Assembly: GCF_047663525.1 (NCBI RefSeq)
Contig: NC_092590.1
Span: 9,630,001-9,694,000, forward strand
Reading direction: 5' to 3'
DNA length: 64,000 nt
DNA from: Anas platyrhynchos
Lineage: Eukaryota > Chordata > Aves > Anseriformes > Anatidae
Shown: positions 1 through 64,000 of the stretch, in pieces
Layout: each line of letters begins with the position of its first letter
How positions within the stretch are numbered: the stretch's first letter is position 1
Notes under the pieces: model-generated
Told to the model about the DNA's origin: nothing
Databases searched by the model: none
Seen by the model: the letters and a program-made list of their open reading frames with translations, nothing else
Position numbers and translations under genes: made by a program

Positions 1-1
1 C

Positions 2-328
2 GTGGCGGCGGAGGCAGTGCCGGGAGTACGGAGCGGTCCGGGCGGTTCTGCGATGACGGTGTTGGTGTCTCGCTGGTGGGAGCCCTGGCACGATGGTGTT
101 GTGCCACACCAGATGGGATGGAGGTGGATCCACCTCCATCGGCTCTTCCTCCTCCACGGGTGGATCCACCTCCATGGGCTCCACACCATCCGCCGCGGCC
201 GCTCCGTCTCCACTGGCGCTCCTCCGCCTCCACTTCTTCGCAGGCTCAACAGCCCAACTCGCCTTTGACCCACGCAGGGGTGGGCAGCTGTCGCCCCAGG
301 TTCTCTTAATCGCAGCCATGCCTGGCAT
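2..328 (-). CDS. Unrecognised small protein gene, 5' end only (runs off left edge)
   Basis: On the minus strand an open frame begins at ATG 326-328, with a second in-frame ATG at 317-319, and stays open for 109 codons to the window edge. The product starts with a basic stretch. It then has an acidic/proline block in which EPMEVDPP occurs twice, separated by VEEE, and ends in this window with an arginine/histidine-rich segment (HRHRRTARTAPYSR). No signal peptide or membrane segment is visible. A TATA box lies about 50 nt upstream of the first ATG, giving a predicted short 5' UTR, so I believe this is a real first exon and not a chance frame. I do not recognise the family, and nothing in the sequence gives its function. 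The plus-strand frames over the same bases are less coherent. Confidence 0.5.
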   Translation of the reverse strand, partial: MPGMAAIKRTWGDSCPPLRGSKASWAVEPAKKWRRRSASGDGAAAADGVEPMEVDPPVEEEEPMEVDPPPSHLVWHNTIVPGLPPARHQHRHRRTARTAPYSRHCLRRH

Positions 329-377
329 TCTCTAGAGATCCTGGGGGATCAGCGAGGGGGGGGCCAGGCACAGGGGC

Positions 378-384
378 TTTTATA
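378..384 (-). promoter_or_regulatory. TATA box of the left-edge gene
   Basis: The minus strand reads CCTATAAAAGCCCC, a near-perfect TATA box in a GC-rich setting. It lies about 50 nt upstream of ATG 328, so initiation would fall near 350 and the leader would be about 20-30 nt. Confidence 0.55.
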
Positions 385-399
385 GGCCCCCGGACAACG

Positions 400-3300
400 C
401 CGGGGGGCAGATGCCACTGTGACATCAGGAGGCCTCTGTGATGGCCGCAGTGATGGCGCCACGCCCCAGGCCCGACATGGCCGTGTTGGGAGGGGGCTTC
501 TGAAAGAGGCCTGAAAGAGGCCCTGGGGTGGAAGGAGGAGGATGCTGAAGGGCTCTTGGGGCCCCTTTCCTGAGGGTGTCTCTCCCGGGCCATTTTGCTT
601 GCCAGAGAAACAGGCTGCCCCTTGGGCACCGGGACTGCCCTCTGCCTCCGCTCCTGCACCCTGAGTAGGATCCTTTTTCAGAGTAGCCTCATGCTTCAGA
701 CACACCAACTCTTCCCTTTGACATGTTTCATAGCTCCCTGTTTACTGGTTGTAATACAAAGAATCCATCCTCATGCAATGCAGTCACTGTAGCACTTGCT
801 TTGGGCAGTAGCGAGGACCCCAGCGCCCGCGCTTCCCTCCAGGTCTGAGATGCTCCTGATTTCCAGGGAGCTTTGCCTCTTCTCATGCCTTCTCCTGGGC
901 CACAATCCACAAGCGAGTGAATCCAGTCCACGCGTTTCTGGGAAGGCAGTTCAGCACACTTCTGTGTTTATCCAAACCTTGCTAAGGCTGACAGGCTTAT
1001 TTTCTTAAATATCTCAGTACAAGTCCCGTGGCTGACAGCCCACACATCGATTAGCAGCACGCCAGCCACAATTAAGCTGAGGAAAACATCACGTGTACAG
1101 AGCAGGGAACTTCAGGGCACTCAGCCTAGCACAGGGAGTGATGTTGGGAACTGGGCTCTACAGATTTGAAAGAAATGTACGGTGTGGGAAATGGCAGCTG
1201 GCTAAAGATCTGTTGACAGAGGGCTGGAAAGTCACGGAGAGACCATTCTCGCACACCTTGCAAGCTCAAGCATAAGAAAAACAGTAATGTTATTTAAGTA
1301 GCAGCAATGTCTTCATCTTGAGGTAGAAAAACCACGCCAAAATACACCAAGGAGGAAGAAAAACAATGTTTTGTGTAAAATAATTCTAGACAAAAGCATC
1401 AAACGTGTAGTATCTTGATAACACAGCAAAGTTTACCACCTGGAAAATAGTCACACTAGTTTTCCCAAGAACATTCTTGAAAGCTTTATGAATTGTGCGT
1501 CTACAAATAAGGAGTGGCAGGAAAGAAAACAATGCAGAAAGGTTGTACAGGACTAGCAAGGTGAACTTATATACGTACGCCACGAAATAAAGTTTTACCA
1601 AGTACGGCTCATGGAACCTCATTAATTTATTTCAAAACTTTATCAAACTTCTGAGCTTTTTAGTTGAGAACAGAAATCTGTCCTGAATGTTTCAGAGAGC
1701 TCCTTGTTCTGTTCAGCTTGGATTTCTGCTCCCAGTAACTACTCCATCCAAAAATCTCAGTAACTTCAAGGTTGTCCAGAAATGTTAAATTCTGAAGCTA
1801 CCTCTCCCTCTTCCAGGCTGAGAGACAAGAGCTGTGGCAATTGGTTACATGTTAGGACCTTGCTGCACTGAGAATTAGCACCTTGTAACTTACCATCAAA
1901 TACCTTACCCCCAGGAAAACCAAATCACACGGTTGACTCCAACTTTGCCTGCGTGCATACAGAAACATAAGTCTGGCAGTTCTAACTAAGCTAGTGAGAA
2001 AGATTATGGGGGGAGGGGGAATGAAATATTTCAGTGTTGACATTGCCAATCAATCACTGACAAAGATCTACATAAAGCTTCTGCACTGATTTGCCTATGG
2101 ACAGATACAGACGAATACACAAAGTATCCAGCTATATAGCAACCAGCTGGTACAGCACAATCACTACTAATTCGTTTACACACCGTCGCCAGCCTACACA
2201 GTGGAACAATCGGTGCCAAGTTCCAACTGAGTACCTGGCATCATCTGATCGCGTGTTGATCAAACCTGGGAATGGAAGGGAAGCGCCCAACTGCTACTTT
2301 TCAAACATTTCGGTTTCTTTGCATATTTTCAAAGACAAGATGTATTAGGTGGTCACTCAAACATGGAAATGAAATATGAAAAAACCTGAACGGAGTAGGT
2401 GTACTCTGCTGCGGAATTCCAGGAGCTGAGCAGCTGGCTCTGGCTTATCTTGCTGAGGAACAAGTTTTGGTTTTAGTTCAAACTCTGATGATAGGTCAAG
2501 CAATTTCCATGTTTGACACAAAGCAAAACTCGGTCTGAGAATCTTCAGTCAAATTTTTCTGTATTAACTTTATGTTCATGCTCCAAAGCATACTTCAGTC
2601 TGAAGCTGACACTACTTATCTGGCGTACTTTTAATGTGTTGAGGGGAGCAGAGAAAGACAAATCAGTATATTGATTTTTCAAAATGAAAAAAAAAGTGCT
2701 AGGTACCTGCCTGCTCCTAATAACCTACAGTTTTACGGGGCCATTTCAGCCGCAGGAAAAGAGTGCTCTGTTCTCCTACCTCTCCGTATCCCAGGGAACT
2801 CCACAGAAAGTAACGTGCATTAACAGATTACCAACTCTTCACCAATCTGGATAGAAGCTTACAACACTTTTACCATATCCTAGCACAAACTCTGCAGAGA
2901 TCTCTTTCTAAAGCCAATAAACCGCAAGAAAACAACGCTCTTCCTGGGACCCGGGCATCAGGAGCAGCCTTCTGGAGGAACAGAGAAAAGGGAGTAAGTT
3001 AGGGTCAGCCACCGAGGACAACTGGAAGCAGCTGAGCCCGTCTAACACAGCTGCTGCCATCCCCTACTTTGCTGTCGGTAGCAGACAACTACATTTTTAA
3101 GAACCAGACCTAGGGGTGATGGCAAAATGCTGCCATACGAATGAGATTATGGCAAGAGCTGTCCATAGCTCTGGTCTTACAGGCTGAGCCCAAAGTTCTC
3201 GAGACCACTCCTCACAGGCTCTTCTGTATTATGCTTTTCAGCTCACCTCCTGTTATTTTAAAGACTCCTCATAGTTACAAGCTCCGCTTGGAGCTCTGAT

Positions 3301-4710
3301 TGAGAGACCTATGCTTAACGCCCTCACTGCACACGAATTTGCCATCAACAGAGATGAGAGAGCAGTCAGGTATGTGATCACCAGCATTACCTGTCTCTTG
3401 CAATGCCGATGTGTTTCTAAATGACCTGACACTGCCAACACCGCTTGGGAACACCTTACGCCTTGTCTGGAGTCCAAAACCCCACAGCTCTGTGGAAGCA
3501 CCAACCGAAGGAATGCAGGGTTTTACTCAGCTGTTGGTTTAAGTGGGAACAGTGCAAAACACCAGCAAATTAAAAAGGCTTTACAGTCCACAGACAAAGA
3601 AGACCTGTCAGGTTTGCACGTGTTCTTTTGATAAATTGCATGTGAAAAATTGCAGATTTGATTAAACACAAGAACTTCACAAGGTGACGTGGCAAATACA
3701 GGTAGCCTGAAAGCTGACAGAAGATAAAAGCACTTTATTTCCTGCTCCTGAGAAAAACTCATTTTGAATCATCCTTACATCTCAGTAACATCCCATTTTA
3801 TTCTGTGCCTGGAAACTAACAAAGACCCTTAGGTCTCTCCAGGAGACTCATCCTAGAAAACAAGACATTCCTTCTCAGAGTGTTTTTAAGCTAATTAATA
3901 ATTAAAAACTGGACGACAAGCAAATTACTCATCCAGAATTTTACACTTTTGCCTAAGACCCAGTCAAAAACAGATCCCAATTTGCTAGTGATCAGGCAAA
4001 CAGGGATAACTTCTCCTCCTCCCCCTCCCCAGGATGCTGTATGGCTAATTTCTGTCTGCCTTCAGTTCCCCAATTAAGTGGCTGGTCTCTGCTAAGTACA
4101 CTGCAAACACACGTTGTATGCAGCTCCACAGCAGGGAAGTGACCTGCCTTTCCTGCTCAGCACAAAATGGTGAATGGATAATAAGTACATTTTTTCCCTA
4201 GGGCATTTCCAGGTGAACATTAAAAAACAACACTCAAATAATTATTAAAAATGGAGCAAGTTCTCAGTAACATAGGGAATAGGGGAACCTATCTAGATAG
4301 GTAGATCAGCAACAAAACATTGCTAAAAATTTTACTTCTCCTATCCTTTTTTGATGAATACCCACTTTCTGCAAAGAGGCTGACTGATTTATTTGCAGAA
4401 GGGAAGGAAGGAGAGCGTTAAACCCGTGCAAACAAAATGAGGAGAAGTCGCTGGCCAGTGACCCTGTTGGCCCAGTGTTGTTTAATGAGCACTCTGGTGA
4501 CACGCTCCAAAAGGGGATTCATTGGGGGACACGATGCCTTCATTGCAACCCGCTGCTCCAGTGGTGGTGGTGTTATGTTAAATTTAAGGCAGCGAGGGGC
4601 TGTCTGCCTGATCTCTCACTGACATTTCTACCTGCTCTCTGGGCAGCTCTACTTAGAGGCAGCCAGTTGCAATGTAAAACCTGCACACATGCAGCTTTTA
4701 AAATAGGACA
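400..4710. other. Upstream/intergenic DNA, no gene supported
   Basis: Up to about position 1000 the sequence is moderately GC-rich promoter-flank DNA. After that it is AT-rich single-copy DNA. The frames longer than 60 codons here have no splice-site context, no domain I recognise and no coding-like composition. I see no RNA gene or recognisable repeat. Confidence 0.5.
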
Positions 4711-5005
4711 GTTCAGTGGAAGGGACCTTCAGTGATCATCGGGTCTGCTTCAGGGCTAACCAAAAGCCAAAACATATTAACGAGGGCATCGCCCAAATGC
4801 CTCTGGAGCACGGATAGGTTTGGGGCATCAGCCACCTTCCTGGGCAGCCTGTTGCACTGTTTGACCACTCTCCCAGTAAATAAATTGTTCCTCACGTCTA
4901 GGCTGAGCCTCCCGGGCCATCCCCATGCCCCCAGTGGCTGGTTCCCTCGGAGCAGAGCCCGGCATCTCCCAGTCCATGTCCCCTCCCCTGCAAGTCTCAA
5001 GGTAA
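4711..5005 (-). mobile_element. CR1 LINE 3' fragment
   Basis: On the minus strand this reads as the last part of CR1 ORF2 followed by the 3' UTR. The ORF2 C-terminal pattern VRNNLFTGRVVKQCNRLP corresponds to the usual CR1 reverse transcriptase tail, and the 3' part has the GGGACCTTCAGTGATCATC type sequence. The copy is diverged and 5'-truncated, as most CR1 copies are. Confidence 0.8.
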
Positions 5006-5035
5006 ATGGTAGCAGGACCAGAGCGTTGTATTAGT

Positions 5036-8000
5036 TAAGGCCAGAACATCTAGCACCTCGCAACTCACAACTCCAGCTTTCCCAAACATTGTTCCCCAGC
5101 CAAAAACAGAAATCCACCTAGGTCTTGCAGCTGCAGAGCCGTCATTAAAAGCCTTGAAGAGTTATCCACCTGCCTTTCCTGGGAACCTTTGGTCTCTTTC
5201 CAGGCACTACCATTCCTTTGCCTTCACATTTTTAAGCTACTACCTAGCAAGGAATATCCACTGCTCTTCTGTGCTATGCGAAGTTACGCGCTGCAATGCC
5301 CCCATGAAAACTCTCTCTCTCATTTGGAGAAAGCAGCCAGGAGGATGGGAGAACCTCAAGATTTGTGTCACTACAAAGCAACCGAGATCTGCCACCACTA
5401 AACACCCGCTCAGGCAGTTTAGGGTGACTTGGAGCCGTGAAAAAATCCCTTACGACAACCATTGCCATGAACAAAGAAGGAAACAACACAATGGGTGTGG
5501 AAAGTATCCCCACCACAGAAAAACGTGCATAAATTGGGCAGAAACAGCCCACGTTCTTACACCATGCTCGGTTTTGTAAAGCTCTGTGAAAAGCATTTTG
5601 ATATTGATGAAGGATTAATATTTCAGAATTACTTGTCTGACTTACCAAATCCACTCAGAGGCTCTGTTCTTATTTCTAATTTTACCTAACAAGCTTTCTA
5701 GTTTTCTCATGACATCTTCCACGTAAGAGTAGCTGACGTGTTTGCTTTAGGAAACAAATGTGAAATATCTGCCTACAAACTGATCTTTCGACACCAACAA
5801 AATGCATCTCTTTGTCCCTTCTCCTCTCCTGACATCAGCTCCGGTGCATAATTAGGGCTCTGCATCATGCAGAAAGATTATAACAAACAAGGGTGAGAAT
5901 AGGAAATGATCGGATCACTCAAACTCTAAGCTCAAACCAATTGTGTTCTAGGGCAGATGTTATCTAACCAGAGGACAGTAGTGGCCAAAAGAAAGACAGA
6001 CTAGGATGGCATCATGAAATAAATTTTCATATCATAACTGCACAAATAAACACCAGCTGGTGACCCACACCTCTAATTTCTATGGAAGAAACCTATTTTC
6101 TTTCTAAATGCTCTTCCCAGAAAGAAAAGCGCTCCTATCTCTTTTAAGGCTGAACTACTGCTTTTGTGTTCTTGGACAGTAGTCAATATTTGTACAGACA
6201 GACCTGGGATCCTTAATATTGGATTAAGGAATTAACCGCAGTGGGATTTGCAGCCTTTTCCATTTTCTTCCTCCTATCACACCAGTATTTACCAAGTTCA
6301 CGTGTGCTGGAGGCAAGCTCAATTTCCATCTCTGCTCGGGGGAGTGATTAAATCTAGCTGATGCTGAGAAGAAGAAATGCAGTGCAATGACTATGGCAAG
6401 ACTTGGCTGCCAAGCCTGTGAGGAAGGATTAGTACCAGAAGCAGAGCTACCAAAAGAAAACACCTGCAAAGAAAGGTTCGCTATAGGGAAGAAAAAAAAA
6501 AAGAAAAAAAGGAAATTTAATTTTTCTAAACAGCAAAGCGAAGTCGCTATAAGCATAGAACTTAAGTGCGTTAAACTCAATTTCAATACCAAAAAGTATT
6601 CTAGTAGTGCAATTTTAGGGATTATTCTAACGAATATAAGTTTGAGGGAATCTGGACCATGATTTAGGATTTCCATTTTGCAGCTAGTATGGATCTTTTA
6701 ACGGACCTGAAAGGAAATCCTAAATTTGAGGTTTAATGAAGTTTGGAGTTGATTCAAATTTTGCAGCATTGGCTTATTTCTAGCAATGAAACACGAAATA
6801 GTTTCCTCTGTTAGAGGGACCTATTAGTAGCTCGTTCCTCTGCCAAAATGAAGCTGCCTTTCCTATAACCTGAAACCTTCCCACCGACAAGAACAGTCAC
6901 CTCGCCACTCAAGGAGATGAATGAACACCTCAAAATTATCCGCTGCATAGAAAGGACAACTGCTACTCATAGAGCAGACTGAACACCTTATTTTGGAGCT
7001 ACACATTAGTCCAACATTGTTTTTTTCTGGAGCATAACTAGGTTCAACTGGCAGCACTGACTTTTCAAGGCTGGGAAATAAATGTGTCAACCCAGCAGAA
7101 TCACATTCCACAATTTTCTACGCTTTTGCCATTTAGAAGGAGCACGCTGCCACCTCAAAGGCAGCAGTGCCATCCTTCTTCTCAGAATGGAGATTGAAAC
7201 GTGGCTTCCAAGACTGAGACAGGCATATGATAAGACAAGACTTTAAAACCCCTGCTTTTTCCTTCAGGAGGAAAGCACGAGGGTGTTTGGAAATGGGTTG
7301 GTTTTGAAAGAAAGAAGCAGGTCTTCCAGAAGCGAGGGCTGCTACCTTGAGCAAACCTGGGGAATAACACAGGCACCAAATTATTTCAACCCTTTTCTTA
7401 CTAGGGCCATCCTGAAAGCACTTCCAGTTGGAATTAGGGGAAAACACAGCAATGGATTAAGCTGCCTTCTAACGAAGCTGAATTACTCATCACAACTATG
7501 TCAGATCCAATCATATCAATACGAACCAAAAACACATCCATTACAAATTGCACAGGAGCATTTATTTAACAATCAGCTCGGTTTGATAAATCACCACTCA
7601 CAGCATGTGTATGGCTCACTGTCTGCTTTAAGGAATGATTCCGTACACGATTAATTTACCATTAGCTCCGAGCACCCAGAAGCCTTGGAGCTGATATACA
7701 GATGCTTTGGCAGGGCCTCCCAAGCGTGCTCTTCACGTGAGCTCCTTTCAAAAGCTGTCAGCAGGGAAAGCTCCTCCATATCACTGCCATCCCACATGCC
7801 TTGAATGCTTCATGACCGGGAATCTACCCATTTCTCGTGCCCAATGACTCACATCAAGTTTGGGCTTGTTTTGCCTAAAGATCCCAGCCCAAAATCCTAA
7901 CAACGGCCACCAGTGATTCACATACCTGACAGGAACGGGGATTCAGGGCTTGTAGCAGAAAGCTGTATCTCAGGACACCAAGGGAACCGGCCTGCTTCAG

Positions 8001-11000
8001 GCAACAGCTCTTCTGCAAGGGCAACCGTGGGCTGCTGCAGGAAACCAGGGCAGCTCTTACCTGGTGTCTGCACAAGCTTGTCTGCAGAAATTAAATCATT
8101 CCACCGGCTTCCAGGAAAAAAAAATAAATATATACATATATACATATCTTTAATTTCAGAAGTTCAGCACGTCATCGAATGGAAATCTTTGCCTAACACA
8201 GAGGGGGTAACAATCTATTCCTCACATTAGACTACAGTGCCTCTCAACAATTAGACTCGAAGATACTTGACACACATTGACCCATCTAACCCAGAAGTCA
8301 ATTCTTGCTACCATCATGACGATGTTCCACTCACCAAATTAAAGTTGGTCCACTTGAAATACTCAAATGACAGAAGAGATGCATTTCAATATAAAATCTC
8401 TTCTCCATAGGTTATTAGAATATTTATGCTCTTGCTAAACGACACTAAAACTGTTCCTGCTGCAGTTAATCAGCACGATGCAAAAAATCCCCATATGCTA
8501 GAGCAGATGCCAGGCACAACAGCAGCTCTCGGCAGGAGGAGCTCCTGCCCTCTGTAAGACAGACACAGGCTGCTGATGCCATTTGCTCGCATATTGGCGA
8601 CCAAAGCCAAAGCCAGCACACCTGCCATCACAAGCCGCAATTACCTAATGACAGAAGGGAGAGCTCCTTGCTTTTGCACACTGAGCCATTTAAGAAATAA
8701 ATATTTCTTGTAGCTCCCAGAGAGCTACACAGTTCCCAGTTGCTCTCTGTCTGAAGTTCAGAAGCACAACTCTGCAGAAATGTAACTGCCTTCTGCTGCA
8801 ATTCCCCTTGTGGGGAAATACATGCGTATGAAATAGGCAGTTCTTTAAAGGCCCCCTCCCCATAACGGGGTTTTTCTCTCCCCACTTTGTTTCTCACCTG
8901 TCTCCTAGCAGATGGCATACAGATTACACGCCATAAATATGCAACTCCTGTCATTTGAGGGAATCTTCTCTGCTCTTCCTAGGAGGCTGATTGAACAACT
9001 GTCCGCTGATGAGGCTTTTATAGCAGCAACATTGGCGACACATCCCATCAGCTGGTGAGCAAGTGCTCCTACTGATGCGCGTTATTTACAACAAAGCACA
9101 GAGCTTACAACATGCATTTAGCTTTCCATTTGTTTTCAAATTACAGAACTCATTCAAACGTAGATGAACCACTGCACACCTTTAAATCTAGGCCTGGAGT
9201 TAATCTGCAGAGCTCCACTACTTTCAGGAGCCTCAAATCTTGCATAGCAATAAAGCCAGAGGTTCGTTGCCCTCGATACAACTCTTCCACGTAAAGCAAA
9301 CGGACAGTGCCCAACGTCAGACAAACCCAAAGGCAGTGCAACAAAGTCATGGATGGGCAGAGTGGGCAAACATGCTACTTCACTACACATCCAGACTTAA
9401 TTCAAACAGCACGTCAACGATAAAATTCATGACAAGCAAAACCGTTTCTCACTCAACTAATTCCTCTTATATTTATTGTTGAGTGTACTAACTGAAAATT
9501 GAGCACTTCAGACAAGCTGATCGGTGGTGTTTCAGGTTTGTATGATTTATTTACTCTGCATTGGTTGAAGTATTTTTCATTCTCTCCCCCAAAGATGGTA
9601 GCAGAAAAATCTTTCAAGCAGGAATTTAAAAGGCCCTTCTTGGAGATGAAAATTAAAAATCTTCCTCAGCTCAAGGGTCAGATAAACAGAAACTAATGAA
9701 CAGTTATTTAACATCATCAGAAGTGTCAGAGGCCTGAAGGAGCAGCGCTTCATTAAGACGCGTGCCCTGAGTCATCTCCCAGACTGGTGAATCAGATCGC
9801 AGGTTCCCTTCATCGCCAAATACAGCCACAGAATGATGGGAACAGATCTGTAAGAAATATAGGAATGACACGGCATCTCCTGCTGTTAATTCAGATCAAT
9901 TCCTCATTAAACATAATTAAAAGAGGCAGGAGGGAGGTTGTTAACTGATGTTTACATTAGGATTTAATAAAATAATGGAGATAAGCAGTTGGAGCTTAAA
10001 AGAGTTTGAGACATTGTTTGATCAGAAAAGTTTATATATCTCAGGTGAAACGCAGAAAATAACTAAGAACACTCATGTGTCCCTCTTGTTCTTCACTCTC
10101 ACATACCTGCTGGTTTAATAGATTTCAGTACCTGAATAATACAAGCCAGGCATGATGGACCCTTTATTATTTATTACAACAGAGAATTATGTTCTCCTGT
10201 CATTGAGCAATGGCTGCTCCTAAACCCAATTACCTCCCTTTACTGCCTGTTTACAGAAACACATCTATTACTAGAAGAAACTCGCAATCCTGGAAGTACA
10301 TTGCACCTAAGTAGATAAATTGTTTCTACAAATTTTGTCTCCTATGCCAATTGCCCTTTCTTTAAATACCAGAGCCAGAAGGAATCCGGCCAGCTGAAAC
10401 TGAGGGAGCCTAAACCTGAAATAACACAGCCAGAATAGTTCTTTTCTTTCTACCCGTTAAGCTCACCACATCTTTGCCTGTTAAAAGACCGTACATCTTT
10501 CTGGGCTAGATCTCAGAAAGCTATCAAGAATGTCTGAGCATCCTCTCTTGCAGTGATCACTTGGGCAAAAGGCTCTGATTCGGGAATTCCAGCTCAGGAA
10601 CAAAGCCACTGCAAGTCCAGCCTCTTTCAAGAGTAGCACCTCCACAAGTGAAATGAATTTTACCTTTACCTGCTAACTTTCAGCTATGATGTCTTCTTTC
10701 TTCTGGCATATTATTAGCCAAATTTGTTTGCCTTCCCTAATAGTTAATCAACTCACTGATTAGCAAGCGGTCGCACTGCTTGTTGGCACTTCTTAATCTT
10801 ACCTGCTCATCCCAAAATGCTCTTGTTCCTTCACTTTCAAAATTAGAACAGGTAGAGAAAATTGGAAGGGAAGAAGATAGCATCATGAACCATCAAAAGA
10901 TCCAGACACGCCACGAGAGATTTTCAAGTAGCAAAAGCTTGCAGAGTTTCATGGATCGCAATAAAACTGATCTGATTAAAACCAGCTGAGAACAGCCTTA

Positions 11001-14000
11001 TAATTACAGCTGTCTTCATTTAGAAAGTCACTATGATGATTATTGCTCCTCCTCACCACCTTTGGCCAAAAAAAATTAAGTCTTTACTTTTACTTTTGGG
11101 GATCAGATAAATGCAATATTTCCAAATCGTGACACGTTTACAAGCGTGGGGGGATTGTGCCTGCTTTGTTTTGGCCACAACGTGGTCTCCTCTTTGTGCC
11201 ATAATGCTGGTGGCAATTTCTTTGCAACTAAACTAGCATGAAAACTGGCGAGGTATCGGAATTACTTTTGTGTTAACAGCAGAGCTGCTAAACACTAAAA
11301 AGCTCATATGGAGATTTTCTTTTTCCTCCTCACATATGGAAGACACACCTACACAGAGAGCTCTCAAACAAACAAAAACAAAAGAAAAAGGGGGAGAGGG
11401 AGTGAGTTAAAACTGGACCTGAATGTTCTGCGAGCCATCTCACAACTATCCAGGAGGTTTATTACTGCCTTTAATTATTCACAGTTAACAGTCTGGTCAA
11501 TAAATTATTGAATAAATGGGAAGAGCAAAAGGTTGACTAAGAACACATGGGAAGAAGTGCTGAATTAATCACTCCACAGGGGTCAATACAGGGTCTTCAC
11601 ATCACTTACATGAAGTTCAAACTCGGGATAAGGGATTTGAGGAACTCTGGAATAAGATCATTAAGATCTTAGGCTGAGGAAGCGTCCCTGTTCTAGCAAG
11701 TACACCGCTCACATAAATGGCAATGATGCACACCAGACACTATTGCAATAACCACGGAAAGAAGAATGTTAACAAGACGTGTTTTAAGGCTCAGGGATGC
11801 AAAACTGAAGCCAAACGGTACATAATTAAACCTGGTAATTAGCTCAGAACCACACAGCCATAATATTCTTTTGAATACCAATAACATAAACTGAGCAAAC
11901 ATTTTCATTTGAGTTTCACGTTTGTTTCAAAGCAGTAGTTAAACCTCAGAACAACATGGAGCAGTATTTATTGAATCTCCACCTAAAATGCTGATTACCA
12001 TGAGTTGTCAAGGAGATTGGAAACGTAGCACAGGCAGGCATGTTAACCCTGCTAAATTTTTGTGTGTTGTAATTTATTTTCAATTTGTAAATGCGTTCCC
12101 TACTTTGAAAGTAAGAGATGTGGGCCTTTTTTCTTCTAAAACATGAAGAGTGATTCTTCTTGCTTCACCTCTGTATCTGTACAAAACAATTATTATTTTT
12201 TAAATGTACAAACTTAGAACCTCTGTAGAACACCATTAATGAAAAATGTGTAATGCTGATTGATGGAAGACAGGAATTCAAGCCATAGCTGTCTCAACGA
12301 GGTACAGAGAACTTCAGTACTGAACTTCACAATGGAATTTGGCCCTCTGAATAAAGCGATGGTCACTTGAAGAAACAAAACACTGTCAGATTAACTGATC
12401 ATGTTTGGACCCAGATTCTTCAAAGAGAAGTCTCAAACTACTGTGAGTTAGTGGGATACCTTGAGTTTTTGCTCCCCATGTTTTCTTCTCACAGTTACCG
12501 CATCCTGGGAAACTACTTCAGGAGTAGATCACTTGGAACCTCTTATAAGCCATTCATTGGCCTTGCTCTACAGCCGTGGTTTTCCTTTATAAAAGGTTAA
12601 AAAAATAATAATGAAATGCATGTTTTCAGTCTTAAGCAGAATAGATAGAAGAATTTTGCCCTGAACCAGCACCCCCTCAGACAGACCCAGCTGCCTTTCT
12701 GAAGCAGCAGGGAATATGATCTGAGGGAGCTGAATTCGGCTCTTCCCTTGCCCAAGCTCTGTCTAGGCTAATAGGAAGGGTACGTGCCCCCAGCAGATGT
12801 TCTTTAGGAACTAAATCCTAACTATTCCTTTAGACAGTGAAGGAAAAAGTCGCCTTCTACTTCAGGAGAAGATCTGTAAGTTGTGAATGTGAAAAAGATA
12901 GCCAGGACCCCTGAAAAAAAAATAAAGATAGCCATGACCCCTTTAAGTTCTGCGAAGGGTGATTAAAGCCTAAAGAGATGCATCACTTATAGCATACCAT
13001 GACAGAATTGCCATGTCATACAGTTCAGCAATCCCTTGTTTGTAACATCCTTTTAATTCCCAAACATTTTATATTTTCTATGTGTATTAACTATAAAGAT
13101 ATAGAAAGACTTCTCAATCTCACTCCAGACAGCTAAAATTAAAATGTTTTAGACCTTAACTTTTACATACTTAAGGGATGCCCTTGGAGTTTCCTACAAG
13201 GACACTTTTTTCCCTTTTCATATTTCGACAGAGAAATGCAGATCAATATATGGTTTAATCCAGATGCTTTGAACATATTAGCATCACCGACAGCTACAGA
13301 ACCAGTTCTGACCACCAGCATAAAAGAGGGAAGCAAATCTCAAATCCAGGTGAGCAAGATGCTGTTTACAAAGGCTATAGAAATATCGTGCAGGAAAAAC
13401 ATTCTAACAGAATCTACTATCTAAATTCATGGCATATTTTCTATGGAAAACTTATTTATATGTAAAATAAGACGGAAACCATTGTATCAGAAATCTGGTG
13501 ATATTAGCAAAAGTTACAGATGTATAATACAGTGAAACAAACCTCAGAGACACTTTGTAGGTACTCCCCTTGCCTTCTCCTAAATATAGTCTTTTGATTG
13601 CTGCTGCAAATTTTTGCCTTGTTTTTGTCATGTTTTTCACAGAACATAAAAAAAGTGAAAATGCAGTGAAAATAGAAGCAATATCCAAAGTAATAAAAAA
13701 GAAAAAAAATAGCAAAGAAGAAGAAAATATTTTTCCAGTGAACGTGCTTATTGCCAGAATAAGTTAATAAAGGTAGTAAGATGTAGAAGTCACAGGAAAT
13801 TCAACATCTCTGGAAGAAGAAAATGGGACAGTTATCTGCAACAATACAAACTGAACCTAGGTGGCCAATTTGCAGTGAAAGAATAGTTGAACTTCTAGAA
13901 ATTATTTCCAGAGAAAATGACTGATCTAACGGTATTTCATAAAGTAACAATGATACAGCCGGATTTCTCCTTAGTGGAAAACATCACGGAGGGAACTTTA

Positions 14001-17000
14001 TGGACGTGCTTCCTCATTATGCTTTGAGTTATATTTCAAATAGAGATCACAGCTGCAATATGAACTCAGCACAGAAATTAAAAACGCTATTTCTGAGCTT
14101 GCTGCTATCATCAAACAAATCAATTATTGCACATCACGCAGTCAAAATGGCAAAATGCAGGGCAACTTGTTTGGACATTGTTAAAAAAATATGGACTGAA
14201 ACGTTGTATTTTTGAATAAAAAAGTAATATGCCTAAGCTTTACAAATACTTCTTCATGCTCATGTGCTTGATCCAAAGCTTGCCAATTCAGTAATGCTGA
14301 TTTTATGACAAGACTACAATATAAAGATGGATTTTTGAGCAGAATTTCACATTTATTACTGAACCTAACATGGCAAGCTTCTCCTGTAAAGAGTTTGTGT
14401 GAACATTTTTACACATGTACATAGCCCTAGTGAACCACCTTTTGCACATCATTAAGTTCCTCAGAACCTCCTGGACATTTCCAGAGTCCGTAACGAGAAC
14501 AATGCCATCCACACTCCTGCAGGATTTTGATGTTAGACTATTTTATAAGTATTTGACAAACAGCACAGTATATATTTACCTAGTCCTTTTCCTAGTCATT
14601 TGAAAGGGCAAAATGCCAGGCCCAGTTCTCCATTTCTTCATTTCTTGTAAAATACTGCTGAATCACTATGCCCTGATTTACACTGCTGCTGCAGACTAGA
14701 GGGTTTACCACAGTCGGGAAAAAAATTATCAAATCCATTCTACAGTGAGAAGTGCTACAACACACAGCCGGGGAACAGCAAGATAGGAGCTGACAGAAAC
14801 GTATAATCCTTTCAAAGCGACTGCAGTTATTCTCATGCTGAAGCTGAGCAAAACTACCGCATGTAATCATTATCAATTCAATGCAGTACCTAATACAAGA
14901 GTTCATTTTATCACTTTCAGAAATACAGGCGGGGTTTTTTGTTTGTTTTTACAAACCTAAAAAGTAAGCCTCCTTTTTATTTACTATAAATTGTTGCTCC
15001 GTTTTTGTGACTTTAGCTTTCTCTTAATCTAATATCAACAGAAACAAAATGCCCAAGAATTTCTCTATTGAACACAACCTCCCCTCCTCTTCATCCCACC
15101 ACCACCCCAGGAGAACTTCACTGGCTTCTGTCTCCTTGCTGTGCTCCTGAAGATCGCTCAAGGCTGTGAGAGGCAGAGCAGAACGGGGTCTTGCCCCCAC
15201 ACACACCACACCACTCCTGCACAGTCACACCTGGAGCAAGCAAAGACCTTAGATTCCGACCACCAAATTTGCCCATTTTCTTCAACAACACAACCACGAG
15301 GATCTGTGGGGCTCAACGCAACAGATCTGGTTGGTTCAGTTGATGAGAAATAGTTCAGGAACACAGTGAAGAAGAGTTACACTTGAAGGCAAGGCACTGC
15401 TCCAGCCAGCCGCTTGGACTTCTCCACCTAACAGCCTACAGAAGCACGGAAGAGAAGCTGAGCTGGCCCTGCACGGCTCCAGAACGGGCCCACTTGATCT
15501 TACTGCAGCTGTAATGTACCAGCAAGGACCAACATTTTCTTCATCTCACCCTCGCAATTATCACTCCACACAGCCTGTGAAGCCTGCAGCAGCTGCAATC
15601 TAATTGACTTGTAAGAAACAGACAAGTTCTGAGCACCAGGACAAAGTACCTCAGCTGACACTGCTTAAACCCAGGATGTACTTAAAAGAAGCACAACGGC
15701 TAACAGCCTTTTTGCCAGAAAACTATGCTTTCTCCTCATAAATAACAGCAAAACCCACAGCTCTGTGATGGTACTGAAAGACAAGAAACGACATGCCAAA
15801 ATCAATGAAAGTTCTGATAAAGTTGAGATACAGCACTTAGAAAGCACTTATCAGTGTCCCCTGCAAACTGCAAGTTTTAGTCAGTCTCACAGCTCCCCAA
15901 AAGAGAGAAATGCCATTTCCTCCAGTAACAGAAATCAGGCACAAAGACGTTACAACCCACTACCTGAAAAACTTCCACGTCCTGCATTTTTCACACCAAA
16001 AATCCTCATCAGATCGCTATCATAACAAGAGCTTTGTTAACAACACAGGTTTAGCACTCAGATTACCAAGTGAGAGAAGATTTTCTCCCACCTTGAAATT
16101 TCGCTGCCTTACATCACCACAATCACAGCCACGTATAATTAAATGCATTTATTCAGCATTTTCCTGTAACTCAGGGTGATTTTCTGAACTCAGGGGACGC
16201 AAAATACAGAATTCACACCTCTGGATGCAAAGTCATGCTCAGCCTTAACCATGGCAACTCTCCCCTTCAAATCAGGACTAAAATCTGTTCATCCAGACAA
16301 ACCGGGTTATGGGAGTCAAGTGATGATGAAATGACAAAGGACACCATCTTACTTTCACTAAGTCCATAATAAAGCTCCCACCGACAGCAGCAAGAGCAAA
16401 AACCAGCATCGGATTTCTACAAATGATTATTATTCTCTGCAAAGCGCCTTCCACATTTCCCATCAGACCCCTCCAGAAGGATGATGGTCTCTCAGCTTCC
16501 TAACAATATTGCCTCATGGAAAAGCACCTCTGACTGCCAGCACTAATTTAGCTTAGGGTTTAAAAACAAACTAACAAAAAAAAAAAAAAAAAAAATAAAA
16601 GATAAAATGTACACAGTTAAAGCCACTTGTGTATTTAGTTGAGCATAAATTTGTGTGTGTGAAACTGCTTTGGAACTGAGGAGAAATTAACATGGTTAGC
16701 TTCTGAACAGAGAAAAAACATAAGAAGTAGTTTTGTACTTCACAGTCTTTTCATACCTTTTTTCTTGAAGTCTTTTAGTTCCATGCAGATTGACCATAAG
16801 TGTTTAATTCATAAACATACATTAAAGGAGAAGGTAAAGTTCATCTTCACATGTTCAGGGGGACTTCAGCCTAAAACATGATTTGCAACCTAAAAATTGA
16901 CTAATTAGGCCTTCCTCTCGAGCGAGCTGACAGACAACACACCTGGCAGCTGCTTGCAGGAATATTTTCTGCACAGAAAGCATTGGCACCCAGCTCCTAA

Positions 17001-18900
17001 GACAAGGGCAAAAGGCAGAGAAACTTGCCTTGCCCACTGCACAGGAACCACCTCAGTGGTTACAGCTGCTACTCACCAGTCTGATGGTGAAAGCATGCTT
17101 CTTCACACATGTGGGACCTGCAACTGGCCTTTTTAATTCAATGATTGCCTCCACATTAACAGAGCACAGAAGGATTCCCATGTGAAATGGGAAGCTCTAT
17201 TCAGATTCCCCTACCAGTGCAAGCACGGTCAAAATTCAGCAATGAAACTACCACAGCGCAACAAACGTTCAGTTCTGCATGTGGCATTTTATATGTCACC
17301 TCTGGATCTGCGACTGGAAGTCAGCAGACACCAAGATTTCAGTTTAAAAAGTGCTGTTGAAAAATTGTCTTGAATTCATAGTACAAGAGAGACCATTGCA
17401 TCTGCTGTGGTCAGGTATCAACACAAGCCATTAGCACACCTCCCTTGGAAAGAGAAAACATTAGGAAATACTTTAGTTACTCTTCAGCTAATTAACACAT
17501 CCTACTGATGGTGTTTGCCACAGTGACATTCTGCAGTATTACTGTATGTATTCAGTTGCTCTTCTTCTTTATTGATAAGAGCTCATGACACCATGTTGAT
17601 AAAACATCGTTCTGCACTGAGGTACTCTCTGCCCTAAGCCCCTCGTACATTTAATAATCTATATAATAGGAAAGGCAGAGAGTAACACTATAGCAAATTA
17701 CACGTGCTCTTCATTTTCTCTTTCTTTGCTAACAGAGATTGTAAAGATAAAGCACTTGACTTTTCTTGAGCAGGTGCCTCACAAGACATTGCACAAATAC
17801 TGGTAACTGTATGCATTTTAGAGAAATTAATTACTAAACAACAAATCAAGGTTTTCCTCCAAAAAAGAACTACAGATAGCACATAAAAAGCAATTCACAA
17901 GTACTGTCGCGCCCTCTGCAGTTGATGTGTGAGCTCTGCAAATACATCTGCAAAATGAGGAACTTGGGCAAATGCCTTGCCAATACCAGGAAGTCAAAAC
18001 CTCTTCGTGTTGAAACTCAGCACAATTAACATTTTCATGACCTTACCTTACTTTTTGGCATCACAGGGATGTTGTACAGGAACTCTCAAATTCTGCTTTT
18101 GCCCATGGAAGGATGTGGAAAGCTGTTTTGTTGTTGCTGCTGTTCAGAGTCAGGTTCCTCTGTGGTACTTCTGGCATTCCCTCTTGGAACTGGAAAGCAA
18201 TTTGGGAGGCCTCATCAGAATTCGTTCTTTCTGGTTACTTCTAAGAAGTACCCAAAATAAACTGTACTTATAAAAAGTTGTGTTAATTCATCCGTTGAGC
18301 ACAGATTAAGCATATTTTACCAGACAAACAGCTGCGGTATTTGGTTTTATAATGTGAACAGGGCATTTTGTAGAGATGCGTACAGCATCGATTTCTTCCC
18401 TCAGATACCCTGGCACAGTATTGTTTTTCACGTCAAATTTTTAGAAAACATTTCACACTTACTCAAGGGCCGGCCAGCTTTAGATGTCTGTCCAAATGTG
18501 CTAGCCTAAGGGCTTAAGAAAAAAACAGCTATTTGTTTTATAGCCTCCTCATCGAATACTATGTACGTGTTTAGTCAACTAGTAAGAGATCTTTACTGAC
18601 TTGGCCATAAGCAATTAAGAAGATGAGGCGAGCCTGATCATAAGCAACGCAGGAGACGATTTACACGAGAAGCTTTCTGCCATACGGTGAAGCTTTTAAA
18701 CTTTAACTTCAGCCACCTGTTGTAGTTGGTAGCGCTGCAGCACGACACCTGAGGGAGCTGCCACAGCATCCCCCACTGCGCTACCACACGGCTGTCAAGC
18801 AGATCTCGAGTAAACAGCCAGCAGGCTCTACCCCTGTACTGCTGAACCTTGTCCTGGGCATTTTGACGCTTGGGTACAGGGGGGAAGCGGGGACGCCCCT
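5036..18900. other. Long intergenic stretch, no gene supported
   Basis: About 14 kb of AT-rich DNA. I looked for coding exons with splice sites on both strands and found none I could defend. Longer frames, such as those near 5154-5579, 7913-8230, 14592-14906 and 15765-16179, show no recognisable domain and low-complexity or random composition. Short A-rich runs occur near 6488-6512 and 16576-16595. A distal regulatory role is possible, but nothing in the sequence identifies one. Confidence 0.45.
16576..16595. repeat. Poly-A run (20 bp)
   Basis: An uninterrupted run of 20 A. The 5' side shows no recognisable retroelement body, so I treat it as a simple repeat. Confidence 0.8.
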
Positions 18901-19036
18901 CACGCTGCCCCTCGCAGCCCACCCGTGATGGCGGAGCCCAGGGCGCGGCGCCAAATGGCGGCGGGGTCCGGCCCGGCCGCCGGGCACACCCCTTCCGGGC
19001 CCCGCGGCCCTGGCAACGGGCAACGGCGGCCGCTTC
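18900..19036 (+). promoter_or_regulatory. GC-rich promoter/5' UTR of the radial spoke gene
   Basis: CpG-rich sequence directly before the first coding exon. At 19004-19017 the sequence GCGGCCCTGGCAAC resembles an imperfect RFX X-box (GYNRCC-N-RGYAAC form, one mismatch in the left half). A second GGCAAC half-site follows at 19019-19024, about 13 bases before the ATG. RFX factors commonly drive ciliary genes, so the motif fits the gene, but function is inferred. Two ATGGCGG motifs near 18927 and 18954 resemble YY1 sites. An upstream ATG near 18928 opens a different frame of about 64 codons. Confidence 0.45.
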
Positions 19037-22000
19037 ATGGACGCCACGGCCGAGCCTCCCGAGGAGCCCGGAGAGAGCCCCGGGCAGCCCCAGGAGGACC
19101 CCGAGCGGTCACCTCCTGAGGAGTCAGGAGCGGGAGCAGGTTCCCGGGAACGCCAGGAGGTGGGGTGGGGGCTGTGAAGGAGGGTCTCGCCCTCAGTACC
19201 CTGCTGAGAGCCCTGCTGACGGGACAGTGCCGGCCGGGCACCCTATAAATTGCTGACCCTAACTCGGTATCGCCCACAGGGGATGGAACAAGCCTCTCCT
19301 GAGCACCAGGTGCCAGAAGGATTAAGCCAGCTGCATGCAGAGGGACAGGACTCGCAGGAGGCGAGCCAAAGCGCGGATCAGTCGCAAGCACTGGGATTTG
19401 ACCCTTGCCAAACACAGGAGCCAAGAAGTGCCCGTCAGACATACGGAGTAGGACAGGAGCCTTACCAAGCCTATGAGGATGGGCATGGCCCCTATCAGCC
19501 ACACGAGCCCGGTTACGGGCTCTATCAGCCAGGATACAGCCCGTACGATGATCCAGTACCAGATCCCGAAGCCCGAATGCTGGCAATGCAGAATGCAAAA
19601 GCCTACTTGCTGACGAGCAGCACGACATCTGGCCTCAACTTGTAAGTCTGCCAAAGAGACAAGAAGGAAAGGGGTAGGATGAGAGTGGTGGTGACAGGGT
19701 AGAGGGCTATGCTGTCAGGGACAGCAGAGTATGGAAAAGCAGAACATGTTATAAATGCAGTGTTTCATCGCTATGCTATAACTGCGTGTCCGGCCCCTTT
19801 CAATCCAAATTCCAAAGGGAATTTATGGTGTTCAAAGAGCCTTCGATTAGATTAAGGCCAGGCTTGAATTCTGCTTCAGCTCCTCGTCCAGATGTGGGGT
19901 AAACGAAAAATGGAAGACGAGGCTACTCTTGATTATATTGCAAAAGGGCTAGTTTCAAGTCTAATTTCCCCAAATGCTGCATGATCCCTTTGCATCTAAC
20001 TGTTCCGATTTCTTTGACGCCCAGGTGATTACCGTGTACTTTTGATATTAAAAACAATATTCTAAGACTTCCGTAATAGTAGGTCAGTAATAATACTTAT
20101 ATTCATCTGACAGATACGATCATCTTGCTAATACGCTAACAAAGATCCTGGATGAACAGCCCACAGATGTGGTAGACATAATTGAGAATATCAGCAAGGA
20201 CGTGAAGTGGGCTCAATTTCGGAAAAAAATGGATACTCTTCGAGATGAACCTGCAATGCCTCCAAGGTTTGAATCTGCAGAAAGGAGTAAAAGTTTGTTC
20301 CTCAAGTCATATGAAGAAGGAGATGAAGAACTAGACGAAAAGGTAGTGAGTTATTACCAGGCACCAATAGATATCAAATATACTGGAGAGATGGGTGGCA
20401 GGTGGCAGGAAGGCAGAAGAGAAAAGGTGGAAGTGGTGGTCTCCCTCATAATATTGCCTCTCGTGATTGCGTGAAATGATTACAGTCACAGTAGCATGTA
20501 CCCTCTTCACAGTTCAGTTGGTCCCGTGTCAAGTTGTGAAGAAAACACAGCTGGTTACTTAGTTTGGAATTTAGTTGCTGCAGTAAGTCTCATATCCCGA
20601 GCTTTTAAAAGCATAGATGTTCTGGAGATGATAAATAGAAAGGAAAGTTTACAGTATCTCTCATACGCTTGTTCAACCTGGAATATGCCACCCAAATTCT
20701 TTTCTTTATCTATACCTGATATTTCTTTACCTAAAGTAACCGTAGTTCTGGATACTTCTTCCAGAATATTGTGCACAACTGCTACGGTAAGATAGAGAAT
20801 TTTGTGTTCCTTCCAGCTCCAGCTGCAGTTCCAGTCCTTCCTTCTCCAACTAGAAAAAAAAAATATGCTTACAAGAAGAAAAAACTATTAGAATCAATAA
20901 GCCATTTCATTAAACAGGGAAATCTTCAGTATTTAGTTGGTTATATATGGAAATACTTGTACCCAAAGAAAAATTAAGAGAATTCTTGTAAAAACTAAGG
21001 GAAACAAAAGATAGTAAGACGTTGATTTTCGTATCAAGTTACCAGGATATATTCAAATGAATTGCCATCATAGAATATAAATCCTAACGATAGAAAATAC
21101 ATTATTTTCCATAGACTGTTACTAATTTTACTGTAACAGTCTACAGTATGTGATGGTAAAAAATGGACAAAAGTGGGATGTTTCAGAAGGGAATTTTTCC
21201 TACTTGTATCTACCTTGCTTTGACGTAATAAACCTGAAAGAGCCAGGGATATTCCATGGGAAACCAACACTACTTCTTCCAAATTCCCTATTCTGTTGTG
21301 CAGGATGTTTTAATCCCCTACAGCCATGAAATGAGAGACTGGTCATAAAGCGAATGGAAACATGTAATAAAATCCTCATTCCCAGCATAGACTTGCCCCT
21401 CTTGAATCCAGCTGGGGTGTTACTAGTGACTTCAGTCAGGGGACAGTATTTCATACCAACTCTAACAGATTCGATCTTAAATAATGCAGGGAGCTTTATG
21501 CCAAAGTATCCAAAAGAACAACATTAATTCCAGAGAAATATTGTTGCCCTGGTGTCTAAATGTATAAAATCTATTTCTGCTTTCCCCACATGCATCTGCC
21601 ACAAACACGAGGCAACGCAGCAGCAGTATTTCCAGGCATCATGGCCTCTTATACAGAAAAGGTGTGCTAGCACTGAAGTCCTTTGCAGATCCCTCGTGAG
21701 AATTCTTTCTGTACTTTGCAGTAATTAAAAGTGAATTTGAAAATTGAGATCTTGTATTCTAAAAGCTGCACTTCATCTGTGTTCTCTTCTTTATCCTTAC
21801 AATGTCATTTTTAATTTTTCTAAATGATAGTGGGAGATGTAAATGAATGTCAGCAGAGCTTTTTGAGAGAGCGCACTATAGGAAAGTGAAGTATGACTTT
21901 CAGTAGATAAATTGTTCAGTCTTTCAAATAGATCATTTTATTATTACTCAGCTCTAACTCACGATTTTCTTTACTAGGGAGAGACTCCTCTACCTAATGT

Positions 22001-25000
22001 GATGGAAACGGCCTTTTATTTTGAGCAGGCTGGAATTGGCTTGAGCAAAGATGAATACTATCACATATTTCTTGCCCTTAAAAAACTTGTTAGTGCCCAG
22101 CCAATCCAGACATGTCGCTTCTGGGGCAAAATTTTGGGCCTGGAGATGAAGTACAGTTCCAGGAGGGAGTAGAGGAGGAGGAAACAGAGGAGGAAGAAGA
22201 AGTTCCTGATGAAGGAGAGAAAGGGCTGGGTGAAGTCGAAGATGAAGATGAGGAGAAAGAAAAAGAAGATGAGCCACCAAAGTCTACCTACAAGCCCCCA
22301 CCTGTCATCCCAAAAGAAGAAAACGGAACTGGGGCTAACAAATACATCTACTTTGTTTGCAATGAGCCTGGCAAACCCTGGGTGAAGTTGCCTCCAGTGA
22401 CACCAGCACAGATTGTCTGTGCCAGGCAAATCAAGAAGTTCTTCACTGGTAGGCTGGATGCCCCTGTTGTGAGCTTCCCTCCTTTCCCTGGAAATGAGGC
22501 CAACTACCTGCGTGCACAGATAGCTCGGATCTCAGCAGGAACCCACGTCTGTCCCAATGGATTTTACCAGTTTGCGGAGGAAGAAGATGAAGATGAGGAA
22601 GGGGGAGGAGGAAGAGATGCATGTGAAGAAAACCCGGATTTCCAGCCTCTTTCTGTGGCTGAAATGGTGGAGTCTCTCTCCACGTGGGTACACTATGTGC
22701 CGAGTATTTTAAAGCAGGTAGGTCCTCACACAGGCCACACTGACCTCAGAGGCCATTCTCCCGGTAGTGCTTCAGAGTGTAAATGAAACCCCTCACCCAC
22801 CCATTTGAACTATTCACCAGAAACAGGACTGGCCTGAAAAGATTTTCCACAGAAAATGTATTAGAAACGTTCTATCATATATAAATGTGTTGCACATATT
22901 TAAATATGAGAAGGTTTCTAAATATACACGTGTTTCATGATTTTTTCCATCTTCGTGTGCAAACCTATCTTTAGATAATCATGTAGGATTAGGCCTTGAT
23001 AGATAATTATTTCTTCTACATTGGGTTACCTCTCCTGAAATCCTCGCTTGACAGAAATGTTGTTAATTCTGTTTTCTTGGATAGGATGCTAAATTTCAGA
23101 CAGCTTGTGATTGTATGCTAAACGAAACTTATTTGGTGTTTTCTTCTGACTTACCTTCCGTTGCTTGCTTTCTGCTGTGAAACATGCAAACAAAAAAGCT
23201 TCAAAACTTAAAACCAAAACATTGTAAATACAATTGTAGCATAAAATATTTATTATATCGGGTTAGTGCTGGAAAGAGGTTTTACTAATGCAGTCATCTT
23301 TCCTGGATACCAACTTAAGAATGGTAGGATAAAATAAGAGCAAGTGCTAGGAACTAAAGTTTAATTTTATTGCCAGCAAAACAATAGTTCGAAAAAAAAT
23401 AAAATCTGTTACCATTAGAATTTTAAGAACATTTTGTAATGTTCCTCTGACTGGTAGCTAAAAAACAAGGCAGACTTTAAAAGGAATTAAGTCTTTAAAA
23501 GTCTGTAAGTGTTCGTCTCTCAGCTTGCAATAACTGGCAATCCAGCAAGGATACAAACCCAACTGACAACAGGCAAGGATTGAACTAAATTCCTGTCTTC
23601 TGTTCACTGTAAACATAAAGATAATTTGGCATGAAAACATGGGATGCTGTGGTCTTTCTCGTGCCTTCTGTGTTCAGTAATTGTTGAACTGAAATACAGA
23701 GTACAAGGTAAGACTTTTCACGCGCATGGTTTAGACTTGGGCCCAGGTGCACAGGGACAGGATGTTCTGTCTGTCTTCTGTGCATATTCACAGCCTGTGC
23801 CTGACAAGGAAGGGACAGGCAATGCTAGCATGTTTGTGCCCAATGAAGGCCAGCAACAAGTTACTGTCTCTTCACAAGATGAATATTGAAATATATGTTT
23901 GCTTAATGATATGATCCCAGCCAATAAGTGCCATCATGGATAAGTATCAGCATGGATTGATTGTACTTAAAAGAAGTGAAAACTACAAAATAGCTGAAAG
24001 CTGATCAGAGAGCCATGGGGTCATTCTGCAATAGTAAGCAGGGATAAGGAATGACTGAGGGATAAAGAGAGCACTCTGCCAAGAGGATACGTACAGCTCT
24101 CTGTCAACAACGTCCCAATTCTGGAATACATCTTTTTTTCTTTTTCCCCCACTTGCGCTTTTGTGTGAACCAATTGTTTTAACTGGCTTGCATTTCTTCA
24201 CTGATTGTTGCGTGTATTTATTATTCTGCCTTACTGATTCTAGGGTCGTTGTGTTTGGATTAACCCTTCACAAAAATCAGAGGAAGAAGAAGAGGAAGGT
24301 GAAGAGGAGGAAGAGAAAGAGGAGGAGCCAGATGAACTACAGCAAGAAATAGGACCTCCCCTTCTCACTCCACTCTCTGAAGACGAAGGTACTCCTCATG
24401 GAGTATGATTTTTGATAGAGCCACTGGGATTGTTGGCATTTAGGTAGTAAATATTTGAAGTTACAGGCCTCTGACGCTTCACAGAACAATGTAGTTTGCC
24501 ATGGTAGGGTAACCACATTCTTTTACAAAATTAATCAAATGTGAAATGGTTCACAGAATCGACCTTAAAACTGAAATGATTGGGTTTACTAGTTAACAGT
24601 CCTGCTGAGAATAAAGGGAAAAAATATTCAGATATGTCAGGCTACTGGAAGTTGCAGACAGCTCACCCCTGAAATAAATTCAGCTATTTTTCCATCACCT
24701 TTATAGGCAGAAGAAAAGCATGCACACAAAAATAAATATATATTCACACATGCATAGATATACAAATAAGAATTTATATCCTCTAGCACATACTGCAGCA
24801 ACTCCTAGTGATATGGAAACCTAAATACTAGACTGTAGCCATAGCAAATTACTTTTCTACTCCCCATTCTTTGATCAGGGTGAAATACATATGTAATTTA
24901 TCCCTCAGTGATAAACAATCCTTGACAAAAGAAACAGCAGCGAGCACTACTGCATTTCAAGAACATGATCCTTTCTGTATGGGACTGTTGGCATCCATGT

Positions 25001-26705
25001 GATACCTGCCCCTGCATCCAAACCACCTGTCTGAACACAATGTCTACATTTATTGCTTGTGACTTAGTTCTTCTAACATGCATCTTAATATAAGCGTCGC
25101 CTGAGTTCTGTGAAAGCCTTGTAGCTCAGTCCTCAATATTTTGTAGTGGCTTGTAAGTCAATTTATTCATGTAGCGTGTGTTTGGCTGCCTGCAGGAATT
25201 CAAAACATCCCTGCTTGGACAGCTCAGCCTTCTACAAACCTGATCCCTCAATATGCTGTTGCAATCCTTCAGTCGCACCGATGGCCTGGAGCATATGCCT
25301 TTGCATCTGGCACGTGAGTAGCCAGTTGACATGGTTACAACACAGACTATATGGTCAACACAGACATGCCCAATGAAGTCAAATTTGGTTTCTTATTAAT
25401 TTATTGACTGAATTGTAACTATTTCTGAGACTGATAGAGAAAGCCACTTAAGAGTGCACAGCATCAGTATGTGTTCAAGACTGGAAATGAAGAACCTTTG
25501 GAAATGCTAGCAGAAAACTGATGCATGTACATGTCCGGTTAGTGCCTGGCCACAGTCCTGGATTTAAAACCTGTATTCTTGGGTCTGTGGTGCTTTTTAC
25601 AAATGAGCTTAATTCTTTTGTTCTAATTTTCAGTTGTTTCTGTTAGGCACAGTACAGTCACTACCACTAGAAGCTTTACATGGGCACTGGAGTGGGTGTC
25701 GGGAATGGCTCTATGTTACTAAGGTGAAGTTGGAGTCACACTGCAATATCGCACAGTGACAGAGTGTAGCATTCATCATTTTTGCACTTGGCGATTTTTA
25801 AGTGGAAGGTATGCAAGCATAGAATGGTTTGGGTTAGAAGGGACCTACAGATCCTCCAGTTCCACCCCCACTGCCATAGGCACCTCCCACTAGACCAGGT
25901 TGCCCACGTAGACGAGCCTGGCCTTGAACACTTCTAGAAATGGGGCATCCACAGCTTCTGCGGACAACCTGTTCTGGTGCCTCAGCACCCTCAAAGAATT
26001 TCTTCCTCATATCTAGTCTATATCTACCCTCTTTCCACTTTAAAAGCATTACCCCTTATTCTGTTGCTACATGCCCTTATAAAAAGTCTCTCCTCGTCTT
26101 TGTTTTAAGACCCCTTTTAAGTACTGAAAAGCTTTGATACTTCAGGACTGAAAACTTTCAACTTGAGGTTTCCTTGGAGCCTTCTCTTCCCCAGGCTGAA
26201 CATCCCCAGCTCTCTCAGCCTGTCTTCACAGGAGAGCTGCTCCAGCCCTCTGATGGTTTTCATGGCCCTCCTCTGGACCTACACTAACAGCTCCACATCC
26301 TTCTTGTGCTGGGGGCCCCAGAGCTGGTCGCAGTGAATCCAACAACTAGAAAGAGATGTGTTCCTTTAAACAGTGTTCCAGGGAGCTTGCACTCTATTTG
26401 CACAGCAGAGTAAGGAGCCCTGAGAGGATCTGCACTGATCGCTATTTTGTTGCAGGCAGATGGTGTGAACTTTTCACCATTTTTTTTTTCCCCTCAGGAA
26501 ATTTAATAATATCTACTTTGGCTGGGGTCACAAATACAGCCCAGAAAACCATACACCTGCACTGCCTGAGCCAGTGCAAAAAGAATACCCCGACGGGCCG
26601 GAGATCACCGAGGCCGCGGACCCGACGGTGGAAGAGGAGCTGGCTTTCAAGGCTAAAAAGGAGAAAGCCAGAGCTAAGAAGAGGAAGACGAGGAAGAATG
26701 AGTAG
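19037..26705 (+). CDS. RSPH4A/RSPH6A: Radial spoke head protein of the RSPH4A/RSPH6A family, seven exons, apparent frameshift in exon 4
   Basis: Component of the radial spoke head in the axoneme of motile cilia and flagella. Exons: 19037-19159, 19280-19641, 20114-20342, 21978-22717, 24244-24388, 25196-25313, 26498-26705. All have GT donors and AG acceptors and phases that match, except inside exon 4. The N-terminus is poorly conserved, with Tyr/Gln/Pro-rich repeats (about residues 85-135). The family core follows: [109 protein letters not shown] and [10 protein letters not shown], with Glu-rich linkers and a basic Lys/Arg tail. In exon 4 the frame meets TAG at 22170-22172 and resumes in another frame from about 22151, so roughly 16 nt encoding a conserved segment seem deleted. 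Restoring 16 nt would give 646 residues, near the family's usual ~715. Paralog assignment is uncertain: parts look closer to RSPH6A. Introns at 20343-21977 and 22718-24243 show nothing else. Confidence 0.85.
25820..26345 (-). mobile_element. CR1 LINE 3' fragment in the last RSPH intron
   Basis: A 5'-truncated CR1 inserted antisense to the gene. The CR1 3' end lies at the left (AGAATGGTTTGGGTTAGAAG form). The body continues through the usual CR1 3' UTR and ORF2-end phrases, such as the segments around CCCCAGGCTGAACATCCCCA and CTCCTCTGGACC read on the plus strand. The flanking splice sites of the host gene are untouched. Confidence 0.9.
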
Positions 26706-26779
26706 GTGATGAAGAGGAAGACACGATTAAGATATAGGAAACACGAATACTTGAAAAGATTAAATATTTATAGGGTTTT

Positions 26780-26785
26780 AATAAA
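26780..26785 (+). terminator. Polyadenylation signal of the radial spoke gene
   Basis: AATAAA lies 75 nt after the stop codon, in an AT-rich 3' UTR. It is the first canonical signal downstream of the stop. Confidence 0.65.
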
Positions 26786-26789
26786 TGGA

Positions 26790-27900
26790 TCCTAAATGAG
26801 TTGATCTTCAGTGTAAGTGGAAGATGCTTATTTGGGGGGTTTCTGTAGGCTGTTTTACACTCCTAGACTAATACATATTCCTTACTACTTCTAACAAAAA
26901 ACAGATTATTATAATTAGCTTCCGGGGTCCAGTCCCTCCTACTGGAGCATGCACATCAGTCTCCTCTGGGGGTCTCTAGGGGTCTTTCATGCTGAAGGCT
27001 CGTAGTCTTCCTCTCCAAGTTTTTTTCTCGTCCTTCCCTTTGTACTCCTTTGGCACCGTCCCAAGTTTATAGAACATTTTCTGCAGGTCTTGTCTCCCAG
27101 CCATCCTTCAGCTTCTTTTTTCTTCTTCTTAATCTCTTGGCCACCTGGCCAGATACCAGAGGTTTGCATAATATCCCATAACAGTCACCAGTTGTTAGCA
27201 GTTGTTCTGAAACCTCCAGACATCAAAGACTTCATACAAACACAAATAGCTTTCTTATTGACACTTCACCAGTAATTAAAACATTCTTCCCCAGCCATTC
27301 ACAGGGACAGTCACACCTAGAGCAGTGTTAAGTTAATCTGGAAGAAGACAGAAAAATGGCTGTAACTGTTAGAAGTCTGGAATAGCAAAAGCAAACAGGT
27401 TCATAAATTTGAGGAGCATTTTCTGAAGACTTGATAAATTGACTAGAATGAGGGGGAGACTGGGACACACTGCGTCTGTGGTTCAAGAATTAAATTGCCA
27501 GTGCAGGGCCCAGAGGCAGACAGGACTGTTCTTTATGGACACGAATTGTTAACACATTCCTCACAGTCACCTATCCTGATTGTACGTGTGTATAGGCATA
27601 CTCGGGTTATTATGTAAAGCAATGCCTTTTATTTAATATTTATTTATTTAATATTTGGAATGTTTGATGTTCGTGTGTGCGTGTTGGTGGAGCACAGACT
27701 CCCCGCACACCCAGCGCTGTTTACTCGCCTTTTACAGATATTCTTTTATGTTACTAAAGTCAGAGTTGAGACTTGATTTATAACCAAGCGTAAACGAGCC
27801 CAACTTCAATGTGAGTTTCAGATGCCTCATTTCTGGGGGTTCTGTGGGCTCCTTGGAGCCGCCTCAGCCTCCTCCCTCCGCCTCCCCTCCCCTCAGCCCC
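26790..27900. other. Intergenic spacer between RSPH and the CENPE promoter
   Basis: About 1.1 kb. The section around 26,920-27,320 has a CT-rich texture that reminds me of dispersed avian repeats, but I cannot name a family. At 27,629-27,660 there is a short repeat built from TTTATTTAATA. The last 100 bases become C-rich and CpG-rich, which marks the start of the CENPE-side CpG island. No gene seen. Confidence 0.4.
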
Positions 27901-27950
27901 CTCCCGGCTCCCCTCAGCCCCGCCCCCGCCCCCGGCAGCAGCGGCGCGGG

Positions 27951-27982
27951 CCAATAAGAGGCGGCCTCGGGCCCCGTTCGAA
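27951..27982 (+). promoter_or_regulatory. CCAAT box and CHR-like element of the CENPE promoter
   Basis: CCAAT is at 27951-27955 and TTCGAA at 27977-27982, 21 bases apart, within a GC-rich island. NF-Y CCAAT boxes paired with a CHR element (TTTGAA or TTCGAA) are the known signature of DREAM/MuvB-controlled G2/M genes, the class to which CENPE belongs. The motif is visible; the regulation is inferred. It lies before the broken plus-strand copy, so that copy may still be transcribed. Confidence 0.5.
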
Positions 27983-28002
27983 CCCGGCGGCGGCCGGGCC
28001 CG

Positions 28003-28194
28003 GGCTCCTGAGGCGGCTCCTGAGGCGGCTCCTGAGGCGGCTCCTGAGGCGGCTCCTGAGGCGGCTCCTGAGGCGGCTCCTGAGGCGGCTCCTGAGGCGG
28101 CTCCTGAGGCGGCTCCTGAGGCGGCTCCTGAGGCGGCTCCTGAGGCGGCTCCTGAGGCGGCTCCTGAGGCGGCTCCTGAGGCGGCTCCTGAGGC
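28003..28194 (+). repeat. Perfect 12-bp minisatellite, 16 units, in the CENPE 5' UTR
   Basis: The unit GGCTCCTGAGGC repeats 16 times without a single mismatch and stops 9 bases before the CENPE ATG at 28204. Each unit contains the near-palindrome CCTGAGG. Antisense translation gives (PPQE)n, and the sense frame without stops gives (RLLR)n; I consider both non-coding by-products. Confidence 0.97.
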
Positions 28195-28203
28195 GCCGCG
28201 GGG

Positions 28204-31200
28204 ATGGCTGACGAAGGGGCCGTTACCGTCTGCGTGCGGCTGCGGCCGCTCCTCGCCAGGTGAGGGCGAGGGCGAGGGGCTGGGCGGCGTGGGGGTGCGG
28301 GTGCGGGTGGAGCTGGTGAGCTTAGCGGGGGGCTTTGTCTCGTAGGGAGAGCGCTCTGGGGGACGAGGCGGCGCCTCACTGGAGGAGCGAGGGGAACACG
28401 GTCTCAGAAGTGAGCGGTGCCCGAGCCTTCAGCTACGGTGAGTGTGTGGGAAGGAGCAGCTGGGGCTGCCGCGGGCCTGCGGGATGTGCGGCTGCAATGC
28501 GTCCTGGCACTGCTGCCCGTGGCTCGTGTTGTTGTGCCCGGGCTCGAAATGCTTCGGGTGTGGTGTTTGTGTGGCAGTGCTGACCAGGAGTTCTCCTTTG
28601 GGAACCAACGTCCTGCTCTCGGTGCCTGTCCCTGTGCTGGGCTGCACTGCAGAGTGTTTTTGAGCTGGGCTCTGTTGATCTGCAAGCGAGGTGGCAGATG
28701 CCCTCTGGAGAGCTCCCATTTCAGTGACAAGTGGCTGCGCTGAGCCCAGAGCATTGGGATGAGCCCAGAGCATTGGGATGACGTGCACGTGAGATCCTTT
28801 TGCTTTCAGCATCTTCCTGCTGCTCCACCGTACTGCCTCCAGACACGATTTACCACAGCATACAGGTGAACGTGGCCCAAGCTACAGCATTAACAAGTAG
28901 CCTGTCTTGTCAGGCTTACAGTCCTGATACATAGATCAGCCTTAACCGTTTTTAGGGTTCAGTGGGATGACTCCATCTGTCATTCTTAGTTTCTTTGAGG
29001 CTCTGTTGTCTTTGCATCATCACTTTTGGTGTTGGGTTTAATCTTTTGTTCCTGAAGGCTGGCACAGTAGTGACACAACTGTGTTTTATGTTTAAATCAT
29101 CCTGTAAAGACTCTGTCCATGATACAATACTTGAAGTCAGCATTGCTGAATCAGATGACGGCTTGTTTCTGATTTGCAGTGCAATGTTCTTAAATGCTTT
29201 TTTTCTTTTTTTTTTTTTTTAAGATCGTGTCTTTCACTCAAGTGACAACACACAGCAATTATACGAAGGTGTAGCTGTTCCAATTATACAATCAGCCGTG
29301 CAAGGATACAACGGTAGGTTGTACAACTGTGTTTTAATCCTATTTGTAATGCAGTTTGGAAATAGTCGGTAAGACTTAATCATCTTCCTAGGCACAATCT
29401 TTGCTTATGGACAGACCTCCTCAGGGAAGACGTACACCATGATGGGGAACGAAGATTGTGTAGGCGTTATTCCTAAGGCAATCCAACATGTCTTCAAACT
29501 TATTTGTGAGGTGAGTAACTCCATGAAATGGAGGTGACTGAAAGGACTACCAATATTTTTGAATGTTAAAGGAAAACTAATTTTAGCATTAAGGAGTTTG
29601 TGAAGAAAATAAACAGTTTATATTGGAGGATATGTTGCACTCACTTTGCTAAGCTTGCAGAGATGCCATTGGTTTTAAAAAGTACAAAAATGTGAAATAG
29701 TTGGAATCAAATCAGTAACAAAACAATTGCTTTTAAGCTTGCCAATATATTATGCTTGAATTACAAGCTTAGGCAAGGTGATGTGCAGCTTTCTTCTTTG
29801 TTTTTCTATTTTAAAATTGAGCTTCAAAATACTAACAATATTAATGACTTTTTTTTTTAAGCGGGAAGAATATTGAACTTACTTGAGGCTTTCAAAAGAA
29901 TCGTAAGCCAGACTGGTCAATGCTAATAGTTTGAGAGTTGTCTGGGAATCTAGGTATAACATGGGATAAGCCTGCTAGAAAGGATTCACTGGGTCTGCAC
30001 CCAGGACATAGGACACTGGCTGCCTAAGCATAGGACACTGAAGCCCTCCGTGCTGGGGAATGGACTAGCAGATTGATGTGAGCATATCAGGAGCAGTATG
30101 TAAGGCACTGACTTCAGGTGACAAAGCTGCTCCTTATGGCTTTTGGGTAGTTTGAGTCCACTAGAGACAGCTGTCGTTAACCCTGGACTTTGAATGTACA
30201 AGGCTGTCGGTTCTTCTGAGAAGGTGAAGTGGCTGTGCTATGTCTGGTTCTTGTCCGGCTGTCATCTGTATGGACATGCATGAGATCCAGCTGGATTGAT
30301 ATCGCATAGCATATCATCAGATAGCCAAATATGTATTGTGTCCTCACTGTTAAGTTGGGAAGGCTTCTGTGCAACTCATTGCAGCACTCCAGGGGCCCAA
30401 ATCCTGTTATGTGGTATGAAGTAAGGAGAAAGTACAAATTGAAATGTTATTTGCAGAGTATTTCACAGAATCACAGGATTTCTAGGTTGGAAGAGACCTC
30501 AAGATCATCGAGTCCAACCTCTGACCTAACGCTAACAGTCCGCACTAAACCATATCCCTAAGCTCTACATCTAAACGTCTTTTAAAGACTTCCAGGGATG
30601 GTGACTCCACCACTTCCCTGGGCAGCCCATTCCAATGTCTAACAACCCTTTCGGTAAAGAAGTTCTTCCTAACATCCAACCTGATTTGCTTCTGCCTTGA
30701 GTATTTTGGGTTATCAATATTGGTTATGTGAAATGTTCACTGCTCCTCTGAGTTGCAGAATACCTTAGGGTCTACAAAAGTATTTAAAGCCAAGTAATTA
30801 TTTTTTTTTTTTTCTGCAAGTGCCAATATTAATTGCGTGTCTAAATACAACATAAACATTGTAAATGAAATTCACATTCCTCTGGCCCTGACTACCTACT
30901 AAGTGAAGATTATTAATGCTCATTTGTGATGGACTTTGATTCATTTGGGTTATTCTAAAAGACTTGATACTGGGTGCTGATGTGTCACAGTGCATTTTGG
31001 TACTGGCGATTTAACTCTGGACAATCCCTCTGAGCATAACACAACACCTTGACATGTTGAATAAAACAACATTTAGATACATCTTCAAGAAAGAAAATAC
31101 TGTGTAATACCTAGGTCTCCGACTGAAAGAAGGCTGCAATATAAATCGGAGTTTGTTCATTCTGGGCCAAGTTATCAAAAAGCTTTGTGACGACCCTTCT

Positions 31201-31510
31201 GGGTAAGTGCTTGTGTTGACATACCTCTTTTTGGACAAGTCACTGATAAATTAAGAAGTTAAATCTCTTTAGACATCAAATAGTATTCTATATGGCTCTC
31301 CTAAATGTTCTGTCACCTTAAGACAATACTGTTTTTTCATAGAAAAATGACTTTTTAAATCTGTTTTCTTACTTTCCCCTCAGTTTCATAAATTACCGTG
31401 ACAGCAAGCTGACTCGAATTCTACAGAATTCTCTTGGAGGAAATGCTAAGACGGTTATTATTTGTACAATCACTCCTGTGTCTTTTGATGAAACACTCAG
31501 TACTCTTCAG
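28204..31510 (+). pseudogene. CENPE: CENPE 5' partial copy: kinesin motor exons 1-4 plus two later motor exons
   Basis: CENPE is the kinesin-7 kinetochore motor that carries and holds chromosomes at the spindle equator. Exons seen: 28204-28259 (MADEGAVTVCVRLRP), 28346-28437, 29224-29313 (DRVFHS...), 29392-29510 with the P-loop GQTSSGKT, 31115-31202 ([17 protein letters not shown]) and 31384-31510 ([16 protein letters not shown]). Splice sites and reading are good in each, but about 145 residues between the fourth and fifth exons are absent. These hold the family's switch I (SSRSH type) and switch II (DLAGSE type) motifs. Direct splicing of exon 4 (phase 0) to the next exon (phase 1) gives a stop after three codons. 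No exon following TLQ is found before an LTR. The complete coiled-coil part of CENPE is on the other strand. I call this a decayed partial duplicate; a broken single gene or a misassembly remains possible. Confidence 0.75.
30464..30690 (-). mobile_element. CR1 LINE 3' end inside the motor-exon gap
   Basis: The element starts at the left with the inverted CR1 tail (CACAGAATCACAGGATTTCT) and runs through the ORF2 terminus. It lies within the 1.6-kb interval where the missing CENPE motor exons should be. It is very similar in subfamily to the CR1 3' end at 34,605-34,855. The rest of the interval (29,511-31,114) holds no exon I can find. Confidence 0.9.
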
Positions 31511-31847
31511 GTAAACCTTCTTGCCTGTTGTCAAGCATCATTCTGACTCTAGACTTTAATATTGATGTCTTGGGGTGGGGGGAAAAACGTGACGGGCAGG
31601 GGTCTTTAGTCACTGGAACCTTCTAAAGGTCCTCTGCACTTAGGACATGAAATGTGTTTATTTTGTACTCCGTGTGTTCTCTCAGTCACATTGTTGTACT
31701 ACTTTGGCTAGCTAGAGCTTTTTGGCAGTTTGACAACGTTTTAGCCAGCTTCTACAAGAAGAGAGGGTAAATGAACTAGAGATGAACTTTAGGCAGGATT
31801 GTCTTCCTTTTGGTGCTCTCTAGATCTTTATATTGAAAAATAATTAG

Positions 31848-32662
31848 GTGTGGTTTTGCTTAAGCACACTTTTCTGCCTGTTGTGGTTCCGCTCAAGTGT
31901 GCATCCGAGCTCCACCACAAGCACTCTCTCACTCCCCCTCCTCAAAGAGGAACGGGGAGAAAATATGATGAAAAGGGCTCAAAGGTTGAGATAAGGACTA
32001 GAAGATCACACAGGAATTATTTTAACGGGCAAAACAGACTCTGCATAAGGAGACAGTGAGATTTATTGCTTATTACTAACAAGCTAGAGAAGTGAGAAAC
32101 AAAGGAAAGAAACCAAAAGCACCTTTTTCTCCCCCCCCCCCCCCATCCACCCTCTTCCACCTCCTCCCCCCGAGTGGCGCAGGGGAACGGGGGAATGGGG
32201 GTTATGGTCAGTCTACAGCGCTTCTTCTCTGCCGCTCCTTCTTGGTCACTCTCGTCCCCTGTGCTGTGGGGACCCTCCCCCGAGATGCAGTCCTTGATGA
32301 ACTGATCCGGTGTGGGCTTCCCACAGGCAGCAGCTCTTCCAGAACTGCTCCAGATATGGGTCCGTACCACAGGGTCCATCCCTCAGGAGAAAACCGCTCC
32401 AACCTGGCTCCCCTACGGGCAGCAGCTCCTGCCAGATCACCTGCTCCTGCGTGGGCTCCTCTCCACGGGCTACAGGTCCGGCCCAGAATCTGCTCCGGCA
32501 GGGGTCTTCCACAGGCGGCAGCCTCCGTCGGTGCAGGGCCACCTGCTCCACCATGGGCTCCTCCACGGGCTGCAGGGGGACATCCTGCTCCGGTGTCTGG
32601 AGCACCTCTCCCCCTCCTTCTGCACTGACCTTGGCGCCTGCAAGGCTGTTCCTCACTCCTCA
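31848..32662. mobile_element. Avian ERV-type LTR fragment
   Basis: This matches my memory of a common avian LTR. It has a GCTCAAAGGTTGAGATAAGG block, a poly-C tract at 32,131-32,144, and a region of degenerate repeats built from CTGCTCC and CCACGGGCTGCAGG units (about 32,300-32,600). It breaks off abruptly at about 32,662, where CENPE-derived sequence begins, so its right end is lost. No internal retroviral coding sequence is attached. I cannot fix its family beyond an ERV LTR. The frames of 100-200 codons inside it are by-products of GC-rich composition. The 31,511-31,847 stretch before it shows nothing. Confidence 0.6.
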
Positions 32663-33150
32663 ACCAGAGTTGACAAGAGTAGAGCTCTCTGGATGTAATG
32701 CTATTTCTCTTATTTATTCTTTGAGTGATTAGAAAACTGAAATTCATGTCTAAACTTCTCTTGCTGCTAATGTGAATTCTAGAATTACTGGAAATCGTAT
32801 TTGACACAACTAATTTTAGTACTTGACAGTGAAGTGTACAGGCGAGGACAAACCCAGTTCTTGTTTTTCTCCATCACTACGGATTCAACAGTTAACTGAG
32901 ACTCTAGATAGTGTTTCAAGTGAAAAAGACCGGCTATTGGCTGAAAGAACTAGTCATTCTTGTCAGCTTAAAGAACAAATCTCATCCGCTACTGAAGAAA
33001 AAGATGAGCTACAAAAACTTCTTCAGGATACCAGGTCTGAGCGGGACCAGCTCAAGATGGAATTGCAAAAATCCTCTGAGATGGTTGGTGTTGCAAGTTG
33101 CACGCCTAAGTTAGGAATAATTTATCTTCTTGAATGGTACTTAAAAGTAC
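32663..33150 (+). pseudogene. CENPE: Inverted duplicate of one CENPE coiled-coil exon, acceptor destroyed
   Basis: About 488 bp here match, in inverted orientation, 49,612-50,099 of the minus-strand gene. The similarity is roughly 93-95% by eye and covers both flanking intron sequence and the exon (32,883-33,083, starting IQQLTETLDS). In the minus-strand copy the acceptor reads CACTACAG before ATTCAG; here it reads CACTACGG before ATTCAA, so AG is GG at 32881-32882. The frame itself is still open and several amino acids differ (for example D for E in SSEKD, K for S in DQLKM). The copy cannot be spliced normally and is best read as a relic. Confidence 0.85.
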
Positions 33151-33216
33151 CATGTGCACAAGTCGATGGGGCCGGATGGGATCCACCCAAGGGTACTGAG
33201 AGAACTGGCAGAGGAG
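33151..33216 (+). mobile_element. CR1 ORF2 scrap (reverse transcriptase)
   Basis: Translates to KSMGPDGIHPRVLRELAEE, a hallmark of the CR1 reverse transcriptase fingers region. Only about 66 bp remain. It sits exactly between two CENPE-derived pieces that are about 10 kb apart in the minus-strand gene, so it probably marks a deletion joint. Confidence 0.75.
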
Positions 33217-33348
33217 CATACTGAAGAAAAATGGACACAGGAATGAATCACGAACTAAGCTACGGTGAAGCTTCTCAAACTTCTCTGGCCTTCCTGCAAG
33301 AGTCCTCATCTGGGTGGCTTGTATCTTCAGTTCTTTCCAAATCAACAT
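33217..33348 (+). pseudogene. CENPE: Duplicate of CENPE 3' UTR segment
   Basis: From ATACTGAAGAAAAATGGACA onward, 132 bp match the minus-strand sequence 39,871-39,740, which lies in the CENPE 3' UTR after the stop codon at 40,125. A handful of substitutions separate the copies (for example GAACTAAGCTACGG against GAGCTAAGCTACAG). Its order after the coiled-coil exon piece agrees with CENPE gene order. Confidence 0.85.
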
Positions 33349-34855
33349 TTGCCGAGGCGATTGGCTCCAGGGCAGACGCGTTTGCGCAGGCAGGGCGAGC
33401 AGGCAGGGTGCGAGGGAAGGGCAGAGCACTCCCCCCGCCCATACAAACACCTCCTTACCGACAGCCATTAGCTAGGCTGCAATGGTCTCCGCCAGGCACG
33501 GTGCGCTCTCCAGGAAGTCGGTACACACCCAGACCGACTACCTGTTAAAAAATGCAGCAGTTCAGGCCACCGGATGCAAGGAGGGTCTGAGCCTGTTGCT
33601 GCCATTGGCAGGAGGCAGAGAAACTGTGTGCGTGAGGTGTGAGCAGGTGGATGACCTGATCCGCATGGTGGCAGAGCTCAAGGAGGAGGTGGAGAGGTTG
33701 AGGGCTATCAGGGAGTGTGAGCAGGAGATAGACTGGTGGAGCAACTCCTTGCAGGGCCTCAAGGAGAGGTACTAGGGTAAGACACCCCAAATGGGGGTGG
33801 ACCCCCTGCCCTGTCGCTGTCGGGCAGAGGGGGGGGATCTGGGAGTTGAGGAGGAATGGAGACAGGTCCCTGCTCGACATCGCAGGCGATGCCCTCCCCT
33901 TCCGGCCCCACCTTCCCAGGTGCCCTTACGCAACAGGTTTGAGGCCCTGGAGCTCGAGAAACAGGTTTGAGGCCCTGGAGCTCGAGAGACCGGTGGGTGA
34001 GGAAGAGGTAGCAAGTGTTCCTCGGAGGATGCCTAGGGCAAGGAGGTCGACTCCACGCCTCAGGACTGCCTCCATCAAGAAAGACAGAAGGGTTATTGTT
34101 TTGGGAGACTCTATCCTTAGGGGAACAGAGGGCCCTATTTGTCGGCCTGACCCTACCCGTAGGGAAGTCTGCTGCCTCCCTGGGGCCAGGGTTAGGGACG
34201 TTGCCAGGAAGCTTCCCAACCTGGTACGCCCCTCTGATTATTATCCTCTTTTGATAGTCCAGGTGGGCAGTGACGACATTGAAGACAGAAGCCTGAAGGC
34301 TATCAAACAAGACTTTAGGGGGCTAGGACGGTTAGTGGATGGAGCAGGAGTACAGGTGGTGTTTTCATCCATCCCTACAGTGACAGGGAAGGGTACAGAG
34401 AGGACACGGAAAGCCCACCTGTTAAACACATGGCTCAGGGGCTGGTGCCAACGCAGAAATCTTGGGTTTTTCGACCATAGGGCACTTTACTCGGCACCCG
34501 GCCTGATAGCCGCAGATGGGTCCCTATCTTTTAGGGGAAAAAGGATCCTGGGCCAGGAGCTGGCAGGGCTCATTGAGAGGGCTTTAATCCCCCCAGGATG
34601 AGGGGGAATGGGCTAAAGTTGTGCCAGGGGAGTTTTAGGCTGGATGTTAGGAAGAACTTCTTTACTGAAAGGGTTGTGAGGCATTGGAACAGGCTGCCCA
34701 GGAAGGTGGTGGAGTCACCATCCCTGGAAGTCTTTAAAAGACGTTTAGATGTAGAGCTTAGGGATATGTTTTAGTGGGGACTGTTAGCGTTAGGTTAGAG
34801 GTTGGACTCGATGATCTTGAGGTCTCTTCCAACCTAGAAATTCTGTGATTCTGAC
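33349..34855 (+). mobile_element. CR1 LINE with 5' UTR, ORF1 and 3' end but no ORF2
   Basis: Begins with a GC-rich CR1 5' UTR, then ORF1 (33,482-34,601). It then jumps at about 34,602 to the last codons of ORF2 ([21 protein letters not shown] pattern) and the 3' UTR, ending in the CR1 tail ATTCTGTGATTCTG. Almost all of the reverse transcriptase/endonuclease ORF is deleted, so the copy cannot move by itself. Most avian CR1 copies keep only the 3' end, so one keeping its 5' part is uncommon. Confidence 0.85.
33482..34601 (+). pseudogene. CR1 ORF1 protein with coiled coil and SGNH-type esterase domain, broken
   Basis: The N-terminal frame (33,482-33,775) has a CVRCEQVDDL cysteine pair and a Glu-rich coiled coil (about residues 55-97). 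It stops at TAG 33,773-33,775, after which the same frame remains CR1-like for about 60 codons. A 28-bp tandem duplication (33,933-33,960 and 33,961-33,988) then shifts the frame. The C-terminal frame (to 34,601) shows the esterase start RRVIVLGDSILRG, with the GDS catalytic serine block, plus the later block VQVGSDDI. Bird and turtle CR1 ORF1 proteins are known to carry such an esterase domain. The stop and the frameshift make this copy non-functional as a whole. Confidence 0.8.
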
Positions 34856-34877
34856 AGAAATGGACAGCAAAAGACTT

Positions 34878-34922
34878 GTAGCAAGCCATGGGATTTTTGC
34901 TGTTTCAAAAAATCCCTCAACA
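34878..34922 (-). mobile_element. Truncated 3' LTR and polypurine tract of the ERV
   Basis: The first ~45 bases of the LTR (minus strand TGTTGAGGGATTTTTTG...) match the start of the full LTR ending at 37,431. They are preceded in the minus direction by the A8G7 polypurine tract at 34,926-34,940. The rest of this LTR is missing toward 34,860. Confidence 0.8.
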
Positions 34923-35085
34923 ATTCCCCCCCTTTTTTTTCTCTTCTTCTTCTTTGAGCAAACCAAGCCTGATGTAACAGTTTTGCTAGTAACCCTATAA
35001 CCACTTTTATCACAATACAACACATAGTGATGATTGACACTACCACAAACAGAATCCTTAATCCCTCTTTGACTAATCCCAGTAA

Positions 35086-35838
35086 CTATCTATGCATCGT
35101 TTCAAACAAATCAGTGAACCATTGATTGAAAGGATTGATACCATATTGAATCTTTCTCATGTGCTGTTTCAGGAAAGTAATGGATTTGTGAATTGACTCA
35201 TTATGATCAAAAAGGTTTAAACAGCACATTCGCTTGGAGTCCTCCCCCCCATGGCTTTGAGCCAAAAGCAAGATGTCAATTTTACAATCCTGTAAAAGCA
35301 CATGTTGCAGACTATTTTGATCTGGTAACATCTCCTCGAGTATCTCTGTCGGGGCATGGGCTTGCTTCTCAGCCCAGCGTACCAATTTTTCTAAGTTCTT
35401 AATTGCGGCCACAGATGCCACTTCTGGCACTAAAATTGCCAATGCCACTCTAGCTGTAACACCAAGCAATTCAACATTATCATTGCAATCCGGTGCAAGC
35501 AACGCCCATTTGTGTCTGGTGACCTCACACAACTGTAACAAGCTAGGAGCAAATATAGTAGGTTTATCTAAGTAACACGGACATCTGATAGCATTTGCAG
35601 GGATACCTTGCCAGGCCCTATCCCCGCAAAGCAGAAAAACATCAGGAGGTAAGGCCAAAGCTGTACAATTGTTACAAACACTGTAGTTGTTACCCCTTCC
35701 CTCTGTGCCATAAGCCCCTAAACCCTGCCTAGCAGTGTCATTGTAATCACAGGTGTTATTTGTATTTCTGTACCCGTATGGCCCTTTCCAGGTTCCTGTA
35801 GCAGGGTCTCGGTAATTCATTCTTATTCGTGGTAACAC
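35086..35838 (-). pseudogene. env: Retroviral envelope fragment (end of surface unit and part of transmembrane unit)
   Basis: An open frame of 250 codons with a Cys-rich surface-unit end, a hydrophobic stretch (ARVALAILVPEVASVAA, about residues 129-145) that fits a fusion-peptide area, a heptad region, and then the region of the CX6CC motif. Only the CC pair (MCC) is kept; glycine stands where the first cysteine would be expected. The frame stops after the membrane-proximal region and shows no membrane anchor. The N-terminal part of the surface unit is also missing. I regard it as a non-functional remnant. Confidence 0.7.
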
Positions 35839-35892
35839 ATTTGGTGCTGCTCTATTTATTCTTTGAAAATGAATACTTGCAGGAGGGTCTTC

Positions 35893-36156
35893 TCAGTCCC
35901 TAGTCAAACATAAGTGATTCAAGACACCCAATGCCTCAGACAATCGTTCATCGATGTTCCTGATCTCTTTTAGTCTCACTAATTGTTCCTTTAAAACCTG
36001 ATGTGATTGTTCAACCATCACTTGGCCTGTGGGAGAAAATGGAACACTCATTTTAGGCTGAATCTGTAGGAAAATCCATTCCAGAACTCGAAAATGCTGC
36101 CCTATCATTCCACCCTTGCTATCACCTGTGTCACTTACACTACTCCTATTACCCAT
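35893..36156 (-). pseudogene. pol: Retroviral integrase fragment (pol)
   Basis: An 87-codon frame containing FSPTGQVMVEQSHQVLKEQL. This resembles the integrase catalytic-core segment that includes the final acidic residue (E in VEQ). Neither the zinc-binding N-terminus nor the rest of pol is present. It ends just upstream (in minus direction) of the envelope frame, which is the normal pol-env order. Confidence 0.65.
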
Positions 36157-36231
36157 GCTGTTGATGTCAGTGGCATCCTCCTGGTACCGTTTCTGTCTTT
36201 GTCGCCCCTTACTCTCCCCCTTTTCTTTTTG

Positions 36232-36792
36232 TCACTGACCATTCACCACAAATGGATGAGACACATGATTGCTAGTTAGGAAAGAGAGTGTAACATCTGC
36301 TATAGGGCTGCAGGCAGTGCCGGCTGCAACCTTAGAAGCTGTTTGTGACAGAGCCTGCTGGTGGGCATTTGGCAGTGTAATCCATGGCTCTGCACTCCTG
36401 CCCCACAATAAAGGCAGTAATAGAACTAAGTCACCATTAGTAATCCGTAGAATGTGGCAACCCCATGGAACATAGTTATAACAGGATAATCCAGGAACAT
36501 AGTTATAACACCGATCTGGGGACAAATAGTCTTTTTTGCATTGCAAGATATGCCTCTCGTAAACAGAATGCCAGAGAGAAGCAGCACAGCTGCTGCTGTC
36601 TCCATGGTCATGCCAGACAGGCTGCAGGGTCCTGATCTCTGCCCCTCTATGTGCCCATTCGCCACACGGTGAGGGTCGGCTGCCGGTGTCCACTGACGCC
36701 TCTGGTTTCCCGTAGCAACTCGATCCCGGCTGTCCCGCATCCCCCCACCATTCCTTTGTTTCCCTGCATTTTCCCCCCTCCCCCCCCCCCAC
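36232..36792 (-). pseudogene. Retroviral leader/envelope-start-like frames with signal peptide
   Basis: Two overlapping minus-strand frames (36,232-36,792 and 36,426-36,740). The second contains a hydrophobic signal-like run (METAAAVLLLSGILF) followed by Cys-containing sequence, as at an envelope N-terminus. It lies upstream of the integrase scrap, which is out of the normal order. A 27-bp period tandem duplication (36,467-36,483 and 36,494-36,510) repeats CYNYVPG-type residues. Identity beyond retroviral origin is uncertain. Confidence 0.4.
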
Positions 36793-37053
36793 GTCTCACC
36801 GCAAGTCCTGTGTCCGGGTCAGTGCTTGGAGTTTCTCAACGTCTCTCAGGTGTTCCAGCTTCTGCCAGGGCTCTCCGTGTCTCTCAGAGCCGTCCGTGTC
36901 TGTCAAGCATCTCTCAGGGCTCTCTGTGCCTCTGAAGTCTCTCCATGTGTCTCAGGTCTCTCAGCGTCTGTTGGGTCTCTCAGCTTCTCTCAGGGCTCTC
37001 CGTGTGTCTGAAGCCTCTCTGTTTCTGTCAGATCTCTCAGCATGTCCGGGTCA

Positions 37054-37071
37054 CAGCCTGTTCGGGCCCCA
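37054..37071 (-). promoter_or_regulatory. Retroviral primer-binding site, lysine-tRNA-like
   Basis: Two bases after the LTR end the minus strand reads TGGGGCCCGAACAGG. It matches the tRNA-Lys type site (TGGCGCCCGAACAGG) at 14 of 15 positions. The last three bases do not match. Assignment of the primer is inference. Confidence 0.5.
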
Positions 37072-37073
37072 TA

Positions 37074-37431
37074 TGTTGCAGGAAGCACAGCCGAAAGCAC
37101 AACAGACACCAGTATGGTCAGATCATGCTCCATTTTATTACCCGAATAGCCTGACTTTTCTAGTGAACTTAACAGGGGCGGATAGTGTCTCACACAAGAT
37201 TATTGGTCAAAAAGCACTCAGACAAACAACCACAAGAAAACAACCCCACCTGCAAGAAAACAACCCCCTTGTGATTAGCAGTCACGTAGACCTTGCCCTT
37301 GAAGCCAGCTACTGGCAACAATATTTTTCTGAATTCCTCAATTGGGCAGTGTGGGAACACTGTCATGGGGACTTGGTTTGCTCAGCTGCAGCAAGCCATG
37401 GGATCTTTGCTGTTTCAAAAATCCCTCAACA
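37074..37431 (-). mobile_element. Full-length 5' LTR of the ERV
   Basis: 358 bp bounded by TGTTG and CAACA (minus strand TGTTGAGG...CTGCAACA). It is nearly identical by eye to the solo LTR at 61,205-61,560. A TTTTATTACC segment near 37,133 gives an antisense AATAAA, a likely LTR polyadenylation signal. Confidence 0.9.
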
Positions 37432-39597
37432 CTTCCTTGGACCACCACATAATTTTGGAAGCTTTTTTTTAACCTAACAATCATTTTTAATGAATATTTG
37501 ACACACTAATTCTATGAAGTTTTTAAAAATACATGTTAGTATAGTCACTCACCAAAAGATCTCAACCAGCTTGTTCGGTTTACTGACCTTTGGAAAAAGG
37601 AAGTTTTATGCTCATTTGCTTTGGTATGCTTGCTGGGATTGTAGTCTAACTGGTAAATTTCTCTACACCAACGCAGTTTCATGTTGAAAAACCAAGATGC
37701 TGCCATCTAGCGAAACTCAAGATTTTAAGTGGGATTTTCTCCTGCACAGGTTAGGAACAAAAGAGGATCATGAACATTAGCTATCCGTTCCCCCACAAAG
37801 AATGCAAGAAATTAACAGGATTCTCACCAAAAAAGGCCACAACAATGTTCTTCCCCAAGCAATTGCTCTTTATCAATCATCAAGTTTTAAGCTAGGACAA
37901 TACTTGAAAAATAATTTCTTAATTGTAGATTTACCAAAGTAGCCATTCTTAAATTTATATCAGTGTTTAACTTAGATCTGTTAAGGCAGTTAACATCATG
38001 AGACTCAAAAATTCTATGACAAAATTGAATTATAAGCTCACACCAGATCCAAGGCCACTCTAATAGTTTTCTTAATGAATTCAGAAAGCTGCCTGAACTC
38101 CAGCTGGGCACATTTCTGTGGGTAAACCTGGACACGCACACAGGCACGTTCGGTCACATTATGCCACTCTTGAACTGAATTCAGACACAAGCAGGAATAC
38201 ACTGCAACAGCTCTTATCAGCTCAACCACCAGAAAAATCTCTAAGTCTAGAAATGTTCTAGCAAGCAATTAATAAATATCCTGAAACTGTGAAAAAAAAA
38301 AAAAAAAAAAAAAAAGGTAGATACCTTGCTTTTCTCTTCTGGAAGGAAAAAGTCAGCTTAAAATGTATTCTTTTAATAAAATACCAGAATGAAAGAAGTG
38401 AAAAAAGTGTGGTAGCCAAAGGAAATATCGTTCAATAATAATGGGAAATTGCAAAGAAAAAATGGGACAACTTGCATTTATCACTGCCAGGAAAATGAAT
38501 TATTCCTACATATCTATGGCTGTGACAGGAAAGGAAACAGTGCAGTGCTGAGTTCAGCAACAGTATTTAGAACTTGTGTATTTTTAGCTAGAAATTGTTA
38601 TAAGATTTCCATGACAAAGTTTTGGAAATATGAATGTTCACAACTTCTTAGTAGTTGCAGTAGTTGGCAGTTTTTGGCTATTCAAGGTGAATAGATGGTT
38701 GGGTCTTCAGTACGGATTGCAGAAGTACCCCTGTCAGGCAAACAACCCTTGTGTTACTCTTCCAATCCCACTAACTGCAGTGCATCCAGCAAAATGATGC
38801 AAAATCATTTGCCTATTAGTCTGGCTATCTCAAAATGAAGTACTTAGGAAGAGATCTGGTAACGTTCAGAGCTTCATTCCTATAAAATAAAGACAAGACT
38901 TTTGATACAAAAGTCTTTGTTCAGTATGACACTGACAGTTCATGATGATTTCATTCTTAAAGGAGTTCATCTCAGGTGTTGAGTGCCAAATTTCTTCTAG
39001 CTTGGAGGAAGGGAAGGATCAGTCTTCTATCTAGACTTCAAACATTTCCTGATAGAGCAAAGATTCAGTTAGAAAGAATTAAACAAACACTGATGACACA
39101 GATTTGTGCAACAGTAATTCGCTGCACAAACTGACTGCAGAAAGCTGTAAGACAGACAAGCAGCATAATAATGATGAAAGGGGTAAGATTGCTATCAAAG
39201 ACTGGTTTTAGACTGAATATTATAATCAGCATCCCCAAATCATACCGTCATGTCTCCACAAAACCGAAGAGGCCAGCAGAAATATTTTGAGATACTTAAA
39301 ATTTATTGTCAAAATAAACCTTATACAGGACGTAAAAGTAAGTTTCAAAATTCAGGTAAGCAGGATAGCAAAACAGTCTGCCATACAGCCGTAATTACAA
39401 TTTATTTTTCACTCACTAGAGTAACTGCAGCATCAATTAGATCCATTGGTTACTGCTTGGAAAAAAATATTCAGATGTCACACTCCAAACAGGAAAGAGA
39501 AGTATGCTCAAAGATGATGCAAAATGCAAAGTTACTCCTGGCACCATAATTGACAGAGCTGCAGACATATTGCATAGCGTTTAAGAGAAGTCCTTGA
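37432..39597. other. Spacer between ERV and the CENPE 3' end
   Basis: About 2.2 kb of AT-rich DNA with a 25-base poly-A at 38,292-38,316. No coding exon, no recognisable CR1 or LTR. It may include distal CENPE 3' flank. Confidence 0.45.
38292..38316. repeat. Poly-A run (25 bp)
   Basis: Uninterrupted run of 25 A, without a recognisable element body beside it. Confidence 0.85.
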
Positions 39598-39603
39598 TTT
39601 ATT
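39598..39603 (-). terminator. CENPE: Likely polyadenylation signal of minus-strand CENPE
   Basis: The minus strand shows AATAAA about 520 nt after the stop codon at 40,125. The segment duplicated at 33,217-33,348 lies between stop and signal, which supports this region as transcribed 3' UTR. A further AATAAA-like site lies near 39,400. Confidence 0.5.
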
Positions 39604-40124
39604 TTGTGCCTTAAAAAGGGAAAGTGCGCAATGCAGAGGTTAAAGTTGTAGTAAAAATGCAGTTTCCATGGTCTCAAAAAAAGAGACAGTATAAGACTTC
39701 TATATTGAGAAACAAAAAGTAACTAGTGAGAACAGAGAGATGTTGATTTGGAAAGAACTGAAGATACAAGCCACCCAGACGAGGACTCTTGCAGGAATGC
39801 CAGAGAAGTTCGAGAAGCTTCACTGTAGCTTAGCTCGTGATTCATTCCTGTGTCCATTTTTCTTCAGTATGTTAGCTCTTCTTTTTTTGCTGTCCTGAAG
39901 ATAACCAAAGAAGAACATCAGCAGCAGGTTGCAGGCAACGTGACTGCTTTTTAAGTTTTGTTCTTGTACTGCAGCTTTGCCAGCTGGGGGAAGCAGCAGC
40001 AGCTCCAGGAACTGCAGCTGCCAGAGCTCTTCCCACAGCTGATGATTTAACCCGAAGAAACTGTCTTCCATAGAGGCGGATTCTGGATGTTACCACTGCA
40101 AAGGCAGCTTACAACAGAATACCT

Positions 40125-43100
40125 TCACTGGGTAGTACAATCAGGGGCTTCATCTTTCTCTGAAGCTCCAAGCCACTGGCTAAGAGGTTCTTCTGTGGGC
40201 TCTGTTCCTGCAGGTGGCACATCTATAGAGAAGACAAGAATATTACAGTAATGCTTTCCCAGTTTCACAATTAGAGACAGCCTGACTAGGGCAGCTGTTA
40301 CTGCAGCTGGAAGCTGCCAGACTAGGAGATTTCATGTCAAAGACTAAAATCGACCACTTCAAAGAAATTTAGAAAAAAAAAGTTAACCAGCAGTTAACTC
40401 TGAATAGATGACTGAGCAACCTGTGAGAATCAGTTTTGCCAGAAGCAGGTACTTAACTCAGGTAACATCAGAAAGCAAAAGATGTTATAGCATCATTTGT
40501 CTGGTAGGAACAATACTCTGCCCAGTCACTTTGAAGTGATCGATCATCAACACTCTCACTGCAACAGAAGAAATATGAAGTTTGCCTAATCTTCGTGAAT
40601 GTTTCAAGTATGTGGGTGCTGTACAGCACATACAATCTTTTTGGCACCAGCTGGTCAGCCCTTCCACCAAGGTATTAACAAGGCATTCAAGAACAGTTTC
40701 TGTGAGAGTTTTGGGACCGAATGCAGGAAGCACAGGACACCTACTTTTACTTGAAGACCCCTCCTTATATTTTGCCTCTCCTAATCTTAATCAGACACCA
40801 TATTACATACCTGTTAGCGTACCTAAATTGGAATTATCAAAGATATTTGTTGGAGGCGACAGTTGCAGAGGCCTTGATGCATCTGGAGTCACTGTTTCCT
40901 GAGAAAGAGGCTCTTTGAAGGACGGAATTTGCTCTTTAAGGGAATCTGACACTTTCTTCCCTGGAGACCTTGGTACTGTCTCTCGAGTAGTCTCTCTCGA
41001 AGATTTTTCTTTCAATTTTAGTGCTCTCTCTTTCCATTTTCTAAGTTCGTCTTTCAATTGAGCCTCATTACTGAACAGGGAAAAAAAATCACCAGCATTT
41101 AGTTACAGAAAACATTAAACAACTCTTTTAAGTCAAGAAAAATGCCTGACAAGACAGTTCCTGCATGTTCCTGTATGACAATTCCCTTGACATACCACAG
41201 ACATGGCAATGCAAGCCCCCTACCATGACCAAACGTGTATTCTTAGTTTTGGAGGCATCATTTTCTTTTTTGCTTCCCAAAAGCTAAAGAGATCCAAACA
41301 AAACGTGTTTTCCAGGTATTGATAAAAAGCATTTAAAATTCCATTCTCATGGAAAAAAAAGACAAACAATTTAAAGCTTCAAAGCCATCCAGAAGTATAC
41401 ATGCATACATCACCACCTTTAGAAGTTTAGATTTGCTAGACTCTTTCACATCTTCCAATCAAAAATTCTTCACTTCTACAGATGTCCAGGAAAGAAACTG
41501 TAACAGCATAGGTTAAAGAGAAATGACTTAGTTAACGTGGCGCTTATTATCTTTATGCTTACCTTAGCAGATCATCAACTTGTTTCTTCAGCTGCAAGTT
41601 CTCTTTCTGTAGCTTTGCTTGTTCAGATTTTAAAACAAGCACGTGTGTGCTCTGAACTATACCACTGCCACCACCACAAGTAAGGGGCTTTTGGTATTGC
41701 TGAGGAGTTTCTTTAGACACCACTAGAAAATAGTTTTATACAAAAGCACGTGTTACTTGGTCAGGGTTTAAAACCACGCGAATATTTATCTTAGCCATGC
41801 TTATGCAAAATTCCTTCCCATAGCCTTGTATGTAAAACCTCACTAGGTTCGAAGTATCATTACAACAGCTCTTTCTTAAACCCACCATCAGTAATCACAC
41901 TGCCAGGGAGATATTAAGAAGTTTATGTGATTAGTTATATCCTGATTAGAGCCAGAGAACTAGATATGGGAACGTAACCCACCACAACAGCAACCACAAT
42001 CCAAGAAATAAACGAAACCAGACTAGAACTGCTGTGATTCTAATACAGCCTATGTGCAGCTACCGTGTTTCAGCCTTCCACCTCTTCCAAAGCATCCAAC
42101 CCCTCTCATGGCCTTTTGAGGTAAAAGGCCTGCATCGAAGCCTAGAATTTAACCACACAACCTTAAAACCAGATGTTTAATATGAAACAATCCCTTATAT
42201 TGATCCGGAATTTACCAGTAACGTCTTGATCTTGCTGTGCTCTTCTGAGTTCTTCTTTTAGCTTTCTTAACTGTTCTTCTTGGTGTTCTGCAACAGCTTT
42301 ATAATTAGCAAGTCTGCATTGGTGGGCAGGGAGAGGGAAACAGAAAAAATTTAAGCTCAATTATTAAAGTTGCAAGAGACTTAGTTTGATTTTCATGTGT
42401 ATTAACAAATACAAATGTATTTGAAGCAAAACAAAACAAACTACATCTGGCTGCCAGTTAGATTTCAGGTGAAGTACAGAAAAGCAAAAGTTAAATTATT
42501 ATTATTAAATTATTCTGTGTGCATCCTTTCTCTCCATTGGGGTGTGGGGGTTAGGGAAGAGCTACCAGTTACAAACAAACAAACCAAACAAACACTTGAA
42601 CTTACTGCATATCAAAAATCTTTGATTGCTTCATTCTGTCCATGTCATATCTTACCAACTGTGTTTTGAGATTATCAATTTCTTCTTTGTACAACTCAGC
42701 ACCTTTATTTAATTTTTCCTGAAAATAAAACAAGACACCTACTATGAAGAAAGGATTGCTAACTAGCACCGAATACGGGGACTGCTTGCTTTGCACTTTT
42801 ACTGCAATCTGCCAGAAGTTACAGGACAGAGCTGGAAGCAGGAAGTCATTCTGGGCTAAGAATGCCCAGATCACTAACCAGTACCATAGGACCAGTTGCC
42901 ATCTGAACTCTGGTATAATGAACGCACTCCCATTTTCAGCAAGTTTTGCTGACTTGCTTGCAGATGTAATCTGGGAATCTTGAACTAGCATGCCAATAGA
43001 TTATGCAGAAAAAAACAGCCCATGCTTCAGTTTCAAAACTTGAAGTTTAAGAACGTTTCAGCAATATATCAGAAGCAATAAGTTTAGCTTCTAATACCCT

Positions 43101-46100
43101 AACATGGGTTCTAAATTTTGTCTCTGAAAGCAGCACTGGTAGCACGTGAAACAGCACGCTACAACACGTGAGCAGAGTGCTTTTCTCTAAGAAAACCACA
43201 CGGAACTACAAATTGACTTTACAGCGCTCTCTGCTTCCCTCGCTGTAAGAATGAAACTAGAAAATAATTGGACTCCTACCTGGAGACTCCGATTTTCTGC
43301 TAGGACAGTGCTGAGGCATTTCTCTGTCTCATTCAGTTTGGCTTCCAGCTGGGTGAGCTCACTCGTAGCTGCTTTTACTCTCATCTGTGCTTGTAACTGA
43401 TTAATCCTGTCATCTTTTTCTCTGACATTTTTTTCCGCTTCCTTTACTATGTTTTCCAACTTTTGGATTTCTACTTCCATAGCCTGTTGGGATATACCAA
43501 CCACTTATGAGCAGTAACACCAAACCAAGAGTTATAACTATGTCGCTGCACAGCACAGGGGGATATTCTTAATCAAAACAAACAAAACAACAAACAAAAC
43601 AGGAATTCCTATACAGTCTATAGCATTGTTCTGTTTCATCTGTTACTGTTCTGGGACATTCAACTCTAAAAAAAAACATGCTTTGAACACAAGTAACTGT
43701 GACATCAGAAGTATGGACAGAGGGCAAATGAGTGCAACCCCTATGAGTCATGACAGTTTTTATCCAGCTTCCAGTCTGACACAGAGACTGCTATATAGTT
43801 AATGAATATCACACTACTGGAACCTATACTTCGGAAATGACTGGGTGCGTTTACAGAGATTTATAAACTAACATCTGTGCGTGTGTGTGCACAGAAAACT
43901 GACCGTTAAATCACATCACAGGCAGAGCTCAAACTTCCACTTTTGGAAAAAAAAGAAATCTACAAAAAGAAGTCCATTGTGGGCCAGTGTATCGTGTGAC
44001 AGATTCACAGTCATCAATCTTCATTTTCTTTTCAGTTGAAAGTACTCTCACTTAGAAAATAATCATAAAGTAGGTTTTCTTTAGAAAAATATTTGCACCT
44101 TTTTATCTTGTTCTGCAGCCTTTAAGCAGTTATGAAGTCTGTTGTTTTCTTCTTCTAGCAGAAGATGAGCAGAGCCACCAGGGGCCAGTTGTTCCTTAAG
44201 GGTGTTTAGTTCCTGAAGCAACTCTTCAGTCTTCTCTTTTGTCCGTTTATATTCAGCATCAGCATTTTTGCAGTAGTTGGAAGTTCTGTCATTCAACTCT
44301 GAATTCAGTGGAGAGAATGTCTGAAAAATCAGTAATGAGGAACAGATTAAATTTTGGAACCAGCTAGAAATAAGTGAAAAATCAGGAAGTTTCTTAGCCT
44401 GTATTAATTTCACATTCTGAACTCCGTTGCACATTTGAAGACAGTTATTACCAAAAATGGAATTACTGACACTCAAATGATCAGAGCGCTGGAGTACCTC
44501 TCCTATGAAGACGGGTTGAGAGACCTCAGGTTGTTTAGCGCAGAGAAGAGAAGGCTGTTTTTGTTGTAAAAGCTTTGATTCACAAAACGTCTATCAAAGA
44601 ATTCTTCCTAAGAGCCTGTCAGCATTGGGAAATCCAGTAGAAGTCAAGGCTGACAAATAATTCTACAGAAGCAGCTTAACTCTTTGTCAATAGGCTGAGT
44701 GAAGCACAACATGTGCAGAAGGATGACGAGCTCTTCGTAATCTAGCCGAAAGAACAGCACGAACAGCCTAGTAACAAGCCTATGCTGGAAGTCAAGACGA
44801 CTGCTGTTAAGAACTAGTCAGAAGGTAGAGGAGTCCCTCCCACAGCCTGTCTTCCAAGAGGTCTCCGATGTGCTTATTAAAAGATGTCATCTCATGAAAT
44901 GCTCTTCATGATTCACCTCAGACAGCAGAACAGACTTTTTCCCAGTTGTGGGTGGTAGGAGGAAGAAAGAAGAGGGAAAGCACAGCTGAAAGACCTCTAG
45001 GATAATTGAGCTTTCTGAAGGTAGAAAAGGTGTGAGAATGTCAATTACAATTAAGCTTTATCAAAAAACAAAAACAACAAAAAAACAAACAAACAAACAA
45101 AAAACACTTCAGCCATTTTAAAGGTGGTTTGAAAAGAACAGAATCTTGTAGGCAGAAAGCCCGCAGAATGCGACTGCATCAGGCTGCCAAGTTCTACAAG
45201 GAAGGTTGTAGTAACAGTTATGAACCTACAGTCTCTAAGATTCATTCTCTTTAAGAAAACCACACACACAAACACCACCACATACACACAGAAAGCTGTC
45301 TCCCCGAAAGTCTTTTTAAACACAAGTTTCCAAGTTTGAATGTAGGAGGAAGAAAGCCTGTAAAAATCTTCCAGGTATTCCTACATTTTACAGATAAATA
45401 CACCTATAGCCAGTGCTGTCGGATAAACTGAAAATAATTAAACGAGTAAACTTTAAACTAGCTTTTTGTGTCTGTTTTCAACCAGGTTACAGAGGTACTT
45501 GCAGAGTGCTTACACAAAATGTATTTCTTATTCATTAAGTTCATTTACCTTCACTTTTGCAGTCCAGAACTTAATGACTTGTAAAAGCCTTTCATTGTCT
45601 TTTCTTAGCGCTTCTTTAAGTTCTTCTGCATCACAGTGGAGTCCTGAACAAGCTTCCCAGAACCGTGCTGTTTCTTTTCCAGCACTTTCTTCCTTCTGTA
45701 ACTCTGCCTCTATGCTGAGAAGTTCACTTTCCATTTCTGCTATGTCTTTGATGATATTCTTTATAAAGAAGAGACCAAGTTTAAGCATTGCCTTGATAAC
45801 TACACGTTTAATATAAATTTTGCCTCCTTAGGTATCCACACTTACAGTAAGTCTGTTTTAACACCTAATTATAGCATATTTCTAAGCTAAAATGAGTTTT
45901 GCTGTACCTTACTGGGAAAATTAGAAAACAATCCACATTCCTGGGGATAGGTGGGAAGGTGAAAGGAGAAAAAGTTATCAAATTGCTTCAAAAATCATCT
46001 TAGGGTCAGGTAGTATGGATTCTAAAGGGCAAGTCAGTTAGAAACGCTTTATGAAACAGAGAAATCATTTGACGGAACTGGTAGCATTAAATATACGTGA

Positions 46101-49100
46101 ATTCTGTGTTCCCCTCACCGCATTGAGTTTAAACAGATAAAAACAATGCCCATCACGCTAGCACAACCACATTACGCCCTGTCTCAAAATAAACAAGCCT
46201 GTCTGAAAAGTTGTTTCAACCGCTACCTCTGCATCCGAATGCAAACTCTGCAGCACTTCGCCGATGTTTACCACTCGAGCAGGTATTTCCTTCTGGTTCA
46301 AATGAAACTCCTTGAGACACCGAATTTGAGCTTGCAGCTGATCTTGTTTTCTCTTTTCCTCAAGCAATTCCATTGCATACTTGTTCACAGTAGCATGATA
46401 CTCCATTTTCTTGGAGCAAAGATGACGGAATTGGAACTGTCGTAGAAGCACAGGACATATCAGTGAGTAAGCTTTAGAACGCTACCTTGCACCCAGCTCA
46501 AATTCCAGATTTTATAATTCAGTCTATTTGTTCTCCTAGCGAATAGATGTTTAGGACAACTGAAACATGACTACGAAAGCTACGTTCTCGTGTCCTATAG
46601 CAATGGCATGGGAGACTTTCAGCTGGGTCGGCATTTTCTTTTTTCAAGGAGTCCACAAAAATGAGCTTAAAAGGCTAAGACAGCCTTCTACGTATCTAGA
46701 CTTTGGTTTTCAAAGTAGTTTTGTTATGCTGATTTCATCCTAGAGTTGTTAAAGGCATAGAGTATCACTGTGCTAATTTAAAGCCTTACTCTAGCCGAGT
46801 AAATCTAATCTTCAAGCCTAAACATCTCGAGCATAAAAGTTGAAAAACATCTCTTGAAATAAGAAAAACATTAAATAGTCTACGTGAAGTTGGGAGATCA
46901 CGTTCTTCAGAATATTTGTTAACATTTTTAGTTAATAGGTAATACTAAAATACAACTATTTGATATTTTTATTGCCAGAATTGTCCCCCCATCATTGTTC
47001 CACACCCCCACCCTCCCAACCTAAACATTCACGGTAAATAAAGAAACTGAAACAAACAAAAAATACTATCTAGTTGGATGTGCTTCTGTTAATGCACACA
47101 AATTCTCTCTCAACCTCAAGTTTTCCTGATAACTGGAATTTGTTTCTCCACTCAACTACAGATTGGGGAAGGTCTGCAAGACCATACAAGTTAAACTACT
47201 TGGCAACTTTTCAGAACAAACATGCTCCCCCAAGGCATCTTGCACATCCTTCCTCTCCGATGAAATATGTACTCAGGGGTCCATAATTTCATTTACAGAC
47301 CACAGAGTACTTCTTTTCACACCAATGGAAGTGGATTAACACTAATGAAATGTTGCTGTGCAAAGCAGCTGAACTATAGTCAAAAATTAAGGTTAGCTTA
47401 TCTAAATAGCTCCAGTTTTCCAGGATTGTAACGGGCTTCGTGAATGCATGACTTACAGAAAACAAAAATCAAAGCTTGAGCATATATACAGAGTCCTTGC
47501 TGTTAGTACTGAGAGATTATTGGAAAAAGAAAGCGTGAAACAAAGCAACGTGAAGCATCCACATATTCAGCATTTTAAGTCGGTACCTTGAGTCTGTCCA
47601 ATAAACGCTGGAAATGAGTGTTGATTTTCTCATTTTCCATTTGGAGTCTTTTGACTTGCTTATTTTGTTCTGGTGAAAGCTGAGTCAGTATCGCAGCTAT
47701 CACTGCTTTCTGGCTATTCAGATCCTCCTCCTTACTACGAGACATCATGGTGAGACACTCATACCTCTTCTCCACACTTGGGAATAGCTCCAGAAGCTCC
47801 TAAATACAAATTAAGTAAATTCAGTCACAATAAAGAAAGAGAGTCATTAGCTACGAACAGCAGCTTTACATCAGATTCCAGGTTAACCCCCACAGAATGT
47901 TTTGGTTTTACAAAAAAGAAAAAAGCTAATAGGACTAGACCTTCAAGTTTTGACTTGCCACAGGAGCATGACAAAAGCACTAAAGCTGGGTCTGAGATGA
48001 AATTTGTTGCCTGTTCACAAGTTCGCCACCGGGACTGCCCTCAGAATGGGCTTTGAGTTGGTCTCCTGGGTCCTTTTGTGCAAGTCATGAGCAGGCCACG
48101 TAGGCCAAACTAGCTTCGAGGCACTCCTAGTGAACTGCAGCTCAGATGAGATACATGAAGCTAGATTACGCTTTAAGGCACATGTAACAGCCTAAATTCA
48201 TTGGCCAGGAGCACCTGCACCAGAAACAGACAAGAGCTCTCTCATTACAATACCTGTTTTTCCCCCCATCTTGTACACTGAAGTAATGTGTGCTTTGTCA
48301 ACATTAAAAGGAAAGAAAGCTTTTATACAGCAGCCCAGAATGTTTTCAATAGCCATGGGTGGCTAGGCTCAGAGTACCATCGCGATGACTTCTGTGGCGA
48401 CAGTAACATTTTACAGAAGAAACTCCCCCAGGGTATTTAAACTTCCTAGCATATATTCCCATAACCAAAGATTCCTTTTTTTTTTTGTACTGGTACCTGC
48501 ACACACACCCACAAACACTAACAAGGTAGCGAGAGAGGCTGTGCTAACATAGGTTTAGCAGTGTAATTCAAGTTTTTTTTTCCCCCTCCCCTAAAGGAGT
48601 TTCAGACTCCTTGTTTCCACCTGTGAAAGAGGTAGGAGCTCTCTAGTGACCACTAGGAAAGCTCCCAGCTACAAGTCAGAAGGGGAGACTACAATTAAAA
48701 GGTTATCAGCAGGTTTTTTTTGTTTTGTTTTGTTTTTTTTACTTCCCTCATTATTAGTTCGTACTGCTGGTATAGCACAGAAACAGTGTGAATGGAGAAA
48801 GCTACGTGGCTGATTTCTCACTTTCGTTCCTTTCTTCATCACTCCTGGTGATGACTGAAGCAGCCCTCAGCGTGCTTCTGGCAGGTACAGAATGATGTCT
48901 GATCGTGCTGCACAGATGTGCAGACTGCAATGAATACGATGGCAACCTCTAAAGTATTTCATGCCTCCATAAAGCTGGTTTATTTAGGCTTTTGGTAGTT
49001 TAGTAGTGGCTCTTGCATTTGTGAGAAAACATACTCAGGACTGTTAATTAACAAAGAATTAGAGGAACTTCTTATTTTGATGAGAGAAGCTATTTAGTGA

Positions 49101-52100
49101 AACCAATTTAATGGAAATCAATTTACTTTTGGGGGTGGGATGCACCGAAGAGAGAACTTGAGGGATTTTGAAAAACAAAACAGGGAAGCAGCTCCAAATA
49201 AAAATAGGTGATATAGGTGACTGGACAGTAAATCAAGCGAGATGTCTCAATTGAGAAGTTCACTTTAACTTTCCCAGGACAGGCTGCACTGTCACCGAAG
49301 AGCAACCACAAACCAACCAATCCCGTGGTGTGTAGTATCTTAGCAAGAGATGCAATCCCATTAGCACATGATGCGTAGAAGCAAAGTTTATGCTCTGGAA
49401 CAAGTGGTACTAAGTTTTAACGTGTACCCTTACATAAACAGGGTCGTTTACCTTAATTCGCATGGTTTTTGCCTTCAGGCTGTCATCATCCATCTGTTCT
49501 GCGTTATCCAGTGCATCCACTTGAACAGACACGTCGCTCAGGCTTCTCTCCTTCAGTTTACTTAGAGCACATTCCAGTTCAGCACTCGTTTCAATATACT
49601 AAAATAAATACATGCATATTTAAGTACCATTCAAGAAGATAAATTATTCCTATCTTAGGTATGCAATTTGCAACACCAACCATCTCAGAGGTTTTTTGCA
49701 ATTCCATGCTGAGCTGGTCCCGCTCAGACCTGATGTCCTGAAGAAGGTTTTGTAGCTCATCTTTTTCTTCAGTAGTGGATGACATTTGTTCTTTAAGCTG
49801 ACAAGAATGACTAGTTCTCTCAGCCAATAGCCGTTCTTTTTCACTTGAAACACTATCTAGTGTCTCAGTTAACTGCTGAATCTGTAGTGATGGAGAAAAA
49901 CAAGAACTGGGTTTGTCCTCACCTGTACACTTCACTGTCAAGTACTAAAATTAGTTGTGTCAAATACGATTTCCAGTAATTCTAGAATTCACATTAGCAG
50001 CAAGAGAAGTTTAAACATGAATTTCAGTTTTCTAATCACTCAAAAAATAAATAAGAGAAATAGCATTACATCCAGAGAGCTCTACTCTAGTCAACTCTGG
50101 TTTCCACTAAAGCAAGAGGAAAACATGTAACCTAAATGCATTTTGACTGTTTCAGGAAAATCGAAAATCTAGCAAGAGACAAAGACAATTCCACAGTCCA
50201 TCTATCTGTTCTAATCATTTGATCAACAACACATACGCTAGCTTGAAGCAATCCTTCGTTATACTGTTTGATCTACAAAGGAAGAGTTTGGCAGGTGAAA
50301 AGCAAAGAAATGAAAACCGCAGAAAGATCGAGCTGGGAAGAGCCAAGCGGCAGCATTTGCTGAATAAAAGCCAGTTTGAAAGCGTGCAAAGCACCAAGGA
50401 TTCGAAACCCACTGAAGTTCAAACAGCCTATGTGGTGCCTTTTAAAGTCTCAACCAACACATACAGAGTCACCATCATATCAAACCTGGACAAGTTGGAC
50501 AAATCTGTGTCCATTCCAGTGGAGCAGCCAACCCAGCTGGCTATGAGGTTGACATGAGTCCAGGATGGCACTTCTAAATATCGCTAAATAAACATTTACA
50601 AATCCTCTCTCGTGTTCATGCTTATGTCACACAACAGTGATAGGCTGACAATTTAAAATTCAATTGGGCTTGTCTTGAGCAAAAACTTAGCTCATCAGGG
50701 ATGAAACATCAGAAAACATAATTGTGGAGTAGCTAGCTAAAAACCAAAGCTCCTAAGCTCCTCACCTTACTTGTTAGGCTGTCCTGTACAATCTCTGACC
50801 TCCTCTGAACCTTCAACAAACGTTCCTCCCTTTCTTCAGCTTTGATCTTCTCATTGCTGAGGAGTTCTTGCTGCCGCTTCAATTCGTTTTCTGTTTCAAC
50901 AAGCTGCAGTAAAAACAGAAAGAGATTTAACATATCAAAACTCAGATATTAGCTGAGTCTACTTCTAACACAACAGACCATTCAATATTTCATACGAGTC
51001 AAAATACTTTACAGAAACACTTATGTTGCTTTAGTTTAAAAAGTTGCATATTTTGTCTTTGAACGTTTCTCCTAAATAAAACCTACCAACTTAGAATACT
51101 GACGATTTATCAGTATTCTGTGTCAGGTATACAAAGTATGCTACAAACACGCTTTGACTTATTTTCTGCAATCCCTGTTTCAGAGACGAGGAACACAAAG
51201 CAGAGATGTAACATGAGTGGGGTTCACGTTGAGAACCATCTAGAAAATAAATTCTAGACCTAACGTGGAACAACTTTCGGTCAGACAGTTGCCAAAAATG
51301 CTTTTAAATTACCTTTGATTATTTTCTTTCACTAGACTTCCAAATTTCAAATGAAGTTTAAGCTTTACAGCGAGGCAACAGATACACTAAAACAGATGAA
51401 TTGGAAAATAGTGGTAGCACGCGTAAGAAGATTCTCTGCCTACCACAGATTTGAATCAACTACAGATCACCGAGGTGACTTCCCTGTCTGAACAAAGACT
51501 GCTGCTCGATGGACACCACCCAACCACTTCAATTGTCGTCTTCATCGTTACAAAGTCAGAGTGGCTGAGGGCAGAAGGGAACTCTAGAGATCATCTAGTC
51601 CAGCTCCCCTGCTCAGGCAGGGTTGCCTACAGCGTGTTGCAGAGACCCTCATCCAGGCAGGTGTTGGATGTCTCCACAGGACACTCCGCAGCCAGCCTGG
51701 GCAACCTGTTCCAGGGCTCTGTTATGAAGCTACTCTTTATCCAGAAGCAAAACAGAGATACACAGAGAACTGGTCTGTTTCAGCGTCAGCTCTGGAACTC
51801 CAAAACGCACCACCAAATTCACAGAAATGCCCATTAAGCATTTGGGTAGTTGCATCCATGTTTTCTGGTTCTTCATTCCTTCCTAAATAACGAAGTTTCA
51901 GATTTTTTGAAAGAATACATCTTCACACAGATCCTTAATGCAATTCCCCAAGACAGAAATCAAAGCACACCGGTATCTGCAATTTGTACATATAACACTA
52001 ATACTGGCAAGACAGCTGTTTTGAAAAACAGCTTCGAGATTCAGCCAGCCTTCTCTCCTAAACATTTATCGTTGTTCTACTTTAATCAAAAGATAAAGCA

Positions 52101-55100
52101 CCTTATCAACACTCTTCTGTAGGTTAACCTCCAGTTTGTTCTTCTCTGCTTGGACAGCTTCCAGCAGTTCCTCAAACTCATCTCTCTCCCATGCTAACAC
52201 AGCACATCTTTTCTCTAGTTGTTGAAGTTCATTGTCTTTGTTTTCACTTTCAGTCTTCTCTTTTAGTTCTCCCAGCAGCTGTTGCCTTTCCTTAGTTACC
52301 AAATTCAAGTCCTCACTCAACGCGTTTATCTACCAAAGTAGAAAAAACAATACAAAATCAACACATGCTATTTATCAACAGGATGTCACAGCCTACTAGC
52401 AGAAACTCATCTAGCAGACCTGCAAAACAGTACAAATTAAAATAGGTCGGTAGCTGTTATTCCCGTCAGTCCTTCAGGGGACATTCTCTAAAGCAGCTTT
52501 AAGAGTTGCTTTTGTTAGTGTACTTGCCTTCTCTTTCAGTCTGTTTATTTCTTCAGTTAGTTTTTCTTCAGTCTTTTGCTGTTTCTCTTCTCCTTCTGCT
52601 ATCAAGTTCTTCTGAATAGCAGCTTGCTCTTTATGATGCTTTAGTTCTTCCTGCAGACTTTCCATTTCTGTCAGAACTTCTGACAACTGCAGAACAAAGC
52701 GTGACATGGCTGATCACCCAGTATGTCTTCCTTAAATTTTACTTACAATTCTTAACTGTCACCAGTTAAGGGAATGTTTTGTCAAGTTGTGCTGTAGCAA
52801 GATCTACAACTCTGAAGATTTCATCTTAGTTAACTTATTTTATGTTTTGGAACAGTTAGGATCTCTGGTCTCTTCAGTATGGATAGACTATCTGAAGTTT
52901 GCTCAAATTCATGAGAGCTTTTAATTCTTATGAAAGGCTCTGCAAATCTCTTAGGAAAGATTTACCAGACTTCCTTTTACCTACTTACTAGCTCCATTTT
53001 TGTTGGCCGCAGCTCAGGTTAAGTTTGTCTGAAATACTGTCAACACAAACACATTTTCAGGCAAATACTTGGAACCTTGAAGTGCGACTCTGCCCCAAGA
53101 ACAAGACATCAGGAAGGAGAAATACATTAGATCATTTCTTTTCCAGGTTTAGATTTCTCTTGTACAATTTATCCTGGACTGAAATGGTAGGAGACTTCAG
53201 CCCTTTGATTTCTGTCAACTCGTATTACCTTCACTGCTCGGTGCTAAACGCAAAGCTACCGGAGATGAAAAATGTCACAGAAACTTGGGCAGTGTTTGTC
53301 CGTCAGGCAGCAAACAACTGTTGCTAAACCCAGAGTGGCACAGTGACCAAAGGGGTGGTGAAATAAAATTAAGAAACAAGTTCCAAGATCCAGATTGGAT
53401 GAGTAACCTACATTTAGTTTACTGCTTCTGAGAACAAATGAAGAAAGGAAGAGACACTGAACAGGCTTCATGACTCAAGGAATATAGTAGCATAACGTGT
53501 CTTTCAAACAAAGATTAAGAGATTTAAATACATACTCTCTTCTTGCTTTCCTGACAGTTAGCCTCTAACTGCTCTCTCTCTGCTTTAGAGACCTCTACCA
53601 TTTGCTGCAGTTCTTCTTTCTCCTGATTAAGTACAGCAACTTTCTCAGGCTCCGGACAGACGTGCTCCTTCATTCTTCTTTCAGCCTGTTCTTTTTCTGC
53701 AAGTAGCGTGTCATACTCAGAAGAGACACGAGTCAGGTTTTCAGTTACTTCAGCCAGCTGAAAGAACAAATATCTCTTATTAATACTGCTGATCATTTCC
53801 AGCACAGGTGGAAAGCATTTGTTAGTTTGGAAAAAACGTTACCATGCTATTTTTTTGTGTCCCAGTAATCAGGCTGATATAAGAAAAGTGCTACTGGATC
53901 ACTTTTCACAAGCATTATCTATCTACACGCGTTCTTATAACGGGATCATTTTACAGAAGACATGCCCATTAGTTTACTAAGGTAGAAAGCAAAGGATGAA
54001 AACAATTTTGCTTAAAAGTTAGAAGCACTGAAGTTTGATTATCTCACTGGCAGAAGTGTGTCAAAATTTACAATCCACTATCATTCTACAAAAACAACTC
54101 CATTACTGTATCTGCAGCAGACAGGCTTGATTCTAACAAGCATTCATGTTTTTTTTTTAAAAGGCCCAGTAGCTTCAGATATGAAAGCAAGTAGACACTA
54201 AGTTTATACACAGCCTGTTCTGCAACTTGCTGCACTGAACTGCCATTTAGTTGCTTAAGTATCTGCAGAGTCACATAGCTGAAAGACAGCATGCTATTAG
54301 AGAAGTGTTAAAAAAATTAAGACTTAAAATAAATTGAAGTCAAATAGCAGCACTGATGTCTAACGTGCTACCCTTCAGTACTAATGCATGTTTTGTTATA
54401 AAGGGTTGTAGCTTACAGGTCAAATTGCAATTCGGTCATCTTTTCACTGCCTCTATTTTTACGGCTTTCTTTTGAAAAGCAATACAGGAAAAAAAAGGAA
54501 AAGCTTTTAATTAAGTTTTATTACTACATTTATTGAACCCTTTCGACCTGAAGTCTGCAGAGGCCATGGGCTGCCCAACCTTGATAGAAATCTGATTTCA
54601 TTTGCAGAACTACATCTGACCTTCTGCTTCAGCTCAGTTGTTTCCTTCAACGCCTCTTGCACTTTCAGGAGTTGACCTTCTTTCTCTGAACTACTTTCTT
54701 AAATACAAAAAAAATTGATTCCTTCTTCTACAGCATTTCTAGTATTAAACTGCTGTAATTAAAATAGGAAAAAAATACGGAACAACCTTTGGCCTTTCTG
54801 TCACCTGTTTTAAACTTTAACTTTTTAAGCACTCTCTTCTGCAACTAGCCACATTTTATTTAGAAAATGTCTGGGAGGAAGAAGCCAAATAAGAGGGGAT
54901 CGCTTCACTTATTTTTATGCATACACTCAAAAAAAAAAAAAAAATGGCAGTGCAAATACTGAATTAATGACCGCTGACTTACTGGGTTTGGCAGCTGATA
55001 TACTTACTTCAGGCTAAAGGCCAGTCTCATGTATTACAGGTTGTCCTGCCAAAGCAATTGCCACTGAAGCAACTGCACAAGAAAATATTCTCAGCACCCT

Positions 55101-58100
55101 TCCTTGCAAGTTGTTGTACCCAAGCATGAAGACATGGGATCAGCTTTCTGCTCTGTGTTTGGAGCTCAGCTGCCATTTACAACCACTTGCTAGACTTCTC
55201 ACTGGGACCCGAGTGTTACAAACCATAAAGCTTATGGCAACTCGTCTCTTCTTCCGTTTGTCATCTAATGCCACCACTCAGGTCGGCAGCTCTGGAACAC
55301 ACTAGTTAAGCACAGATTTATGAGCGTACATCAGCAGATGCTGATCTCTCTGTAGAGCATCAAGCTGCGAAGGCTTGGATCAGACAGTACACCTTTGTCA
55401 CACGCTTTCTGCCAAAGGAGTAGAAATTTAAGGGCAAGCGGAAGAGACTGCAGGGACGTTAACCAGGCTTATTTTCACACTTGTTAAAAGCATTTTCCAA
55501 TATAAGTTTTGAATGATGATATATCATCTCACCTGTCTTTCAAGGTCACTGATGGTTTTCCTTAGTGTCTCCTCAACACTCAGCATCTGAGACTCTTTTT
55601 CAGAAAGACTTTTCTCCAATTTCTTAACAGTTTCCTGGGACTGCTTCAAAGCACTCTGTGCATTTCTCAGTTCTTCGTGCGCTAAAATGTTCTTTAGAAT
55701 AAAAGGAAGAAAATCCACAAGAGAGAAGCTTGAGGTATTTTGCCACATTACTAAGTACTCCTTGAATAGAAACAAAAAGCTCCACAAAAAACTCCACTCT
55801 CCTAACCCCCTATGTAGTTCAATATTGTTCATAACCGTTCTTATATTCTTTCCCCTTAACATGTACGGTCCACTTCAATAAAGGCAGAATTCCTACCATT
55901 GAAACAGTGTCCTTGATATCTTCACTGAGCTGGTCTTTCTCAGCTTGGAGAGTCTCCTCTCTTTGTTTCAGGTCATCTCTTTCCTGAGTGAGAGTTTTTA
56001 TTTCTTCCCGACATCCACTAAGCTGTTGAAGAACTGCCTGTAACTCTGAATCCTTGGCCTCCAATCTCGATTCCATAATCTTCTCTTGCTCTTTCAATTG
56101 TTCCATTTCATTTAGCTTCTGCTGAGTCTGAATAAGATCCTCTCTTACACCAAGAAGATGCTCCTGCTCTGCTGTCTTTTTTTCCAACTCTTTCATTTTG
56201 TTAGAGAGCTTTGGTTTGTAAAGGGAAAGACCAGACACTGTCATTGTCATGCGAAACAGCATGTTACATACATGTTTTCACAGACTCACATTAACTTAGA
56301 AATGATAGCGTCCTCTCACTCTTCAGCAAAAGAACAGAAGTTTCACTGTTTCACTTTAAGCCTCCACTTCCATTCTGGCCCACATTAAATAGGCAACCGT
56401 TTCTGGAAACCTTCTGATGGTTTCTCCCTAGCAGGAAAAGCCTTGCTAAAACACAACACACACGACACTGTAGCCTAGCTTAAGAAGCAATCAAATCTGT
56501 AGCCGATTATGACAGCCAGAGCACTACCAAAAGGCTTGTCAGAAATACACGCAGCTTTAGTTTCCTTTTCTTCTAAAGGATGTTCCTCCCCCCCACCTTT
56601 ATATTTCCCAATTAATGCAGTGGTTTTCTCTGGTTTGAAAGATCTGCCCTTTTGTTTCTTTTAAAGCAGAATCCTAAACGGTTCCCTGAGGAGAAAGCTT
56701 TGTTTCTACGATTTCAGAGAGTCGTAGCTAGATATTTAAAATATATTTTCATAATAAATAACATTTGAATAATAAACTTAAATACGATTTGCCCTATAAA
56801 TAAACTGAAGAATGGGAAAAGAAGAATTAGAACTAGAGAACAGAAGAACACAGCCTGCTGTAAACTACATGTTTCTTTCCCCATGAAGGGCCATTTTGAT
56901 GCATAAGCCTATGACTGCACATCTGGTAAAGAGCAAGTAATATCCACTAACACTACAAGAATTTCAGCTGCAATGTTATTTATACATTCAAGATCACTCC
57001 TCCAAGTGATTTTAATACTGCGGAAGAATTCTTTGTATCTTACATGTCTAAAGGATCAAGATGACACTGACCTCCAATTTCACATCGTCCAAGGCTGTTT
57101 CAGACTCTTCTGCTTCTTTAGATAGATGTTCTATTTGGAGTTTCATTTGTTCGCTGTTCTCTGACGCAGCTACGTATTTTAGTTCTAGTTCTTCATGCAG
57201 CTGCTTAAGTGCTACATATTCCTGATCGGAGTTCTCATACTTAAGCTGTGCATCTGCTAGATCTTCTTTCAGTTTCCCAATTTCTTCAGTCATATGCTTC
57301 AGTTTAACTTCATTATCAGCTGCCTCAGAGAGCAGCTTTTCTCTTTCCAGTTCTAGTAAGCGTAGCTCCTCACATTTTTCGAGAGTCTACGAACAAAAGA
57401 AAACATCAACAGCATTTTCTAAGTCAGTATTTATCACAACTATATAATGAGAAAACCAAAACGTGTCCATATGCAGGCTTTGGAAACAAACATAGGCAAA
57501 ACACAGAGCACAGCATGGTGCTAGACTTCAGACTCTCCCCAAAAAAATAAAACCCAAACAAATCTTTGAACAACAGGGATGATGGTAAGCCTCATGGATG
57601 ATGGGTTCAAAAAGACAAACTAATTGTTTTTTTTAGACATTTAAAACTTTTTTTTTTTAATATATCTGAGCTAAGAATGGATTAATACTCCTAGCTATAG
57701 CAAGGCAAATAAGCAAGCTTTGTACTAGAAATTTACATTAGTTATTAGAAATTTACATTAATTAGTTCTAGCAGACTTTATGACTCAGCATGTGATCTTT
57801 GATTTTTTCTTGAATGCAAGTATCAGATACCTGAGGGAAAGCACCTTAATGGCTTTTTTTTTTTTTTTGAAGAATGTCATGTTATTTGATTTAAGACTAC
57901 TTTTGTCTTCAAGAGGCCTATTAGATTCTAATGTGTGATACTCTAATGTGTAACTCGGGAAGCACAATATAAAGAACACATTATATGTTCTATAATGAGA
58001 ATATAAGGAAGCCCAGCTCCAGAAAAAATTGATTTTTTCCAGAATTCTTTTTGTTTCTCTCTCTCTGCTGCATCTCAACACTATTTGGTAGAGACTGAAA

Positions 58101-61100
58101 TTCTGGTAGCTCATTTACTTGTTTTTGTAGGAGTGCATTCTCTTCCAACGCTTTTTCTAGCTCCGCTTTTATATCAGATGCCTTTTTTTCCAGCTCCACA
58201 ACAGAAAGCAAATCTAGAAAAGTGAACAATTTTAGGTTAGAAAGTGTGAGGGTAGAAAATCAAGTTTTAAATTAAGCAGAAGAGGTGTAATGCACTCTGA
58301 ACGTCATAGACATTAAAGTCTAGAAAACATTAGAGCCAAAATCTTCCCTGCCACCCACCTCAGTGGGGAAAGGGAGAAGGGGCAAGGGATGGGAAGAGAG
58401 CACCAACTCCAGCTGAACAGTACCTTTTGGAACTTTACCCTCCATCAGTGAAGTTAACCTTGTGTTTTCTTGAAATACAGACTGCAATTCTTTCTGCAAG
58501 TCAGCTTCCATCTTTTTGTAGCTGGCTTTTCCTGCTTCTATTTGACTTTGATAGAGTTGCACATCCTTTTGCATTTGCTTGTAATTACTTAAGAGTTCAT
58601 TCTTCAGGAAGACAAAATAACATGCAGTTCACACACAAAATCCAAGCCTACTTGCTTAACAGTTGAACATTGCATCCCATCGCATTTCCTGTTGTTGCCC
58701 TCAACAACTTTGATCATGATCAATACAACACAAGTCGTGGTTAAAGAGCTTAATTCCTGTTAGAGCGCTAACCAAAATGTACCTTACATTAGAGGTTGAA
58801 CCATAACCGCTTTCCCCATTTCATTTTTACTCCACCAAAGCTCAAAGCACGGTCCACCCCTCTTTCCTGCATTCATCTTACTGTTTTATTCCCTGGGAAA
58901 AATCAGACTTGGAGTCTTCTGTCCCAGGAACTCCCCAAACACTACTGCTTTATTCTCTCCATACTGATAGACTGCACGCTTACTCCTGCACAACAAGCCT
59001 CTAGTATCTTTTCATCTTTCTCCTAAGACCTGTTTTCCACGAGTTCCAGAGTGAAAACATCACTTGGAGCACGAGTCACTAGCCAAATCTTGTATTTACT
59101 GACTGTAAGACAACAGTACCTCAACCGTATTTGGTACGGCAACAAAAGTGGTTTAACAAATACTTGCCATTTTCTCCTTCAGCTCCAGATTCTCAGTTCT
59201 GAGAAAAGACGACTCTTTTTTGGCATCCAAGGCTATAGCTTCACTATCTAAGAGGGATTTGGTCAACTGTTGAACTTCCTCAAGTAGTTTACCGAAATCT
59301 CTCTGAAAGAGACGAAAAATAATAAAAAAAGCTAAAACAGGCCATAACAGAGCAAACTTGATCATTATAATACAGTTAAAGTACAGAAGAGACTTCGCAA
59401 ACATGGTTCATTATCTGAGCTCTGTCCTACTGTTCCTTTTAGATGAAGTGCAACCTTTCCCATAGCTTTACTTCACCAGAGCATTGCCGTATAAAATAAG
59501 CTTCTTGCAGGAGAACTGTTGATGTAGTCAATCAGTGTTTTAAGCTCCAAAAAATAGCTAATTCGCTTGACAGCAGATTTCAACCAAACTAAAGCTATAA
59601 TTATATTTAACCCATACCCAACAAAGTAACATCCAACATAGCCTCGCAACCCCAGAAGAAAACTCACATTTACAGCTGAAACACATGCGTCCTTTTTTTC
59701 CAATCCTGCTTTCTGCAATTCTTCCACACGGTTCTGTAACGTCTTTATTTTGTTCTCTTTCTCTTTCAGCTGTTCCAATTTGGAGCTTATTTCTGCCTAA
59801 AAGTTACAGGAGAAAAGGGAAAAAAACACAAGGGAAAACCTAGCTCCATTTTTTTTTTTCAGGTAGAAATCTAACAGAAAATTTAGTAACGCTTATTATG
59901 TAAGATTGAGTTTATAAATATCCCCTTTATAGCTGGTAAGACTAACCAGAGCCCTGTAAGTCTATACTCTTATCTACTATGGACAGTCTAATCAACATAA
60001 GCCAACGTTCCATAGAAGTCTTACTGCATGCAAGCTTGAGACAGACTCACCTCAAGTTCTACATTGTGCGCTTCCACATTTGAAACTACATTCTTTAGGC
60101 TGGTAACTTCATGCATTAGTTCTGTCTGTGGAGCAAATTGAAGCAAAATTGCAGAGGAGGTTAGAAAGCGACCACAACCAATGGTATTAGCTGCCATCGC
60201 CACGAAAATAAGCAAGGTCTACCTTATGTTTTCTTTTCTGTTAGTTAGCAAACCATATACATGAATATGTATTTAAACAGGTACAAAGCAAGCTGCTACA
60301 CCCTTTCAAATTGATAGATAAGATGCAAAGCTCCATTTCCACTTCCCAGCAAATTGAAAGATTTCAAGTCCAACTTAATTTTACACAGCTCAAGAAGTGA
60401 AAGCAATGTGATCAAAGCCATTTCATGCACAAATCTGTAAGGTATGAAACTTCAGATTGGTCACGTTAAGCAGCTTTTTACAACACAGCGCAGCTATCTA
60501 ATGCAATCTATTCAGTGACAAGAACTAGGAAGTGTCAGAGCTGAGGTGAAGCAAGCAAGCCATAAACACGTTCAAGCTGCATCCTCTGAAAGGAGGCACA
60601 AGTAGAAGACTACAGAGAAAAGCTACAAGCATCAGGAGGAGGAAACCTAACCTGTAATTTTCAGGTCAGAGGAGAGCTGTAGAAATAGTATCAAACCACC
60701 TGTTAAAAGTCACTTCCTGTCATTATTCACAGTAGAGTTTACCCCTGTGTGTCTGCTGGCTGAAATTGATGATTTCAGCCAAATCTGCTCAGCAAAGTAG
60801 GTGACCTGTCACTTATGCTGTAATTACTTTGCTACACAGGTGTCCAATGCTTCCATTTTAGGGAGTATCTTCAGATATGGATCTGAAGGTAGGATTTATT
60901 CAAAAAGCAGTTCTTGCAACTTAAGGTACTTTAGACTACTTGTCAGTAGACACACAGGTTTCTCAGGGACAATTCTAACACGATTTGTTCAATGTTGGCT
61001 TCAGAATATACCTATACATTTTTGTGGGGAACACAAATAATAGGTGAGGCTGTTAAATTGTAACCTGAAACAGGGCGAAAGGATGCAACTTCAGTTCAAC

Positions 61101-64000
61101 CTTAGCATCATGGTAAGAGGATATGAAACAGCCTAGGGCGTACAACCAGTCTGCAGCCAACACAGCAAAGAATCAGCTCCTTCTGGAAAACGTATGAGGT
61201 AAGATGTTGCAGGAAGAACGGCCAAAGACATGACAGACACCAGTAGGGTCAGATCATGCTCCATTTTATTACCCGAATAGCCTGACTTTTCTAGTGAACT
61301 TAAACGGGAGGATAGTGTCTCACTCAAGATTATTGGTCAAAAGCACTCAGACAAACAACTACAAGAAAACAACCCCACCTGCAAGAAAACAACCCCCTTG
61401 TGATTAGCAGTCACGTAGACCTTGTCCCTGAAGCCAGCTACTGGCAACAATATTTTTCTGAATTCCTCAATTGGGCAGTGTGGGAACACTGTCATGGGGA
61501 CTTGGTTTGCTCAGCTGCGGCAAGCCGTGGGATCTTTGCTGTTTCAAAAATCCCTCAACAGTAAGAAATGGAATAAAGTACACCCGTGTCTCAATACCTC
61601 AAATGTCTCTTTTCCTTCTGTAACTTATTTGACAGACTAGCCCTTGGGCAACTAGAACGTAATGCCTAAATAGAAGTACGTATTACTTGTAACAGAATTA
61701 GAGCATAGAAAGAAAACAGACATTTGGACAAAAAAAGATATGGCCACAAAAAGCACGAGGAGGCGAAAGGAACTGGAAGTCTGCATGTCCTGTATCATAT
61801 TATCCACTAGGCAGAATGTTCTGACTTTGTGGCACAAAACAGCTTTTATTTTTTCCTTTTACAGACATCACCATTCGCGTTATGACCGAGTTAAACAATG
61901 TTTCAAGATAATGCTGACATCGCTCTGATCTTTGTAACTCACTGAACTGTCCTATACAAGAAACGAGTATGCTTATTAAGCCACACTTCACTAACTTCAA
62001 AATACTCTATAGCCTATTTAGTAATAGCGCGTTTATTACACATTGGAAAGGGAGAACCTCTTGCAGAAATCTAGACCATTCATGTATTACACATACATGC
62101 GCACAAAAAATATAGTGTGGATACACACAAATATATACATGTGTTTAACTAGACTTCCTCTAGTTAAAATTCAAAAATGAAATACGAATTTAAATAACAT
62201 TCACAGTTTAAATATGAGTTTTACACTAAGTGCATTTCAAATCCTGGATTCTTTCATTCTGCTGTTGAGCGCAACTTAGCACCACCTGTGATAAACATCC
62301 AAGTAGATGTATACTGACTTAACTCTTCAAAAAAAATTGAGTATAGAGAATTCTTATCTATCTGTATTTCAGTGCACCTTACCTCATGCTCTTTTTGTGT
62401 TTTCTTTTCCAGCATTTCAAATTCTTCTGTTTCTCTCTTTTCCTTCAGTTTCGCCTTCATTTCATTTACTTCTAATTTCAGCTGTTCATTTTCTAACACG
62501 ACTTTATTCAAGTTAGCTTTTAGGACATTGACTTCACTGACAGCAAGGTCCTAAAAAAAGGACAACAAACTTTAGGAGAGGTTATTGGGATTTCGGTCTT
62601 ATTTTTAAGACACTAATGGACAGGCTTACCTTTTCTAGCGTTGAAACTTCACAGCGTTGTATAGATTCTTCAAAGTCTTTCAGAGTCTAGAAAGAGAATC
62701 ACTTCTAGTTAGCTGATGTACAAGCCGAAGCAAGTTTATTATATTCCTTGTTGCTTGTCTTTTCACTGCTAGTCCTGTTTAAATACCAAAGCTCACTAGC
62801 CCATTCTCCACAAAAACATCCCACAACTTCAAACAGATGACAGACTTGCTTTCTAACTAGTTAGTTGCAAAAAAGATTGTCGATGCCCTAAAGAAGGGTA
62901 AGGCTGACCTTACTGAGAAGCATGGAACGTGTATACACCATGCAAGGCCAACTGAAGAGATTATGAAGTTACCCAGTTCATGTCAGGTCCAGGAGTCCAC
63001 TCTGTATCCGAAATTTGATCGGGAAGAGTTAAACGTTGGTTGTCATTTTCAGAACTCTCAGAAAATGTAGCTGAAAAGGAAGATGTACTCTCACTCTATT
63101 TCTAATGCATTTTAAACTAGACATCAAGAGTTCTGTCAAAGATTTCACCACACCAGAAATAATCATTCAATAGCAATGATGTAGCACAGTGAGTAACGTT
63201 TCTGAATCTATAAATTTAGATTTATAAGCAAGGGATTATTCCTCATTTTCAGGTCTTCATTTCAAAGCTGCCTTGCAGAATTTTATTGTTCTCCTTCCGC
63301 CCCACAAAGATACTTACAACACTTTCCACCCCACAAAGATACTTACAACCCTCTCCACCTGGTAGTAAAGACAGGGACGCTTTCATTTTTTTTGTTTCAG
63401 TCAATTCCGTTTTTTCAAAGTCTTCAAAATAATTCACATTCTTCTGGGTTATTTTACCAGGAGCCCATGTAACTCTTCTTCTTCTCTTGGCCTTAAAAAA
63501 AATATATATTTATTTTACGATTTTATTTATAGAAAATGGTGATCTAAGCACTACGTAGAGAGTAGATGTAGCAGTAACTTATGCAACAACAGTCCTGCAG
63601 GCTATCCTACAGTACCTTCTGCTTTGCAGTTTCTTCAAAACTGAACTACAGCACGATTATTTGTAAGCAAAAGTCTTGTTCAAAATTGAATGAATGCTTA
63701 CTCACAAGTTATTTAAGAGGTTATTCCTTAAAAGTGTGAAAATTGAGCACAAACACTTACAGTTGGTCTGGGCATATTGAAAGTGAAGTCTCAGGACTGC
63801 ATAACTCAAACTTATTCTTCATTTTCACAATGACTCTATATAAGATCTGTAACTCTAAACAAGATCTGTAACAGCTGCTCTTACTTTAATATCCTGTTTT
63901 GCTGAAAACGAGGCAGAAGTCACCAGCATCTCAGTTAAGTTTCGTATCCTATCCTCCTGCGCTTTCTGAAGAGAAAGTTTTTCTTCCAGCAACTGGGCCA
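40125..64000 (-). CDS. CENPE: Centromere-associated protein E (kinesin-7), all of the stalk and tail; motor beyond right edge
   Basis: Kinetochore-bound kinesin that aligns chromosomes in mitosis. Thirty exons, 5,000 coding nt (~1,666 codons), N to C: 63885-64000, 63347-63491, 62973-63070, 62630-62686, 62383-62550, 60051-60125, 59668-59796, 59168-59302, 58424-58601, 58047-58213, 57072-57386, 55897-56208, 55533-55691, 54621-54683, 53536-53757, 52528-52686, 52102-52329, 50766-50903, 49681-49881, 49452-49598, 47587-47799, 46227-46436, 45549-45758, 44099-44320, 43280-43483, 42606-42718, 42216-42313, 41563-41722, 40811-41070, 40125-40222. Phases agree throughout. The first exon (AQLLEEKLSLQKAQ) matches sequence just after the motor and neck. 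KRRRRVTWAPGK, KDLLSVVELE, the long heptad coiled coil, PLTCGGGSGIVQ and the final APDCTTQ before TGA match CENPE in order. The middle coiled coil is several hundred residues shorter than in mammals. Odd points: two GC donors, one exon without a GT donor, one duplicated donor. Introns hold CR1 scraps, a solo LTR and a plus-strand ORF. Confidence 0.93.
44480..44553 (+). mobile_element. CR1 scrap
   Basis: Seventy-odd bases of the CR1 ORF2/3' UTR junction type (CTGGAGTACCTCTCCTATGA and GAAGAGAAGGCTG), sense to plus. It lies in the CENPE intron between exons 44099-44320 and 45549-45758. The flanks show no more of the element. Confidence 0.65.
45060..45105. repeat. A-rich CAAA/CAAAA simple repeat
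   Basis: Irregular AAAAAC and CAAA units in a CENPE intron. A CA-rich patch follows at 45,260-45,292. Confidence 0.7.
50156..50557 (+). CDS. Unrecognised nested terminal-exon-like ORF inside a CENPE intron
   Basis: Antisense to CENPE, in its intron between exons 49681-49881 and 50766-50903. After a splice-acceptor-like TTTTGACTGTTTCAG the frame is open from 50,156 for 133 residues to TGA 50,555-50,557. AATAAA follows at 50,586-50,591. The product is hydrophilic and basic in its middle (KRQRQF, ENRRKIELGRAKRQ) and ends with a possible beta-rich domain (TNTYRVTIISNLDKLDKSVSIPV). It has no ATG near the start, so it would be the last exon of a longer transcript or a relic of a retrocopy. I do not recognise the family and saw no upstream exon on this strand nearby. 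It could be chance, but the composition, acceptor and polyadenylation signal together argue against it. Confidence 0.35.
   Translation, partial: ENRKSSKRQRQFHSPSICSNHLINNTYASLKQSFVILFDLQRKSLAGEKQRNENRRKIELGRAKRQHLLNKSQFESVQSTKDSKPTEVQTAYVVPFKVSTNTYRVTIISNLDKLDKSVSIPVEQPTQLAMRLT
51556..51735 (-). mobile_element. CR1 fragment
   Basis: On the plus strand it reads as inverted CR1 3' UTR (AGAGATCATCTAGTCCAGCT, ATCCAGGCAGGTGTTGGATG, CAGCCTGGGCAACCTGTTCC). It lies in a CENPE intron, in the same direction as the gene, and is 5'-truncated. Confidence 0.85.
61205..61560 (-). mobile_element. Solo LTR of the same ERV family, with 6-bp target duplication
   Basis: 356 bp from TGTTGC to CAACA, nearly identical to the 5' LTR at 37,074-37,431 and in the same orientation. 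It is flanked on both sides by GTAAGA, a perfect 6-bp target-site duplication, and no internal sequence remains. It lies in the CENPE intron between exons 60051-60125 and 62383-62550, sense to the gene. It brings in its own AATAAA on the CENPE-sense strand (plus-strand TTTTATTACC near 61,264). Confidence 0.93.
63302..63358 (-). repeat. CENPE: 29-bp tandem duplication that doubles a CENPE splice donor
   Basis: CCACAAAGATACTTACAAC occurs at 63,302 and again at 63,331 (period 29). Each copy carries the donor TT|GTAAGTATC on the minus strand, at 63,341-63,346 (proximal, used in my model) and at 63,312-63,317 (distal). Use of the distal donor would add 29 nt and shift the CENPE frame. Confidence 0.85.

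Follow-up and report, generated by a model that had tools for sequence, protein, structure and literature searches.

CENPE sequence lies on both strands of the 64,000-nucleotide stretch of duck DNA that was analyzed here as a whole (the window), and this arrangement looks like an ordinary gene-duplication relic, not a gene split in two. The explanation that we consider likely is a tail-to-tail inverted duplication of CENPE in which the plus-strand copy has decayed and the minus-strand copy is working, with its motor beyond position 64,000. An earlier reading, made from the letters without database searches (the sequence-only reading), had described CENPE as present in two opposite halves; the two-strand layout is real, but on the plus strand there are pieces from the full length of the gene and not one half of it.

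A human CENPE protein sequence, whose motor part agrees at every position with PDB chain 1t5c across residues 2-342, was aligned to the whole window. Its plus-strand matches covered residues 1-117 and 249-321. The motor exons on this strand, and the gap between them, are as follows:

28,204-28,259, plus strand: plus-copy CENPE exon 1, with the ATG start (protein alignment)
28,346-28,437, plus strand: plus-copy CENPE exon 2 (protein alignment)
29,224-29,313, plus strand: plus-copy CENPE exon 3 (protein alignment)
29,392-29,510, plus strand: plus-copy CENPE exon 4, with the P-loop GQTSSGKT, ending in phase 0
29,511-31,114, plus strand: gap expected to hold the exons for human residues ~118-248, none of which was found
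31,115-31,202, plus strand: later motor exon, which requires a phase-1 upstream exon (not found)
31,384-31,510, plus strand: later motor exon, ending STLQ

All six motor exons carry AG and GT borders where applicable, and introns are retained between them. Exons 1-4 encode 119 residues, and the top PDB matches of this translation are CENP-E motors (E 9.7e-46 and 4.4e-45). The motor exons that the sequence-only reading had assigned to 28,204-31,510 of the plus strand were therefore correctly located and match solved CENP-E motors best, but the motor is incomplete. For human residues 118-248 of the query, the 95 rows obtained at E up to 100 contained no convincing match in the window; the best of them (E 0.072) lies on the minus strand in the retroviral envelope stretch described below, and the sole plus-strand row inside 29,400-31,200 has an E of 18. 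In addition, seven strict motor motifs were searched in six frames over the whole window, and only the P-loop (29,409) and YRDSKLT (31,394) were found, both on the plus strand. SSRSH, EIYNE, and DLAGSE were absent from all six frames of the window, and no strict motif for switch I or switch II was found in it. As exon 4 ends in phase 0 and the surviving exon after it requires phase 1, joining the two gives V-S-D-stop.

Two repeats were observed around these exons. A perfect 12-bp tandem repeat, GGCTCCTGAGGC, occupies 28,003-28,195 (16.1 copies, 100% match), and its array stops 8 bases 5' of the plus-copy ATG. Inside the gap, a 217-bp segment (30,466-30,682) recurs inverted at 34,637-34,853.

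Further along the plus strand are second copies of two segments of the minus-strand gene, given here with their partners:

32,662-33,145, plus strand: second copy of a stalk exon (32,883-33,083) with flanking intron, its acceptor AG changed to GG
49,619-50,102, minus strand: minus-gene partner of 32,662-33,145, with the acceptor AG intact
33,217-33,348, plus strand: second copy of sequence 254-385 nt beyond the minus-gene stop
39,740-39,871, minus strand: minus-gene partner of 33,217-33,348, ahead of the first AATAAA/ATTAAA past the stop (39,603)

Read inverted, 32,662-33,145 and 50,102-49,619 are identical at 463/484 positions (95.7%, E 0.0; 283 of the bases are intronic), and 33,217-33,348 and 39,871-39,740 are identical at 127/132 (96.2%, E 4e-56); with E values of this size, the two repeat pairs are not chance matches. 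This confirms the duplicated middle exon and post-stop sequence that the sequence-only reading had reported on the plus strand. Both pairs combined show 26 differences in 616 aligned bases, about 4% divergence. The neutral rate is near 2e-9 per site per year, and with divergences of 3.4% (non-exon, 14/415) to 4.2% (26/616) the duplication may be roughly estimated at 8-10 million years old. When 27,000-35,200 was compared with 38,000-64,000 by sensitive inverted blastn at E up to 1, five rows were obtained; beyond the two known pairs there was no significant inverted match between these regions, and the three other rows (E 0.09-0.66) were discarded as chance. The window contains no partner copy for any of the six plus motor exons, which weighs against our explanation; they presumably share their age and origin with the stalk copy.

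The acceptor of the stalk exon reads CAG on the minus strand and CGG on the plus strand. Within the exon pair, 12/201 bases differ, eight of them in changed amino acids and four silent, with no stop, compared with 9/283 in its introns and 5/132 in the post-stop piece, so the exon is not conserved above its surroundings. With middle motor exons that were not found, a frame stop, and a lost acceptor, the plus copy looks dead. Both marks by which a duplicated pseudogene is recognized, identity with the parent that extends into the introns (seen for the stalk and post-stop pieces) and disabling changes, were found on this copy. A processed (retro) pseudogene was excluded, as the six plus exons keep their introns and GT-AG borders and the stalk copy includes intron.

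What survives on the plus strand forms four blocks (exons 1-4, the two late motor exons, the stalk exon, and the post-stop piece) in gene order on one strand, and the plus and minus copies are oriented tail to tail. The stalk and post-stop patches are separated by 71 bp of foreign sequence (33,146-33,216). Patches this short, with foreign sequence at their joins, are what could be expected if a single episode of template switching had copied short CENPE patches in series with other fragments, with no later decay of a full copy. Random patching, however, would seldom leave all four blocks on the same strand and in the order of the gene, and we regard such an origin as improbable.

In the inverted duplication that we prefer, CENPE would have been duplicated at the DNA level with its introns, inverted and tail to tail, and the plus copy would then have been shortened by several deletions that removed most of its length. 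The first deletion would have removed what lay between exon 4 and a late motor exon, the second what lay between the last motor exon and a single stalk exon, and the third what lay between this stalk exon and the region beyond the stop, with other sequence now occupying the deletion joins. Decay was thus presumably by stepwise deletion, and the plus copy would today be a dead relic facing a working minus-strand gene whose motor lies to the right of 64,000.

The minus-strand gene was modelled as a single feature:

40,125-63,998, minus strand: 27-exon model of the CENPE stalk and tail with approximate borders, 1,558 codons plus stop

This gene covers the protein from human residue ~377, where it meets the edge of the window, as far as the C terminus, and its 5' side leaves the window, so that no motor of the minus copy lies within it. 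Thirty leftward exons from 64,000 to 40,125 had been proposed; the minus strand does carry the stalk and tail between 63,998 and the stop at 40,125, but 27 exons were modelled. The script-built model has no phase breaks at its 26 junctions and 1,558 open codons, an openness that is partly built in because the script takes open frames and penalizes phase breaks. Several of its splice sites are weak, and it needs two GC donors (exons 6 and 13), observed as GCAAGT in place of GT at 59,168 and 52,528; with GC donors disallowed, an earlier exon model contained one phase break. A candidate stalk exon at 54,697-54,621 fits no phase and was omitted from the model, and it was part of the codon set used for simulation.

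In a neutral simulation of 1,562 codons, with 1,000 runs per divergence level, 2.7% of runs stayed stop-free at 1.7% change and 1.9% at 2.1%; at 1% change 12.9% of runs were also stop-free, which counts against our explanation. Taking indels into account as well, assumed to occur at 0.1 per substitution, lowered the joint figures to about 1e-3, 9e-6, and 1e-6 at 1%, 1.7%, and 2.1%, respectively. From its phase-consistent open model the minus copy appears alive, and as judged from the sequence it is most likely the working CENPE gene. CENP-E is required for vertebrate mitosis, and this requirement, together with the open minus frame, suggests that the motor exons of the working gene lie to the right of 64,000.

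The order of motor on the plus strand, stop, and stalk on the minus strand is also the order predicted by a simple inversion that cut one CENPE between motor and stalk and left no intact copy here, in which case the exon after the plus motor would be found just past 64,000. The sequence-only reading had placed the minus-strand edge close to where the plus-strand motor should continue; the plus matches end at residue ~321 and the minus gene enters at ~377, and for human residues 322-375 there were only weak coiled-coil matches in the window (best E 0.023). A simple inversion requires that no segment be present twice, yet two repeat pairs exist, and it leaves these second copies and the unfound motor exons unexplained. 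The same reading had argued that neither an inversion nor a scaffold flip predicts second copies, and this argument holds for both. A severed stalk would moreover be expected to decay, yet 1,558 codons are readable here, and the need for CENP-E in vertebrate mitosis speaks further against a cut, which we consider very unlikely. The reading that had been favored from the sequence alone, a partial duplication in inverted orientation whose plus copy has decayed, fits best: the second copies are real, the plus copy is disabled, and the minus copy is open.

The surroundings bear on whether the contig was assembled correctly. Pfam identified a radial spoke head gene (PF04712) in three ordered open frames at 20,094-26,705 of the plus strand (best E 1.6e-81), and it ends about 1.5 kb 5' of the plus CENPE ATG. 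Human CENPE sits between BDH2 and TACR3. A BDH2 query (the human 3' neighbor) gave no convincing match in the window, the best having an E of 0.82 and falling inside the CENPE stalk. That a radial spoke head gene and not BDH2 adjoins the duplicate, unlike the human order, counts against our explanation and would suit a chimeric contig, in which a decayed CENPE copy beside the radial spoke head gene and the true CENPE had been mis-joined within 33.3-39.7 kb. Such a join is conceivable because that interval between the copies contains repeats: a frame resembling CR1, a stretch matching avian gp85 envelope, and an LTR-like repeat found again at 61 kb. The envelope stretch belongs to an endogenous retrovirus remnant at 34,877-37,436 of the minus strand (PF03708, E 3.9e-12). 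The recurring repeat, 359 bp long (37,073-37,431), has its second copy (95%) at 61,204-61,560, within the minus CENPE gene, and a 51-bp piece at its edge is repeated at 34,877-34,927. On the other side, the window contains no N, and the plus end at 33,348 and its partner at 39,740 face each other only 6.4 kb apart, as a local inverted duplication leaves them. A chimera is therefore unlikely in our view, and the contig is presumably correctly joined.

Other observations were made in the same part of the window. The CR1-like open frame (33,732-34,601, 289 amino acids) has a weak GDSL lipase match (E 4.6e-4) that is below Pfam's cut-off, and a GC-rich stretch at 31,845-32,660, which lies after the last plus motor exon and before the stalk copy, presumably resembles a bird retrovirus-related repeat. 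Ten frames from the list of 255 open frames in the left part gave no Pfam family at E up to 0.01, Rfam at gathering score gave no hits, and ARAGORN found no tRNAs. A scan of viral contigs with a motor patch returned patterns in 22 stretches, among which no relative was confirmed.

Among known systems, the plus copy is most like a duplicated (unprocessed) pseudogene, with introns kept, frame and splice site broken, and most exons lost; it differs in its inverted, tail-to-tail position next to the parent gene and in being cut down to a few ordered patches. As in CENPE (kinesin-7), stalk and tail are encoded on the minus strand as far as the stop and the plus patches match solved CENP-E motors best, whereas switch I and II were not found in the plus copy and the motor of the minus copy is not inside the window. 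Excerpts of three reviews (PMC8437031, PMC6211034, PMC9846793) place CENPE sequences on the B chromosomes of the rodent Apodemus flavicollis and the fishes Metriaclima lombardoi and Astatotilapia latifasciata. The B-chromosome sequences resemble the plus copy in lying outside the parent gene, but they are on accessory chromosomes and the duck copy is beside its parent. Judged by title and abstract opening, none of the papers found in the literature searches deals with a CENPE duplicate in birds.

Finally, the relic might be transcribed from its kept 5' end and tune CENPE dosage, either through RNA that would pair with the CENPE message, as the relic carries inverted copies of the stalk exon and the post-stop sequence, or through a 122-residue P-loop fragment; we give this idea very little credence. 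The understanding of CENP-E is otherwise unchanged by these results. For annotation there is a risk that automatic gene building may join other exons to the motor exons of the plus copy, and that CENPE may be reported as split or missing in this species. As a relic that faces its parent gene, the plus copy is also a small illustration of the way in which inverted duplicates shrink.
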